Below, piece after piece: positions 1 to 64,000 of a stretch of DNA of 64,000 bases. The translations under genes and the position numbers were made by a program. The notes under the pieces were generated by a model that ran no database searches, had not been told where the DNA came from, and saw nothing but the letters and a program-made list of their open reading frames with translations. This DNA comes from Amphibalanus amphitrite (lineage: Eukaryota > Arthropoda > Thecostraca > Balanomorpha > Balanidae): contig NW_024881533.1 in assembly GCF_019059575.1 (NCBI RefSeq), forward strand, positions 434,001 through 498,000, written 5' to 3'. Position 1 is the first letter of the stretch; each line of letters opens with the position of its first letter.

Positions 1-1
1 C

Positions 2-149
2 GCCACCACCGACACCCGGATCGGGCTGGTGGGCGGCCAGCTGGGGAACCTGGACCCGGTGCCGGGCTCCGACTATCCGTCGCGGATCGCCAACGGGAAC
101 CAGCAGCCGGCGCAGACCAGCCAGCAGCTGCGGCAGCAGCCCGACAGCG
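2..149 (+). CDS. Clip-domain serine protease homolog, candidate upstream exon (partial)
   Basis: This open, GC-rich stretch runs in from the window edge and encodes a Gln/Asn-rich low-complexity peptide (ending with NQQPAQTSQQLRQQPDS). A plausible donor, GCG|GTCAGT, ends it at 149, followed by a G-run and AT-richer sequence. It ends one base into a codon, and the exon at 7346 supplies exactly the two missing bases, so the splice keeps frame (GTA, Val). Low-complexity Q/G/S linkers before the clip domain are usual in arthropod clip-SPHs. The signal peptide and true start must lie upstream of the window. Exon identity rests on frame, composition and donor only; no domain is visible here, so it could belong to something else. 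Confidence 0.5.
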
Positions 150-334
150 GTCAGTGGTCCCGGCAACGGCTGCACGCGGGGGGGGGGGGGGGCGCATTTA
201 CGGGCCCGGTTATTAGGTGACACCTGCCGATCTCTAGTTTAGTAATGATGAGTGACTTAAATAGGGCATTACATGCTCTAGAGCTCCGAAGTGCGATAGC
301 GAGTGGAAAGGACATTATCGAAGAAAAGGCATAA
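150..334 (+). other. Start of intron 1 (intron spans 150-7345)
   Basis: The stretch has a 14-G run at about 180-193 just after the donor and no coding signal. The intron as a whole is about 7.2 kb and is filled mostly by the mobile elements listed separately. Confidence 0.45.
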
Positions 335-1685
335 CAGGGTGTCCCAAAATTGATGGCGGTCTAAATCATCGCCCCTGCGGCAAAAACCAGTCGGCATGGT
401 GACACGGTTTATTTACCAATGTATCCGCCCCTCTCCTTCACACACGCCTGCGTGCGCTCAAGCATGCCACTGATCAGGTTGTCCAGCGTCTCGCGCGGGA
501 TCTTCCTCCAGGCGAGCTTGAGGCTGTCTACCAGGCCTCCCTGGAGGTCGCAGCTGGTATCTCGTCCATCTTGTTCTGGACGATGGCCCAGAGGTTTTCG
601 ATACGAGACAGGTCCGGGCTGTTGGGTGGCCACACCTCCTTCCTCCAGAAGTCCGGGAGGTGCTCCTCGCACCACTGCTGGCTCGTGCCGGCGGTGTGAG
701 CCGGGGCGCCGTCTTGCTGGAAGATGACCTTGGACAATGGACATGTCAGGGTGGAGTTTGACCTTTGTCGGAGGGCCGTTCTCACGGGTTCTGCTCAGCG
801 CCGACTTCAGGGCCGTCTCGAGGATGTTGTCCTGGTAGTAGCTGGCGGTGACAGTCTGGCCGCGGGTGACCACGTGCAGATCAGACAGCCCCCGGAAGCT
901 CATCTCGCCCCACACCATGACCTTGGTCGGATGCTTGACAGTTTCCGTTGGGACGACGTCAAAAGAGCCATGGGCTCAAACTCGGTCGTTTTGACGGCTG
1001 GGTGGGTGGTGTAGCTGGTAGGGCGACTCGTCGCTGAAAATGACCCGTCTCCAGTCGTCAATGGTCCAGCTGGAGTGCTGTTTGGCGAACTCCAGACGTC
1101 GGCGCCTCTGTTCCGGGGACAGCTTAGGCTGCAGCTGCGGCTTGAGTGGCTTGAGACCAAGACAGGTCCTCAAATAACGGTGTACAGAGGACTTTGATAC
1201 CGGATGACCTCGCTGTGAAAGCTTGTTGGACAGTTTTCTGGTTGAGTGCCCCCGCTTGAAGGCGGACTTCGCGATGACGATTTTGGCGATGCGTGTGATG
1301 GTGGACTTGCGACCACGTCCTTCCTGGTTCTCAAGCCCTTTACCAGCACGGTGAAGGGCAAGCCAGCGTTGCAGCGACCGTTTTGGAATCTCCAGGTCTT
1401 GAGCGACTTGCCCTGGCTTCATGCCGCCGACAACCATGCCGACGGCCCGGGAGCGCACTGCCAAAGAGTGCTCCCGGCGCATGCTGGACACCTCTTCAGG
1501 GCTTTGCGACATTGATTTTTAGAAATGCTTAATAGGGACATATCGACGAGTTTTGTAGGTCAGCACGTGCAACAATAAGCACGCATGCCACTGCACATGA
1601 TTTTTTGAAAAATACATCACTGCAAAATATTCAACTTAAGGTCAACGAACTTTTCGAAGACCGCCATCAATTCTGGGACACCCTG
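335..1685 (-). mobile_element. Tc1/mariner-superfamily DNA transposon (DD37E type), complete ends
   Basis: The 27-bp terminal inverted repeats at 335-361 and 1659-1685 begin CAGGGTGTCCC and differ at one position. TA lies just outside each end (one extra A on the left), which fits the TA target of this superfamily. The 1.35-kb body carries one transposase on the minus strand. The spacing between the second catalytic Asp (QQDGAPAH) and the Glu of IENLW is 37 residues, so this is a DD37E rather than a DD34E/DD34D element. It sits in intron 1 of the protease homolog. Confidence 0.93.
409..1512 (-). pseudogene. Tc1-like DD37E transposase, broken
   Basis: The protein starts MSQSPEEVSS at 1512, followed by paired helix-turn-helix DNA-binding domains (VAQDLEIPKRSLQRWL; STRKLSNKLSQRGHPVSKSS) and the first catalytic Asp in WRRVIFSDES. 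An in-frame TGA at 976-978 interrupts it, where family members usually carry Trp. The frame resumes (VMVWGEMSFRGL), shifts by one near 740-785 into a segment with QQDGAPAH and PNSPDLSRIENLW, then shifts back near 528 and ends RGGYIGK at 409. One stop and two frameshifts mean this copy no longer makes transposase. All three catalytic residues can still be read. Only the two near-complete TIRs could still respond to an enzyme supplied elsewhere. Confidence 0.9.
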
Positions 1686-1689
1686 TATG

Positions 1690-2510
1690 CGGGAGGGGGA
1701 AAATGGACAGGTAGATGTAGAGAACACGAAGGGGACACGGATGGGCACGTAGCGAACACGGAGGGCACACGGAGGGAACACGGAGGGAACATTAAAGTGG
1801 GAGGTAGGAATTCAGAATTGAAACAGTTGAGGAAGCAGCTGAGATGTATCCGGCGACCGAAAATGAGACTCCCAACGGAAATGGTCAGCGGCAGGTGGCG
1901 GCAGCCGCAGTCGCTAATTGGTGCACGATTCTGTCAATGCTGAACTTGGGCACTAGCCATCCTCCCAGAATCTCGGAATTTCCCGATTGGACGGTGGAGG
2001 TCGGCCGTGCATCAAGCTCTGCTTACCGTGGCCTATGAGCAATCCGTTTATTCAATTAATCGAGATGTAATAGTACCTAAGTAACTAGCCCTCTCCTGTC
2101 TCATTGTGTAAGAGAGCGTGGCTGAAGCATGTCGGCCGAAGCATGATTCAAATACCTAGTGGCCACGTAGCGCGGAACTCCTTATGTCGACGGCGATCCA
2201 GTCGTAGTTGCTCAGTCTCAGAGCGGTTTGTGGTTATTACTCGCACCACCAGACATCCATTGCGATCAACGCGGCTCGCAGGCAGGTCCGCGCAACTGAG
2301 CATGTTGGTGCGCGATATCCGCCATGGGGTAAAACCGGAGGTAGGTATGCGGTCAATGAGTTACGAACGCGATTCGATCTCGACCCACTAGACTTGGACA
2401 TATGTTCCGGTCACAGCGCTGTCATAATTTGTCTTTCTTCCTAAAACTCTGTTATTGGCTGCTGTTCACGTCTGTGACGTCGAAATCGACCATGTGACGT
2501 CATTAAGGTG
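1690..2510. other. Intronic stretch without a gene; short ACACGGAGGGA repeats
   Basis: No supported gene is seen. At about 1718-1795 there is a small imperfect tandem repeat of an 11-17-base ACACGGAGGGA-type unit. The remainder is unremarkable. Confidence 0.5.
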
Positions 2511-2969
2511 GGGCATTCCACGATAAATCGTACCAGGCCCGTCACCCTCATCTCTCAGATTTGAATGAAAATTGGTAGCTACTAGGGGTAATCATAGGCT
2601 CCAAAAACACCTGCCAAAATATCAGACTTCTCAGATGAAAACTTTTTGAGCTACATTGCATAATATTTTCTAAACTTCAGATTGTGAGGGTGAGTTTGAT
2701 GAGCTATAACTCAAAAACGAGCTAAGCAAGCAACAAACGGTAAACAGCTTTGAACTAACGATGAATCAAAGATTAATATAGCTTTTTTAAAATTGGAAAG
2801 AAAAGCTTCACATATTGAAAAAAGTCGTAATATTTTTTTTTTTAAATTGTCTATAACGGCCCTTGGGACCAACATTTTTGCCATTTTTATTTCTTCAAAA
2901 TAAATTTCAGGTCATTTAAAGTCGACATGCAAAAAATTAGAAAGGTGTTCTTTCTATAAGTTCATTTTA

Positions 2970-3270
2970 ATGCATACAAAATGGGTTTCCGGGGGTCAGC
3001 TCGCCGTTTCGCCTCTAATGGAGCTGGAATCTTGCGGAAAAAACGAGCATGTGCGCCGTTACAAGATGCATCGAATGACACCACATTTTAAGGTCTCGGG
3101 GTCATTGGTGACCCCTGAGGTCATTCCAAGTGACCCAAATTACGGGTCCGGTTTTTGGTAGATAACTTCGCAACAAATGGTCGCAGAGCCGCGATTTTAG
3201 CATCTTTGTGTTTGCCTAGCTCCGGCGCGTCGAATGGTATACTGTATATATCAGGGCGGTATATATCAGG
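2970..3270 (+). mobile_element. TTAA/AGGTCA element fragment (family T2), left part
   Basis: It matches the copy at 12282-13319 block for block (CTCGCCGTTTCGCCYCTRRTGGAGC, written here as a short consensus in two parts: CTCGCCGTTTCGCC and TGGAGCT; then ATAACTTCGCAA and CGCAGAGCCGCGATTTT). The LINE fragment interrupts it near 3270 and it continues from about 4567. Confidence 0.7.
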
Positions 3271-4562
3271 GCGGATCGTTAAGTTGCATACTCTGGTGTA
3301 TTTTCGCGAACGACCTCTGTCTCCATGTGCCCGATTATGTAAAAATAGTTCAGGATACCCAGATTTGGACAACTGGCAAAAAGCATGACCTCCCGTTACT
3401 TATAAACCGGCTCGAGACAGCTCTCCAATCGATGTTTAACTGGTTCTGCGCACACCGTATGAAAGTGAACGAAGCAAAGACTGAACTGATGGTCATGGGA
3501 ACGAAGCAGATGCTGAGAGGTATTTCTAGTGTGAACGTTCAGTTCAACCAGGCAACAATCAGATCGTCAAACCATGTTCGTAACCTCGGTGTGATTTTCG
3601 ACCGTAGCCTTGACTTCCAACCTCATGTCGATCAACTCGTTCCGAAATGTATAGGAATGCTCCTCGGCCTAAACCATGTCAAACATGTCATACCGATCGC
3701 GACCTTGAAACATCTTATCACTGCTCTAGTCTTCCCCGTGCTGCGCTATTGCATGTCAGTTTACGGCATATGTAACAAGGCGCAAGTCCACCGCATTCAT
3801 AAGGTGATTAACTTTGCCGCACGAGTGCTCAGTGGACGCCGCAAGCATGAGAGCATATCAGATGTTGTGCGATCGCTCGGGTGGCTAAATGCTGATGAAC
3901 TGATCACTTACCATCGAGTCATCACCATTCACCGACTGCTTACCGATGATGTATAGTCGACTACAGAATGATGTTCCAATCCTCAAAAGCTATCAGTTGA
4001 CCGGAGCGCTAAGTTGTGCCGTAATTATCACGCAATTAAGCGTGTCGATTGTGAGCATTGGGACAAAGCTATAATTTGTTAACTCAGCCCGTGTGATGCG
4101 GCACAGCCTACCACTCCAGGCAAATAATTGCCTGTGAAAAGTGGAACATCATTCTGTAGTCGACTATACCGAGGCCAGTAGTCGCGACTATCCACTCTCC
4201 CGCTCGTGAGCAGCACAGCCATAGTACTCGCACTGCTGATCTCCTCACAGTGCCGCGTATTCGCACAGAAGCAGGACGCAGTCGGCTGTGCTTCAGTGCC
4301 GTGAAGTTATATAACTCTGTGCCTAGGAAGCCTGGCATGTCTACCAAAACAGCCACCAAGCAACACCTGTTTGCGTGCCGTGACGAGTGAGTTGTGGTGA
4401 CGTTTTATTTTATTTTATTTTATTTTCCCATTGTTTTGAATGTATCGGTGTAAATGCTCCCTAAGTATCCGTATGCTTGTATTATTGACGTGCGATGGTG
4501 AAAAGCCCCTGAGAGCAGTGGACCTTCGTGAATATACATTCTGATTCTGATTCTGATTCTGT
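3271..4562 (+). mobile_element. 5'-truncated CR1/Jockey-like LINE fragment with microsatellite tail
   Basis: It begins inside the reverse transcriptase at a GS.L motif (equivalent to GSILGPLLF), runs through the thumb/connection region (NRLETALQSMFNWFCAHRMK, VRNLGVIFDRSLDF, PVLRYCMSVYG), and resumes after an inverted repeat with a C-terminus that includes VPRIRTEAGRSR and ends FACRDE near 4389. The YADD box is lost. The 3' end is a short (ATTCTG)n repeat at about 4538-4561, a tail typical of CR1-like LINEs. A (TTTTA)n run lies at 4402-4427. This is a dead-on-arrival copy with no coding role for the host. Confidence 0.85.
3951..4169. repeat. Inverted repeat, 28-bp perfect arms, inside the LINE fragment
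   Basis: The arms 3951-3978 and 4142-4169 (GTATAGTCGACTACAGAATG…) are perfect reverse complements separated by 163 bases. They interrupt the LINE reading frame, so this is either a small MITE or a local inverted duplication. Confidence 0.75.
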
Positions 4563-4566
4563 TTGT

Positions 4567-5045
4567 TCTGGTGAGGTCAGCTTAAGTCGCTGATCTCGGG
4601 TCAGCACACTGCCGTGTATTTGGTTCCGCTCCCCGACCGGGCGGCCCAGCCGGTAGCCAGCCCCCGGGCATCACGTGACCGCCCCGAGTCCGCGGCAAAG
4701 CCAACCAGCGCGGCGCTGGACAAACAGCGCCGCCACAGAGATGGTTAACAGTCGGGTCAGGCCACGAAGCTGGGTGAATGAGATCATATTGCACATCATT
4801 CGATTCGCAAGGTCTTCCCGAGTCCATTGGTAGCTTTCCCGTCTCTCTAGCTCAATTTGATCGAGAGTTATTGACGAAAAGCTCTTATGACCCTAGTGAC
4901 GTACGAATGACGTCACGCAAGGTCAACAATGCAAACGTGAGGCAAAAATGACTTCAATTGGACTTTCAGTAACCAGTGATGTCACTAGGCAGCTTTACCA
5001 CGCCATTTGTAGGCTCTCTTCCCGAAATCACAATTCGAGACCATT
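4567..5045 (+). mobile_element. TTAA/AGGTCA element fragment (family T2), right part
   Basis: It continues the 2970-3270 fragment after the LINE insertion. The blocks GCACATCATTCGATTCG, CCCGAGTCCATTGGTAGC, AGAGTTATTGACGAAAA and GACGTCACGCAAGGTCAA match 12687-12840 in order. Confidence 0.65.
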
Positions 5046-5854
5046 ATACGGTGACGCAAAAAAAGTACATTGATAAAAAAAACACCTTCCTTATTTTCTG
5101 CATACTACCTAATAATGATCCAAAAATGTTTTTAAGCAAATAAAAATTCAAAAAAATTTGGTTCCAAAGGCATATAAATGCAAATGAAAGGAAACTCAAT
5201 GTGTTATATATCAAAAATAGTTTATATTTCAAAATTTTAAAAATGCATATTATTCTTTGTTTCAATGCAAGTTCAATGCCGTATAGCATTTGGCATTTGG
5301 ATTATCCGTCTTAGAGCTACAGCCCGCCAAACTTGGCGCTGCAACGCAAGATCCAAAACATGTTATACATTATAACTCAAAAACTTCTCATTGGATTAGC
5401 CTGAAATTGTCACAGGAGGATTCAGAGCCGCTGATTACCCCTTAGACCAATTATCGTTAAAATCCGAGAGATGAGGATGTCAAATTGGAAAAAAGTGGTA
5501 CGATCTATCGTGGAATGCCTTGCAGGTGACAAATTGTAGTTTTTTTTAATCAAAAGGGAGATGCCAAGTCAATTGGAGGCAACGTTTTGTGAGTATCGCA
5601 TCCTAGCAGCTCGTGATAGCAGAAATTTGAGCCTACGCATTATAATCAGGGATGCGGAGCCGTGGAAATTTCAGACGGCTCCGGCTCCGGGTCCTGCTCC
5701 GGAGAAAAAAATCGGCTCCGAAAACAAAAACAAAATTGACACCCACATATTATTTTATTTTTTGTTTTTATCTACGTTGCATTGGCCTTGCGTGGATGTC
5801 ATCAAGAGAAATATTTCATATTTTATATTACCAAGAGAAATATTTTATATTACC

Positions 5855-6536
5855 TGCCCCAATAGGTAGGTAATATAACATCCTGGTCAGGGGTTGTGAT
5901 GGGCGGGGAAACCAACTGTGGTAAGGATTTTTTTCTTCGAACAACGGTTTCCGAGATATAGCCTTGGGCAATTCCTGGAGGTCACGCTGCAACCCTATTT
6001 TTGGCGGCTTATAACTCTATTGGCATGGATGAGATAACACATCCTATAAACCTGAGGTCAACGCAGGCCGAAAGCCACTTTTTTATTATCGCATATGAAT
6101 GAAAATTGATTGATGAGGCTTTAATCGTCATCAGACAAAATTGCAACTTGCAGTGAGGGAAAGTATCAAGGTCACTTCGAAAAAACGGTCAAAAGGTCAC
6201 GTGATCAAAATTTTCAAAATTTGAAAATCCGAGATAGCCAAAATGTTCGTTGTTTGATTACGAGTTGAACCATATAAAGTTTTTATCATAGAAAACCAAC
6301 AGTTTCTGAGTTATAGGCCGCCAAATATAGAGTTGCAGCGTGACCTCCAGGAATTGCACAAGGCTATATTTCGGAAACCGTTGCTCGAAGAAAACAATCA
6401 TTGTCACAGCTGGCTTCCCCGCCCATCACAACCCATTAGACCAATTTTAAGCAAAAAAAATAAAATATGACTGTGTACGGCTTTGGTCAATCTATCGTGA
6501 AATGCCCCAATAGGTAGGTAATATAACATCCTGGAA
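5855..6536. mobile_element. Foldback element flanked by a perfect 32-bp direct repeat
   Basis: Arms of roughly 100-110 bases (about 5888-6000 and 6330-6434), beginning GGGTTGTGATGGGCGGGGAA and its complement, are near-perfect inverted repeats. The whole is bounded by identical 32-base direct repeats at 5855-5886 and 6505-6536 (TGCCCCAATAGGTAGGTAAT…). No ORF of note. Between the right arm and the right direct repeat lies an end resembling the element at 2511-5523. Confidence 0.7.
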
Positions 6537-7345
6537 GGGATTTTTCTTTATATCCTAGATATCAACACAAAATAAATAATTTTTAGCAATCTACAAAGCA
6601 TAATAGGACCAAATCTGTTATTTGCTCAAAGAAAAGCTAATAGAACTTTCTTCTACGACGTGGATAGTCTGCGCTGCCGCTATAGGTACGGATTAATATC
6701 ATTTAGAGCGACATGTCTGACGCACGTAGCGTCTCGTTTAGCTCTCGGCACTAATGCCACCAGTAGTCAGAGCTCAGAACGTACCGTGGGCGGACATCAT
6801 CCACATACCCGGTACAATGGCGAGCCGATATTCGGACGGACATACAGCAGAAGGCGCCGGGATAACGACGCGGCGATCAGACACGCCCGGATCGAACTGC
6901 TGAAAACATTACCTTACTGCGCTTTAAATCGCACATTTCAGCATTCACACGTTCATCGGAACGCAAACATTTAGCGTTTAGAATATTAAATCATTTCGCC
7001 TTATGATGCATGTGTGATAAGTTGCGCTGACTACCACCTAGACGTCATTTCGTGGTCCTTGTGTGGATTAGTCCAAGTAAAAGGTGCGCTACCCTGCCGG
7101 CCTGCCCGCCGCCCGGTGAGCCTAAAGTGTCGCACTGTCGCTGAACCGGCCTCTCCACCGAAAACCTAAATTTAGTGCCACTTTGGCACCCATATAAATT
7201 TCACACAAAGCTGCTGGTGGACGTTTCCCAACCAATCAAATTTCTTAATCATGCGATTTATTCCGGCGTTGGGAATATAAATGTCAAAAGTGTACCTACT
7301 TACCCATTTCCAAATGAGAATCTGACGTTTGTTTTTTCGTTTCAG
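6537..7345. other. End of intron 1, no gene seen
   Basis: No coding homology or repeat is recognised. The intron closes with a good pyrimidine tract and acceptor (GTTTTTTCGTTTCAG) at 7331-7345. Confidence 0.5.
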
Positions 7346-7479
7346 TATACGACGGGCAGTCGAACGGTCGTGTTTCGAAGAGTAGCGACTGCTACTGTTC
7401 CTTGATCGGCGAATGTCCTCACAACGGCGGCTTTGACGGCGCCGGGCTGATCGATATCCGAATTGTCAACACCAGGCCG
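7346..7479 (+). CDS. Clip-domain serine protease homolog, exon encoding first half of the clip domain
   Basis: Acceptor TTTCAG|TA and donor CCG|GTGAGA bound a 134-base exon. In frame it reads YDGQSNGRVSKSSDCYCSLIGECPHNGG…IDIRIVNTRP. The Cys pattern C-x-C-(6)-C is the start of a six-Cys clip domain of the CLIPA type, and the IDIRIV segment recurs in this family. The exon ends in phase 0. The other three clip cysteines (QC and the CC pair) are at the start of the next exon, so an intron splits the domain. Confidence 0.87.
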
Positions 7480-7534
7480 GTGAGAGTCGACGGCGCGCGC
7501 CGAGTGCCACTCGCCCCCTCTGCCTCACTCGCTG

Positions 7535-7535
7535 C

Positions 7536-7611
<76 letters not shown>
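7535..7611 (+). repeat. (CT)n microsatellite
   Basis: About 75 bases of almost pure CT with one TTTCT interruption. Confidence 0.97.
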
Positions 7612-7614
<3 letters not shown>

Positions 7615-7726
7615 TCTCCTTAGCTGTCCCTCTATTTCTCTTGACACGTTTTTGGTACTTTTCTTTGGACAGGTTCTTGTGTTATGTTTTTATCGATTAT
7701 CGCTTTGTTACGTTAGCGACGCACTC

Positions 7727-7934
7727 ATTTGCTCGCTCACTCATGAACCATTGTTCATTTACCCGCTCACTCACTCGCTCACTTACTCATTCAGTCGCTC
7801 GCTTATTCGCTTACTCGCTCACTCGTTCACCTGCTCAGTTCTGCCGGACTCGCTCAACTACCCACCCACCCAACCCACTCACTCACTCACTCACTCACTC
7901 ACTCACTGACTCACTGACTCACTCACTGACTCTC
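7727..7934 (+). repeat. (CTCA)n microsatellite
   Basis: A degenerate CTCA/CTCG tetranucleotide repeat that becomes nearly pure between about 7876 and 7934. Confidence 0.9.
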
Positions 7935-7943
7935 TGTTGTCAG

Positions 7944-8285
7944 ACGGTGGTGAACGGTCAGCTGCAGTGCAGCAGCGAGTACCAGGAGCTTTGCTGTCCA
8001 CCCAGCTCCGGCGGCGGCGGCTCCGGCTCCGGTGGCTCCGGACAGCTGGTGTCCGGCTGTCCGGCCGCCGCTGGACACAGCCAGTGCGGACAGCGACAGC
8101 TGATCGCGGTGCCCGGCTACACCCTGAAGCCGGCCGAGACGAGCTTCGGCGCCTACCCGTGGGTGGCCACCATCCTACGCGAGGGCGACGTCTTCATCAG
8201 CTCCGGGGTGCTCATCAGCGACCAGTGGGTGCTCACCGTGGCGCACCACGTCAACAAGTACAGCAACAACTACTCGGGCCTCAAG
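7944..8285 (+). CDS. Clip-domain serine protease homolog, exon with clip end, linker and catalytic-His region
   Basis: Acceptor TTGTCAG|ACG and donor AAG|GTCAGT bound 114 codons in phase 0 at both sides. The exon completes the clip domain (LQCSSEYQELCCPP), then a Gly/Ser linker (SGGGGSGSGGSGQ), then the start of the trypsin-like domain: SQCGQRQ…YTLKPAETSFGAYPWVATIL and WVLTVAHHV. The His of the triad is kept, but the Cys that normally follows it (AAHC) is His here. There is no R-IVGG activation site, as expected for an SPH that is not activated as an ordinary protease. The frame joins perfectly to the next exon, IRFGEWD. Confidence 0.94.
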
Positions 8286-8408
8286 GTCAGTGCCTGCCGA
8301 GACATCCCGCCGCGGTACATACCTCGTGCAATTCTGTACACCGTGCTCCGCATCCAGCTGCTTGCCGGGCGAGGTGCTCTTTTGATAAACTTTTATGAGA
8401 ATAATATA

Positions 8409-10172
8409 CAGGGTTATTTTTTATACAGGGCAAAAAGTAAAGAGCAATGGCGGTACCAGAAAACACATCAACTGACAGCAAATGTACAGGGTGTCCCATA
8501 AGTTCCTTCTCACCTAAATTTTTCTTTTAGAGGCTCTCTTATTTAAAGCCACGCTTAATTTATTTTGTAACTGAGCTTTTGGGGTTGCCATGGCAACTGT
8601 GAATGTGCTCCACGGTAACTAATTCGTCTAGACAAAATATTTTTTGCCAGAGAGTTCACTTCCTGTGGAGACGGCTTACGCCGCAACATAGAGGTCTCCG
8701 ATACGGGAACGTCTCGGTATTTAGTCCACACTGGGCCATTCACGACGGTTGAGGGTGATTGAGGCCATCCAGTATGTAGCCAATGTCTGTCGCTAACTGG
8801 ACGCACAGTCAACAAGTGACGCCGATGATTTGTCGGGAGTCAATCGCTGCAAGTTTACGCTCTTTTTTGTCAGCTTTCACGAGTGAGCCATGTGGCCAAA
8901 ACTGTGTGGCGCGAAAATGGCCGTCAAAAAGGTCTTAGCGTTAGAAAGTTGGTAAACAGGCTTTTCAGGATGCATTACCAGCTGTCTAAGAGTATCATTT
9001 CGGGGTACCTAACTCAAGGTGACTTAAGCTCTACTTACCGGAGGGCTCAAAACAGTCAAAAACGTCTTAAAATGGCCAAACATGTGTTTCGTTATGCCTG
9101 AGGCTAAAAAACTGAAGGGCCGATGGCATCAATGTGGTCATCTGGACTACCTAGTCCGTGCTCGAGATAAACCACCGGTGCAAACCCCAAATCGGTCCCA
9201 TATGGGCGACGTAAAAGGCTTTTATGTCATCCCGCTTTATTCCTATGCAAAAGGCCAGAGTCACGGTAATGTGGGGTAATATGCGTCCAGACACTGATCA
9301 CAATGCGATTGATACTCCAGAAACAGTCTTGGGACGCAGAATGCTTCTCCAAGAAGATCTAGTAGGAGTTTCAGCTTTCTAGCTTAACTCGAACCGCAAG
9401 TATGACCACATCTTTTTAGGAGAAAATGGCATCCGGGAGGTCGTAGGCTCATCTTCAAGCAAGACAGTGCATCAGTGCACAGGTCAAGCAAAGCTTAGAA
9501 GCAGTGCCAGGAGACTGTGATAGGCGTGTGTGGTAAGATCACATCCCAGCCAACTCATCGGATCCAAATTTCATAAAAATGTGTTGGGAATATTGAAATC
9601 GAGGCTCGTCGAAGCGAACCGGTGTTTCAGCATTGAGGAGCTCACGGCGCATGCCAAGTCAGTCTGGGCTAACTTCAAGCCTGTTATGCTGCCAAACATG
9701 CCGGTTGGCATGTCGCAGCATGTATTCATGTGTTTGCCTATGAAATGGGGAGCACATTGAGGGGTTATAAACATATCAAAACGCAATGTACTCTGTTTTA
9801 CATGCAAATATAAGGTGAGAACGAACTTATGGGACACCCTGTATATCTTTGTAATAAGCACATTCTGACATTTCATTTGCACACACAAACTTTGAGTTTG
9901 AGCTCCGTTTAGGCTTACAGAACGTGCTCGAAGTGAGCACAGTTTTAATGCACGCAAGCCTGGAGTAATTGGCGATTTTGGGGAAAACATTTTGTTGTGC
10001 GCCATTTTCACGGAACTTCACAACAGAATGAGTCCCAAGAAGTCTTTAAAAGGTCCTGAAAACAAAATGACAAACAATTTCCTTTCACATGGATATACTT
10101 TTTTTGCGTTTGTTATATGTTTTGGTATCTCTAGGCTTAAAAACTTTTTGCCCTGTAAAAAAAATCACCCTG
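8409..10172. mobile_element. Tc1/mariner-type element, outer, degenerate
   Basis: Ends CAGGGTTATTTTTTATACAG… and …AAAAAAATCACCCTG form about 30-bp inverted repeats (both then share GGGCAAAAAG), flanked by TA on each side (8407-8408, 10173-10174). After removal of the nested element only about 400 bases remain, so it is non-autonomous. The same end type bounds the MITE at 37259-38059. Confidence 0.82.
8486..9841 (+). mobile_element. Tc1/mariner-type element nested in 8409-10172
   Basis: About 29-bp inverted repeats (CAGGGTGTCCCATAAGTTC…; one mismatch in this block) with TA outside both ends. A transposase can be traced on the + strand but is broken throughout: a DNA-binding segment near 8883-9085 (VWRENGRQKGLSVRKLVNR), a catalytic-Asp segment IFKQDSASVHRSSKA near 9450, and a C-terminal part near 9545-9720. 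It must be younger than the element it interrupts. Confidence 0.85.
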
Positions 10173-10465
10173 TATATTTTGACGATATCATTGATAGGTC
10201 AAGCATATTTCAAAATGTGCAGGAATCGTCTTTTTGGTAAACCGATACCATGGACCGGTACATTTGATCGGACTAGCACATTAGGCCTTTTCACCACGTA
10301 GGGTTTTTAGCGACCAATGCTGCAGCACACGCAGCCCTGAGCTTCAGCTGCCTGAGAAGCCTATCAAATTGTGTCAGTTTAATACGGCCGCGGTAACTTT
10401 CCGCAGGGTGACCCGCGCGTGACTGGCTTTCTCCGCCCGTATCAGTTACCTACTGTCTACGCCAC

Positions 10466-10621
10466 TGTTCTGTAGCACGCCGATCCATTCTGTAGCGTCA
10501 CCCAGCTCTATTCTGTAGCACGCCGATCCATTCTGTAGCGTTACCCAGCTCTATTCTGTAGCCTCACCCAGCTCCATTCTGTAGCCTCACCCAGCTCCAT
10601 ACTGTAGCGTTACCCGTCTCT
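10466..10621 (+). repeat. Short tandem repeat, ATTCTGTAGC units
   Basis: About seven units of roughly 20-24 bases alternating ATTCTGTAGCACGCCGATCC and ATTCTGTAGCGTCACCCAGC. It lies immediately upstream of the last exon's acceptor. Confidence 0.85.
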
Positions 10622-10646
10622 TACTCTGCCTGCCCCGTCTCGGCAG

Positions 10647-11240
10647 ATCCGGTTCGGTGAGTGGGACGCCAGCGACCCGAACCACGAGCCGTGCGCGCAC
10701 GAGGAGCGCACCGTGTCGCGTCTGATCGTGCACCCGCAGTTCGACTCTGGCAGCCTGGCGCAGGACGTGGCGCTGCTGCAGCTCTCGCGGCCGGTCTCCG
10801 TGTCGGCCTACCCGCACATCGGCGCCGCCTGCCTGCCCGCCGGCGGCCAGAGCTTCGACTACCAGCGCTGCTGGGTGGCCGGCTTCGGCAAGGACGCGTT
10901 CGGCCAGGGCGGCCAGTACAGCTTCATCCAGAAGGAGGTGGACGTGCCGGTGGTGCCGCACGACCAGTGCCAGCAGCAGCTGCGCCAGACGCGGCTCGGC
11001 GCCGGCTTCCGGCTCAACGGCCGGGCGTTCCTCTGCGCCGGCGGCGAGGAGGGCAAGGACTCGTGCGAGGGCGACGGCGGCGCGCCGCTCGTCTGCCAGG
11101 GCGGCGACGGCCGCTGGACCGTGGCCGGACTGGTGGCCTGGGGCATCGGCTGCGCAGAGGCCAACCGGCCCGGCGTGTACGTCAACGTGGCCTCGTACGT
11201 CGACTGGGTGCAGCAGCAGACCGGCTACCTGGGCCGCTGA
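10647..11240 (+). CDS. Clip-domain serine protease homolog, last exon (catalytically dead trypsin-like domain)
   Basis: The exon opens at CGGCAG|ATC and ends with TGA at 11238-11240 (197 codons plus stop). It holds IRFGEWDA, the triad Asp in QDVALLQL, WVAGFGK, a Cys-rich SPH-type block (FIQKEVDVPVVPHDQCQQQL; FLCAGGEEGKDSCEGD) and the C-terminal helix YVDWVQQQTGYLGR. The catalytic motif GDSGGP is GDGGAP, so the nucleophile Ser is Gly and no peptidase activity is expected. Family knowledge: such secreted SPHs act as non-catalytic cofactors, for example of prophenoloxidase-activating proteases, or in adhesion and pattern recognition; the role here is inferred. The visible exons give about 405 residues. 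The gene has about 65-70% GC, unlike the AT-rich introns. Confidence 0.96.
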   Translation: MRFGEWDASDPNHEPCAHEERTVSRLIVHPQFDSGSLAQDVALLQLSRPVSVSAYPHIGAACLPAGGQSFDYQRCWVAGFGKDAFGQGGQYSFIQKEVDVPVVPHDQCQQQLRQTRLGAGFRLNGRAFLCAGGEEGKDSCEGDGGAPLVCQGGDGRWTVAGLVAWGIGCAEANRPGVYVNVASYVDWVQQQTGYLGR

Positions 11241-11413
11241 GCGGGAGCGGCGGCAGTCCCGGACCGCCGAGCGGGAGCACGGACCGGCTACCTGGGCCGC
11301 TGAGCGGGAGCGGCGGCAGTCCCGGACCGCCGAGCGGGAGCACGGACCGGCTACCTGGGCTGCTGAGCGGGAGCACGGACCGGCTACCTGGGCCGCTGAG
11401 CGGGAGCGGTGCC
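11219..11413 (+). repeat. 62/33-bp tandem repeat containing the stop codon
   Basis: Units beginning GACCGGCTACCTGGGCCGCT repeat four times from the last sense codons (TGYLGR, stop) into the 3' flank. Two full units carry an extra GGCGGCAGTCCCGGACCGCC block; the third is short. The first TGA comes in unit 1, so later units are 3' UTR. Confidence 0.93.
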
Positions 11414-11901
11414 GGGGAATCGGCGGTCAGTCGCACCCCGGCACCGGTCGCCAGACATCGGTACCCCGGCCCGGTCTGAGCTAGCCCGCTTAGATCTTAC
11501 AGGCGCAGTGACCGATTTTATAAACAATGCGTACGGCATATGCAACTTCAAACCAAGTGTCTTTATCAGTTGTATAGGCACACTTATCATCCACGATGTT
11601 TTTCCTTCATGAGGCTGTATAAAATGTCTCGGCTGTATAAGGTGAACTTCGCGACACGATTGGCATATGATGATCGTCAGTAGGTGTCCATAGGGCGGTG
11701 GAACTCGAGATGGGCCGTGCGAGGGCCAGTCCGTTGACTTTTTCAATGTGAATCATTGTCAGTGCAGTACAACACGCAAAACTGCTGATACGGGAAGTTT
11801 TTACCTACTCGTAACTTGACTAATACATTCACAACCGTGTTTTAACAAAAAGCGTCTGATAACGACGAAACCTACAGTATCAACCATGAATCTTCCCTCG
11901 C
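11414..11901. other. 3' flank of the protease homolog, no gene seen
   Basis: No coding signal and no clear AATAAA polyadenylation signal that I could assign with confidence. Confidence 0.4.
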
Positions 11902-12281
11902 TTAACCCGCGCCCTGGTGGGGGGAGGCTATTTTTTGCCCCCCCCCCCCTCCAGACTTCTCGATATATCTCCAGAACCGCTGCGCCGATCGTCACCAAAC
12001 TTTCAGTACCCTCCCGGGCATCAATTTTACACATTGTGACTAAATTTTTTCCAAAGGCTATGATAGGTTGGCTGCAAATGACGTCAGAGTGACGTCATGT
12101 TCTGCCGTTTTCGACCCAAAAAAGGTTTCGCGGGAAGAGCTGTCAGGCCTATAGCTTTGAAGATACAGAAAAAACGTTAAATACAAAACAGATGTAGAAT
12201 CACCAGGGCTACAAAATTGCCATCTCAGAATTATGAACTTTTTGAATTATTACCCCAAAAAAAAATCAAAAAAATATTTGT

Positions 12282-13319
12282 TTAACCCTCGCCGGACCTA
12301 TTGGTTTTCTACATACGCGCCGGCCGAGGGGGGGGGGGCGGGTATGACCCCCCCTCGCCGTTTCGCCCCTGGTGGAGCTAGCGCGTCGCGGAAAAAAACG
12401 AGCGTGTGCGCCGTTACGAGACGCAGAGATCGGTATCCGATTTTAAGGTCCTAGGTCAACCGGTGACCTCTGAGGTCAGGTCAAGTGCCCCAGGGTACGG
12501 TTTAGTTTTTGGTGAATAACTTCGCAAAAAACGGCCGCAGAGCCGCGATTTTGGCAGCATCGTGTTCGCCTTGCTCAGGCGCGTCGAATGATATGCCTTT
12601 TGTTCGGGTCAGGTCACCTTGGGGTGTTGACCTCAGGTCAAGGTCAGGTCAGCACCCCCAGGTCACAAAGTTGGTCGAAAGGGGTCATGTTGCATATCAT
12701 TCGATTCGGCAGGTCTTCCTGAGTCCATTGGTGGCTTCCGCGACTCGCTAGCTCAATTTGATCAAGAGTTATTGACGAAAAACTAATATGACCTTGATGA
12801 CGTCATAAATGACGTCACGCAAGGTCAATATTGCAAAAGTGACGCATCTAACCTTGCAAAGAGTGCATCAAATCACGATTCTGTGTGCTTGAGATAGTTG
12901 GAGATCGTTCCCGGCGCCAGAATAGCAGTTTTCATTTTTCCCCATTGACTTATAATGGTGAGGTCACGAAAATGACCTGACCTCATATGACCTTTAGGAA
13001 AAATCCGAGATATACAAGTTGTGTGACTCATAATGGATACTAGATCCTGCAAGTTTAATTTCCCTGGGACATCTCCTCTGGCAGTGAGGGCGTTGCGAAG
13101 TTGCGACATCTGAAGACCGTGCAGAGGTTCACTTATGACGTCATAGGTCAGTGACCTGACCTGACCCAAAAATGCGGTTGGTGTCAAAAGATCTGGCTTG
13201 AATCAAAGGTCAGGTATGCCAAGTTTCAGCTCTCTATCGCCAGCGTGTTCGGAGCTATCGCGAAAAAACCCTATGGGGGGGGGGGCGGCACCCGCCCCCC
13301 CTCGGCCGGCGAGGGTTAA
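12282..13319 (+). mobile_element. TTAA-flanked AGGTCA element, family T2, complete
   Basis: TTAACCCTCGCCGG at the left and CCGGCGAGGGTTAA at the right are perfect inverted ends, TTAA included; 1038 bases. G-run/C-run hairpins lie at about 12326-12357 and 13276-13303. The centre has a 13-bp perfect inverted repeat (TCGAATGATATGC at 12584-12596, complement at 12692-12704). Between these arms stand several AGGTCA/TGACCT half-sites, including TGACCTCAGGTCAAGGTCAG. No coding capacity. It is inserted into the T1 copy at 11902-14687 and is therefore younger. Confidence 0.9.
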
Positions 13320-13694
13320 TATAACTGCCAAACAATCCAACAATTTTTCGATTTTCGAAAAACCAGAATTCCTATATGTGATAGCCCTTACCAACTCCTA
13401 TTCACATACCAAATTTAAGATCGATACCTCTTTTTTGGCCAAGTTATAGCGAACAAACTGTTCAAAATTGATGACGTCAAGTTTTCAAACTTAATGTTTA
13501 GCAATTCTAGACCTCGTAGCGCAAAACAAAGACCACCATTAGACTTGCCGTGACGAGCTGCATCGAATCAATACCAATTTTATGCAAAACTATCAACTTT
13601 AAACTTTGACCTTTTTTGACCTAACCTTGACCTGACCTCCACTAGAAAATGACTTAAACCGTACCTGATGGTCTCATAACCAACACCATTGAGT

Positions 13695-14505
13695 TGGAGT
13701 CGGGGGAGGTTTGGTCAATCGTTGCCATTTTTAGCACGTGCTATTTTTGTCACACGTGCCAAAAATGGCAACGATTCTGCTATTTTTGACAACGATGAAG
13801 CCGATTTCACTCCTCAGCGAGGAAATCACGATTTTGGAAAGATAAGCACTGATTTTCGAAAAGAGGTGCTACCACCTACCTGGTGCAAGAAGAAGAAGTC
13901 AGCTTTAATATGCCCGTTGTTTGTATGTATGGTAGTTTGTTTTGTGGCCTGAAGCTGGAAATTAAAATTGGAGCATCCGAAAATGATCGATATTGGTCGA
14001 AAACATGATGTTGATGAAAAAAATAATATGTTTAGTTGAGCGAGGAGGTCATTCCATCCAGATGCGGTGGTTTATTTCTTGAAATTGTTTTTGCTAATTG
14101 ACGGCCGCGCATCATCCGTCATTACCTGGCGGTCGCCGGTCGTCATAAACAAAAATAATTTTAAGAAGTAAACCACCGCATCGCATCTGAATGAAATCGC
14201 CTCCTCTTTCAACTTAACATATTCTTTTTTTATCAAAATTATGTTTTCGATCCATATTGATCATTTTCGGATGCTGCAAATTGAAGTTCCAACTTCAGGT
14301 CACAAAAAAGGGTATACGTCAACGTTGGACTTCCATATAAACAACGGCCATATTAAAGCTGGTTTATTCTTCTTGCACCAGGTGGCAGCACTTCTTTTCC
14401 AAAATCAGTGCTTGTATTTCCAAAATCGTGATTTCCTCGCTGTGGAGTGAAATCGGCTTCATCGTTGCCAAAAATAGCTGATTGCGATGTCATTTTTGAC
14501 CGTCA
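13695..14505. mobile_element. Foldback element, arms about 350 bp
   Basis: The left arm (about 13750-14100) and right arm (about 14125-14490) are reverse complements over most of their length (shared blocks include AACGATGAAGCCGATTTCAC and GAGGAAATCACGATTTTGGA), meeting around 14110-14125. Nothing is coded. Edges are approximate because it lies inside a repeat. Confidence 0.85.
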
Positions 14506-14687
14506 TCGGTGACCCCGAGGTCAATGAAATTGAATTTCCCTCGACAAATTTGACAGGCCTTTCGAGCGCCGTTTGAATTTTGCGGAATTTTACGGATCCG
14601 TCCAGTAGTTTCGGAGATACGGGGGGGGGGGCAAAAATGCCCCCCCGCGCGGAAGGTGGACGGGAGGCCCACCGCCTGCCGGGTTAA

Positions 14688-15660
14688 GAGTGAGTAGTAC
14701 CTACCTATAACTTTTTCTTGTTTTGTTATTACATCACCAAAAAGATATCTTATCGATTAACAGTCAATATTAAGTCACCAGGGTATGGTAAGGAGAGGTA
14801 ACTTCGTGACATCCTCAACTTCGTGATTCGCAATTTCTCAGAAATCTGGAAGCTTGCAGCACTGTCAACCATCTCATCCTGTGGGGCTCGGGCAGTAGGC
14901 GGAGTGAATTTTTTGGTAAGCAGTTGTCCCTCCTTCGCTTTATATCCCGCGCCGGGCCGGTCGCGGTGCTCCGCGACTTCCGCGTCGGGCCGGGGGGGGG
15001 GGGGGGGGGGGGGGGTCTGAAAGTGAACACCCCCGTCTAACTCGGCTCATTGGCCACGTACACTGACAACCAAAACGATTCTCTATTCCCTTTGATCATG
15101 GTGTATCATGCTCCTATAACTCTGCCGTTTTCCTGGCGGAATGCCCTAAAGATACTCAAATGATTCCTCAAATGATTCCTTTTAAGCATATCAGGGGTTT
15201 TGGTCTAAAACAACACCCTGATCATTTTCTTCGAACATACCCAAACTATACCCTCATTCTTTAAATACCTCCCTTGAATTCTTCTAATATACCCTAGTGT
15301 ACAGTCTCTGCCGCTACTGTCAGATACCGTACCTGTGCCGCTCGGCGCCTCCGGCGGTGACCGGTCGGCGGGCCGGGACTGGCCGGCCGGGCGGGCGAGG
15401 AGGACGGGCAGTCGCTCCCTGGACGTGTTGCTGACCACTAATACGGCACCAAACGCGGTGCCGTCTTCGCTGAGTGCGTGTGGGCGGTGCGACGACATAA
15501 CAGGCAGCTATTATAAGCCTGTTTTGACGCGCGGTATGGGCAGCTATAACCAGTCGCGGCGCAAGTGCGTTTGAGCCAGGTGATTCGCAACCGCCACCCA
15601 ATCAGCATACTACAATCCAGTGCCGGCAGTGACGTACATGACACGTGATCAGACAGCTGG
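14688..15660. other. Repeat-like intergenic DNA, no gene supported
   Basis: It includes a terminal-looking motif GGTAAGGAGAGGTAACTTCG at 14787-14806 (shared with 61534-61553), a 23-G run near 14993-15015, and at 15140-15300 a reversed copy of the dispersed repeat found at 32085-32345. A GC-rich patch at 15310-15500 has open frames but no recognisable domain or splice signals. Confidence 0.5.
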
Positions 15661-18385
15661 GCCGAAAACGGGACGACTGTGAAAACAGGGCGCCTGGGGC
15701 TATTTGATCAAGGTTCGTGAAATTCACACGTGACACGGTTCGTCGGAAGGTCATCTCAGGCTCAAAAGAAACGGTATATGCCATTCGAAAGCTGACGGTG
15801 AGCTGAATCCAAAAATGTATTTTTTATCAAAATCGATCGATGGCCTTTTTTGAAAATTGCGTTTTTGTAAAAACTTTATAATTTTTTAATCAACGGGCTG
15901 TCCCGGGAATTCTTGAAAAAGTAAGCATGTTTTTTCGAGTTCCAGTGAAAGCTGAACGCCAAAAGAACAATATTTAGCGAAGCAATATTTCCTAACATTA
16001 ATATGCGTCTCCCACAGCCGACAATAAGGCGCAATCACACAGCTCAGTGTCACGATGGACCCAAGTCAGCCACACAGAAGCGTGAAATGACCCTTATCGA
16101 CTCGCAGACCCGGCGCTCTCGGCCCGCCTGACCAGCCACGGAGAGAACGTTCGGCTCTGGATTTACTAAACAAATGTCATATTTGTCAGTTTAACTGTCT
16201 ACATCGCTATTAAAGTTATTCAGGATACCTGTGAAGAAAATTCGTTGTTCTGCTTGATCTACAACATGCTTTAACCCGGCAGGCGGTGGGCCTACCAGCC
16301 ACCTTCCGCGCGGTGGGGGGGGGGGGGCACTTTTTTGCCCCCCCCCGTATCTCCGAAACTACTGGACGGATCCGGAAAATTCGAACGGCATTCGATAGCC
16401 CTGTCAAATTTGTCGAGGGAAACCAAATTTCATTGACCTCGGGGTCACCAATGACGTCACAGGTCAGGTCAAAGATAAAATGTTTCACCGTTCACGGGGC
16501 TTCTAGGGAAAGCGCTATAACACCGAGTAAAACGCATTTTGTCGAAAATCAGCGATAAGGCGTCAGTTGTCTAGTACATATGTTGCTATTAGAGGTCACT
16601 GGTCATACCAGGTCAGGTCACAGGTCAGGTCACCAAAGGTCACCAAGGGTCACCACATGAGCCCAACTTTACTAAGGTTATGCGATGCATGTTTTATGGC
16701 CAGTTTTTCATTTCCAACTCAATGGTGTTGGTTATAAGACCATCAGGTACGGTTTAGGTCACTTTCTGGTGGAGGTCAGGTCAAGGTCAGGTCAAAAAAG
16801 GTCAAATTTCAAAGTTGATATTTTTGCATAAAATGGGTATCGATTCGCTGCAGCTCGTCACGGGGAGTCTAATGGTGGTCTTTGTTTTGCGCTACGAGGT
16901 CTAGAATTGCTAAAAATTGAGTTTGAAAATTTGACGTCATCAATTTTGAACAGTTTTTTCGCTATAACTTGGCCAAAAAAAGAGGTATCGATCTCAAATT
17001 TGGTATGTAGATAGAAGGCGGTATGGGCTATCACAAATATTCCGGTTTTTTCGAAATTCAAAAAACTTTTTGGACTTTTAGGCTATTATATTCAAAAAAT
17101 CTATTTTTTGATTTTTAGGGGTCAAAATCCAAAAAATTCGAAAAACCGATATAGCAGTTTTGTAGCACTCTTGATTCCACACCTTTTATGTCGAAAACAT
17201 TTTTCTGTATCTCTAAAGCTGTAGGCCTGACAGCTCTTCCCGCGAAACCTTTTTTTGGGTCGAAAATGGCAAAAATGACGTCACTCTGACGTCATTAGCG
17301 GCCAACCTATCATAGCCTTTGGAAAAATTTTTGGTCACCATGTGCGCTAGCTGCTCCCGGGAGGGTACTGAAAGTTTGGTGACGATCGGCGCAGCGGTTC
17401 TCGAGATATATCGAAAAAACTAAAGGGGGGGCAAAAAAATGCCCCCCCCCACCGCCTGGAAGGTTAATTTACATTTTTTCTTATACATGTTTTGTTCCAT
17501 CCAGCTGCGCTCAGTGCCCGCGCAGGGGAAGTGAGCGGGGTTTCACCGTCAGAGGCTGTACTGGTGACAGCTGCTCGGCCGTGCGACCGGTCAAAGGTTA
17601 CCCTGCCCCACCGGGCGCTACCCCCACTCCACCCGAGCTGAGGCCGGTACAACCTCTGACATTTCAGCGCGGTCAATTTTCCTTATATGGGCATGATACC
17701 AAGCTCAATTGAGCAAAGAAGACATGAACAAATGCAAATTAATGCATGATGTGAAGATGACAGAGCAATGAATCTTCTGCTCATGTATCCTGAATAACTA
17801 AAGTACCGACTTGAATCGTTAAACTAACAAATATGACGTCTGTTTAGTAGAACGACAGCCGAACCTCCTTGCCGTGGCCGGTCAGGCGGGCCGAGAGCGC
17901 CGGGTCTGTGAGTCGATAAGGGTCATTTCACGCTTCTGTGTGGCTGACTTTTGTCCATCGTGACACTGAGCTGTGTGATTGCGCCTTATTGTCGGCTGTG
18001 GGAGACGCATATTAATGTTTGGAAATATTGCTTCGCTAAATATTGTTCTTTTGGCGTTCAGCTTTCACTGGAACTAAAAAATATATGTTTATGTTTTCAA
18101 GAATGTCCGGGACAGCCCGTTGAATAAAAAATTATAAAGTTTTTACAAAAACGTAATTTTCAAAAAAGGCCATCGATCGATTTTGATAAAAATTACATTT
18201 TTGGATTCAGCTTACCGTCAGCTTTCAAATGGTATATATCGCTTCTTTTGAGCCTGAGATGACCTTCCGACGAACCGTGGTGACGTTTAGCATGTAGAAG
18301 GCCCACGGAGGGGGAGAAGCTCCAAATGTCACGTGACTAATATGCCCTCCGGCGCCCTGTTTTCACCGGCGTCCCGAAAACGCGC
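15661..18385. mobile_element. Long inverted-repeat (foldback) element with arms of about 550 bp
   Basis: The left arm (about 15661-16205) and right arm (about 17790-18385) are reverse complements with small differences. Shared blocks include GTGAAAACAGGGCGCC, TTCGTCGGAAGGTCATCTCA, GTCGGCTGTGGGAGACGCAT (in complement) and CGGCCCGCCTGACC. The loop contains a complete TTAA element, inserted later. No transposase is seen. The exact outer ends and target duplication are not clear. Confidence 0.85.
16271..17467 (-). mobile_element. TTAA-flanked AGGTCA element, family T1, complete, reversed
   Basis: TTAACCCGGCAGGCGGTGGG at 16271 and CACCGCCTGGAAGGTTAA ending at 17467 bound 1197 bases, with G-run/C-run hairpins at about 16313-16347 and 17424-17455. 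In the middle are AGGTCA arrays (16600-16660, 16760-16805). It is collinear in reverse with 58267-59475 over its whole length with few differences. No ORF. It sits in the loop of the foldback element. Confidence 0.92.
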
Positions 18386-20380
18386 CAATTTTCAAAGGGT
18401 TTGAGCGCGCCAGTTGAGTTTGAGCGTGCAGTGGAGAAGGACGGTTGTGCTCAGCGCGGGTGATAGCGGGTGTGTAGTGTGTGCATTGATCATTCGAGCA
18501 AAGGACGTCGTGGAGGACATCGAAAGCACAGCTGTGGAACCCAGAAAAGACGAAACCTGCACGACAACGACTTTTCGGCGTGCCGGAAACCGGAAAATTC
18601 ACCCAAGAGACCCTTGGTGGGCGTGTTTGCCCGCACCCGGTGTAGATCTGCATGACTATTTTACGGTCAGCGCCCGGACCCGAGCAGTGCGCAGTATCTG
18701 GTCCTATTATCCCTTTTACAGGGTCCGACATATAAGTTTTGTCTTGTAAAAATGTGTCGTGTAAGCTGCTAGGTGAAAGTCAGCAATTGTTACAGGATAT
18801 GCAATGCTCTAATGACATCTCTTTGGTAATGAACAGTTATTTAACATACACGCCATTTTTGCGTTGCTGAAACCACCGTTGATTTTCGTGTTTTATAACC
18901 CAAACTAGGTGTCCAGCATTACGCGCAGCCTAATAAATTGACCACATTATTGCCAGCCTGGACCCAATTGGCTTATAATTGGCAGCTGACAATGGTCAGT
19001 TATTGCGTCTGGTGCCGGTGAACTATTGTGCCTGGCCTCCATAAGGTCATTTTAATCAGTTTTAAGCTTCACAATTGTGTGTGTGAGCACCTGGCGCCTG
19101 TGAGCTCCATGTGCCTGGCCTGGCAGAAAGGCTGTTTTACCCAGTTTTAACCTCTGTATGATTGTGTGTGTGAGCACTAGGTGCCTTGGAGCTCCTTGTG
19201 CTTGACCTGGCAAAAAGGTCATTTTACTGTTTTAATCTGTATGAAGTGTGTGTGAGCACTGGGTGCATGCTGCCCAAGTGCTTGACCTGGCAGATGGGTC
19301 ATTTTACCATGTTTTAACTTGTGTTTTGTGTGAGTGGGCACTATTCCTTGCTTACTGGCACCTTGATGCGTTATCTGACTATGGTGTTCTGTTTGGGCTG
19401 CGTGTTCAACTTGCTTCTCTTAATTGGATAGGTTCACATCAAACCTAATGATAAAATCCATGTTCTGGTTTGCCTACAATCATGCAATACTTACCTATTG
19501 CAAATTACATATAATAAGCTTGAAAGCAAGTCACACAGCCATTGCTTACTTTCTTCAACATTCATAATCTCATTTTTCTTTTTGTGTTCTGTATCCTCGA
19601 ATTATTTTCTTATAAACTTCTATATTCATAGCCACTATGCTTTCATCCTGCACCCCCCCCCTCCCCACATCCCTGTCGGCCCGCCCTTAGATCTGATACA
19701 TAGATTGCAGTAACTATGTAAGTTGTAACACACATTGTGACATGTCACTCCCACAGACACGCGTGGGCAGCAGCCTTTGTCTGGCTATGATCGTAAACAA
19801 AAGAGGCGCCTTTGCCCTTTGTTTCTGGACTCGCTGCCGTGGCTGGTTTCGGTCGCGGTGGCTTGAGTCCGGACTGGCCTGTCCTCCGTCCTCCGACCCT
19901 AATAGGCATCTTACCTGCCTCAGCGCCAGCGCCATCTACCTGAAACTCCCTAGATGTCGCTGTCCTCTCGGCCTCACGGATTGTCTCCCATTCGTGTGGA
20001 GGCCTGTTGAGGCCTGTGTGTAACCGGCGATAATGACTGCATACTTGCCTACGCCCACTACTTACCTTGGTTTGCATTTATCTATACTGAGGAGTGCTAA
20101 ACGCCTTCTGGTGTTACTTGGTAACATGGTTAGCTCCCTTCATGGAAATTATTTCATGTCACCAGCTTACTACTGCACATACCACTTCGTAATATGTGCT
20201 AACTTACATGCATCAACGTTTTGATATATGTATCAAATGTGTCCTGGTAATAATATCAGGCATTGTTTGGTAAATTTGTTATAGCTTTATTTTAGTTACA
20301 CCCAATCCCTAAACACCTGATAGGGTTTCCTTCCAGTACCTTTCATCACCTTTTACTCAACCTTCTTTGCATAATACTAT
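18386..20380 (+). other. Probable 5' untranslated region of the LINE at 20381
   Basis: No protein homology is recognised. From 19005 to 19330 there are about four tandem 80-86-base units (listed separately), an arrangement known from promoter monomers in some LINE 5' UTRs. A short stretch at 18904-18935 (AGCATTACGCGCAGCCTAAT) matches the unit start of the 440-bp array at 28.5-31.6 kb. The LINE's true 5' edge is not visible. Confidence 0.4.
19005..19330 (+). repeat. Tandem 80-86-bp units upstream of the LINE ORF
   Basis: Units start near 19005, 19081, 19167 and 19249. Each contains GTGTGAGCAC (absent in the first), TGCTTGACCTGGCA or a variant, and GGTCATTTTA…GTTTTAA. Confidence 0.8.
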
Positions 20381-22984
20381 ATGCAAGCGCAACCACATGA
20401 AACCCTTCCACCTCTCCTTAATAACAAAATATTTAACCCGTTTCAAAGTGTTGGCCCTACGAACCTTTCCTTTTTACATGAGCAATACGAACACCTGAAA
20501 CGTAACTGCAAATATTATACTCCTTTTCAACCGGAACTGTTTTCCCATGAGCATAGTGATGGGCTTTCTATTATACACATCAATGTTAGATCTATTCTCA
20601 CCAATGAAAAGTTTGATGATTTTCAAACTTTCATTTACTCAACTGGCAAACACTGGAGTGTTATTTGCTTAACAGAAACCTGGCTAGATCCTTTCACAGA
20701 GCAGTACAGGCATCTCCCAGGCTATACTTCAATTTTTAGTAGTCGTTCTAATAAAACAGGTGGAGGTGTTGCGATGTATATATGCAATAAGTGCATAAGC
20801 TCAACATCGCCTCTAAAAATGAATAAGATTGATGGGACAGAATCTTTATTTGTTGAAAGTACTGTACAATCCAAACAAATTGTACTTGGTGTTGTCTACA
20901 GGCCCCCACGTCTCTGTTCTTCCCAGTTTATTGACCAAATGACTGAGGTACTTGAACACACAAGTATATGTCATAAGGATGTTATTATCACCGGTGACTT
21001 TAACTTTGACCTTTTCCAAGTTGCAACAGATAGCTCTGTTGAAAACTTTCTGCACATGTTTACCGCGAATGGTTTCTTTCCATGTATTTTTAGACCTACA
21101 CGACTTGGTGTCGACAGTGCATCACTGCTTGACAATATATTCTCTAATAACCTTTCAATCTTGAATGATCCAGGTCTTATTTTGAGTGACTTATCAGACC
21201 ATTTCCCAGTGTTTGTCGATCTTACTCTCAGAACAGACAATTCTCATAAACATATGAGGCAAACCATCACTTCTTTTAACTATAACATGATTCCTCACTT
21301 GCAAACTCGTTTGCAGTTGAAACTAAGAGACTTCTGTAATGAAACTGATGCGGAACACGCATGTACAACATTCATAGAAGCCTACACTTCCGAGATATCT
21401 AGGTGCAGCCACACCTATACTCCCACTCGGAAAAAGACACCTATTAAACCATGGATTACCCCTGGCTTATTGGTTTCCATTAACAGAAAAAACGAGCTTT
21501 TTCGTATAAAGAATAGACACCCGTCTCCCCTCAATATCAAGAAGTACAAACGTTATAAGAATTTGTTCACTCATATACTGAGGAAAGCCAAACAAACTTA
21601 CTATCAGAATGCACTAAAAGATTGTGGCCCGAGGGAAACCTGGCGGCTACTGAACGAGATAACGAAAGGAAACATAATTAAACAAGAAAGTCCACCTTCT
21701 TTTAAGATTGGTGATGATGTTGAAAATGACCCAAAAATAATCGCCGAATCTTTTAACTCATACTTTGCTAGTGTTGGCAATGACTTAAAAGAGCGGATAC
21801 CTCCTTGTTCCACCGACCCTATTGAAAATCTTCCTAGAGGACTAGGAAACTCACTATCATCATTCACCGAAACTAATGACATTGAAGTTACTGAGATAGT
21901 AAATAGCACCAAAAAAGTTGGTGGTGGAATAGACGGCATTAATGCACGTATTTTTAAAGCAACTTACCAGACTGTCCTTAGAGAGCTTGTCTTTCTCTTG
22001 AATTTATGCTTACGCCAAAACGTGTTCCCTCGCCCTTTGAAAACGGCGGTTATAAAACCAATTTTTAAAGCAGGGGATAAGCAACGTTTTACAAACTATA
22101 GACCAATAAGCATACTGCCTTTTATATCGAAAATACTAGAAAAACTAGTACATACCCGACTTGAGCATTTCTTTGAACATAACAAAATCATCACCGAATT
22201 TCAGTTTGGTTTTAGAAAAAGCATGAGCACTTACATGCCCCTTCTTTTGGTTCAAGAAAAGGTAAACCAAGCATTTGAAGCAGGCAAAGTTGTCTGCGGC
22301 TTATACCTTGACCTCCGAAAAGCATTTGACACTGTGAACCAAACCATTTTACTTAAGAAACTGTATGCTTACGGTATACGTGACAATGCACTTATGATGC
22401 TGAAATCATATTTAGAAGGCCGCACACAGTGTGTTGAGGTAGAGCATGTTCGCTCCAGCCTTGCTTCGGTTGATATCGGTGTTCCCCAGGGCTCCATCCT
22501 TGGGCCACTTCTGTTTTTAATTTACATCAATGACTTTCCCTCCATTTCTGATGATATAACTGCATATCTGTATGCAGATGACACAGCCATTTTCATTGAA
22601 GGCAATGATGAAGCCCATTTGCAAAGAGTCATCGACGCCACAATGCCCAAGATAGCTGTTTGGTTTCAAGCAAACCAATTATCTTTAAATACAGACAAAA
22701 CTTTTTGTCAGCTCTACAATAATTCTAAACGCGCTGTCAATGTGTCTGTTTTGCTCTCTGGTGCACACATTAAATTTATTAAAACAGTTAAGTACTTGGG
22801 CATGTACGTAGATGACGATCTGAAATGGAAATCACACATTTCACACCTTTCTACAACGCTGACTCGTAACGTTGGACTCATAAGCAGAGCTAGGTATATA
22901 TTGGTACCTAAACAGCTGCTTCTTTTATATAACGCACTTTTCCTTCCGTATATCAACTACTGCTGTCAAGGCCGTATAAGTTAG
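20381..22984 (+). CDS. CR1/Jockey-like LINE ORF2, endonuclease and reverse transcriptase (first part)
   Basis: The start is the ATG at 20381. An AP-type endonuclease fills residues about 60-290 (IIHINVRSI, LTETWL, GVVYRPP, GDFNFDL, LSDHFPVFVDL). The reverse transcriptase follows at about 555-800 with NYRPISILPFISKILEK, LYLDLRKAFDTV, GVPQGSILGPLLFLIYINDF and the catalytic YADD at 731-734, all intact. Native coding stops at 22966 (PYINYCC), where a 3.2-kb insertion starts; the last residues (QGRIS) come from the insertion. The rest of the protein lies beyond it. Family role: target-primed reverse transcription of the element's own RNA. No stop or shift is seen before the insertion, so the copy was young when it was interrupted. 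Confidence 0.94.
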   Translation: MQAQPHETLPPLLNNKIFNPFQSVGPTNLSFLHEQYEHLKRNCKYYTPFQPELFSHEHSDGLSIIHINVRSILTNEKFDDFQTFIYSTGKHWSVICLTETWLDPFTEQYRHLPGYTSIFSSRSNKTGGGVAMYICNKCISSTSPLKMNKIDGTESLFVESTVQSKQIVLGVVYRPPRLCSSQFIDQMTEVLEHTSICHKDVIITGDFNFDLFQVATDSSVENFLHMFTANGFFPCIFRPTRLGVDSASLLDNIFSNNLSILNDPGLILSDLSDHFPVFVDLTLRTDNSHKHMRQTITSFNYNMIPHLQTRLQLKLRDFCNETDAEHACTTFIEAYTSEISRCSHTYTPTRKKTPIKPWITPGLLVSINRKNELFRIKNRHPSPLNIKKYKRYKNLFTHILRKAKQTYYQNALKDCGPRETWRLLNEITKGNIIKQESPPSFKIGDDVENDPKIIAESFNSYFASVGNDLKERIPPCSTDPIENLPRGLGNSLSSFTETNDIEVTEIVNSTKKVGGGIDGINARIFKATYQTVLRELVFLLNLCLRQNVFPRPLKTAVIKPIFKAGDKQRFTNYRPISILPFISKILEKLVHTRLEHFFEHNKIITEFQFGFRKSMSTYMPLLLVQEKVNQAFEAGKVVCGLYLDLRKAFDTVNQTILLKKLYAYGIRDNALMMLKSYLEGRTQCVEVEHVRSSLASVDIGVPQGSILGPLLFLIYINDFPSISDDITAYLYADDTAIFIEGNDEAHLQRVIDATMPKIAVWFQANQLSLNTDKTFCQLYNNSKRAVNVSVLLSGAHIKFIKTVKYLGMYVDDDLKWKSHISHLSTTLTRNVGLISRARYILVPKQLLLLYNALFLPYINYCCQGRIS

Positions 22985-23551
22985 GTAAGATCGTCCGGGC
23001 TCGCTAATGTTACAAATCTGCAACACTACGGTGACGTCACCGGAGCATACGCTCCCTGGCTCCATCCGGACCCTGATGCGGCCGCTGGAATCGCTGCTAA
23101 TCGAAAAATTACTTGTGCAATAGCGCTTTTAAATGACTTTAAAAGGGGGGAAAATATGATAGCAAAATAATAATGAGAATTGAGAATCCCTTGTCCTGAC
23201 TGGGATTGTATGACCCCGCCACCTATCGGACAACATCGTAATTAGGGTTGAGTTGGCGATCGCCAGGTGGCTTGTCAGTAAGCTGTCAGCCGGACAGGAG
23301 AGGGGCCGTCAGGCTGTAAACGCCAGATCATGCTCAGGAAAATGCGACACGCTTAAGAACGGTCATTTATCTCGAAAAAGATGCGGTGCCCTGTGGTGAT
23401 ATGGCCCACATGACTCGGGACCCGTAAGCCGTATACGGCCTACGGGTACCCTCCCGAGTCATCAGGGTCCTTATAAGGCCCCTGTGGTCACCGGCAGCTC
23501 CCAAGGCCCCTACGGACGCGATACATGCTTCGAAAATCGCTAGACAAAGGA

Positions 23552-24770
23552 CTCAGGGGCGCAGCCAAGGGGGAGGGGCACACTAGGGCTTTAGCCCCTC
23601 CCAAATCTAGCAGGCGCCCTCTGGAAAGACGCCATCCAGGCGCCGAAGGCGCCCTGGATGCAGCGCCTTCCACGATCATTCTGTGCGCCGATGGCGCCTT
23701 TTCAGTGTCCAGCACTCTAGTCGCCCTCGACGGTAAGCCATTGCGACGTCATCATGCGGTACTGGCGCCCAGATTTACAATTTTATATCTCTTTGTGGGT
23801 GAAGATGCACCCACAATCCTGAAATGCCGGATATCCACTCCCAATCACCTGACCATCTAGCGCCCTCGGCTCACCTTCAGCGCCCTTCTGTCTGCTCGGC
23901 GCGCTTCTGATCTGTCGGCACCCTTCTCGCCCTTCAGCGCTCTCCTGGCCTGTCGGCACCCTCTTCACATTCGGCGCCCTCCGGGCAGACCAGTTAGCGC
24001 CCTCATGGACATTATCACACAGCATCCTCCTGATCTGTCTCGCCCTCCACACTTGTCAGCGCCCTCCTGACCTGGCAGCGCCTATCGTATTATAGCGCCC
24101 TCTTCACCGTACAGTGCCCTCCTGACCTGTCGCAGTCCTCACTGTATAGCGGCCTCCTAACCATACAAAGCCCTCCAGACCGGCTCCTGCTACGTTCAGC
24201 GCCCTCCTGACAAGTCGGTGTCCTTTTCACCGTAGACGGCCCTTCTGACCTGTCGGCGCCCTCCTGACCGTACATTGCCTTCCTCACCTTGTCCGCGCCC
24301 TCCTCTTTATACAGTGTCCTCCTGACCTGTCAGCGCCCTCTTCACTCGTATAGTGCCCTTCTCATCGTACAGCATCCTCCTCACCATGGGCGCCCTCCTG
24401 ACCTGTCGGCGCTCTCCCCACCATACAGCGCCCTGCTGCCTTGTCGGCGCCCTCTTCACGGACAGCGTTCTCCAGATCTGTCGCAGCTCTTATCACCGTG
24501 CAGTGCCATCCTGACCTGTCAGCGCCCTCGCCTCACGCCTGTCGGCGACATCTTCGCGTTCAGCGCCCTCCTGACCAGCCTGCGCCTTTTGCAACGCATA
24601 GCGCCCTCATCACCATGCATCGCCCTGCCGACCAGTCAGCGTCGCCGTTCATCGTACATCGCCCTCCTGACCTGTCGGCGCCCTCCTCACAACACACCGC
24701 CCTTCTGAGCGGTAAGCGTTCTCCTCACCATGCAGACAATGCAACACTTTACAATTAGGAAAGCGTTAAG
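23552..24770 (+). repeat. GCGCC-phased minisatellite (about 25- and 50-base periods)
   Basis: After a hAT-like end (CAGGGGCGCAGCCAAGGGGG at 23552) and a block at 23780-23825 shared in reverse with 55030-55105, about 25-35 degenerate units follow. They alternate CAGCGCCCTCCTGACCTGTC and GGCGCCCTCTTCACCGTACA. Open frames across it are by-products of the repeat. Confidence 0.88.
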
Positions 24771-24780
24771 TAGCCTTTGC

Positions 24781-25340
24781 TTAACCCTCGCCGGCACAGG
24801 CCATGTTGCGTCATTCGACGGCAGGGGGGCTGGTACGACCCCCCCCCTCGCGCCTCTGACAGCTTCGTAACATGTTACGAAGGCACCAAAACTACTTCGT
24901 AAATGTTCAAATGGTTACTAAATTCGAAATCAGCTCCAAAAACTAGCCTAGAAACATGTAAAACTTGAAAAAGTGAACCGAGGTCACCAAAGGTCAATGA
25001 CCTGACCTGACCTTGGTGACCTTGACATCCACCCTAATGCATAAGAGCAACATCAAATCACATGTTTGAACATTTGAAACCACGAAAAGCTTGCAAACGC
25101 GCGGCTAATGCGAGCCGACATACGCCGAATCGCGATTCCGGCCAAACATGGTCTCGGAAAGTAGGTCACAGGTCAAAGGTCATTTGGGTCAGGGTCATGA
25201 AATTTTCAGGGTAGGTGTACAATTGATCAATGCGAAGGTACTGAAAGTTTCGTCACGATCAGCCGCTTTTTACGCGAGTTATTCGCGAAAAACCTTAGGG
25301 GGATTGCATCAACTCAACTCCCTGTGCCGGCGAGGGTTAA
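24781..25340. mobile_element. TTAA-flanked AGGTCA element, short family T5, complete
   Basis: Perfect 20-bp inverted ends TTAACCCTCGCCGGCACAGG, TTAA included, bound only 560 bases. A G-run/C-run hairpin lies at about 24823-24848, half-sites at 24983-25022 and 25163-25196. No ORF. Confidence 0.92.
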
Positions 25341-25353
25341 AGTGATTTTAGAC

Positions 25354-25906
25354 CAGGCACGTACCCAGGATTTCGCCCAGGAGGGGGCCACCTGCTTCCG
25401 AAGGGGCCCTTAGGTCACCCGGGGGCCCCCAGGCAGCCAGGGGCCCTCAGGGGTCCCAGGCAACCAGGGGCCCCCATGCGACCAGGCCCCCGATACAGGG
25501 GCCCCCTTGGCGACTAGGGGCCCCAGGCGATCAGGGGCCCCATGCGACCAGAGGCCCCATGCGACCAGGCCCCCCAGCTACCAGGGCCCCCTAGGCGACT
25601 TTAGGGACCCCAGGCAATCAGGGGCCCCCATGCGACCAGGCCCCGGCTACCAGGGGCCCCCTAGGCGACCAGGGGCCAGGAAACCGGGGCCCTCTGATGA
25701 CTGCAGGGGCCCATCGGGTCATCAGGGGCTTCTCGGGTAACCACGGGCACATAAATGAAACTTTGATATCATTTTTTTCTTCCTAGTAAAAAACGTTTTA
25801 TCCAGTGTTTGAAAAAATATACCGGGGCCTGAGGGGCCCCCTGAGCGCCTTCGGCGCTCAGGAGGGGGCCATGGCCCCCGTGGCCCCCCCCTTGGGTACG
25901 TCACTG
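25354..25906. mobile_element. hAT-type MITE with GGGGCCC minisatellite core
   Basis: The 8-bp duplication TTTTAGAC stands at 25346-25353 and 25907-25914. The ends are CAGGCACGTACCCAGG and GGGTACGTCACTG. The core is about 15 degenerate 20-30-base units of the AGGGGCCCCCAGGCGACC type. A small hairpin GAGCGCCTTCGGCGCTC lies near the right end. No coding capacity. Confidence 0.9.
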
Positions 25907-26153
25907 TTTTAGACGCAAAGTAGTAATGAAGCAATTTCCGGAAAGTAAAAGGATCACAACGTTTCCAGCGTTTCCGGAACGTTTCCGGAAAGGAACTTGT
26001 TTACAACCGTGACCCTCAAAATCGTATTCAGGGCCAAACTTGCGGGGAAGGCCAGCTGACAAGTGTACGCCCCGGTGACGTCACGGGTAATGTTAAACAG
26101 TCGGGCGCCCGGCACATAGGAAAGCTCGGGATGACAGCCCCCTGTACTGCTGT

Positions 26154-26287
26154 ATGCTTTACAGCAACACTTATATTACAAACGTAGATAAGCTCGAGAA
26201 ATTACAAAAGCGTGTGGTCAGAATGATTGATGGCGAACATAGACTCGCACACACAGCACCAATTTTTAAGAAACTGAAAATACTTAA
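26154..26287 (+). CDS. LINE ORF2, second part
   Basis: The frame continues directly from PYINYCC with MLYSNTYITNVDKLEKLQKRVVRMI and ends KKLKILK at the TTAA insertion. This is the usual post-RT region of CR1-like proteins. Confidence 0.88.
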
Positions 26288-26754
26288 AGGGACCCTCCCA
26301 CCTTCAAAAAAGTTTATGAATTGGCATGAAAGTGATGTCGCTCGGTTCAGAAAGAGCGAAAACGAATATCTACCAAATTTCACCGAAAAATATTCACCGG
26401 TTTTCAAGATATTAGACTTTTACTTTTGTTTACTTTTTGGGATCTCCGCTGTTCCTAGCGACTTTATTTAAAAGTGCGGCATTTGTTGCGCGCAACGCAG
26501 CATATACCACCGCGTGCTACAAAACGTTTTAGTCAAACATTTAACGGACGTTTGAAAGCCTGATGACGTCATCAGATTCCCGTAATGGTTAAGAGATAGG
26601 GACCACGCTGGTCCCACCCTGCAAGTAAAGGGAAGAAATTTCTTGAACACCATAAAGCTGCGGGGGTTGCGACCAGGATAAATGGTGGTTTCTGAGCCTG
26701 GCCGCAAACTTGGCTATCTCAACTCAAAACTAATGTTAAGGTGGGAGGGTCCCT
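26288..26754. mobile_element. TTAA-flanked MITE, 467 bp, different end type
   Basis: AGGGACCCTCCCACCTT and its complement form the ends; TTAA lies on both sides (26284-26287, 26755-26758). It lacks the G/C-run hairpins and half-sites of the T families, so it is a separate piggyBac-like family. No ORF of its own. Confidence 0.87.
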
Positions 26755-26946
26755 TTAAGTTGAGAGACATTGGTAAGCAGCAGATGCTTCTGCTAATGCA
26801 TAGAAAGTTGAAAGGAACTTTGCCTTCATCTATTGACAGACTTTTTACGATACTCGAACCGCTTCGAGATACTCGCTCAACCCATCATTTCCACGAGTTC
26901 TTCTCAGTAAAAAATTATCGCAGCTACACTACTAGGTGGTCTGCAC
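26755..26946 (+). CDS. LINE ORF2, third part
   Basis: The frame resumes as KLRDIGKQQMLLLMHRKLKG and runs to YRSYTTRWSA. The hAT MITE then interrupts it within the 8-bp duplication GTCTGCAC. Confidence 0.86.
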
Positions 26947-27322
26947 TAGTGGTGTCAGTTCAAGAAAATCAATGTCCAATGTCCGTCCGATGTCCAAAGC
27001 TTACGTCGACTGTAGTCCAAAAATGTCCAAGCCAACCATGTGTCCAAAGATGTCCGAAATCGGCGCAATGGTTTACAGTCAACATTGTTATTTAATTTGC
27101 TTTTAATGCACTTCTACGAGCTCAAAAGTGTTAATCATATCGAAAGCTGAGCTTTCTATTCGCCAATCAATGTTGAACACGATTACTTTATAAAAATACT
27201 GAGGTGAGGCAAGTGACGTCCAAAGTTGTCCAAAGCTTGCTGTCATTTGTCCAACCGAATTCCGAATTGGACATAGGACAAAATCGGAATTCCGAAGATT
27301 CAAGTTCCGATTGACACCACTA
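26947..27322. mobile_element. hAT-type MITE, 376 bp
   Basis: Ends TAGTGGTGTC and GACACCACTA with a perfect 8-bp duplication GTCTGCAC (26939-26946, 27323-27330). The internal sequence repeats ATGTCCAA-type octamers (about 26970-27060 and 27218-27275). No ORF. Confidence 0.93.
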
Positions 27323-27330
27323 GTCTGCAC

Positions 27331-27443
27331 CTAGAATTTGGAACTCAATAATTGGTCCAAAGTTCACAGATATGGAAGCAGTTCCACTAACAAAGAGAGA
27401 AATCAAGGATTTCTCAAAGCAGTTTTTTATCGATCAATACTGA
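27331..27443 (+). CDS. LINE ORF2, C-terminal part
   Basis: It reads RIWNSIIGPKFTDMEAVPLT… and ends at TGA (27441-27443) after KQFFIDQY. The W-N-S motif is the usual C-terminal signature of these LINE proteins. Confidence 0.86.
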
Positions 27444-28469
27444 TACCATTGCCAACACTGACATTATTGTTCTTGTGTTCCACCTGCGTTCGTAAACATA
27501 CGAATACCTGCCAATGAAATGATCCCCCATTTTATTAATTGTGGGTATGTACGTACATTTACCTGATATTGTATTTTTTACCCGCTCTCTCACAGGTACA
27601 TACTTGCACAGTACATAGTTATATGTACACAATTACAGAATTTGTCTATAACAAATGCATATCACTTATGCATACCTAATTTTGGAACATTGTACATCTC
27701 TGTAACTGGATAGGTATGTTCTAACTGGGTACCTAGATCGCCACAAGAGGTGGTGGTATTTAGTGGTCTTATGTCTTTTCCCTGTTTGTCTTTTACTTCT
27801 TCTCGAACTTTTATCCCACATTTTTGTTTTGCCCTTTTCTTTTGTTAAGCTTTGCTTTTTCTCCCTATAAACACCATACAGTACGTACAGTACTAACTGT
27901 ATGTCTTTGAATCATCGCCATCGCTCAATGACCTAGCTTTCTTGCTATTTACATTACTTGCTATTTGTATACCGGTCGTCTCGTCTTGGTTTGTGTACTT
28001 ACAAGTCACACTTAAGTTCTCCTGGATACGTAACAATACGTAAATCAGCCCTACGATACTTCCCACCGACCTGGGTTTACCGAGCAACAAGCTTGCTTAG
28101 CTCGGTATCCCTTTTCGGTGAGGATCTGACTCCTCCGGGTGTGACTAGGCTCTGTCCCTCTTCTATAATGCAAGCTTTGCATGCGCTTATTACCACTAAC
28201 CCCTGGATCACTCTCTCCTTCTCACTATCTTCTTTGGGAATGGTGTAGCGGCCAGTCAAGCTACATTTAGTCTTGACTTCTTTGCCTCTTCTTTTGACAT
28301 TTTACTAACTTTCTAAGTATTGTATTTAGCTTTGTTTTTGTTTGCTTTCCTTTTTCTTAGCAGGGAGTGTCGCGACTTTCTTCATATTTTTGTCTTGGGA
28401 GGTGTTAACGTAAGGTGCTGTTGTCGCGTGGGTCAGTGGGTGGACACTCCTGGTCGTCTGATCATGGGC
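27444..28469 (+). other. Probable LINE 3' UTR, no gene
   Basis: AT-rich sequence without coding signal. No polyA or simple-repeat tail was found that marks the LINE end for certain. Confidence 0.45.
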
Positions 28470-31400
28470 GGCGGCTTAGAAAAAAAAAATAAATCAATTT
28501 TCATCAAAATCGGCCCAGCAGCGGCCGAGTTATTGCCAGAATAAATTGGGCGTCTCCTCCTGGCCGGCGGTGCCCTGTTCCGGTATTCATTGGCAAAGGT
28601 CAATGACCTCCCGGCTCTGATTTTGCTCAGTTTTGCCAGCGAAGAAACTGAGCCTACGGCACGTGCTCTCCGCTCGGCGCCGGCCGCGGCCAAAATTCCG
28701 CAAAGATGCGCCCGCCACGTGCACACCGCTGCACGCACCCCCTCGAAAAGTTGATACGACAAACAGATGCACGCGTCCGACTTGCGCCCAAAATTCCAAC
28801 CCCGTAGCCTGCACCGTTCCGGAGCAATAGCCCGCCAAGCGTGACTGATGCGTTACATACGGACATTTTGATTTTTATATATGTAACTAGAGGGACAGCA
28901 TTACGCGCAGCGTAATGAATCAAGTTTCAATAAAATCGGCCAAGTAGCGGCCGAGTAATTGCAAGGATAAATTTGGTGACTCCTCTTGGCCGGCAGTGCC
29001 CTGTTCCGGTATTCATTGCCAAAGGTCAGTGACCTTCCGGCTCTGATTTCGCTCATTTTTGCAAGCGAAGAAACTGAGCCTACGGCACGTGCTCACTGCT
29101 CGGCGCCGGCCGCGGCCCCAAATTCCGCAAAGATGCACCCGCCACGTGCAAACCACCGGACCCACCCCCACCAAAATTTGATACGACAAACAGATGCACG
29201 CGTCCGACTTACGTATAAAATTTCAGCCCCGTAGCCCGCACCGTTCCGGAGCAATAGCCCGCCAAGCGTGACGGACGCGTCACATACATACGGACATTTT
29301 GATTTTTATATATGTAAACTAGGTGCCGAGCATTACGCGCAGCGTAATAAATCAAGTTTCAATAAAATCGGCCCAGTAGCGGCCGAGTTATGGCCAGAAT
29401 AAATTTGGCGTCTCCTCCTGGCCGGCGGTGCCCTGTTCCGGTATTCATTGCCAAAGGTCAGTGACCTTCCGGCTCTGATTTCACCCAGTTTTGCAAGCGA
29501 AGAAACTGAGCCTAAGGCGCGTGCCGTCTGCTCGGCGCCGGCCGCGGCCCAAAATGCGGCAAAGATGCGCCCGCCACGTGCACACCGCTGCACGCACCCC
29601 CTCCAAAATTTAATACAACAAACAGATGCACGCGTCCGACTTACGTCGAAAAATTCACCCCCGTAGCCCGCACCGTTCCAGAGCAATAGCCCGCCAAGCG
29701 TGACTGACGCGTCACATACATACATACATACATACATACATACGGACATTTTGATTTTTATATATGTAAACTAGAGGGACAGCATTACGCGCAGCGTAAA
29801 GAGGGACAGCATTACGCGCAGCGTAATAAATCAATTTTCATTCGAATCGGCCCAGTAGCGGCCGAGTTATTGCCAGAATAAATTTGGCGTCTCCTCTTGG
29901 CCGGCGGTGCCCTGTTCCGGTATTCATTGCCAAAGGTCAACGACCTGCCGGCTCTGATTTCGCTCAGTTTCGCGAGCGAAGAAACTGAGCCTAAGGCGCG
30001 TGCTCTCTGATCGGCGCCGGCCGCGGCCCAAAATCCCGCAAAGATGCGCCCGCCACGTGCAAACCACCGAGCGCACCCCCTCGAAAAGTTGATACGACAA
30101 ACAGATGCACGCGTCCGACTTGCGCCCAAAATTTCACCCCCGTAGCCCGCACCGTTCCGGAGCAATAGCCCGCCAAGCGTGACTGACGCGTCACATACAT
30201 ACATACATACGGACATTTTGATTTTTATATAAGTAAATAAAGAGGGACAGCATTACGCGCAGCGTAATAAATCAAGTTTCAATAAAATCGGCCCAGTAGC
30301 GGCCGAGTTATGGCCAGAATAAATTTGGCGTCTCCTCCTGGCCGGCGGTGCTCTGTTCCGGTATTCATTGCCAAAGGTCAGTGACCTGCCGGCTCTGATT
30401 TCGCTCATTTTCGCAGCGAAGAAACTGAGCCTAAGGCGCGTGCCGTCTGCTTGAAACCGGCCGCGGCCCAAAATGCTGCAAAGATGCGCCCGCCACGTGC
30501 AAACCATCAAACCCACCCCCACCAAAATTTAATACAACAAACAGATGCACGCGTCCGACTTAAGTCCAAAATTTCACCCCCGTAGCCCGCACCGTTCCGG
30601 AGCAATAGCCCGCCAAGCGTGACTGACGCGTTACATACATACATACATACGGACATTTTGATTTTTATATATGTAAACTAGAGGGACAGCATTACGCGCA
30701 GCGTAAAGAGGGACAGCATTACGTGCAGCGTAATAAATCAAGTTTCAATAAAATCGGCCCAGTAGCGGCCGAGTTATTGCCAGAATAAATGTTGCGTCTC
30801 CTCTTGGCCGGCGGTGCTCTGTTCCGGTATTCATTGCCAAAGGTCAGTGACCTTCCGGCTCTGATTTCGCTTAGCTTTGCAAGCGAAGAAACTGAGCCTA
30901 AGGCGCGTGCTCTCTGATCGGCGACGGCCGCGGCCCAAATTCCCGCAAAGATGCGCCCGCCACGTGCAAACCGCCGAGCGCACCTCCACCAAAATTTAAT
31001 ACGACAAACAGATGCACGCGTCCGACTCGGCGCCAAAATTTCAACCCCCTAGCCCCCACCGTCTCGTCGCAACAGCCCGCCAAGCGTGACGGACGCGTCA
31101 CATACATACATACGGACATTTTGATTTTTATATATGTAACTAGAGGGACAGCATTACGCGCAGCGTAATAAATCAATTTTCATTAAAATCGGCCCAGTAG
31201 CGGCCGAGTTATTGCCAGAATAAATTTGGCGTCTCCTCTTGGCCGGCGGTGCTCTGTTCCGGTATTCATTGCCAAAGGTCAGTGACCTGCCGGCTCTGAT
31301 TTCGCTCAGTTTGGCAAGCGAAGAAACTGAGCCTGTAGCACGTGCTCTCTGCTCGAAGCCGGCCGCGGCCCAAAATCCCGCAAAGATGCGCCCGCCACGT

Positions 31401-31577
31401 GCACACCGCTGCACGCACCCCCTCGAAAAGTTGATACGACAAACAGATGCACGCGTCCGACTTCAGTCGAAAATTTCACCCCCGTAGCCCGCACCGTTCC
31501 GGAGCAATAGCCCGCCAAGCGTGACGGACGCGTCACATACATACATACATACGGACATTTTGATTTTTATATATGTA
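28470..31577 (+). repeat. Tandem array of seven units of about 435-480 bp
   Basis: Unit starts lie near 28470 (truncated), 28885, 29322, 29775, 30242, 30685 and 31143. Each begins AGAGGGACAGCATTACGCGC with the near-palindrome TTACGCGCAGCGTAA, passes AAATCGGCCCAGTAGCGGCC and CCGTTCCGGAGCAATAGCCC, and ends with (CATA)n and GGACATTTTGATTTTTATAT. Two unit starts are doubled in tandem. Units are highly alike. Minus-strand frames of 86-138 codons stay open in several units but start and stop at different places. The short (CATA)n tail before the last motif resembles LINE or SINE tails, so the array may be stacked retroposon ends. Confidence 0.93.
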
Positions 31578-32353
31578 AATAGATATTAAATGTCGATTCA
31601 TGATGATCTCAGATTTACTTATCCCAAGTTGCGTCTTATCGGGAGAGAAACGGTGAAGCCATATGTCCATGCTGTTGTCACCAATGTAAAACATGAATAA
31701 TAATAAAAGACCAAATGTCTGTGAGTTTTGGATGTGTTACGATATATAAAGGGAAATCGGACGAGGGAGCTGAGAGTAATGAGACAGTTTCTGAGCAAGC
31801 TCTACGACGAATATACCAAAGGCATTATTATTTTCCCTTCTGGGTTTATGTGGGTCTAATGCAAGAATACATTGAGATCAGTGATGGAAATCACAGAATA
31901 ATACGGGAGTGTTAAGTGGTATAATGCGAGTATAGTTTGCAAAATATTCCCCTTATACGCTTAGAAGGAATACTAGATTTTTCGATGTAAGGGTATTTTG
32001 GTAGGTTAAAAGGAGTGTACTGGGGGTATCGCAAGGAATAGAACAGGAATCATATTCCTTTCCTCTTCGGTACTTACTAGGGTATATTAGAAGAATTCAA
32101 GGGAGCTGTTTAAAGAACAAGGGTATAGTTTGGGTATATTCGAAGAAATGATCAGGGTGTTGTTTTAGACCAAAACCCCTAATATGCTTAAAAGGAATCA
32201 AAAAGGTTTTCAGTGTAGGGTATATTAGAAGAATTTCAGAGTGATATTCAAAGAAAGTGTGTTTGAGGTATATTCGGAGAAATGATCAGGGTCTTGTTTT
32301 AGACCAATTCCCCTAATATGCTTAAGAGGAATCAAAAAAGCTCTCAGTGTAGA
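31578..32353. other. No gene supported; dispersed 120-bp repeat at 32070-32345
   Basis: A 66-codon frame at 31715-31915 has no recognisable feature. At 32070-32345 about two tandem copies of a 120-base unit (GGGTATATTAGAAGAATT…ATGATCAGGGT…TAATATGCTTAA) occur, matching 15140-15300 in reverse. Confidence 0.55.
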
Positions 32354-33431
32354 GACACGCGGTAAGCGGCATTCGAAAGAGCGCCAAAAATAATGACAGA
32401 AACACTTGGGTCATTTTTCGGGTCAAGTCAAAGGTCAGGTCGCCAGAGGTCATTAAAGGTCAAATGTAGGCCATTTCCACAATTTTGGAAACAGTCAACG
32501 GCTAACTCGGGAACCAATAGAGCTACAGCGCCGCAGAAAAGCGCATTCGATAGCCCTTTTACAGACCTTTCTGAACTTTGTCCTCAGATTTGACCTCAGG
32601 TCAACGGTTTAGCCTCCAAAGAGCAAAAACTGTAAAAAGAGCCGTTTTCACCAAAAACAGTTTTTCGGTAATAATTTTTTATTCAAGCAAGCCACGACAT
32701 TACTTTTGCCAGCATCGTGTTCCTCTCGTCGAGACGCGTCGAATGAACTATTCGTTGACCTTGAAGGATCATTTTGAAAATTTGACCTCAGGTCAAGGTC
32801 ATGACCTGACTGGAAAGGGTCATGCTGCATATCGGTCGATCCGTATCGTCGAGCTGAATATATCTGACGTGTTTTCATCGCTCTAGCACGTATCTATCAA
32901 AAGTTATAGCCATAAGCCAAAAAACTGCTGGTGACCGTTCGTGACCTGAGATGACCTCAGGGACACACAGGGGTCACAGGTGCATTTTTACGATTTAGTG
33001 TGTCATGTTTACCCATGAACCGATGTTTGAGAGGGTTTTGAACACCATTCGTCCACAAGAGGCGCATTTCAATTTTCTCCCATTGACTTAAAATGGTCGT
33101 AAAATTGACCTGACCTTAGGTCACCGATATCAAAATTCTGAGATAAACATTTTGTACATACTGTTACTCTTATCAATCGCTGAAAGTTTCAAGGCGATCA
33201 CTCAGCCGCTGTAGCTCTGACGAGGAGTGAAACTTTTTCTGAGGTGAGGTCACTTGACGTGACCTGGTGACCTGACCTTGTAAGCCCTGGGTCTGAAATT
33301 TTCACAACATGTGCAGAAAAGATGCGTTAACAGGTGTGCCAAAAACAGCGGCGCTCTGCGCCGCCGTTTTTGAGATATCTGCGAAAAACCGCATGGGGGG
33401 TGTTACAAACACCCCCGGCCCGGCGCGCGAA
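32354..33431 (+). mobile_element. TTAA/AGGTCA element, family T4, left end missing
   Basis: It is collinear with 50441-51508 (GGGAACCAATAGAGCTA, GGTCAACGGTTTAGCCTCC, GACGCGTCGAATGAACTAT, TTTGACCTCAGGTCAAGGTC). The right end has the GCGGCGCTCTGCGCCGCCG hairpin and a G/C-run hairpin (33393-33418) but no TTAA. This is an old copy. Confidence 0.82.
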
Positions 33432-33610
33432 ATAGTATAACCTGAAATGTATTTTTCGAGGTCAATTCTTCTTTTTCTGGGTTCAGTTAAACTTGCGAAC
33501 CTTTCTCAGCTTACCGAATTGAGAATTCACAAGTGGTGTTTGGGTTGCTAGGTCTATGTCATGTGTGTCAGTGCACGACCTTTTTGTCCCGCTTTCCGTG
33601 AACCTTTGTA

Positions 33611-35498
33611 GGGGAGAGTGGGGTGGATTGTATCAGTTTTTACTCCGAGACCCATAACCTCGTAACTATCCGTGATAAACTCATTATTTCCATACTATCC
33701 CTTTCCTTGATTCTTCTGCTTTTTTTGTGCAAAGTGACTTTTCCGCTACCTCTACCAGTTCTTCTACGTCTGCCGAATAGAACAATGTTTTTGATACAAC
33801 TTGTCCCATGGCTTGGGTGAGTTGTATCACATGGTGGGGTAATTTGTATCACTGTTTCACGTTTCAAGGAGTGTGCTTGCTACTGGTTTTGAACATAACA
33901 ACAACATTAAATGGGGTTAATACAGTGTATATGCTCAAAGGCTTCACTTTTATTAGACCAAACTTAGGTCAATGCAATCCGAACGAAACATCAACAGACT
34001 AAACGCAAAAGTGGCCCGTTAAGAGCAAAGAAGCCAACACGTTGTGCCGAAATGGAACGAGTAGTTATTGACTGGCTACCTACAAACGCGAGCCAGGGCT
34101 TAGCTTCGCGATCAAAAGCAACATACCCATACATACATACATACATACATACATACATGTTACAACATACCTCACCCGGCTCTGATACAACATGTACCTC
34201 GTCGCCATCTTGAAAAAAAAACATCCTCGTGCTCAAAAACAGCCGACAGCTGGAGAAATCCATTTTCACTCACGCAGCCTTAGAACCTACCCTCACCACC
34301 GCTACGGAGATCTTTCAAATTCGTGCACATCTAAATGCCCAAAACACACATTTTCTTGCAACTTAATTTTTTAGAATGACACTAGAGGGACAGCATTACG
34401 CGCAGCGTAAAGAGGGACAGCATTACGTGCACCGTGATAAATCAAGTTTCAATAAAATCGGCCCAGTAGCGGCCGAGTTATGGCCAGAATAAATTTGGCG
34501 TCTCCTCCTGGCCGGCGGTGCTCTGTTCCGGTATTCATTGCCAAAGGTCAGTGACCTTCCGGCTTTAATTTCACTCAGTTTTGCAGCGAAGAAACTGAGC
34601 CTAAGGCGCGTGCCGTCTGCTCGGCGCCGGCCGCGGCCCAAAATGCCGCAAAGATGCGCCCGCCACGTGCAAACCGGCGAGCGCACCCCCACCAAAATTT
34701 AATACGACAAACAGATGCACGCGTCCGACTTGCGCCTAAAATTCCACCCCCGTAGCTCGCACCGTTCCGGAGCAATAGCCCGCCAAGCGTGACTGACGCG
34801 TTACATACATACATACATACGGACATTTTGATTTTTATATATGTAACTAGAGAGACAGCATTACGCGCAGCGTAAAGAGGGACAGCATTACGCGCAGCGT
34901 AATGAATCAATTTTCATTAAAATCGGCCCAGTAGCGGCCGACTTATTGCCAGAATAAATTTGGTGACTCCTCTTGGCCGGCGGTGCCCTGTTCCGGTATT
35001 CATTGCCAAAGGTCAGTGACCTGCCGGCTCTGATTTCGCTCAGTTTTGAAAGCGAAGAAACTGAGGATAATGCGCGTGCTCTCTGATCGAAGCCGGCCGC
35101 GGCCCAAAATGCTGCAAAGATGCGCCCGCCACGTGCACACCGCTGCACGCACCCCCTCCAAAATTTAATACAACAAACAGATGCACGCGTCCGACTTCAG
35201 TCGAAAATTTCACCCCCGTAGCCCGCACCGTTCCGGAGCAATGGCCCGCCAAGCGTGACTGACGCGTTACATACATACATACATACGGACATTTTGATTT
35301 TTATATATGTAAATTGAAAAAACATAAAATCGGCTCTCAGCTCGAGACGCGTCCACCCAGCCACACGACAGAACAGGGAAAGACGGCGCCCGGAAAACCT
35401 CGTCGGCTAGTCGTGTCACGAGCGCCATCTATTGGATAAGTTTGGCACAATTCGCCCTGATACAACTTGGACATGATACAACTCTCCCCGCTCTCCCC
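33611..35498. mobile_element. GGGGAGAG-ended inverted-repeat element, non-autonomous
   Basis: GGGGAGAGTGGGG at 33611 and CCCCGCTCTCCCC at 35498 are imperfect inverted ends with TA outside each. Both ends carry TTGTATCA/TGATACAA motifs nearby. Two units of the 440-bp repeat are nested at 34383-35313. A (CATA)n run lies at 34126-34157. No transposase is seen. Confidence 0.72.
34383..35313 (+). repeat. Two tandem units of the 440-bp repeat
   Basis: These are the same unit as at 28470-31577, starting at 34383 and 34852, each with a doubled AGAGGGACAGCATTACGCGC start and (CATA)n end. They lie about 3 kb from the main array inside a transposon. Confidence 0.92.
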
Positions 35499-36043
35499 TA
35501 ATGCGGCCTTGGTAATGCTGCCAAATGGAAAATATTGTCCAGGTTCTCAACTTTGTGAAACCTAACTTCGCGATGAAAAAAGTAAGGCAAGCATTTCCTG
35601 AAAGTCACCCAGCTTCTTATAATACCTCCTTTTTCCTAAAAGAAATATACTTTCTATTGCTAGATATTTATACTTACGCTGCCCGCTATGATTTTATGCT
35701 TAGCCATGGGCAAGGAGAGAAATCATCAGTTATGGTCTGAAAACAACATGCCAGATGCGCTGACGGCTGTTGAAAGAGGCTAAATTCCGCAATCTTCTCG
35801 CTTATACCGCATCCCAAAACACACGCTTGTTTATTATCATCGAAAGATAATTCACGAAGCATTGGCCCTACCTACGAAGTTAGGAGCAAAACCTTTTTTT
35901 AAAAATGCAATTTGTGAAAAATCCACAGACGATAAAACGAAGTAAAAAGGACCATACCGTGCGCAATGAAATGGTCGTGCCAGGCATGCTACTTCTTTCT
36001 GTTTTTATTTGCCATCCGTGAAGCTGGCAAGAGCTGGAAACAA
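35499..36043. other. No gene; copy of a dispersed repeat at 35690-35995
   Basis: 35690-35995 is the reverse of 61625-61895 (shared GCGCTGACGGCTG, AGAGGCTAAATTC, ACTTCGTA and GAAATGGTCGTGC in one or other orientation). Coding is not supported. Confidence 0.6.
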
Positions 36044-37203
36044 TTAACCTTCGCCCCAGTGGGAGGGGGGGGGGGCATATGTTACCACCCTGTCGCGTTT
36101 TTCGCGTGTATATAAAAACCGCGGCGCGTAGCGCCGCGCCGCTTGGGATAGCTTTTGGTACATCAATTTTGGACAATGTATGAAATTTTTGACCCCAGGT
36201 CATGTCAGGTCAGGTCACCAGGTCAAGTTAACTAACCAAGCCTAAAAAAGTTTGCAATCATGTCCAGCCTGCAGTGTTTGTCAGATAGAAACTTGGTGGA
36301 TTGCATGCTGTTATGGGCGCCTAAAATTTGTATATCTCGGATTTTTTATATCCGTGACCTAAGGTCAGGTCAGTGGCGTGACCTTTCCATTACAAGTCAA
36401 TGGAGAAAAATGAAAATGCATCTAGATCCGTGTGTGCGCATAGGAATAGTCCACATATTTCAGAATCACAATGATTTGGACCACCCGTGATGACCATGGT
36501 GTCATTTTTGCTGATAGCCTCTAGAAAGGTCACCCGAGGTCATTTGAGGCTACAAACATATTTTTGCCAATAATTCGCGATTGGAAAGAGATAGAGCGCT
36601 GGGGATGGTCTCATTGTGTTTGTCTTGTTGAGACGCATCGACTGATATGCAACATGACCTTTTCTGGCCAGGTCATGACTTTGACCTGAGGTGACCTTTC
36701 AAGGTCAAATTATAGTTCATTCGACGCGTCTCGGTGAGAGGAACACGATTCTGGCAGTAGAAATGTCGTGACGTTTTGTAGTCGATATTGTCGAAAAACA
36801 CTCTTCGTAAAAACCGCTATTTTTGGAGTTTTTGCCCTCTGGAGGCTAAACCGTTGACCTGAGGTCAATTTTGATAATAACCTTATCAAAAGAAGAGTTC
36901 AAAAGCTATCGATTGCTTTTCCATGCGTTTTTCTAGCTACCATATAGTTCCTGAGATAACGGCATGTTCCTGAAAAATATAATGACAATTAGCAAATTTT
37001 GACCTTTGATCACCTCTGGTGACCCCAATATTGCTCTAAGATGAAAAATGACTGAATTACTTTCAAACGTACGCATTGAGAGCTATCGACTGCTTTTTAC
37101 CGCGTCTTTCTAGCCCTCTTAGTTTTTGAGTTAGAGGTGGGTGGTAACATATGTCCCCCACTAGGGCGAAGCTGGCTGAGACCGCCACTGGGGCGCGGGT
37201 TAA
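36044..37203 (-). mobile_element. TTAA-flanked AGGTCA element, family T3, complete, reversed
   Basis: TTAACCTTCGCCCCAGTGGG at 36044 and ACTGGGGCGCGGGTTAA ending at 37203; 1160 bases. G-run/ACATATG structures lie inside both ends and the hairpin GCGGCGCGTAGCGCCGC at 36121-36137. The central inverted repeat has arms at 36632-36650 and 36712-36730 around half-sites. Nearly identical in reverse to 41424-42611. No ORF. Confidence 0.92.
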
Positions 37204-37258
37204 GTTAAAAGAACTATTTATATGCAGCAATTAACTAATATGAGGAAAGTGGTATCTA

Positions 37259-38059
37259 CAGGGTGATTTTTTTTTACTTGTTAAAAAGTAATGAGGTCTA
37301 GTGGGGTTAAAATGCAAACATATCTTGCAAAATTATATGCCAGGATGACGAGCATTCTGGGACATTTTGATTTCATGCAGACACGATGTGAAGGAACGAC
37401 CATCGTGTATTTTACGTGTGCTTGAAGTTACCCCCTCTCTCACCGACACGAATCAGCCCGCCTGAGCGCGTGTTGAACAGCACCATGGACTCTCATGCTC
37501 ATTGGGCGGACTGAAAAGGCTCCTATCACCCATTTTCAGCTCTGCCAGATATTTCCAATGTTTTCTTGTTATATCTGCCATACCTGGGTCCAAAAACTAG
37601 AAGTCTAGAAAGGGCAGGTTAAGGATTTTGCTACTGGCGGCCCTGGTGGTGTCTGATTCGCTGTTTTTGTTTCTCCCTGAATACTGATTCTTCAGAGGCT
37701 GGAAATACGCCAGATGGACCGTTTGAAGGTTATTTATGACTACAAGCTTGTTCGTGCATTATTTGACGTCTTTCTGAGGTATCTCCTTAATGATCGTATG
37801 CTTCGAACTGCCTCAATGCTTCAAAATCATCGTTTTGTGTCGTTCCTTACTGAACGGCGGTGGACCATGCGTGCCCGATTGGTGGGACATTTTCAGGCTC
37901 CATTGGGGCCGAGGACTTCGGTTAAAAGGGACAAATCATGACACCATACAAAATGTCCCAGATTTATCTATCACGTGCATTGCTGTTTTGCACAAGATTT
38001 TTCGATTTAGGGACCACCATTGACGTTTACTTTTTAACAGTTAAAAAAAAATCACCCTG
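37259..38059. mobile_element. Mariner-type MITE, 801 bp
   Basis: CAGGGTGATTTTTTTTTACT… and its complement bound the element, with TA at 37257-37258 and 38060-38061. The ends match the outer element at 8409-10172. The internal sequence has no transposase motif. Confidence 0.86.
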
Positions 38060-39571
38060 TATATTACTATTTGTGGTGACGTAGTTTCTGTCTGTTACCG
38101 AGGTCGCGACATGGGGCTACGTAGCGCGGTTTACAGGTCACATCGTTGCACCTACCGCGCTGAAATTTGCGCAACTTATAGAACAAGGATGGACAACGTG
38201 CCTTTGAGCGGTCTCGGCTCGATCGGATCGATAGCGAGCGCGTGACGCGTGCCCAAAAAGTGCAAATTCGCGTCATAGACTTTACATGTATAAATCGGCT
38301 TGCAAAATCGGGCGAAAATGGCTAAATTCGCCCGACCCGGGTCCGGTTCCCGTGCAATATCTCGGTAACCGTGCGCCCGATCGTCACGGGGAAAAACGCA
38401 TCGTGTAGAGAATCGAACGGGCTATCGAATGGTGTGCGGTGCAGTGGATGGCACGTGCCACGTGCACATGTGAGGGCAATTTCATTTCAAAAAGTGCCGT
38501 TTTAAATAGATTTTGGATTTTATTTTATTTTCACGTGACTGTCAGACTGAAAGAGTTAAAACAATGCCTATAGGCAAGGGAAATGTACCGCCTCTCACGG
38601 AAAAAATTGTGAAAAGCTAATTGATCAAAAACAATGTGGGGAAAATCGCTGGAGAAAATGGTATTTGTCCATAATATGCCACTAAATAATTACACGGGAT
38701 TTGCTGCTTAACCTGATACGTTTGACAATTGAAAATGCTATCATTAGAAAGAGCATTCAATTCTCTCCAAGATCCAACCATCACGTTTGCATGACAAGCA
38801 ACGGTATTCTTAAAAAATATAAATGTTTCAAACCTCTGCAAATCCATTTTTAGCGAAAATTATCTACGCCTTTCATTTGTCATAAAACTACGCACCTGAA
38901 TTATAAAACACATTTGACAGGCTCACTGAACTATTGACAGGTTCTGAAGTAGAAAGCATGCTTATCAGACACGGGCACCTCGATCCGATGGATATTTTTT
39001 CCAAACCAAAACGTTTGCCCATCAAAAGCAATCGACCGAAATGGATAGATAACCCAACCGACACAAGAACAACCAAACACCCGCCGATCGTAAATACCCC
39101 CTTTTCGCGTTGCGAAGCACGCGGGTCACCCTAGTACTGTACCTATTTCCTTTAATAGTCATGATGGCATCCTAAACCGAACGTGCACTTCGGTCGCCAA
39201 ATGGACGGCTGTTAGTTGACCAAAAACGTCATCATATAGTTACATATTTATATTCATTTCACATCTGCCCGTTCAATACCCTGTGTGCTTCAGTAAGCTA
39301 ACTATACACGAGAGTTGCTGTGTATAGTTTTGCTTTATGTAAAGCCGATAACACTTCGTTTGGTATTCATGCACATGCCATGAGTGACGACATTCAAAAG
39401 GAGGTACACATACATATATGTCCACAATGTCACTTGTTTCAGCACCTACTATAACGTGAAAATTGAAATACTGAAGGTAAAGTGCTTCGCGAATCTTTTC
39501 TTTGAGCCTGTGAAGATTCCGTTTTCGACATCGAGTGCACACGCTATTTGTAAGATTGCCATTTGAAGCAG
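38060..39571. other. Downstream flank of the receptor gene, no gene supported
   Basis: AT-rich unique-looking sequence. At 38350-38395 it contains the phrase CAATATCTCGGTAACCGTGC followed by CCCGATCGTCACGG, a motif recurrent in several repeat families here. This stretch may include the receptor's 3' UTR. Confidence 0.45.
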
Positions 39572-41068
39572 CTAACATTCGATTACGCTCATTGGGACGC
39601 CGACTTCTCTATGTCCTGCCCAGACGCCCGCAGTGCCCAGGGAGGCACCGGCAGCTGTTTCCGCCGCAGTACCAACTGCTGCACCAGCTACCTCACCAAA
39701 TGACACACCAATTACCGCACCAGGTGTGTCACTATTTGGAGTACCAACCTCAGCACCAGGGACTGCACTTCCTGCTATACTGCTTTTCGCACAGCCTTCG
39801 ACAGCAACAGCAACAGTAACTGGTACACTGTCTGAAGCAGCAACAGCGACATAGGCTGCAGTCTCATCCACAGCACTCGCTACACTGCGGGGTGGCGCAG
39901 ACAATGCTTTGACGCCAGTCTCGCCAGCAGTGCCGGCCTCTATGTCAGTTGCCGCAGCCTGTGCTCCCGCAATCGCTGTACTGCTTACCGACGTGTTTGC
40001 AGCGGGAGCTGGTGCAGCCGCCGTGCCGGCCGCTTCAGCAGCTGTGCGGGCCGCTCGGGCAGCTGCTGCCGGTGCTGCCGTAGCTGCTGAGCTGAAGGCT
40101 GCGCTGGCCGCCGCAGCAGCAGCTGCCGTGCCGCCGTGTGTGACCAGCGGGCCTCGGTGCGATCGCTCGGGGGTCTGCGGATGGACGCGCCGCCGCCGGC
40201 GCCAGCCGAACAGCCTTCTCCAGGCGAGTCTGTAGCGCTGCCTCAGGTCCTCGCACCAGTACCCGAACAGACTCCCGTTAAACAGGAACATCAGGAGTCG
40301 CATCGCGCCAGCGAGGCGTCTTGCAGCCAGCATTTCTTTGCCGGTGACGAAGTGCAAAGTGCTAATGCAGAAGTGCGGCATCTGAAGGGCGATGGAGAAA
40401 ACTGAGAGCCGCAGGACGGCGTAGAGCGCCTTGTGGTCCCCGGCGCTGCCCGGTCGCTGGTGAGCCACCAGCATCCCGCCCCGCTGGCGCCGGATGCGCC
40501 GGTCCTGCTCAATGCCACGCGCCCCAACCAGTAGATTCAGCACCAGAATGAACGTGACCAGCGTCACGCCGAAGCCCAGGTGAATCTGCTCCAGCTGATC
40601 TGACCAGAAGTCCAGGTAGTAGCACTGCACACCGTCGGGCGGCCGGAGCGCGCCCGGCGCCCGGTCGGCGGCGTGCACCAGCAGCGAGAGCGCGCTGACG
40701 GCCGGCACGGCGCCGTGCAGCAGTCGCAGCCGCGCCGGAGTCATCAGCTCGAAGTAGCGCAGCCCGTGCTCGACAGCCACGTAGCGCTCCACGCTGACGG
40801 CGGCCAGCGCGGCCATCGAGGCCAGGCCGACGGCCGTCTGTCCGGCCAGCAGCGTCTGGCACAGCGGCACCGGCAGCGCCACGTGCAGCAGGCGCAGCAG
40901 GCCCGAGAGCGCCGTCAGTAGGCCGAACAGCACGCCGGCGCCGGCCAGGTGCAGCAGCAGCTGGAACATGGGCCGGCGGCGCAGCGAGCGCGACGTGCCG
41001 ATGGCCAGACACGGCAGCAGCGAGCTGATCGTGATCAGCAGGCCCACCACCAGACCCACGTAATTCAT
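39572..41068 (-). CDS. Rhodopsin-like (class A) G-protein-coupled receptor, orphan, intronless
   Basis: The 498-residue frame begins MNYVGLVVGL and is strongly GC-rich, unlike its flanks. Seven hydrophobic segments fall at about 3-24, 35-60, 70-93, 113-132, 163-184, 214-236 and 253-271. Class A marks are ERY at 94-96 after segment 3 (SVERYVAVEHGLRY) and a Cys pair, C70 and C149, placed for the usual TM3-loop 2 disulfide. NPxxY is not canonical (FNGSLFGYW at 263-271). The N-terminus is very short with no glycosylation site. After a basic helix-8-like segment (RYRLAWRRLFGWRRRRR) comes a tail of about 190 residues, nearly all Ala, Gly, Thr, Val and Ser. I cannot assign a ligand. Intronless receptors of this kind are often lineage-expanded chemoreceptors (inference). 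The tail's coding status is less certain than the 7TM core. Confidence 0.85.
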   Translation of the reverse strand: MNYVGLVVGLLITISSLLPCLAIGTSRSLRRRPMFQLLLHLAGAGVLFGLLTALSGLLRLLHVALPVPLCQTLLAGQTAVGLASMAALAAVSVERYVAVEHGLRYFELMTPARLRLLHGAVPAVSALSLLVHAADRAPGALRPPDGVQCYYLDFWSDQLEQIHLGFGVTLVTFILVLNLLVGARGIEQDRRIRRQRGGMLVAHQRPGSAGDHKALYAVLRLSVFSIALQMPHFCISTLHFVTGKEMLAARRLAGAMRLLMFLFNGSLFGYWCEDLRQRYRLAWRRLFGWRRRRRVHPQTPERSHRGPLVTHGGTAAAAAAASAAFSSAATAAPAAAARAARTAAEAAGTAAAPAPAANTSVSSTAIAGAQAAATDIEAGTAGETGVKALSAPPRSVASAVDETAAYVAVAASDSVPVTVAVAVEGCAKSSIAGSAVPGAEVGTPNSDTPGAVIGVSFGEVAGAAVGTAAETAAGASLGTAGVWAGHREVGVPMSVIEC

Positions 41069-41147
41069 CGCGGGCCGGGCTGGGAGCGGGCCGGGCGCAC
41101 AGACCTGTCCGAAAACATAGCCCCTTTCAGTCTCAATGCGGGACTTT

Positions 41148-41423
41148 AATTAACACGCGCAGTGGAATGGTTGCGAATACTACGCCCAGTGGAAGGGGGG
41201 GGGGGAGGTGAGGTCAAACGTGGTCAAATCTGCCATGTGAGCGACTTTTTTTGCGTTTACACGCCAGTAACTCAAAAAGTTACCGGCCGATTTTCTTTTT
41301 TTCTTTCACTATACGAAAGAACGTACATTTGTGAGTACCTATGTACGGTGAATTTGTAGTTAATCCAACAAGCAATATGGCAGTCAGAACTTAGAAGCCT
41401 GCTAAGGGTAAGATGTCGCCGGC
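41148..41423. mobile_element. Left end of a TTAA-type element, interrupted by the T3 copy
   Basis: TTAACACGCGCAGTGGAA at 41149 is followed by a G-run and AGGTCA-type half-sites (GAGGTCAAACGTGGTCAAAT). Its phrase AACTCAAAAAGTTACCGGCC recurs at 42665-42690 beyond the T3 insertion. The right end was not found. Confidence 0.45.
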
Positions 41424-42611
41424 TTAACCCGCGCCCCAGTGGCGGTCTCAGCCAACTTCGCCCTAGTGGGGGGGGGGGGGGGGCATATGTTACCACCCAC
41501 CTCTAACTCAAAAACTAAGAGGGCTAGAAAGACGCGGTAAAAAGCAGTCGATAGCTCTCAATACGTACGTTTGAAAGTATTTCGGTCATTTTTCACCTTA
41601 GAGCAATATTGGGGTCACCAGAGGTCATCAAATGTCAAAATTTGCCAATTGTCATTCTATTTTTCAGAAAACATGCCGCTATCTCAGGAACTATGGTAGC
41701 TAGAAAAACACATGAGAAAGCAATCGATAGCTTTTGAACTCTTCTTTTGAAAAGGTCATAATCAATATTTACCTCAGGTCAACGGTTTAGCCTCCAGAGG
41801 GCAAAAACTCCAAAAATAGCTGTTTTTACGAAAAGGGTTTTTCGACAATAACTTTCGACTACAAAAAGCCACGACATTTCTATTGCCAGAATCGTGTTTC
41901 CCTCGCCGAGACGCGTCGAATGAACTATAATGTGACCTTGAAAGGTCAACTTGAAAATTTGACCTCAGGTCAAGGTCATGACCTGACCGAAAAAGGTCAT
42001 GTTGCATATCAGTCGATGCGTCTCAACAAGACAAACACAATGAGACCATCCCCAGCGTTCTATCTCTTTCCAATCGCGAGTTATTGGCAAAAAACTGTTT
42101 GTAGCCTCAAATGACCTCGGATGACCTTTCTAGAGGCTATCAGCAAAAATGACACCTTGGTCATCACGAGTGGACTAAATCATTGTGATTCTGAAATATT
42201 TGGACTGTTCCTATGCGTGCACACGGATCTAGAGGCATTTTCATTTTTCTCCATTGACTTGTAATGGAAAGGTCACGCCACTGACCTGACCTTAGGTCAC
42301 GGATATAAAAAATCCGAGATATACAAATTATAGGCGCCCATAACAGCATGCAATCCACCAAGTTTAAAACCTTTCTGACAAACACTGCAGGCTGGACATG
42401 ATTGCAAACTTTTTTTAGGCTTGGTCAGTTAACTTGACCTGGTGACCTGACCTGACATGACCTGGGGTCAGAAATTTTACACATTGTCCAAAATTGATGT
42501 ACCAAAAGCTACCCCAAGCGGCGCGGCGCTACGCGCCGCGGTTTTTTATTCACACGCAAAAAACGCGACAGGGTGGTAACATATGCCCCCCCCCACTGGG
42601 GCGAAGGTTAA
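41424..42611 (+). mobile_element. TTAA-flanked AGGTCA element, family T3, complete
   Basis: TTAACCCGCGCCCCAGTGGC at 41424 and CACTGGGGCGAAGGTTAA ending at 42611; 1188 bases. A 16-G run and G/C hairpins lie at the ends, with GCGGCGCTACGCGCCGC near 42520. The core runs from 41910-41929 to 42004-42022 with half-sites at 41933-41999, including TGACCTCAGGTCAAGGTCAT. No ORF. Confidence 0.93.
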
Positions 42612-42785
42612 GCGGGACCGGCCGACGCGGGAAACGCGGCAATCACAATTTTGTGTTGACACACTCATAACTCAAGTTGTTAACGGCCGATTTTCAAAAT
42701 TCTTTGAGCATATGATTGCCTGTACAATTCTCAGTCGTCTCACAAAATTTGACGTGAATCGAATATAATCAGCGGTAAGGAGCGC

Positions 42786-42937
42786 CAGTAGCGGCGGAAC
42801 ACCTTCGATTAGGGGGGGGGGGGCACTGCCGACTTTTGGTCCCATTCTTTCCATGCAGCGCCCATAGGGCTAATGTAAATATGCCAAAATCAAAGGGGGG
42901 CACGGTGCCCGGTGCCCTCCCCGTTCCGCCGCCTTTG
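42786..42937. mobile_element. Very small hAT-type MITE, 152 bp
   Basis: Ends CAGTAGCGGCGGAAC and GTTCCGCCGCCTTTG, with a perfect 8-bp duplication AGGAGCGC (42778-42785, 42938-42945). Confidence 0.85.
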
Positions 42938-42945
42938 AGGAGCGC

Positions 42946-43734
42946 GATGTAAAGACGGAACCGTCCCGCCCCGTGCCCCCGGCACAGTCTACCATTCAGG
43001 CGGCGCGTAACGGCTAGCGCCGGCCGCCGCGCCAACGCGCCGCCGCGGCGGCAGGATGTTTGACTTTACACCGCTATTACTAGAAAAGTTGTGAACCGAT
43101 TTTCTTATTTCCTGCACGAATCTGATGGAATATTTTCGATACTAATCGTTAAGTAGACTGACTGGCTGTAAAGAGACTATTTGCCCCTGTACTTCGACCT
43201 TTATTGACAGGTCTTCAAAGGGGCAATGCGATTAAAAAACAAGCAATAATCGCAATAATCATGCCATACCGCCATCCACGAAATTCTAAAAATGATCGAT
43301 GTTAAAACACGTGACACAACTTACAGACAGTTCGTACTCCAGTAAGTGTACTTTTTCAAAACACTGTCCCATATGGGGCTAAGCGAGAACCTTCCGACAC
43401 CCTGATCTGGTTATGGATTGCATTATCGAATCTCGATGGCCTCCCTTACGACACGGCGGGACCATGTTGGCTCGACCGCCAGCGTGCTAGCCTGACCTGG
43501 GTCAAATGGTTGGCGACACTGGAGCCAGTGTTCAGCTAAAGGGGATGTATCTGACTTCCCATGCTTTATGGCTTTACATGACTTTACAGTCTCATGTAAC
43601 TCATGACTTTACAGTCTCATGTAACGTATCGCTACGGATGGAATATTTTCGTTTTACGTGTTTAACACTCGCAACAGAGATGTCTTTCACATAAAAATTA
43701 AGTAAACTTAAAGAAATTAATTAAGTTTAACTTA
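42946..43734. other. No gene seen
   Basis: A GC-rich patch at 42950-43060 with GGCGGCGCG motifs is followed by AT-rich sequence. A short tandem duplication (ACTTTACAGTCTCATGTAAC) lies at 43579-43625. Confidence 0.45.
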
Positions 43735-44535
43735 ATCAAAATGCATCATGTCGCATATCATTCGAACTGCCTGATGACAAGGAACACAACGACACCGTTT
43801 TTGAAGCTCTAGCCTCATTGTGTGCCAACTCATTAGCAAAAAAATAGTTTGACCTTAGTTGACCTCAGTTGACCCTACCCAAGCGTTCTTGTAGCTTGCA
43901 AACACCAAGTAAATGTAAATCAAGGTAGTACAACACAAAAACGCTAAAAGAAAGCACACATCTCTTATCTTTACACATTCGGGCAAATTTCCTTAAAAAT
44001 TGTCATGACCTCTAGTCTCTCGATGACCTCAGGTCAATCGAATTTCAAAATCTGGGGTGCATATGATGGAACTCGGTGGCCTTAGCATATCCTGCAAATT
44101 TGAATCAAATATAGAACTCTAGTTTCCATGAACAAAATAGTGCATTTTAAGTGCCATCTTGACAATGCCCCAGTTTTTGTGACCTTGTGACCTGACCTCA
44201 GGTCACTGGAACCTCAAACTCCCTGGTCAAGTGACAAATAGATGCCCCAAGTCGTGTCTGAAAGTTGGTAGCGCTACGTGCCATAGCACCCACGCTATCA
44301 ACGAATAACTCTGTCATTCAGTTGCCGCTAAACTAGTCCAATTTTCCCCTGACCTTGTACCGGTTTTTGTGACCTAGTGACCTGACCTGAAAAGACTGAG
44401 ACTTGAAATTGTCAGGATAGGTGCGAAAAGACTGCCCCAGAGGCTATGCTAAATTTAGCGGCGCTACGCGCCGCCGTTTTTACCTTATTTGCGAAAAACC
44501 TTTTTGTATCAACCCCCTCGCTGGGCGAGGGTTAA
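43735..44535 (+). mobile_element. TTAA/AGGTCA element, right half only
   Basis: It starts near the family core (GTCGCATATCATTCGAACTG) and ends GGGCGAGGGTTAA at 44535 after the hairpin GCGGCGCTACGCGCCGCCG (44459-44477). The left half is missing. Many TGACCT half-sites occur (43850-44390). Confidence 0.8.
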
Positions 44536-44869
44536 CAATCTTGTTTTTAGCTCAAGATACAAAACGGCTAGCTATTTCAGTTGAAAACTCCGTGTTAACT
44601 GGCGCACGACGGGGGGAGGCTCTACAGAGCCCCCCTCTTGTTTTTTCGGCAATATCTTCTAAACTGTTTGACAAATCAACACGAAATTTGCGGTACTCTC
44701 AGCGGCATCAATTGCAGGCGCGGATCCAGCGGGGGGCGGCGGGGGCGGCCCCCCCCCCCCCCTCGATCCGAAAAGGCGCCCATAGCCCGCGGCAGAGAGG
44801 GCGCCCCGAGCAGAAGAGCGGCGACATAGCAAAGGTTGGGGAGGGATAGGGCGCCCTCCAGCAGAAGTT

Positions 44870-44888
44870 CACACACACACACACACAC
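44870..44888 (+). repeat. (AC)n microsatellite at the LINE 3' junction
   Basis: This short CA run separates the host minisatellite (GCGCCCTCCAGCAGAAG) from the reversed LINE 3' end. It is either the LINE's tail or the target. Confidence 0.85.
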
Positions 44889-47800
44889 GAAGTTTATTGT
44901 TCTAGTACATCAGGTACATCAGATTTGCATCACGGAGAGTTGGCGCAAAAGCCATAGGCTTATCCCTTGGCGCCAAATCTCAATTGCTCTACATAGCAAC
45001 ATTCAACATTCACATGTCTGCAATTACGCCGCCGCCGCCGCCGTGTCTACAGGAGTCTCGCGCAGCCAGTCACCCCCACGCGCGCTCCTCCGCAGGCGCA
45101 GGCCCGCCCGGGTCAGCAAACGCTGTACTTGATTATAATCCAGTAAATCTACCTGATTCTTGCAAGAATTTTTGGAAGTGCCAAGCCACCAGCCGACCGC
45201 CCCCGCCACCGAGTCCGCGGCCGTGCAGGAGGACTTCAAGTTGGAATGGTTTGGGTTTTTGTTTGAGGTCATAGTTAAGGATGCGATGCAAGTTATAGTA
45301 GAGTGAGTCTCTTGGTTGGTTGTACTTGGGGCATGTAAATAAGTAGTGTGTTACGTTTTCCTGAGGATGCCCGCATTCACATTTAGGAGTTTCAATTTTT
45401 TGTATTTTGTACTTGTGTTCGTTAAGTGTAGTCATGTTCAGCCTTATCCTCGTATGTAGTGTGTTTAAGGTCCTGGTGCCGTATGAGTAGTACAGAGGAG
45501 GTTTGTTGGTGCACATGCGTTCTGTAATGTTGCTTTTGAAATCTTTGTATGATAGTTCCTTAATTGAGTTTGGCAGACTGTTCCACTGTTTTCCTGTGAG
45601 AGAAAAAAATGTTCGTTGGTGTTTAGTCGTACGTGCTCGTGGTTGGGAATGGTGGTTTGCGTTTCTTAGTGACCTATTGGTGTCTCGTAGTCGTGAGTGT
45701 GGCATAAGGGAAGTAATGTAAGAGGGCCCGGTTTGAAAGTCAGATTTTGTTAGTTTATGGTAAAGCAAGAGTCTGCGTAACTTTCGTCTGGTTGTCAGTG
45801 TGTCCCATCCAAGTTCAGTACGTAGTTTGTCTGATGATGTTCGAAAAAGGGCTCCTGTCGTCAGTCTCGCTACTCTGTTTTGGAATGTCTCGAGTCTCAT
45901 TGTGTCGTGAATGGTGATGTGTCCGTCGTAAATGGTGTCGCAGTAGTCCAGATATGGTCGAATGTATGTCTTGTATATTGCGTCTAGAGTGTTCCGGGGG
46001 AGATAGTGTGCTATAGGATATAATGGACTAAGGGATTTATTAGCTTTTTTAAGAATAACGTTTATATGTTCGTGGAACCTAAGGTCTTTTGAAAAGGTCA
46101 AACCAAGATGATTATGTGTGTTTGTTGATGGTATCTGAAGCCCACCGAAAGTGAGTTTGGGTGGTATGTTGTTAGGCTTATGGGAAAATGTTTGTTGTAC
46201 GGTTTTTGCATCGTTGAATTTTATGGCCCATTCGTGTCCGTATTTTTTAATTTCGTCAAGGTCCAGTTGTAGCGAGTTTTGGGTGGATGTCAGTGTTCTG
46301 TTTGTGTGAGAAGCATAGAGTGACGTATCATCGGCGAAGAATAAAATGTCGTTTTTAGTGCGAGTTGATAGATCGTTTAGGTATATGAGTGCAAGTAAAG
46401 GACCGAGGACTGATCCCTGTGGGCAGCCGGCATTTATCTTACGGGGAGCTGAGAGCGAATTTCGAATTTTAACTATTTGAGTCCTGTCTGATAGATATGA
46501 TTCTAGCCATTTGATAAGTGTTCCTGAAATTCCGAATTCATTTTCACATTTGTATATTAATCCTTTGTGCCAGATTTTGTCAAAATACTTGCTGATGTCC
46601 AAAAATATTGCTGTAAAATCACCGCCATTGTCAAGAGAATTGTAAAGATTGTGTGTCAGATACTGGAGTTGTAGTTCAGTGCTGTGACTCTCTCTATATC
46701 CACTTTGTTTATCAGTCAAAAGATTGTGATCACTAACATGCTTGTAAATATTTTTGTGTACTACTTTTTCGAAGATTTTAGACAAAACCGAAAGGATGCC
46801 GATTGGTCGATAGTTGGAGATGTCTGATGGTGACCCTTTATTTTTAAATATTGGTTTAACATGCGCAGTTTTGAACTCACTTGGATAAATTCCCAGAGAA
46901 AGTGATTTATTAAATAGTTGTGATAGGGGTTTGGCGATAAGGAGTGCTGTAAGTTTTAAGAATCGTGTAGGTAAATCGTCTGGGCCGGTTGATTTATTGA
47001 CGTCTAGCGAATTTAGTATTCCAAGGATTTCTCGTTCAGTGGTTGTTATTTGCTGGAGTTGAGGAATGTTTTGAGTTGTCCTGTTGTCTGGCAGTGGATG
47101 GGTGTCGGATATGTCTTGTGTTGATTGCGAGGCGAAGTAATTGTTAAAGAGTGTCGCCTTTTCTATGTCGTCACTTATCACGTTTTCCGTTTGTGTCAGC
47201 AGTGGTGGTATGTCTTTGTCAGTAGTTTTTCCTATAACGGTTCGTAATGTTTTGTGATACTTGTACGGATTTTGTCTTTGTTCGGTCAATTTTTCAACTT
47301 GTTTACTAATATATTCATGTTTAAGTTGTCGGCTCATTGCAGTGACTAAATTGCGCTGATGTCGCCACCTTGTCCAGTTTAAGTCGGTTTGTGTTTGTTT
47401 AGCAAGCTTGAAGAGTCGATTTCTTTTTCTTATGTTACGTTTTAATGTACTTGTCATCCATGCCTTGTCATTCCGCTTCTGATTAATGAGTTTTTTTGGT
47501 ATGGTTGCAGTTGCCGCGTCGTGAAGTGTTGTAATGAACTGTGAGGTAGCTATGTCTAAATCTTGTTCAATTATGCTATTCCAGTCCGTGTCGGTGAGTG
47601 TCTTAGTCAGGAGATCAATGTTCATTTTCCTGTACTCCCAAACAACAATTGGTGGCTTCTCAGTTTGGTCGGTTATTGTCGTGTTAAGTTCGACGAAAAT
47701 AGGGAAATGATCGAGGTTTGCAAATGACGACAATGTGCCGCTATGTTGGATTAAGTTGGTGTTATTTGTAAATATTAGATCTCTTAAATTTGCGACATCG

Positions 47801-48990
47801 TTTGCCAGTCTTGTGGGTTCGTCGATGAGTTGGTTAAGGTTTAGTGTATCAGCTGTTTCCTTAATTTTGTAATCAAATGAGGTTATGCCACTGTGCCGAT
47901 TAAATGAGTGATCAAGATATATGTTACCAGTGTTGAAATCTCCCAGTGTTATGACGGCTGTTGGTGAATAAGTTTGTGCCAGACAGGTTGCTTCGGTGAA
48001 TGTGTCTATGAATGATTGCAGTCGGTCCGATGACAAGTGGGGCGGAAGATAGATACAGCTAATGATAAGTGTTAAGTTCTTTACTTTAATTTTTGCCCAT
48101 ACCCACTCTTCGTTTCCAATTTCGATATTAAGTAGTCTTTGTATCGGTAATGATTTATGACAATATAGGGCCACTCCTCCTCCATGTCGCGTCCTATTCT
48201 TGATAATTGGCGGGTGGAAGTCGTGTAATGTATATTGGCTGTTTGCTATCGTGTCATCAAGTTTTGTTTCAGTTAGCGCTAGAATATGTACGTTATTTGT
48301 TATTATGAACTGTTCTAATTCCTCTATTTTATTTTCTGCAGTAATGCTATTTATATTTATATGGGCTATTTTTAAATTTTTATTAACGGTTGGCCCTGGG
48401 TTTGATTCGATGCCATGCATTGTCAAAAGTAGTTGAATGTTTCGGTAAAGTCCAAGTCGTGTCCATTGGGAGTTAGTCAAAATCAGGCTTTGGGATGTGT
48501 CGTGTCCAGTACTGTGTATGGTTGGAGACGTTAGATGCTGGTTTGGGATAATCAAGGCTGGTTGGACTTGGATTGTGGGATTAGAAGCTCCCGCACGAGC
48601 CGCGGCCCCCGGCGGCGGCGGCGCCCGGACGGCGGCTGACACCTCGAAGATGGCCGAATGAAGTTGCTGTACCGGGCCAGCCCGCACCCCCGGCGAAGCC
48701 GCGGCGGAGGCGACGGCCGTCAGGTCGAGCATCAACGAAGACGAACGGCGCCGGCGAGCACACTGCAATCATAGTGTTGGTATGTCAACCACTGGCAGCT
48801 AGACAGGTGCTATAGACACTTCAAAGACAGACAGGTACAATATGAAAATAAAAATAAATTAATGCCATGTACATGAGACGCACAACAAAATAATGCATAT
48901 CGACTGAACACTGGTCTGAATTGCGATAGCTTGAGTCGTGTGACTCTCACGAACACTGCAAACCAGACACCAACCCCTCCCATCCCACCA
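44889..48990 (-). mobile_element. LINE (CR1/Jockey-like group), apparently full-length coding region
   Basis: The body spans the 1211-codon ORF (45133-48768), a short 3' UTR with GCGCCAAGGGATAAGCCTAT (complement of about 44965-44984), and up to about 200 bases of 5' UTR. Edges are approximate. It is inserted in the hAT-type element and is younger than it. Confidence 0.82.
45133..48768 (-). CDS. LINE polyprotein: leader, 2A-like motif, endonuclease, reverse transcriptase, C-terminal zinc-knuckle-like motif
   Basis: An uninterrupted 1211-residue frame. Residues 1-65 are GC-rich and Ala/Arg/Pro-rich, with a sharp drop in GC after that. At 117-126 stands MHGIESNPGP, like the 2A ribosome-skipping consensus D(V/I)ExNPGP except Gly for Asp. 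An AP-type endonuclease follows at about 132-360 (IAHININSI, LTETKLDD, TLGDFNTGN, NLDHFPIFVEL). Reverse transcriptase lies at about 620-880 (NYRPIGILSVLSKIFEK, IFLDISKYFDKIW, GCPQGSVLGPLLALIYLNDL, FADD at 811-814, where Phe replaces the common Tyr). A C-x-C-(8)-H-(4)-C motif starts at 1130 (CECGHPQENVTHYLFTCP). No stop or frameshift is seen, so this copy may be recent. Upstream ORF1 is not seen; the leader may replace it. Start choice is uncertain: the first ATG is used here. Confidence 0.93.
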   Translation of the reverse strand: MQCARRRRSSSLMLDLTAVASAAASPGVRAGPVQQLHSAIFEVSAAVRAPPPPGAAARAGASNPTIQVQPALIIPNQHLTSPTIHSTGHDTSQSLILTNSQWTRLGLYRNIQLLLTMHGIESNPGPTVNKNLKIAHININSITAENKIEELEQFIITNNVHILALTETKLDDTIANSQYTLHDFHPPIIKNRTRHGGGVALYCHKSLPIQRLLNIEIGNEEWVWAKIKVKNLTLIISCIYLPPHLSSDRLQSFIDTFTEATCLAQTYSPTAVITLGDFNTGNIYLDHSFNRHSGITSFDYKIKETADTLNLNQLIDEPTRLANDVANLRDLIFTNNTNLIQHSGTLSSFANLDHFPIFVELNTTITDQTEKPPIVVWEYRKMNIDLLTKTLTDTDWNSIIEQDLDIATSQFITTLHDAATATIPKKLINQKRNDKAWMTSTLKRNIRKRNRLFKLAKQTQTDLNWTRWRHQRNLVTAMSRQLKHEYISKQVEKLTEQRQNPYKYHKTLRTVIGKTTDKDIPPLLTQTENVISDDIEKATLFNNYFASQSTQDISDTHPLPDNRTTQNIPQLQQITTTEREILGILNSLDVNKSTGPDDLPTRFLKLTALLIAKPLSQLFNKSLSLGIYPSEFKTAHVKPIFKNKGSPSDISNYRPIGILSVLSKIFEKVVHKNIYKHVSDHNLLTDKQSGYRESHSTELQLQYLTHNLYNSLDNGGDFTAIFLDISKYFDKIWHKGLIYKCENEFGISGTLIKWLESYLSDRTQIVKIRNSLSAPRKINAGCPQGSVLGPLLALIYLNDLSTRTKNDILFFADDTSLYASHTNRTLTSTQNSLQLDLDEIKKYGHEWAIKFNDAKTVQQTFSHKPNNIPPKLTFGGLQIPSTNTHNHLGLTFSKDLRFHEHINVILKKANKSLSPLYPIAHYLPRNTLDAIYKTYIRPYLDYCDTIYDGHITIHDTMRLETFQNRVARLTTGALFRTSSDKLRTELGWDTLTTRRKLRRLLLYHKLTKSDFQTGPSYITSLMPHSRLRDTNRSLRNANHHSQPRARTTKHQRTFFSLTGKQWNSLPNSIKELSYKDFKSNITERMCTNKPPLYYSYGTRTLNTLHTRIRLNMTTLNEHKYKIQKIETPKCECGHPQENVTHYLFTCPKYNQPRDSLYYNLHRILNYDLKQKPKPFQLEVLLHGRGLGGGGGRLVAWHFQKFLQESGRFTGL

Positions 48991-50348
48991 AGCCCGCCCC
49001 TCTCCTCTCCCCTCCCTCCCTCTCCCCGTCCGCTGCCACCAAGCAGGAGAGCGACGCCCAATTGCCCATTCCCAGCAGATGAGAGTCGCCCCAGCAGCAG
49101 ATGGGCGCCCCCAGCAGAAGATGGCCGAGGGGCGTCTTATTACAAGAATAAAAATACCTATACCTTCTGTACAAGAGGGGCGCCCCTGGTAGCGGAAGGG
49201 CACCCCAGCAGGAGAAAGCACCCCCGAAGAGGAGCGAGGCCCCAGCAAACGGAGAGAGGCGCCCCATTCCGAAAAGAAGAGGGGCGCCCTGACAGCAGAT
49301 GGGCGCCCCAGCAAAAAAAGGAGCCCCATAAGAAGAAAATATGTGCCACTGGCAGAAGAGGGGCGCCCCGGCAGCGGAAGGGGCCCAGCAGAAGACAAGG
49401 GTCTCCAGCAGGAGAGGGGCGCCCAACAGAAGAGAGGCGCCACAGCAAAAGTTGATCAGAAATAGGGAGTCTCCAGCAGAGGTTTGGCTCGCCAAGCAGG
49501 ATAGCCGATAGGGGCGCCCCATTGACAATATCCGGCGGAAGAGAGTTGCCCCGGCAGCAGATGGGCGCCCCAACAGGCAGCAGTCGTTGGGCGCCCCCAG
49601 TAGAAGAGGGGTGTCTCATTACAAGAAGAAAAGGAGCATATTCTGCACAAGAGGGGCGCCCCTGACAGCGGAAGGGCAGCCCCAGCAGAGGGGCGGTGCC
49701 CCAGAAAAAGGAGAGGGGTGCCCCACTCCGAACAAAAGAGGGGCGCCCCAGCAAAAAAGAGGAGCACCATAAGAAGAAAATGGGTGCCGCTGGCAGAAGA
49801 GAGAGAGAGAGAGAGGTCCCCGGCAGTGGAAGGGCGCCCCCAGAAGAGGCGTCTCCAGCAAAAGAGAAGTGCCCCCTGCAGGACAGGGACACCCCAGCAA
49901 AAGTTGGACAGAAATGGGACGCCGGCCAGCAGAATTTGGGGTCGGCCAACAGGAGAGGGTCGCCACATTCACAGTAGAAAAAATGGACTCCCCAGCAGCA
50001 AAGGGGCGCCCTAACAGAACAGGTGCACTCCAAGTAGAAGTGTGACGCATCAGGAAGAAGAGGGGCGCTTCTACAGAAGATGAGCGTCCCAGATAAGTGG
50101 GTTGCCTACAGCAAATTGGTCGTTCTTAGAAGAAATGAGGCGACTCAAGCAAAGTGGGCCTCCCCATGAGAGATTGGGCGATCCAAGCAGAGGTTGGGCG
50201 CCCCCAGGACAAGTGAGGCAAACCAGCATAAGTGAGACGCTTCCAGACAAAAGAGGGACATCACTGGGAGAAGAAGGATGCACCAGCAAATGGAGGCCAC
50301 CTCTTTGCTAATATTTTTTGCTAACGTAGCGGCGCCCATCTACGACTT
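48991..50348 (-). repeat. GGGCGCC minisatellite (20-30-base units)
   Basis: Roughly 45-50 degenerate units of the form GGGGCGCCCCAGCAGAAGA. A longer period of about 480 bases is visible: the blocks at about 49135-49440 and 49610-49900 repeat the same order (TTATTACAAGAA, CTGTACAAGAGGGGCGCCCC, CCCCATTCCGAA). Long open frames across it on both strands (up to 291 codons) come from the repeat. Confidence 0.92.
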
Positions 50349-51508
50349 TTAACCCGCGCCATGCTGGTGGTCTGAGTTTTCCGTGTCGTGCTGGGGGGGG
50401 GGGAGGTCACGCCCCCTCGTCTAACTCGGCTCCTAGGTCGCGTAGCAACACGCGTTAAGCGGTTTTCTAGGTTAGGTCAAATAAGGTCAGGTCACCAAAG
50501 GTCATCAAAGGTAAAATGTTGCCTATTTCAATATTTTTCGAAACACCGGCACATAGCTCGGAAACCAATAGAGCTATAGTGCCGCGGTATAGCGCATTCA
50601 ATAGCACTTTCAAATGTGTTTCTGTAAAATGCCCTCAGAATTGACCTCTGGTCAACGGTTTAGCCTCCAGAGGGCAAAAACTCTTAAAAATAGGAGTTTT
50701 ACGAACAATATTTTCCGGCAATAGCTTTTGACTCAAGAGAGTCTCGACATTACGTTTCCCAGCATCGCGTTGCTGTCGTCGAGACGCGTCGAATGGACTA
50801 TAGGATGACCGTGAAAGGTTATTTTGAGAATTTGACCTCAGGTCAAGGTCATGACCTCACCGGGAAATGCCATGTTGCATATCAGTCGATCTGTATCGTC
50901 GAGCTGAACACAACTGAGGTGTTTTTATCGTTCTAACATGTATCTATTAAAAGTTATTTTCAAAAAACTGTTGTGGACCTTTCATGACCTGGGATGACCT
51001 GTAGGACATAATGAATGGTCACAGGTGCAATTTTATTCAGTGTGTTAATTTTACATGTATCCTATTCCTCATGCTTGCGATTGTCTAGAATGGCGCTCGT
51101 CCAAAAGAGATGCCTTTCAGTTGCCTCCCATAAACTTAGCTACCCCTACCTAATGGAGATTGGAGAGGTCGCAAAACTGACCTGACCTTAGCTCACAAAT
51201 ATCAAAACTCCGAGATATACATTTCATGAATATTGATGCTTTCATCAATCGCTGACAGTTTCAAAGCGACCGATCAGTCGGTATAGTAATGGTGAGCATT
51301 TTAAATTTCTGGGGTTAGGTCACTTGGCATGACCTGGTGACCTGCCGTTGCATGACCCGGGTCTGACATTTATACAACATGTGCAGAAAAGATGCATGAT
51401 AAGGTGTGCTAAAAACGGCGGCGCTGCGCACAGCTGTTTTTTTTTCAGATATTTGCGAAAAACCTGAGGAGGGAGCATGACAACGTCCCCCAGCACGGCG
51501 CGTGTTTG
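50349..51508 (+). mobile_element. TTAA-flanked AGGTCA element, family T4
   Basis: TTAACCCGCGCCATGCTGG begins it at 50349. The right end CAGCACGGCGCGTGTTTGA has lost a clean TTAA. The core inverted repeat has arms near 50783-50795 and 50877-50890, with half-sites TGACCTCAGGTCAAGGTCAT between. Left G-run hairpin at 50391-50413. No ORF. Confidence 0.85.
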
Positions 51509-51639
51509 ACTACTCTCGATTTTGACGACGGTTTGGCGCCCCTTCGTATGAAGCGCCCCCAAATTGCCAAGTCGCCCCTATTTTGACTTGCCGCCCCCCC
51601 CCCCTCCCGAAAATTCCTGGATCCGCCCCTGATCAATTG

Positions 51640-52359
51640 GACACCTTAACCTTGTGTTTAAATTGTAATTTTCTAGCTACCATATTTTACCCGGAAGTGA
51701 CGTCAGAGTGACGTCATGTCGGCCGATTTTGATGCAAAATATTGAATTACGGCAAACGCTCTGAGCTCTCAAAAGCTCTGTTTTAAAGCTAGATCCGATT
51801 TCTTTGCATGAGTGGACTGCAAATACACTTAGCTATCAAACTGCTATCTCGAATTTTCAAAATTTTGAAAATTTTGAAGAAGAAATATGTATTTACAATT
51901 ACAAAATATATTTTTATTTTTTTTTCAAAAACGTTTTGATTTTTTCGCAAAAACCGGAATATATGTGCTAGAATACACACTGATGAGGTACTCTAGCAAG
52001 TGTTAGCCCAATATCTTCAAAAATAGCCAAGTTATTTGCATTATTGTCAAATTTTTACAATTATATATTTTCAAAACCATTTTTCAGTACTTTTTTGAGA
52101 TCATACAGCAATATAAATGGCACTGTCGTGTTTCTGAGCTCAAACTGCATCTGGTAGGCACCTTTTTGGTTGATTTTTTTTCTTCAAAATTTGACCTTTT
52201 CTGACCTGCAAGTGACCTGACCTACGGTAAAGTCAGCTGAAAATGATCTCAAATGACACAGACGACATTGTTTTCGAAACCTGCGAGTACAATGGACCAT
52301 AAAACATGCGTCACGTGACCGATACATGATATACCATTTTTTGACCTAGGATGACCTGG
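51640..52359. other. AT-rich remnant related to the T1 family, no gene
   Basis: GACGTCAGAGTGACGTCATG (51700-51719), GGCCGATTTTGATGCAAAAT and a few half-sites (52195-52225) recall the T1 left half. No ends are preserved. Confidence 0.5.
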
Positions 52360-52367
52360 GTTTGACC

Positions 52368-53290
52368 CAGGGACGTATCCAAGGGGGGGGGGCGACGGGG
52401 GCGGTCGCCCCCCCTGGGCCCTGCCGGGCCCCAAAAGCGGGCCCGGTAGGGCCCGCTAGGCAGCCCGTGAGCGGGCCCGAAGGGCCCGCTTTTGGGCCAA
52501 ACCAGGGACAGTTTTGGGCCGGCAGGGCCAAAAAGCGGAAGGGCCTGTCAGGGACGTATCCAAGGGGGGGGGGCGACGGGGGCGGTCGCCCCCCCCTGGG
52601 CCCTGCCGGGCCCCAAAAGCGGGCCCGCTAGGCAGCCCGTGAGCTTTGGGCCAAACCAGGGACAGTTTTGGGCCGGCAGGGCCAAAAAGTGGAAGGGCCT
52701 GTTCAGAAGAATTTGTTCGAGCCTTCAGGCTTGAGGAAGGGCTCCTATGGCCCTGCCGCCTGCCGGGCCCCAAACGGGTCCCTTACCGGGCGCGAAGGTC
52801 CCGCTTTTGAGCTAATTGGCCCTCGAGAGGTTATGAAAAGCGGATCCGAAAACTCCTCTTCCAGGCCCAGTCACAGGGACTGTCCGGGCCCTAGAAGTGG
52901 AAGGGCCCGCTGGGAAAGTCTTGCCCAGGCTTTCGGGTCCAAAAAGGGCCCCATGAGGCCTTGCCGGTGCTCCCTGGCCGGGCCCCAAAAGCGGATCGGG
53001 TCAAGCCAATGACAATCTGGGGCCCGGGAGGTCTCCGAAAGCGGAAGGGCCCGCTTAGAAGGCCTTGGACCAGGCTTTTGAGCTTGAGTAATGGGTCCTC
53101 GGCCTCGACAATGTATCAAGAAAGCGGGCCCAGATATTCACTTCCGGCTCAGTCTCAGGAACAGCTTGTCCTGGCCGGGCCCCAGAAACGGAAGGGCCCG
53201 CTGAGAAGGCCTTGCTCAGGCCATCGGGCCCGAGGAACAGGCAACAGCCGATGATGGGCCCCTGTCGACTGACCTCGTGGGGATGCTCCG
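52368..53290 (+). repeat. GGGCCC-phased minisatellite, first unit duplicated with the element end
   Basis: A 181-base segment beginning CAGGGACGTATCCAAGGGGG occurs twice (52368, 52549), the second copy with small deletions. Then degenerate units of about 90-110 bases follow (AAAAGCGGGCCCG, GGGCCCCAAAAGCGG, GGAAGGGCCCGCT) to about 53290. Confidence 0.88.
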
Positions 53291-54090
53291 GTTTACAGTT
53301 CTCCAAAGAAAATGAGCTCCAACAATACATAACTAAACTAAGCTAAACTACTATTTATTATAAGCAAGCATTCTGTACAGAAGGTATCATTTCCAATTCG
53401 CATGCTTTTTTTTACCTTGTTTCTTCCTTCATTTGAAGCGCATTTGGCAGCTTTTTAATGCATGCTTCTGCAACGTGCAGACGAATGTGACGAAAACTTA
53501 ACAAACATCCGGAACGTTTGTGAACGGCAAATGGCCTTACCTTCAGTGCCTGGTTGTAATCGTCTCCCCCCACCCCCACCCGCACGTCTGCCTGTCTCGC
53601 CCCTCTTGGGCTGTGTGTGTCGTGAGCGGGGTCGTTACGTGCGATTTCTGGCCCCCGCCCTACCCTATCCGGGCTAACCCGTGCCCGGCCCCCCAGCATC
53701 TGCTGTGCAGTGGGCGGGCCGGGCCGCCATATGGGGGCCGCCGGCCCGTCCCGCGAACCGCCGCGCCGGTGGCCCGCGGGACTGGCCGGTGGTCAGGGGG
53801 CGCCGCTTCGCGTAGATAGCCGCACTGAGGTGCGAGGCGGCGCGGGCGGGGGCCAGCGACTCCGTCCGGTGAGTCCGAGTCCGTGCATCGTCCACGGCAA
53901 GTGGTGTGACTGTTGGTTTGGTAACGTGTGGTTGCTTGGTCGCTTGTTGCTTGGTCTGTGACGCTGTTATTTACCGAGCATGTATGTGCCTTTTGTTCAA
54001 CCGGAAATGCCATTGGTGGTAAAATGTGAGATGAGACTGATAGGAGGCAAAGAGGTGTCAATTAGGATCGATCACAAGTGTACATTATCA
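53291..54090. other. Interior of the hAT-type composite; GC-rich patch, no supported exon
   Basis: 53640-53870 is about 75% GC, has an acceptor-like CCCCCCCAG at 53685-53693 and a donor-like CCG|GTGAGT at about 53868. However it lies between the two ends of a mobile element, and its frames show no domain. A host exon is therefore unlikely. Confidence 0.45.
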
Positions 54091-55109
54091 GGGGTGTAAT
54101 TTTCCCAAAATGATTGTGGGTGCCCAGCTGTAGGGGCGCCAGGCCGCTTAGGGGACGTAGGGGCGCCAGAAGGTTACAAGAGCGCCGAGAGATCATGACA
54201 AGGGCGCCATTCTCCCAGAAGGGCGTCAAGTGATTAAAAATGCTATATTATCCAGGGGCGCAGAGAGGTCAGAAGGGCGCCGCACCGTCAGTAATGCTAA
54301 GTTGGTGGGGACGTAGGGGCGCCAGACGGTTACGAGGGCGCCGTGAGATCATGCAAAGGGCATGGTCTCACGGTCTCTCATAAAATAGGGCATGGTCTCT
54401 CATAAAATTCTCCTAGAAGGGCGCCGGGTGATTGAAAACGCTATGTGGTCCATGGGCGCTGAGAGGCCAGAAGGGTGTCGAACAGTCAGTAGTGCTAAGT
54501 TGGCGGGGACATAGGGGCGCCAGACGGTTACGAGGGCGCCGTGAGACCATGAAAAGGGGCGCCATTCTCATAGAAAGGCGCCGAGTGATTGAAAACGCTA
54601 TGTGGTCCAGGGGCGCTGAGAGGCCAGAAGGGTGTCGAACAGTCAGTAGTGCTAAGTTGGCGGGGACATAGGGGCGCCAGACGGTTACGAGGGCGCCGTG
54701 AGACCATGAAAAGGGGCGCCATTCTCATAGAAAGGCGCCGAGTGATTGAAAACGCTATGTGGTCCAGGGGCGCTGAGAGGCCAGAAGGGCGCCGAACAGT
54801 CGAGGGATGCACGGTGGACAGAGACATAAGGGCGCGAGACGGTCAGGAGGGCGCCGTTAGACCATGAGAAGGGTGCAGTGCTGTCAAAAGGGCGCCATTC
54901 TCCCAGAAGGGCGCCGAGTGATTAAAAACGCTATATTATCCAGGAACGCGAGGCGGTCAGGAGGACGCCGTTAGAGCATGCGAAGGGCGCCGTGCTCTCG
55001 AAAGGGCGCTTGTGACATAAGACTTGTGGGTGCATTTTCATCATTGTGGGGGCATATTTTAGGATTGTGGGTGCATCTGCCCCCACAAAGAGATATAAAA
55101 TTACACCCT
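54091..55109. mobile_element. MITE with GGGTGTAATTTT ends and a GGGGCGCC minisatellite core
   Basis: GGGGTGTAATTTT at 54091 and AAAATTACACCC at 55108 are inverted ends. Flanks TGTACATTATCA (54079-54090) and TGTACATAATCA (55110-55121) look like a 12-bp duplication with one mismatch. The core is about 25 units such as GGGGCGCCAGACGGTTACGA and GGGCGCCGTGAGACCATG, including a near-perfect 157-base duplication (54432-54588 and 54589-54745). Confidence 0.8.
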
Positions 55110-55514
55110 TGTACATAATCATGCTTGCTGAAGGCTGATGCTGCTTCCAATGTCATGAATAAACGCAACCGGTGAAAAAGTCAGTGGGGTGTAAAGAGGT
55201 AATATTGGCACGAGTCACGATTAATAACTAACTGTTCATAATGTTCAGAACGTCGAACTTCAACGGAAGTGAGCTGCAAAAACGAACTTCAACGGAAGTT
55301 AACTGCAAACATTTTACCAAGGTCAAAAAACGCAAGACAATGCATTTTCATTTACAACAGGTCGAATTCTATCGTAAATTTACTGTTTTTCGGCATTCTC
55401 GATTTTTTTTTCACACCAGGATAGGCAGTCGCTGTGGGGCCCCTTTTAGCTGACCTCCGGGCCCTTCTCAGCTGTCGCCCCCCCCCCCTGAGCGAAATCC
55501 TGGATACGTGCCTG
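55110..55514. other. Right part of the hAT-type composite, no gene
   Basis: AT-rich with a short repeat (AACTTCAACGGAAGT, 55257-55300), then a C-run and the element end. Confidence 0.5.
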
Positions 55515-55662
55515 GTTTGACCTTAAAAAAAATCGAATTAAAAGTTCGGTACCCTCAGGGTATCTAAATCCAGGAGTGCGTAAGCCAAAAATGAGACTGA
55601 TTAGACTTGTCAGCCGGCGTTCAGAGCCTAAGTTGTGAACCACTATAAGGCCTTTTAGGGCG

Positions 55663-56337
55663 ACTAACGGAGCGAGCGAGAGGGTGAGCCTTGCACGTGC
55701 GAAATTTCGAGAGGGTACCTCCAACTGACTTGTGCACGGCGCCCTACTAACCGGTCTCTAGCGATGTGCCAAATTTGAGCACAATCGGCCCAGCCGTTCT
55801 CGAGATCTGGAAGCGGCACCCTGCACATGTGCACGTGCAAAATGGGTCCCAACTGACTTGTGCACGGCACCCTTCTAACTGGTCCCCAACCGTGTACCAA
55901 ATTTGAGCGCCATCGGTCCAGCCGTTCTCGAGATTTGGAAACGACCCCTGCACGTGCGCACGTGCAGCAGCACCCGAACTTTGGCACATGGATATGCATT
56001 GCCTAGTGGGTGCCTACTGCCTACCTACATGCCAACTTTCAGCGCAATCGGCCAAGTAGTTACCGAGATATTGCAACTATAACAAAACTGACATCTCTTC
56101 GTTTTGCATGTGGCAGTTGGCACGTGCATAAGGGGTCACCCACATGCATCGGGAATAGTCAAATACTTGGTAGAAGGAATGAAGCTACCCTACAAAAATT
56201 ACCGCATGTAAATCGGTCAAGTGGTTGCTGAGATATAAGCCTCGCAAAAGCGTCCGCACGGCCGGCCGGCCGCTCATACTCAGAAATTTCCGTTAATCTA
56301 AGGGAAGACTACGCTCGCTTCGCTCGCTCCGTAACAA
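55663..56337. mobile_element. Inverted-repeat element with GGAGCGAGCGA ends
   Basis: CTAACGGAGCGAGCGAGAGG at 55663 and CGCTCGCTTCGCTCGCTCCG near 56310-56331 are imperfect inverted ends. The interior is a degenerate tandem series of about 110 bases, each unit holding CACGTGC, ACTGACTTGTGCACGGC and the phrase ATCGGCCCAGCCGTTCTCGA. No ORF of note. Confidence 0.65.
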
Positions 56338-56364
56338 GCAAAAATGCCGATGATGTTTACTTTA

Positions 56365-56584
56365 ACCTGACCTGTGACGTCATTGGTGACCTCGACCGTC
56401 GACGTCTATCAAAATTGGTTTCTTTCGACAGTTTTTCCAATTTCCAGTGCTATCAGACGCCATTTGAATTTTGACTATCTGCCCAGTAGTTTCGGAGATA
56501 GGCGGGGGGGGGGGAGGGCTCTGGAGAGCCCCCCCCCCTCAGTCACTCGCGTTATGGAAAATACCCCAGTCATGCGCGGGTTAA
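56365..56584 (+). mobile_element. TTAA/AGGTCA element, right end only (T1-related)
   Basis: TGACCTGTGACGTCATTGG, CGCCATTTGAATTTTGACTA, CCCAGTAGTTTCGGAGATA and a G/C-run hairpin (56503-56539) lead to CGCGGGTTAA at 56584. The left half is missing. Confidence 0.72.
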
Positions 56585-57559
56585 AGCGGGATATTCCCGT
56601 TACTGTTATCGGGCCCCGGGGGCTGCTGCTGGTGGAATAAGTTGCCTACTTCTTATGAAAACGTCAAATGGTATGACGTAGAACCGCAGCGGCGCGGGCT
56701 CACCAGTCGCTATTTAGGCTTTGCCAATTGGGCTCCGTAAGAAGGCGCACTCCCGACGCAACTCGACAGCTCATTCCAAGCTCTGACTGCCCGTGCAAGA
56801 AACGGGCACGTCGGACAAACTCAATATGGTTACCTGGCAGACAACTGTCATTTATGGTCCTGGTCGTTCGGGCTGGTCACAGACCTCTGTAAATACTTAC
56901 ACCGGTATACAAAATGGACTGATAAGACCACTCAACATGTGTCTATTTACATATGTGTGAGCGCAGCAGCTCCGGCGCACTCTCATCATCCATTAGGTAT
57001 AGGTATGGCACACTGGTCACGTTCCGCTATCATGCCTCCCACACTGCTCCACAGTCCAGCTCTGCGCTCATCGCGCCGCTGAAATGACCTCGGCGGCTCA
57101 GACCGGATACAATGCTCAATGCTAAGACATTTTTGAAGCCTTTGCTCTTAACCGGGATTTTGAAGCTTCTTCATATAGACGTGTGTCTGCAGTGCCTAAA
57201 GAGGGGAAACACCAGCGCTGTCACAAGCACACGCTTGGTTCACATGGAATGCTGCTCTGTATTATGGCGAGGCCGATCAGAATACAGCAGCATCGTCTGA
57301 AGATAGTCGAGACATGCTGCTCCCATGACAGGCACGAGTCGACGGTATCGTCCAGAATTTAAGCCAACTGCACAACAATTTGAGATGCGAAATAGTACCA
57401 TTACCATGAATTTTGCATCTGTATTTTCCACGATTACCTATTTGAGGGCTCCATGCTTTGAGGACGGCATGAGCTATCTTAAGTGGACCATTTAGCACGA
57501 GTAACAATGTGTTTTGCAGACGGTTACTTGCCGTGCTCTGAGCGCCCAGCCACTATTCA
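56585..57559. other. No gene seen
   Basis: Mixed-composition sequence with only short frames. No repeat family was recognised. Confidence 0.4.
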
Positions 57560-57760
57560 ACGTTACCAGCAAGTGTTCTGTGCACCCAGACGTTTATCCA
57601 TGTACCAGTTAGTGTTCCAAGCACCCAGCCAGTTCACCCGGTTACCAGTTGGTGCTCCGTACTCCCAGTCACCCGGTTACCTGTCGGTGCTCCGTGCTCC
57701 CAGTCACCCGGTTACCAGTTGGTGCTCCGTGCTCCCGGTGTTACCTGTCGGTGCTCTGGG
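57560..57760 (+). repeat. Tandem repeat of about 32 bases
   Basis: About five to six units of CCGGTTACCAGTTGGTGCTC plus CGTGCTCCCAGTCA, degenerate at the left. Confidence 0.85.
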
Positions 57761-58266
57761 CAGCTCCTCTGAGGGTATCCGCCGCGTCCGGAGGCCCCCG
57801 GCCGAGAGCCGTCGGCGCGGACTCCTCCGCGTTATGTAGGCGGTATGCGGCGTCATTGGCGTCACCTAGGAAACGCCTCGGCATCCCGGGTGCCGCACAT
57901 CACTCAACTAGTTGACACGCCAGAGACTGATGGGCTCCCGAAGTCTGCAGTCTCGAGTGACATCTGATCACTGGTGGCATTGAGACGATATCCTCGTCAA
58001 TCGTCCCCTGTTGTTTTTATTCCTACGAAATTATGACATCAACTTGCTATATTTTATATGGTACTTTATAGTATATGATTATGCACACGCATTTCACACT
58101 TTTTCTATTACCTATCCATGTTCTCAACATAAAATCTGATATTTACCCCTCGCCGAAGCTGTCATGCAGTTTTCTAGGTAGGTACAGGTCTCGCGGATTT
58201 TAGCGGTAGGTTTTGCACCTAGAAAATCTAGTGTATTTCAGGCTATATCTTCGTCGTCTTTAGCAT
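57761..58266. other. No gene supported
   Basis: A GC-rich patch at 57765-57900 has short open frames without recognisable features. The rest is AT-rich. Confidence 0.4.
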
Positions 58267-59475
58267 TTAACCTTCCAGGCGGTGGAGGGGGGGCATTTTT
58301 TTGCCCCCCCCCCTTTAGTTTTTTTTGATATATCTCGAGAACCGCTGCGCCGATCGTCACCAAACTTTCAGTACCCTCCCGGGAGTAGCTAGCGCACATG
58401 GTGACCAAAATTTTTTCCAAAGGCTACGATAGGTTGGCCGCTTATGACGTCAGAGTGACGTCATTTTTGCCATTTTCGACCCAAAAAAAGGTTTCGCAGG
58501 AAGAGCTGTCAGGCCTACAGCTTTAGAGATACAGAAAAATGTTCCGGACATAAAAGGTGTGAAATCAGAAGGACTACAAAATTGCTATTTCGGTTTTTCG
58601 AATTTTTTGGATTTTGACCCCCCAAAAATAAAAAAAAATAGATTTTTTGAATATAAAAGCCAAAAAATCCAAATAGTTTTTGAATTTCGAAAAAAAAACG
58701 GAATATATATGATAGTCCCTACCATCTTCTATCTACATACCAAACTTGAGATCAATACCTCTTTTTTTGGCCAAGTTATAGCGAAAAACTGTTCAAAATT
58801 GATGACGTCAAATTTTCAAACTCAATTTTTAGCAATTCTAGACCTCGTAGCGCAAAACAAAGACCACCATTAGACTCCCCGTGACGAGCTGCATCGAATC
58901 GATACCCATTTTATGCAAAAATATCAACTTTGAAATTTGACCTTTTTTGACCTGACCTTGACATGACCTCCACCAGAAAGTGACCTAAACCGTACCTGAT
59001 GGTCATAACATAACCAATACCATTGAGTTGGAAATGAAAAACTGGCCATAAAACATGCATCTCACAACCTTAGTAAAGTTGGGTTCATGTGGTGACCCTT
59101 GGTGACCTTTGGTGACCTGACCTGTGACCTGACCTGGTATGACCAGTGACCTCTAATAGCAACATATGTACTAGACAGCTGACGCCTTATCGTTGATTTT
59201 CGACAAAATGCGTTTTACTCGGTGTTATAGCGCTTTCCCTAGAAGCCCCGTGAACGGTGAAACATTTTGTCTTTGACCTGATCTCTGACGTCATCGGTGA
59301 CCCCGAGGTCAATGAAATTTGGTTTCCTCTCACAAATTTGACAGGGCTATCGAACGCCGTTTGAATTTTCCGGATCCGTCCAGTAGTTTCGGAGATACGA
59401 GGGGGGGGGGCAAAAAAATGCCCCCCCCCCCACCGCGCGGAAGGTGGCTGGGAGGCCCACCGCCTGCCGGGTTAA
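58267..59475 (+). mobile_element. TTAA-flanked AGGTCA element, family T1, complete
   Basis: TTAACCTTCCAGGCGGTGG at 58267 and CCACCGCCTGCCGGGTTAA at 59475; 1209 bases and the best reference copy. G/C-run hairpins at 58283-58316 and 59401-59433. TGACGTCAGAGTGACGTCAT at 58446, a half-site array (TTGGTGACCTTTGGTGACC…) at 59090-59150. No ORF. Confidence 0.93.
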
Positions 59476-60540
59476 GTGTTGAAGATACGATCGACTTGTT
59501 GGTTCACAAGCCGACCATGATCGTGTAAAATGGCTTCATCGTAGATCGCTTAGTTTCTGAGATATAACCGGAAATGTAAAAGTGCAGAGCCTACCGCTTT
59601 ATCTCGCGAGAGCCGTACCTACGTCTCGGCCGGGAAGAATGGATCCCAACTCTTTATGTCTCTTCTAATTTGAGCTAGAAGTTGGCGGAAGAATAAGGGA
59701 AGGCGTCGTTACGAGGTAGGGAGACTGACATTCAATTTTAACGTCTCAGGTCAAACAGTGATCTCTGGGGTCAAGTCAACTGCCACAAAGAAGATGTTTA
59801 TTTTTGGTGAGTACCATCGCCAAAAAATGGGCATAAAACCGCGACTTTAATACCCTCTTGTGCTTCATGCCATTGCCAAGGCGCGTCAAATGATGTACCT
59901 ACTTCTGTATGAGAGAGTCAGTCTAGGATGTTGACCTCAGTTCAAGGTCAGGTCAATCAAGCCACAATCCTGGCCCAAGGAAGTGACGTTGAATATCTGT
60001 GATTTTGCGAATCTTTCCGGGTCCATTCGTGGCATTCTTGCATGGTTAGCCAGTTTGACTGGATCGCGAATCTTTGACGGAAAACTCTAATGGCCTTATT
60101 GGTGTCATATATGACGTCACACATGTTCAACGATTCATGTCATACGTTAAGCACTAAGCTTGCAAAGGTGTATGGAATCACATTTCCACGTGCTATAGAT
60201 AGTCTCAAATCCTCATCATGTAGTGCCAAATAATTGTTTATGTAGGTACTTCCCCATCGTCGTGCGCACTTAAGGACACGCGACCGACCTGACCTCACGT
60301 GACCTTTTAAAACTCTGTGAAATGCAATTTGTGGGTGCTCGGGAGGTAAATGCGTCCTTTCCAATTCATCCTTCTGCCAAAGATTCCCTGTGATCTCATA
60401 AGCCCCAGCTTTCCTTTTGCCTTTTGCTCGACGGGACCCATAGACCGAGTGACCTCTTATCCCGATAACCAGCTTAGGTGAGGTAGAGACTAGTCGGCGT
60501 TCAGGCAATTATTATTGATTGGTCCAACAGCTAATGCAAT
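59476..60540. mobile_element. Degenerate TTAA/AGGTCA copy, family T2 (about 59690-60330)
   Basis: Collinear with 12400-13130: CGCGACTTTAATACC, GGCGCGTCAAATGATGTACC, TGTTGACCTCAGTTCAAGGT, GGGTCCATTCGTGGC, ATATATGACGTCACACATG. Ends are eroded. A 122-codon minus-strand frame (60140-60508) overlaps it and is not considered a gene. Confidence 0.65.
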
Positions 60541-60719
60541 CGGAAGACGGCTTTCGAACAGTAGCAATCGCTATTTAGGATCGAATGTTTTTTACATATA
60601 GGTAAGTTTGACTTTTTTACCAAAGTGGGATTGGCGGTCAAGTCAACGGTGTGTTTCATGATGTTCAGTTGTAACTAGCATTTTGCGAGCTCGTTACGAT
60701 TACCACGCCGGTCTCACGC

Positions 60720-61055
60720 AGACGGCCGTTTATCGCGCCTGTCGTAGTTCCCACTCCGGCCGATAGATGGCTCCGGGGTAGTGAGCCGCGGGCGGCGCTG
60801 CCCGCCCGCGGCGGTCAGCCGGCTGGCCCGGGCCACGCCGCCGCGCCGCCGCCCGCCCCAGTGCCGCGCGAGTGGGGAGGAGTGGTGAGTGTTAGTCGCG
60901 GCCCGGCGGTGCTCCAGGGGACGGTCAGTGCTCCTCTGTGGCGGGACTACAGGGCTCTGCTGCCCCCCCCCCCCACAGTGCCGTAAGACAGCAGCGGGAG
61001 GCGCAGCGACCCGAGCTCGTGTGAATGGACGAGGACGCACCGCCAACCCTATTCG
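60720..61055 (+). CDS. Candidate 5' UTR and first coding exon of an unidentified gene
   Basis: A CpG-rich island (60760-61020) carries a donor-like GAGTG|GTGAGT (60885) and an acceptor-like CCCCCCACAG|TG (60978), then ATG at 61025. The short frame MDEDAPPTLF ends in phase 1 at a strong donor, TTCG|GTGAGT (61055/61056). The GC content and splice signals resemble the host exons above. Ten residues are too few to name a product, and the next exon was not found within the remaining 2.9 kb. It would be the start of a gene running right, out of the window. The coding part is only 61025-61055. Confidence 0.33.
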
Positions 61056-62499
61056 GTGAGTGTCTGTGTCGCGCAGCAAATGGACATAAGATAGCTCTGT
61101 CCTTGTGGCATCTTTAACTCCCCTTCCCACCAATAATCAATTATCAGTTCGGTCACTTGTTGGATGGGGTGGGACTTGGTCGCTTATGAGCTTCGTCAGA
61201 TATTTGATAGGTACAGTCAGTCATACTCGTGTCATTGACATTGAACTGCCTAAATATAGGGTTTAACATGAGCTGCATGATCAATTGGCCTTTTACCCTT
61301 TTACAGCGGTAAGGTATCTGACTGACCAACTGAAACGGAACCTAGGTTAGGCACCCGATGGCACAAAACATTGATAAAGAGTCGACACCTCTCCCCAGCC
61401 GCAGCGCGATGTGGCATATACGCTGTCGGTCAGCACTCAGACATCTTCGCAAGGACCCCGACCATGTGCCTTGGTATCGCAAACTGAGAGGCGTAAATGT
61501 AGGCAGGGGATACGTTGTGAGATATTTAGCGTAGGGTAAGGAGAGGTAACTTCGTAAAAAATACAAATCTTCCTCCAAAGCCAACATTTTGCGTTGGTAT
61601 GCAAAGGCTGAAGCATGTTTAGCACGACCATTTCATTGCACACGCTACGGTCCTCCTTATAGTTCGTTTTATCGCTTGTGGTTTTTTCGCAACTTGCATT
61701 TTAAAAGAAGTTTTTGCTCCTAACTTCGTATGTAGGGTCATAACTTCGTGAATTATCTTTGGACGGTAATAAACAAGCGTTTGTCTTGGGATACCGTAGA
61801 AGCGAGAAGGTCATACTGAATTTAGCCTCTTTCAGCAGCCGTCAGCGCATCTCGCATGTTGTCTTCAGACCATACCCTATGCCATTAAACACGCGTGCAC
61901 TGCGTATTTTTTTTCTTTCAGCTCCTTTGAAGCAGCTTTGTCAATAACCGTACAATACTGCTCAGTCTTATCGATCTAGCGAACTGTCCCTTTCAGCTGA
62001 ACGAAATACGATCCTGATGCCTAAAGATTTAGGAGCTCCGTAAATCATATCTTTTCTCACGCAATGATGTCGGCCAGAATACCAACCTGCGTCAGCACGT
62101 GTCAGCGCTAGCCTTCCTTTGATTTATTTCATATTGATGCATTAGCGTAATGCTGTAGATTAGGATACATAGGCAGCATTACCAGATGCGTGGCGCATCA
62201 CGCGATTCATGGACCATTGGCTGAACGAACCATTCGCTCGCGTCTGGACAGATTGCTGATCGATGTGCCAGGAGCAGCCCTACTGCCCCAACCCGGTGGC
62301 TCCCTAGCATGTTGAATAGATGTGCTCGGGTCCACAGATCCCCTCAGCATGTCACTGATTTTTTGGATAAACGCCTCCCCGCAGCACCGATTACTGAGTG
62401 CTACAATTGTATGGGAAATAAAGATGATGAGTAACCTTAAAAGGATTACAGACACAGTTCTGAACCTTCCAAACATTTCAGTATGAACGAAGACATGGC
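61056..62499. other. No gene; dispersed repeat at about 61530-61895
   Basis: 61534-61553 holds GGTAAGGAGAGGTAACTTCG, as at 14787. 61625-61895 is the reverse of 35690-35995. If the exon at 61025 is real, this is its first intron. Confidence 0.5.
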
Positions 62500-62660
62500 T
62501 TAACCGCACTTCGCTGGAGGGGGGGGGGGAGGAGCCTGAGCTTGTCCCCTCCCGTTTTTCGCCAACAAATAATTCTAAACGTGTTAAGCCAGCGATGTCA
62601 AGCTTTCACATGCATCAATTTGACATAATCTATGAAAGTTTGCACAAAATTTGTCGGAAA
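62500..62660 (+). mobile_element. Left end of a TTAA-type element
   Basis: TTAACCGCACTTCGCTGGAGG at 62500 (first 20 bases shown to TTAACCGCACTTCGCTGGAG), an 11-12-base G-run and a C-run (CCCCTCCCGTTTTTCGCC), then AGTTTGCACAAAATTTGTCG. The right end was not found. Confidence 0.5.
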
Positions 62661-63463
62661 GTTTTCGAGAAAAGATGTTTTATTCTGGTTTTAGTGACAT
62701 CGTGTCTGTTTAAAAACTGCAAAACCTCAAACGGCTCTTACATTTTCGGTTCTTAAGGAATCAAGAAGTAAAATATAATAGGATGCATATGAATTTTCTT
62801 TGTCTCTGAAATGGCTATTTCGTTTTTTTTTTTGGGGGGGGGGGAGGAAATCGTTATAAAATACAACATTTTGAGTTTATCAAAATTGCATAAGATTAAG
62901 TTATTGACATTGCTGATCCAGTATGGTTCTGAATCCGTACTTTTTAAAAGTTCGGCAGGTCCCGTTATGTCTGGCGGCTTGATGCCGCCGCGCGTGGTGT
63001 GCGCTCGTCGCAGCCGGCTGTGTCATGACCGGGTCACGCCGTGCCCGGTCGCCGGCGGTGCGTGCTGCAGCGCCCTGTCGGTGCCTCTGATGGCCGCTGA
63101 CCGGCCTGCACGGCCACTGGAGGAGCAACGGGACACTGCCCGGCCGCTACATACACACTAAACACAGCCGCACGGTGTTCGGGCCCGCCGGGCATCGCCG
63201 ACCGCCGCCCCCGGCTACACACCACATGTAACACACGGTCGATTCCGACTTCAGACCAGATCTGGACGGTTACGCGAGCGCTGCCACTGACCGTAGACCA
63301 ACTTCACTGGGAGCTGCAGCGAGAAGACCTCGTCTGCAGAATCTCGCTCAGGTGGCCATCAAAAGCCGCGTCTTTAACGCTTCAGTCGCGAGTCCGTTGC
63401 GAGGCACGTGACGTAACTATCACTGAATGCCTGTCACCCCAATATGCGCAATGCAATAAAGTA
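62661..63463. other. No gene supported; GC-rich patch at 62960-63235
   Basis: The patch has open frames on both strands (up to 116 codons) but no domain or convincing splice pair. It could be a regulatory island or an unrecognised exon. Confidence 0.35.
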
Positions 63464-64000
63464 GGGGAGAGTGGGGTAAGATGCCCAGGGTAGGAAAGAC
63501 GCCCCACCCCCTCTAGCGGCAAAACAAAGAATCGAACCTGGAAATTAACGTTCTTGGCGTAAAGCGGAAGCCTGCCTTGTTAACTGCACCAAAATTTGCC
63601 AATGTCAGTCAGACAACGGTTGGCTGGTGATTGCATGTTTTTTATTCGCTGCTTTCAAAAAATATTTTGGTGTCAAAACATTGCAAATATCAAACAAGGT
63701 AAATAATTTGTATGTCCCTTGCTATTGTCGTGATACATTAATATGTAGGTATGTACTTTGTCCCAACCAGTTTGTTTTAGGATGTATAGTTTTAGGGCTA
63801 ACAAATTGTACTGATTAAATGTTAATTCGGTACCTTGGGGAAAGATGCCCCATGCCCTGATGGGGAAAGACCCCCCCCCCCTAAATCCGTACGCTGTCCT
63901 TCAAACAACCCGTCGAATCATTTAGTACATACTTGTGATGAGAGACAAAAGCCGATCTGGGACTATTGAGAGCCCAATACGGTCGGCTGCTCCCCATGCC
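63464..64000. mobile_element. Left end of a GGGGAGAG-type element, running out of the window
   Basis: TA then GGGGAGAGTGGGGTAAGATG begins it at 63464, followed by repeated AAGAYGCCCC motifs (63478-63510, 63842-63875). The end is the same type as at 33611. The right end is not in the window. Confidence 0.6.
63518..63592 (-). other. tRNA-like sequence (possible SINE head)
   Basis: On the minus strand TGGTGCAGTTAACAAGGC resembles a Pol III A box and AGGTTCGATTCT a B box, at a spacing usual for tRNA genes. The T stem and anticodon stem pair poorly, so it is not called a tRNA gene. It lies inside the element at 63464. Confidence 0.22.

Follow-up and report, generated by a model that had tools for sequence, protein, structure and literature searches.

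The window, i.e. the whole stretch of 64,000 nucleotides of Amphibalanus amphitrite DNA analyzed here, is partly occupied by non-coding elements bounded by TTAA. Six of them, named A to F, are complete and, like a longer composite at 11902-14687, start with TTAACC and end with GGTTAA at exactly the coordinates proposed in a first-pass annotation of the sequence. The absence of ORFs, claimed at the same time, holds as well: the longest ATG-initiated ORF measures 48-78 aa depending on the element and in none of the six reaches the 95% value obtained from 100 shuffles. The richness of these elements in AGGTCA/TGACCT is likewise borne out, with 8.3-15.4 sites per kb. As to the composite, its edges stand while its nature had to be corrected: it is a copy of the B/F family split by element A and by a foldback, and its left tip differs from the B/F family tip. 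The features are given below, with strands assigned by the convention that the short end is 5', as in the autonomous element described further on; the outlines of elements and remnants were drawn by hand, some limits being approximate.

11902..14687 (+): B/F-family copy, interrupted at two places, by A at 12282-13319 and by a foldback of 739 bp at 13760-14498
12282..13319 (-): complete element A of 1038 bp, nested in the B/F-family copy; its long (double) end lies at 12282 and the short one at 13319
12453..12469 (no strand): palindrome AGGTCA-N5-TGACCT in A
16271..17467 (-): complete element B of 1197 bp; its long end lies at 16271 and the short one at 17467; 94% identity to F
24781..25340 (-): complete element C of 560 bp; its long end lies at 24781, and the short-end palindrome is decayed
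32450..33450, approximate (-): remnant H, kin of D/E and of the member at 50349; no intact ends seen
36044..37203 (+): complete element D of 1160 bp; its short end lies at 36044 and the long one at 37203; 91% identity to E
41424..42611 (-): complete element E of 1188 bp; its long end lies at 41424 (outer tip, with the inner repeat at 41456-41498) and the short one at 42611
43300..44535, left limit undefined (-): incomplete member; short end at 44535
50349..~51507 (-): further member G; long end at 50349 intact, short tip decayed; 66% identity to E over ~1 kb
56362..56584 (+): fragment; long end at 56584; 72.5% identity to F over 153 bp
58267..59475 (+): complete element F of 1209 bp; its short end lies at 58267 and the long one at 59475
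59690..60250, approximate (-): remnant, kin of A; 68% identity to A over 512 bp
62500..62555, right limit approximate (+): probable short end of another member, with tip, G-run and C-rich stretch

Additional remnants lie near positions 2950-3300 and 4700-5000. The elements have the features of MITEs, being non-coding, bordered by inverted ends, homogeneous in length (the best-scored genome copies of B/F and D/E are of near-constant length) and present in high copy number, although at 560-1209 bp they are longer than the 500 bp that PMC2872659 names as the usual limit. No match to Rfam was detected in the window, which also carries a rhodopsin-type receptor and a weak trypsin match.

Insertion sites and genomic abundance

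The duplication of TTAA, on which, along with the CC(C)/GG(G) ends, the initial piggyBac attribution was based, is evident from 30 fetched copies of the B/F family, F itself included: 27 of them have TTAA on both sides, and a comparison among their flanks yielded no more than three short matches. A search for empty sites, covering 19 of the 31 joints built from flanking sequences, revealed six of them, all located in other repeat copies and all devoid of a gap at the joint. Four of these sites hold one TTAA and two a one-base variant (TAAA or TGAA), the empty site of element E being of the TGAA type. For 13 of the 19 joined flanks, no empty site was found (40 of 3,539 candidates scored). At the site of element A, a joint without nearby gap is present in 29 of 31 B/F sequences and a gap beside the site in two, while TTAA occurs in none of the 31 and TGAA in 22. 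In the light of these variants and of the lack of TTAA at the A site, the filled copies must first have gained a TTAA. Next to the TTAA, a CC(C/T) motif is found in the six elements, and also at both ends of the autonomous element.

The suggestion of a major expansion proved right. In the genome, TTAACCCKCGCC occurs 69,752 times, compared to 117 times for its reversal, and the exact short tips of the D/E and B/F types number 1,293 and 1,485, respectively; the termini of window-type elements amount to tens of thousands. Within the literature searched, which was accessible in excerpts, no description of these elements was found.

End architecture and a probable piggyBac partner

The earlier view of the ends has to be amended, as they differ within an element, one being short and the other long. 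A GC palindrome is centered at 23-29.5 bp from the tip in 11 short termini (mean 27.0) and at 50.5-58.5 bp in 14 long termini (mean 54.4). Besides, a second copy of the tip module follows 27 bp inward in 11 of the 16 distinct long termini with a G-run/C-run, compared to none of 12 short ones; under the strict G-run/C-run test, the tips of D and E did not qualify. This end plan is common to the window families and to the autonomous element. Since 18 other complete piggyBac elements (from few lineages, with many near-identical copies) show a G-run/C-run at none of their 36 ends, this plan belongs to one group of piggyBacs within the genome. Asymmetric ends and palindromic subterminal repeats are those of piggyBac, the comparison values being taken from the excerpted text of PMC2532691.

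The genome contains, as anticipated by the first-pass annotation, an element with both a DDE_Tnp_1_7 transposase and ends of the window plan. It is complete (C527:290214-294184, 3,971 bp) and has an open transposase frame of 646 aa, which matches Pfam DDE_Tnp_1_7 with an E-value of 2e-69. This transposase is nearer to that of the T. ni piggyBac (6x67; E=2e-78, 267 bits) than to that of piggyBat (9c0f; 108 bits). Aspartates are aligned at chain positions 268, 346, 447, and 450 of 6x67, which we take to be the T. ni catalytic residues in their usual numbering, and the C-terminal cysteines are largely kept. A DDD transposase of the DDE_Tnp_1_7 type is thus found for the lineage with A/C-type tips, C527 belonging, like A and C, to the group with the TTAACCCTCGC tip. 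The 3' end of this C527/C1173 lineage reads TTAACCCTCGCACGACCAGG..., and its terminal 20-mer has 806 + 882 = 1,688 exact copies in the genome, while the transposase has five long matches at 96-100% and fragments on three more contigs. Both ends of the autonomous element show 67% identity to element A, over 206 bp (3') and 195 bp (5'). A non-coding element of 948 bp abuts the autonomous element on one TTAA, with 91.2% and 90.6% identity to its two ends; judged from its sequence, it is a deletion derivative of the C527 element or of a close sister, diverged by about 9%.

A transposase gene with a D/E or B/F tip was not found among 30 loci and 22 further flank pieces. The 30 loci were the best of 116 scored DDE_Tnp_1_7 matches; own ends were recognized on both sides of 18 and on one side of eight, all of the TTAACCCATTAG, CCCTTTACC, CCCAGATC and similar types, none being of the window type. 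No own end was seen within about 1.5 kb of L042, L050, L064, and L066, and the last of these (on C778, with a 58% identical transposase and an AGGTCA-rich 3' flank) was set aside as a partner. The TTAACC of L001, L003, and L005, first taken for another tip type, looks internal, an A-type end following in L003 at a distance of about 200 bp. No window-type tip was recognized as own end in the flanks read upstream of another 14 loci, several of which belong to one lineage; one of these loci, L080, lies beside an E-type element. The downstream flanks of eight of the 14 led to the C527/C1173 lineage.

Taken together, the TTAA edges, the empty sites, the DDE_Tnp_1_7 element with the same end plan and its abutting non-coding relative support the piggyBac attribution. 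The window elements are thus very probably non-autonomous transposons of the piggyBac superfamily, mobilized in trans by lineages of the same genome, of which C527:290214-294184 is one. Kolobok and Sola also generate TTAA duplications, which alone do not single out piggyBac, and D/E and B/F come without an identified transposase, but a movement by either superfamily is most improbable given the piggyBac gene found inside an element with a like tip, 27-bp step and GC palindrome, the non-coding relative adjoining it, and the CC start of the window tips, shared by those other piggyBac elements of the genome for which ends could be read. As piggyBac passengers, the elements would keep what such a transposase is expected to need in cis, namely the TTAA target, the CC tip and a palindrome at each end, and piggyBac transposases of the same genome would cut and paste them in trans. 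The end palindrome, placed at unequal distance from the tip, would suit a dimer of the C-terminal cysteine-rich domain (CRD) of the transposase. By analogy, we infer that the GC palindromes would bind such a CRD dimer, and the outer and inner tip modules presumably bind the transposase core. The families are likely cross-mobilized by piggyBac lineages.

The T. ni piggyBac (IFP2) shares with these elements the TTAA target, the CC tip and a homologous transposase. According to the available excerpt of PMC2532691, its 13-bp and 19-bp repeats are separated by a spacer of 3 bp (5') or 31 bp (3'), so that the ends are asymmetric with the same polarity (short 5', long 3') and differ by 28 bp, compared to 27 bp here. 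The T. ni ends, used here by their description, also have a palindrome at similar distance; they differ from the present ones, in which the palindrome is a G-run/C-run hairpin and the long end carries a second copy of the tip module 27 bp inward. AGGTCA arrays and non-coding window elements are further differences. As far as the excerpts of PMC11707139 and PMC13405395 describe it, the piggyBat of Myotis is similar in its asymmetric ends, repeated core motifs, palindromes at different distances and repeated transposase sites on one end, with a step of 44 bp on its left end instead of 27 bp. The difference of 27 bp between short and long ends, found across several families, supports the view that the end asymmetry of piggyBac is a rule of the transpososome rather than a quirk of a single element. 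In the excerpt of PMC2872659, the CMITEs of Acropora corals appear as piggyBac-type non-autonomous elements with TTAA and tandem arrangements, comprising several families whose ends differ and whose internal sequence is shared, with limited internal similarity to their piggyBac partner; they measure about 100 bp and count about 1,600 copies, whereas the present elements measure 0.56-1.2 kb and their termini number in the tens of thousands. The barnacle case is one of genome scale, in which non-coding piggyBac passengers coexist with an intact partner and with an adjoining relative built from both its ends, and both origin and cross-mobilization thereby become directly testable.

Nature of the AGGTCA arrays

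The window counts 100 AGGTCA and 108 TGACCT, compared to 27.7 ± 3.6 expected from 20 first-order simulations and to 28 occurrences of the reversed word (ACTGGA/TCCAGT). The elements and remnants hold 131 of these sites in 12,198 bp (10.7 per kb), versus 77 in the other 51,802 bp (1.5 per kb). At the scale of the genome, AGGTCA occurs 1.94 million times and its reversal 0.38 million times, corresponding to an approximately fivefold over-representation.

A first count of conservation was made on matches of at least 80 bp and 60-88% identity, leaving out the D/E pair and all pairs with the 948-bp element; AGGTCA was kept in 202 of 326 cases, versus 2,138 of 16,396 for other words. Since such alignments could favor a repeated motif, the count was repeated on 16 chosen pairs, one of which involved the 948-bp element, after the motif had been masked for the alignment. 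The signal then fell to 94/215, compared to 280/1,243 for control words, or to 133/821 when overlapping control words were removed. Conservation is strong among the E, G, and H families (70/98 versus 68/334) and weak in the other 13, more distant pairs (24/117 versus 65/487), p values not being exact since the pairs share sequences. We infer from these data that the arrays may be cis-acting sites under selection, with either the transposase or a nuclear receptor of the host as binding protein.

The word AGGTCA is known as a nuclear hormone receptor half-site, and a host-driven benefit, whether through an opening of chromatin or through expression of the source element in the germline, can tentatively be proposed. 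The 11 sites of the autonomous element all lie outside its coding part and the sites are kept among E, G, and H, both in favor of receptor binding; nevertheless, no constant 5' extension of the motif was seen, and its commonest arrangement is the overlapping AGGTCAGGTCA, which to our knowledge is no standard receptor element. This same arrangement, with its 5-bp step (19 pairs), lends itself just as tentatively to a passive origin, in which the arrays would be relics of a short tandem growth of AGGTC units from one ancestor. The weak conservation between more distant families agrees with such a relic, whereas that among E, G, and H, well above control words despite motif masking, does not. Slightly more doubtful is a role as internal transposase-binding sites, by comparison with the piggyBat left end, whose internal site restricts activity according to the excerpt of PMC11707139. 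Counted from the long end, the 17-bp palindrome AGGTCA-N5-TGACCT indeed begins at nt 172 in A and at nt 171 in the autonomous element (3' end), but AGGTCA is scattered across a large part of the element, and a palindrome that fits a CRD site is already present close to the tip, namely the GC one.

If the arrays work, they represent a very large transposon-borne supply of hormone-receptor half-sites. One may speculate, with due reserve, that a piggyBac lineage evolved ends with a repeated tip and a GC palindrome together with a selected AGGTCA cis array, and that its passengers supplied a large part of the ~1.5 million surplus half-sites, which would, if true, amount to a wholesale change in the raw material for host gene regulation. 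An internal feature shared between families is also seen in the CMITEs, where it consists of a 75-bp block in the excerpt of PMC2872659, the AGGTCA array taking that place here.

Elements of the window and their abundance in the genome

All seven stretches outlined by the first-pass annotation, i.e. elements A (12282-13319), B (16271-17467), C (24781-25340), D (36044-37203), E (41424-42611) and F (58267-59475) and a composite (11902-14687), start with TTAACC and finish with GGTTAA at exactly these bases of the window sequence. As had been claimed, none of the six elements holds an ORF exceeding the length found in shuffled sequence. B and F, in opposite orientation, are 94% identical, and D and E 91%. 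The composite has the expected TTAACC/GGTTAA edges but is rather one B/F-family copy, split by A and by a foldback. This foldback (13760-14498, 739 bp, ~79% self-complementary), lying within the B/F copy, replaces ~256 bp absent from that copy, unlike a clean insertion. At 11902, the copy has the tip TTAACCCGCGCCCTGG in place of the family tip TTAACCTTCCAGGCGG, and the match to B/F resumes ~14 bp inward; from the sequence, an exchange of tips between families is possible. The window also contains the following frames:

20375-22984, + strand: long LINE-type frame containing both an endonuclease and a reverse transcriptase domain, 869 codons between stops
45133-48768, - strand: second long LINE-type frame, containing the same two domains, 1211 codons between stops
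39575-41149, - strand: uninterrupted frame of 525 codons with a rhodopsin-type seven-helix receptor domain

The suggestion of a major expansion was borne out in the 807.55-Mb assembly, in which the window corresponds to C36:434001-498000 (C plus a number being a contig): TTAACCCKCGCC has 34,791 + 34,961 matches, compared to 62 + 55 for the reversed pattern. TTAACC-N14-GGGGGG, one form of the short end (the two termini of an element being unequal), has 18,510 + 18,526, compared to 72 + 70 for its reversed control. Since such matches count termini, we infer tens of thousands of element copies. Exact matches to the short tips number 660 + 633 for D/E and 759 + 726 for B/F. Besides, 41 near-full-length D/E matches (E counted; from 40 scored of 3,100 candidates) are 94-100% identical to E, and 27 B/F copies diverge on average by 2.9% from their own majority sequence; as these values come from the best-scoring copies, they represent young members and not the family average.

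An autonomous piggyBac element and the plan of the ends

The elements had been attributed to a piggyBac-type transposase. Among 116 scored DDE_Tnp_1_7 matches in the genome, the best 30 were cut as loci: their own end(s) are visible in 26, never with a window-type tip, and no own end is visible in 4. The flanks of further such loci revealed one lineage, in two copies, whose 3' end, reading TTAACCCTCGCACGACCAGG, has AGGTCA sites in addition to an inner repeat and a G-run/C-run palindrome. An autonomous element of this lineage is complete at C527:290214-294184 (3,971 bp, 5' end at C527:290214), with an open frame of 646 aa. Its product aligns to the transposase of T. ni piggyBac (6x67; E=2e-78), has a cysteine-rich C-terminus, and has aspartates aligned with 6x67 at chain positions 268, 346, 447 and 450, which we take to be the catalytic residues. 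Five long genomic matches to this transposase are 96-100% identical (a stop interrupts one of them), and the lineage is also present as fragments on C1797, C512 and C474.

A 948-bp non-coding element adjoins the autonomous one head to head, with one TTAA common to both; the first 315 bp of the non-coding element are 91.2% identical to the 3' end of the autonomous one, and the last 388 bp are 90.6% identical to the 5' end of the latter. The 3' terminal 20-mer of the autonomous element has 1,688 genome copies, far above the gene matches, so that most of its carriers should be non-coding. Element A is 67% identical to each end of the autonomous element.

The ends were compared in 119 TTAACC termini from the window and the fetched loci, all differing within their first 16 bases. 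A G-run followed by a C-run occurs in 31 (12 in short position, 16 in long position, 3 merely extending into a neighbour). The 18 further complete piggyBac elements of the same genome lack it at all 36 ends. Of the 16 long termini, 11 repeat the tip module with an inward step of exactly 27 bp and two others with steps of 26 and 30 bp; no short terminus (n=12) does so. Some repeat is seen in 13 of the 88 termini that lack the G-run/C-run, two of these at 27 bp (one being the long end of E). Palindromes with arms of at least 9 are present in 23/119 termini (20 of the G-run/C-run kind) versus 4/2,380 base-shuffled termini. The GC palindrome is centred 23-29.5 bp from the tip at short ends (n=11, mean 27.0) and 50.5-58.5 bp at long ends (n=14, mean 54.4).

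In T. ni piggyBac (PMC2532691), the inverted repeats of 13 and 19 bp lie 3 bp apart at the 5' end but 31 bp apart at the 3' end, so that its palindromes are centred at about 25 and 53 bp. The distances are similar to those seen here and the polarity is the same, the gene of the autonomous element having the short end 5' and the long end 3'. In piggyBac, as described in PMC11707139, the palindrome is bound by a dimer of the C-terminal cysteine-rich domain (CRD) and the motif beside the tip by the core domain. By analogy, the G-run/C-run is a putative CRD site and the repeated tip modules are putative core sites.

A separate piggyBac lineage (loci L052-L062) has TTAACCCATTAGTGCCCA tips and a 604-codon frame, and measures 2,681 bp in those 9 of its 11 loci where both ends are visible. 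All 11 are 99.9-100% identical across 1,107 bp of the gene, a sign of a very recent burst; the lineage is devoid of the G-run/C-run and has 2 AGGTCA sites per complete copy. At L058, its 2,681-bp element is nested in a TTAACCCGCGCC-ended element, i.e. one lineage within another. A family with TTAACCCTATTAGTGG tips, a 27-bp repeat and a GC palindrome was seen at L087 (terminus from 868, leftward) and in three other fetched termini; this tip resembles those of the TTAACCCATTAG type in other piggyBac lineages, and a link between the groups is possible.

TTAA edges and empty sites

From the top 40 of 6,493 candidates, 30 B/F copies were extracted, one being F. Both ends are TTAA in 27, in line with the proposed limits; the short tip is damaged in two (L025, L031) and one is truncated (L032). 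The flanks of the 27 copies give 3 short mutual matches only. In 5 of the 27 (L023, which has a TTAACA tip, L026, L029, L035 and L037), one TTAA is common to the copy and a neighbouring element end of the same plan, and at C293 a single TTAA is common to two D/E copies, as expected from TTAA targeting if a boundary TTAA gets hit.

The prediction of a single TTAA at empty sites was supported. From 31 joined flanks, 19 were searched, and for 6 joints an empty site matching over the full length lies in another copy of a repeat: four with a single TTAA, one with TAAA and one with TGAA. The joint itself is free of gaps in all six, and in three the flank is gapped at other points; one joint matched >30 places, one of which was examined. 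The 13 joints for which no empty site was found carry little weight, because 40 of 3,539 candidates were scored. When A and one TTAA are taken out of the composite copy and the remainder is aligned to 31 B/F sequences, 29 show no gap within 2 bases of the TTAA. The site reads TGAA in 22 and TTAA in none, so that the TTAA must have been gained in the composite copy before A inserted.

AGGTCA arrays and relation to described elements

The kind of element is already known, namely non-autonomous piggyBac elements, the nearest described case found being the coral CMITEs (PMC2872659). The literature search, with most subscription papers and all repeat libraries outside its scope, gave no description of the tip sequences, nor of AGGTCA with transposon, MITE or receptor sites, nor, on a broader scope, of these elements; as far as could be seen, the novelty lies in three features (the repetition of the tip module, the GC palindrome and the AGGTCA arrays) and in the scale.

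The richness in AGGTCA noted earlier is real: the window has 208 AGGTCA/TGACCT versus ~28 expected, 131 of them in the 12,198 bp of elements and remnants and 77 in the other 51,802 bp. Genome-wide, AGGTCA reaches 972,618 + 970,466 and the reversed word 189,579 + 188,561, an excess of ~1.56 million; given the 131/208 share in the window, part of this surplus probably comes from satellites, from other repeats or from older remnants. In the autonomous element, all 11 sites lie outside the coding part (5.4 per kb over 2,033 non-coding bases), compared to a mean of 0.9 per kb over the whole length of the 18 additional complete piggyBac elements, a set with many copies of one lineage.

AGGTCA is a nuclear-receptor half-site. 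With AGGTCA masked while aligning and words of the same composition as controls, exact conservation was 70/98 versus 68/334 in comparisons among E and its relatives G (50349-~51507) and H (~32450-33450), and 24/117 versus 65/487 in 13 other pairs. Sites are frequently arranged as overlapping direct repeats, as DR4 or as ER1, to which a wider set adds DR5, IR1 and IR11. Counted from the long end, the palindrome AGGTCA-N5-TGACCT of A begins at nt 172 and that of the autonomous element at nt 171. The arrays may reflect nuclear-receptor use, transposase binding or passive descent. Finally, tandem arrays with a 432-467-bp unit occupy 28488-31583 and 34381-35312 of the window, most units having an AGGTCA-type pair 7 bp apart.
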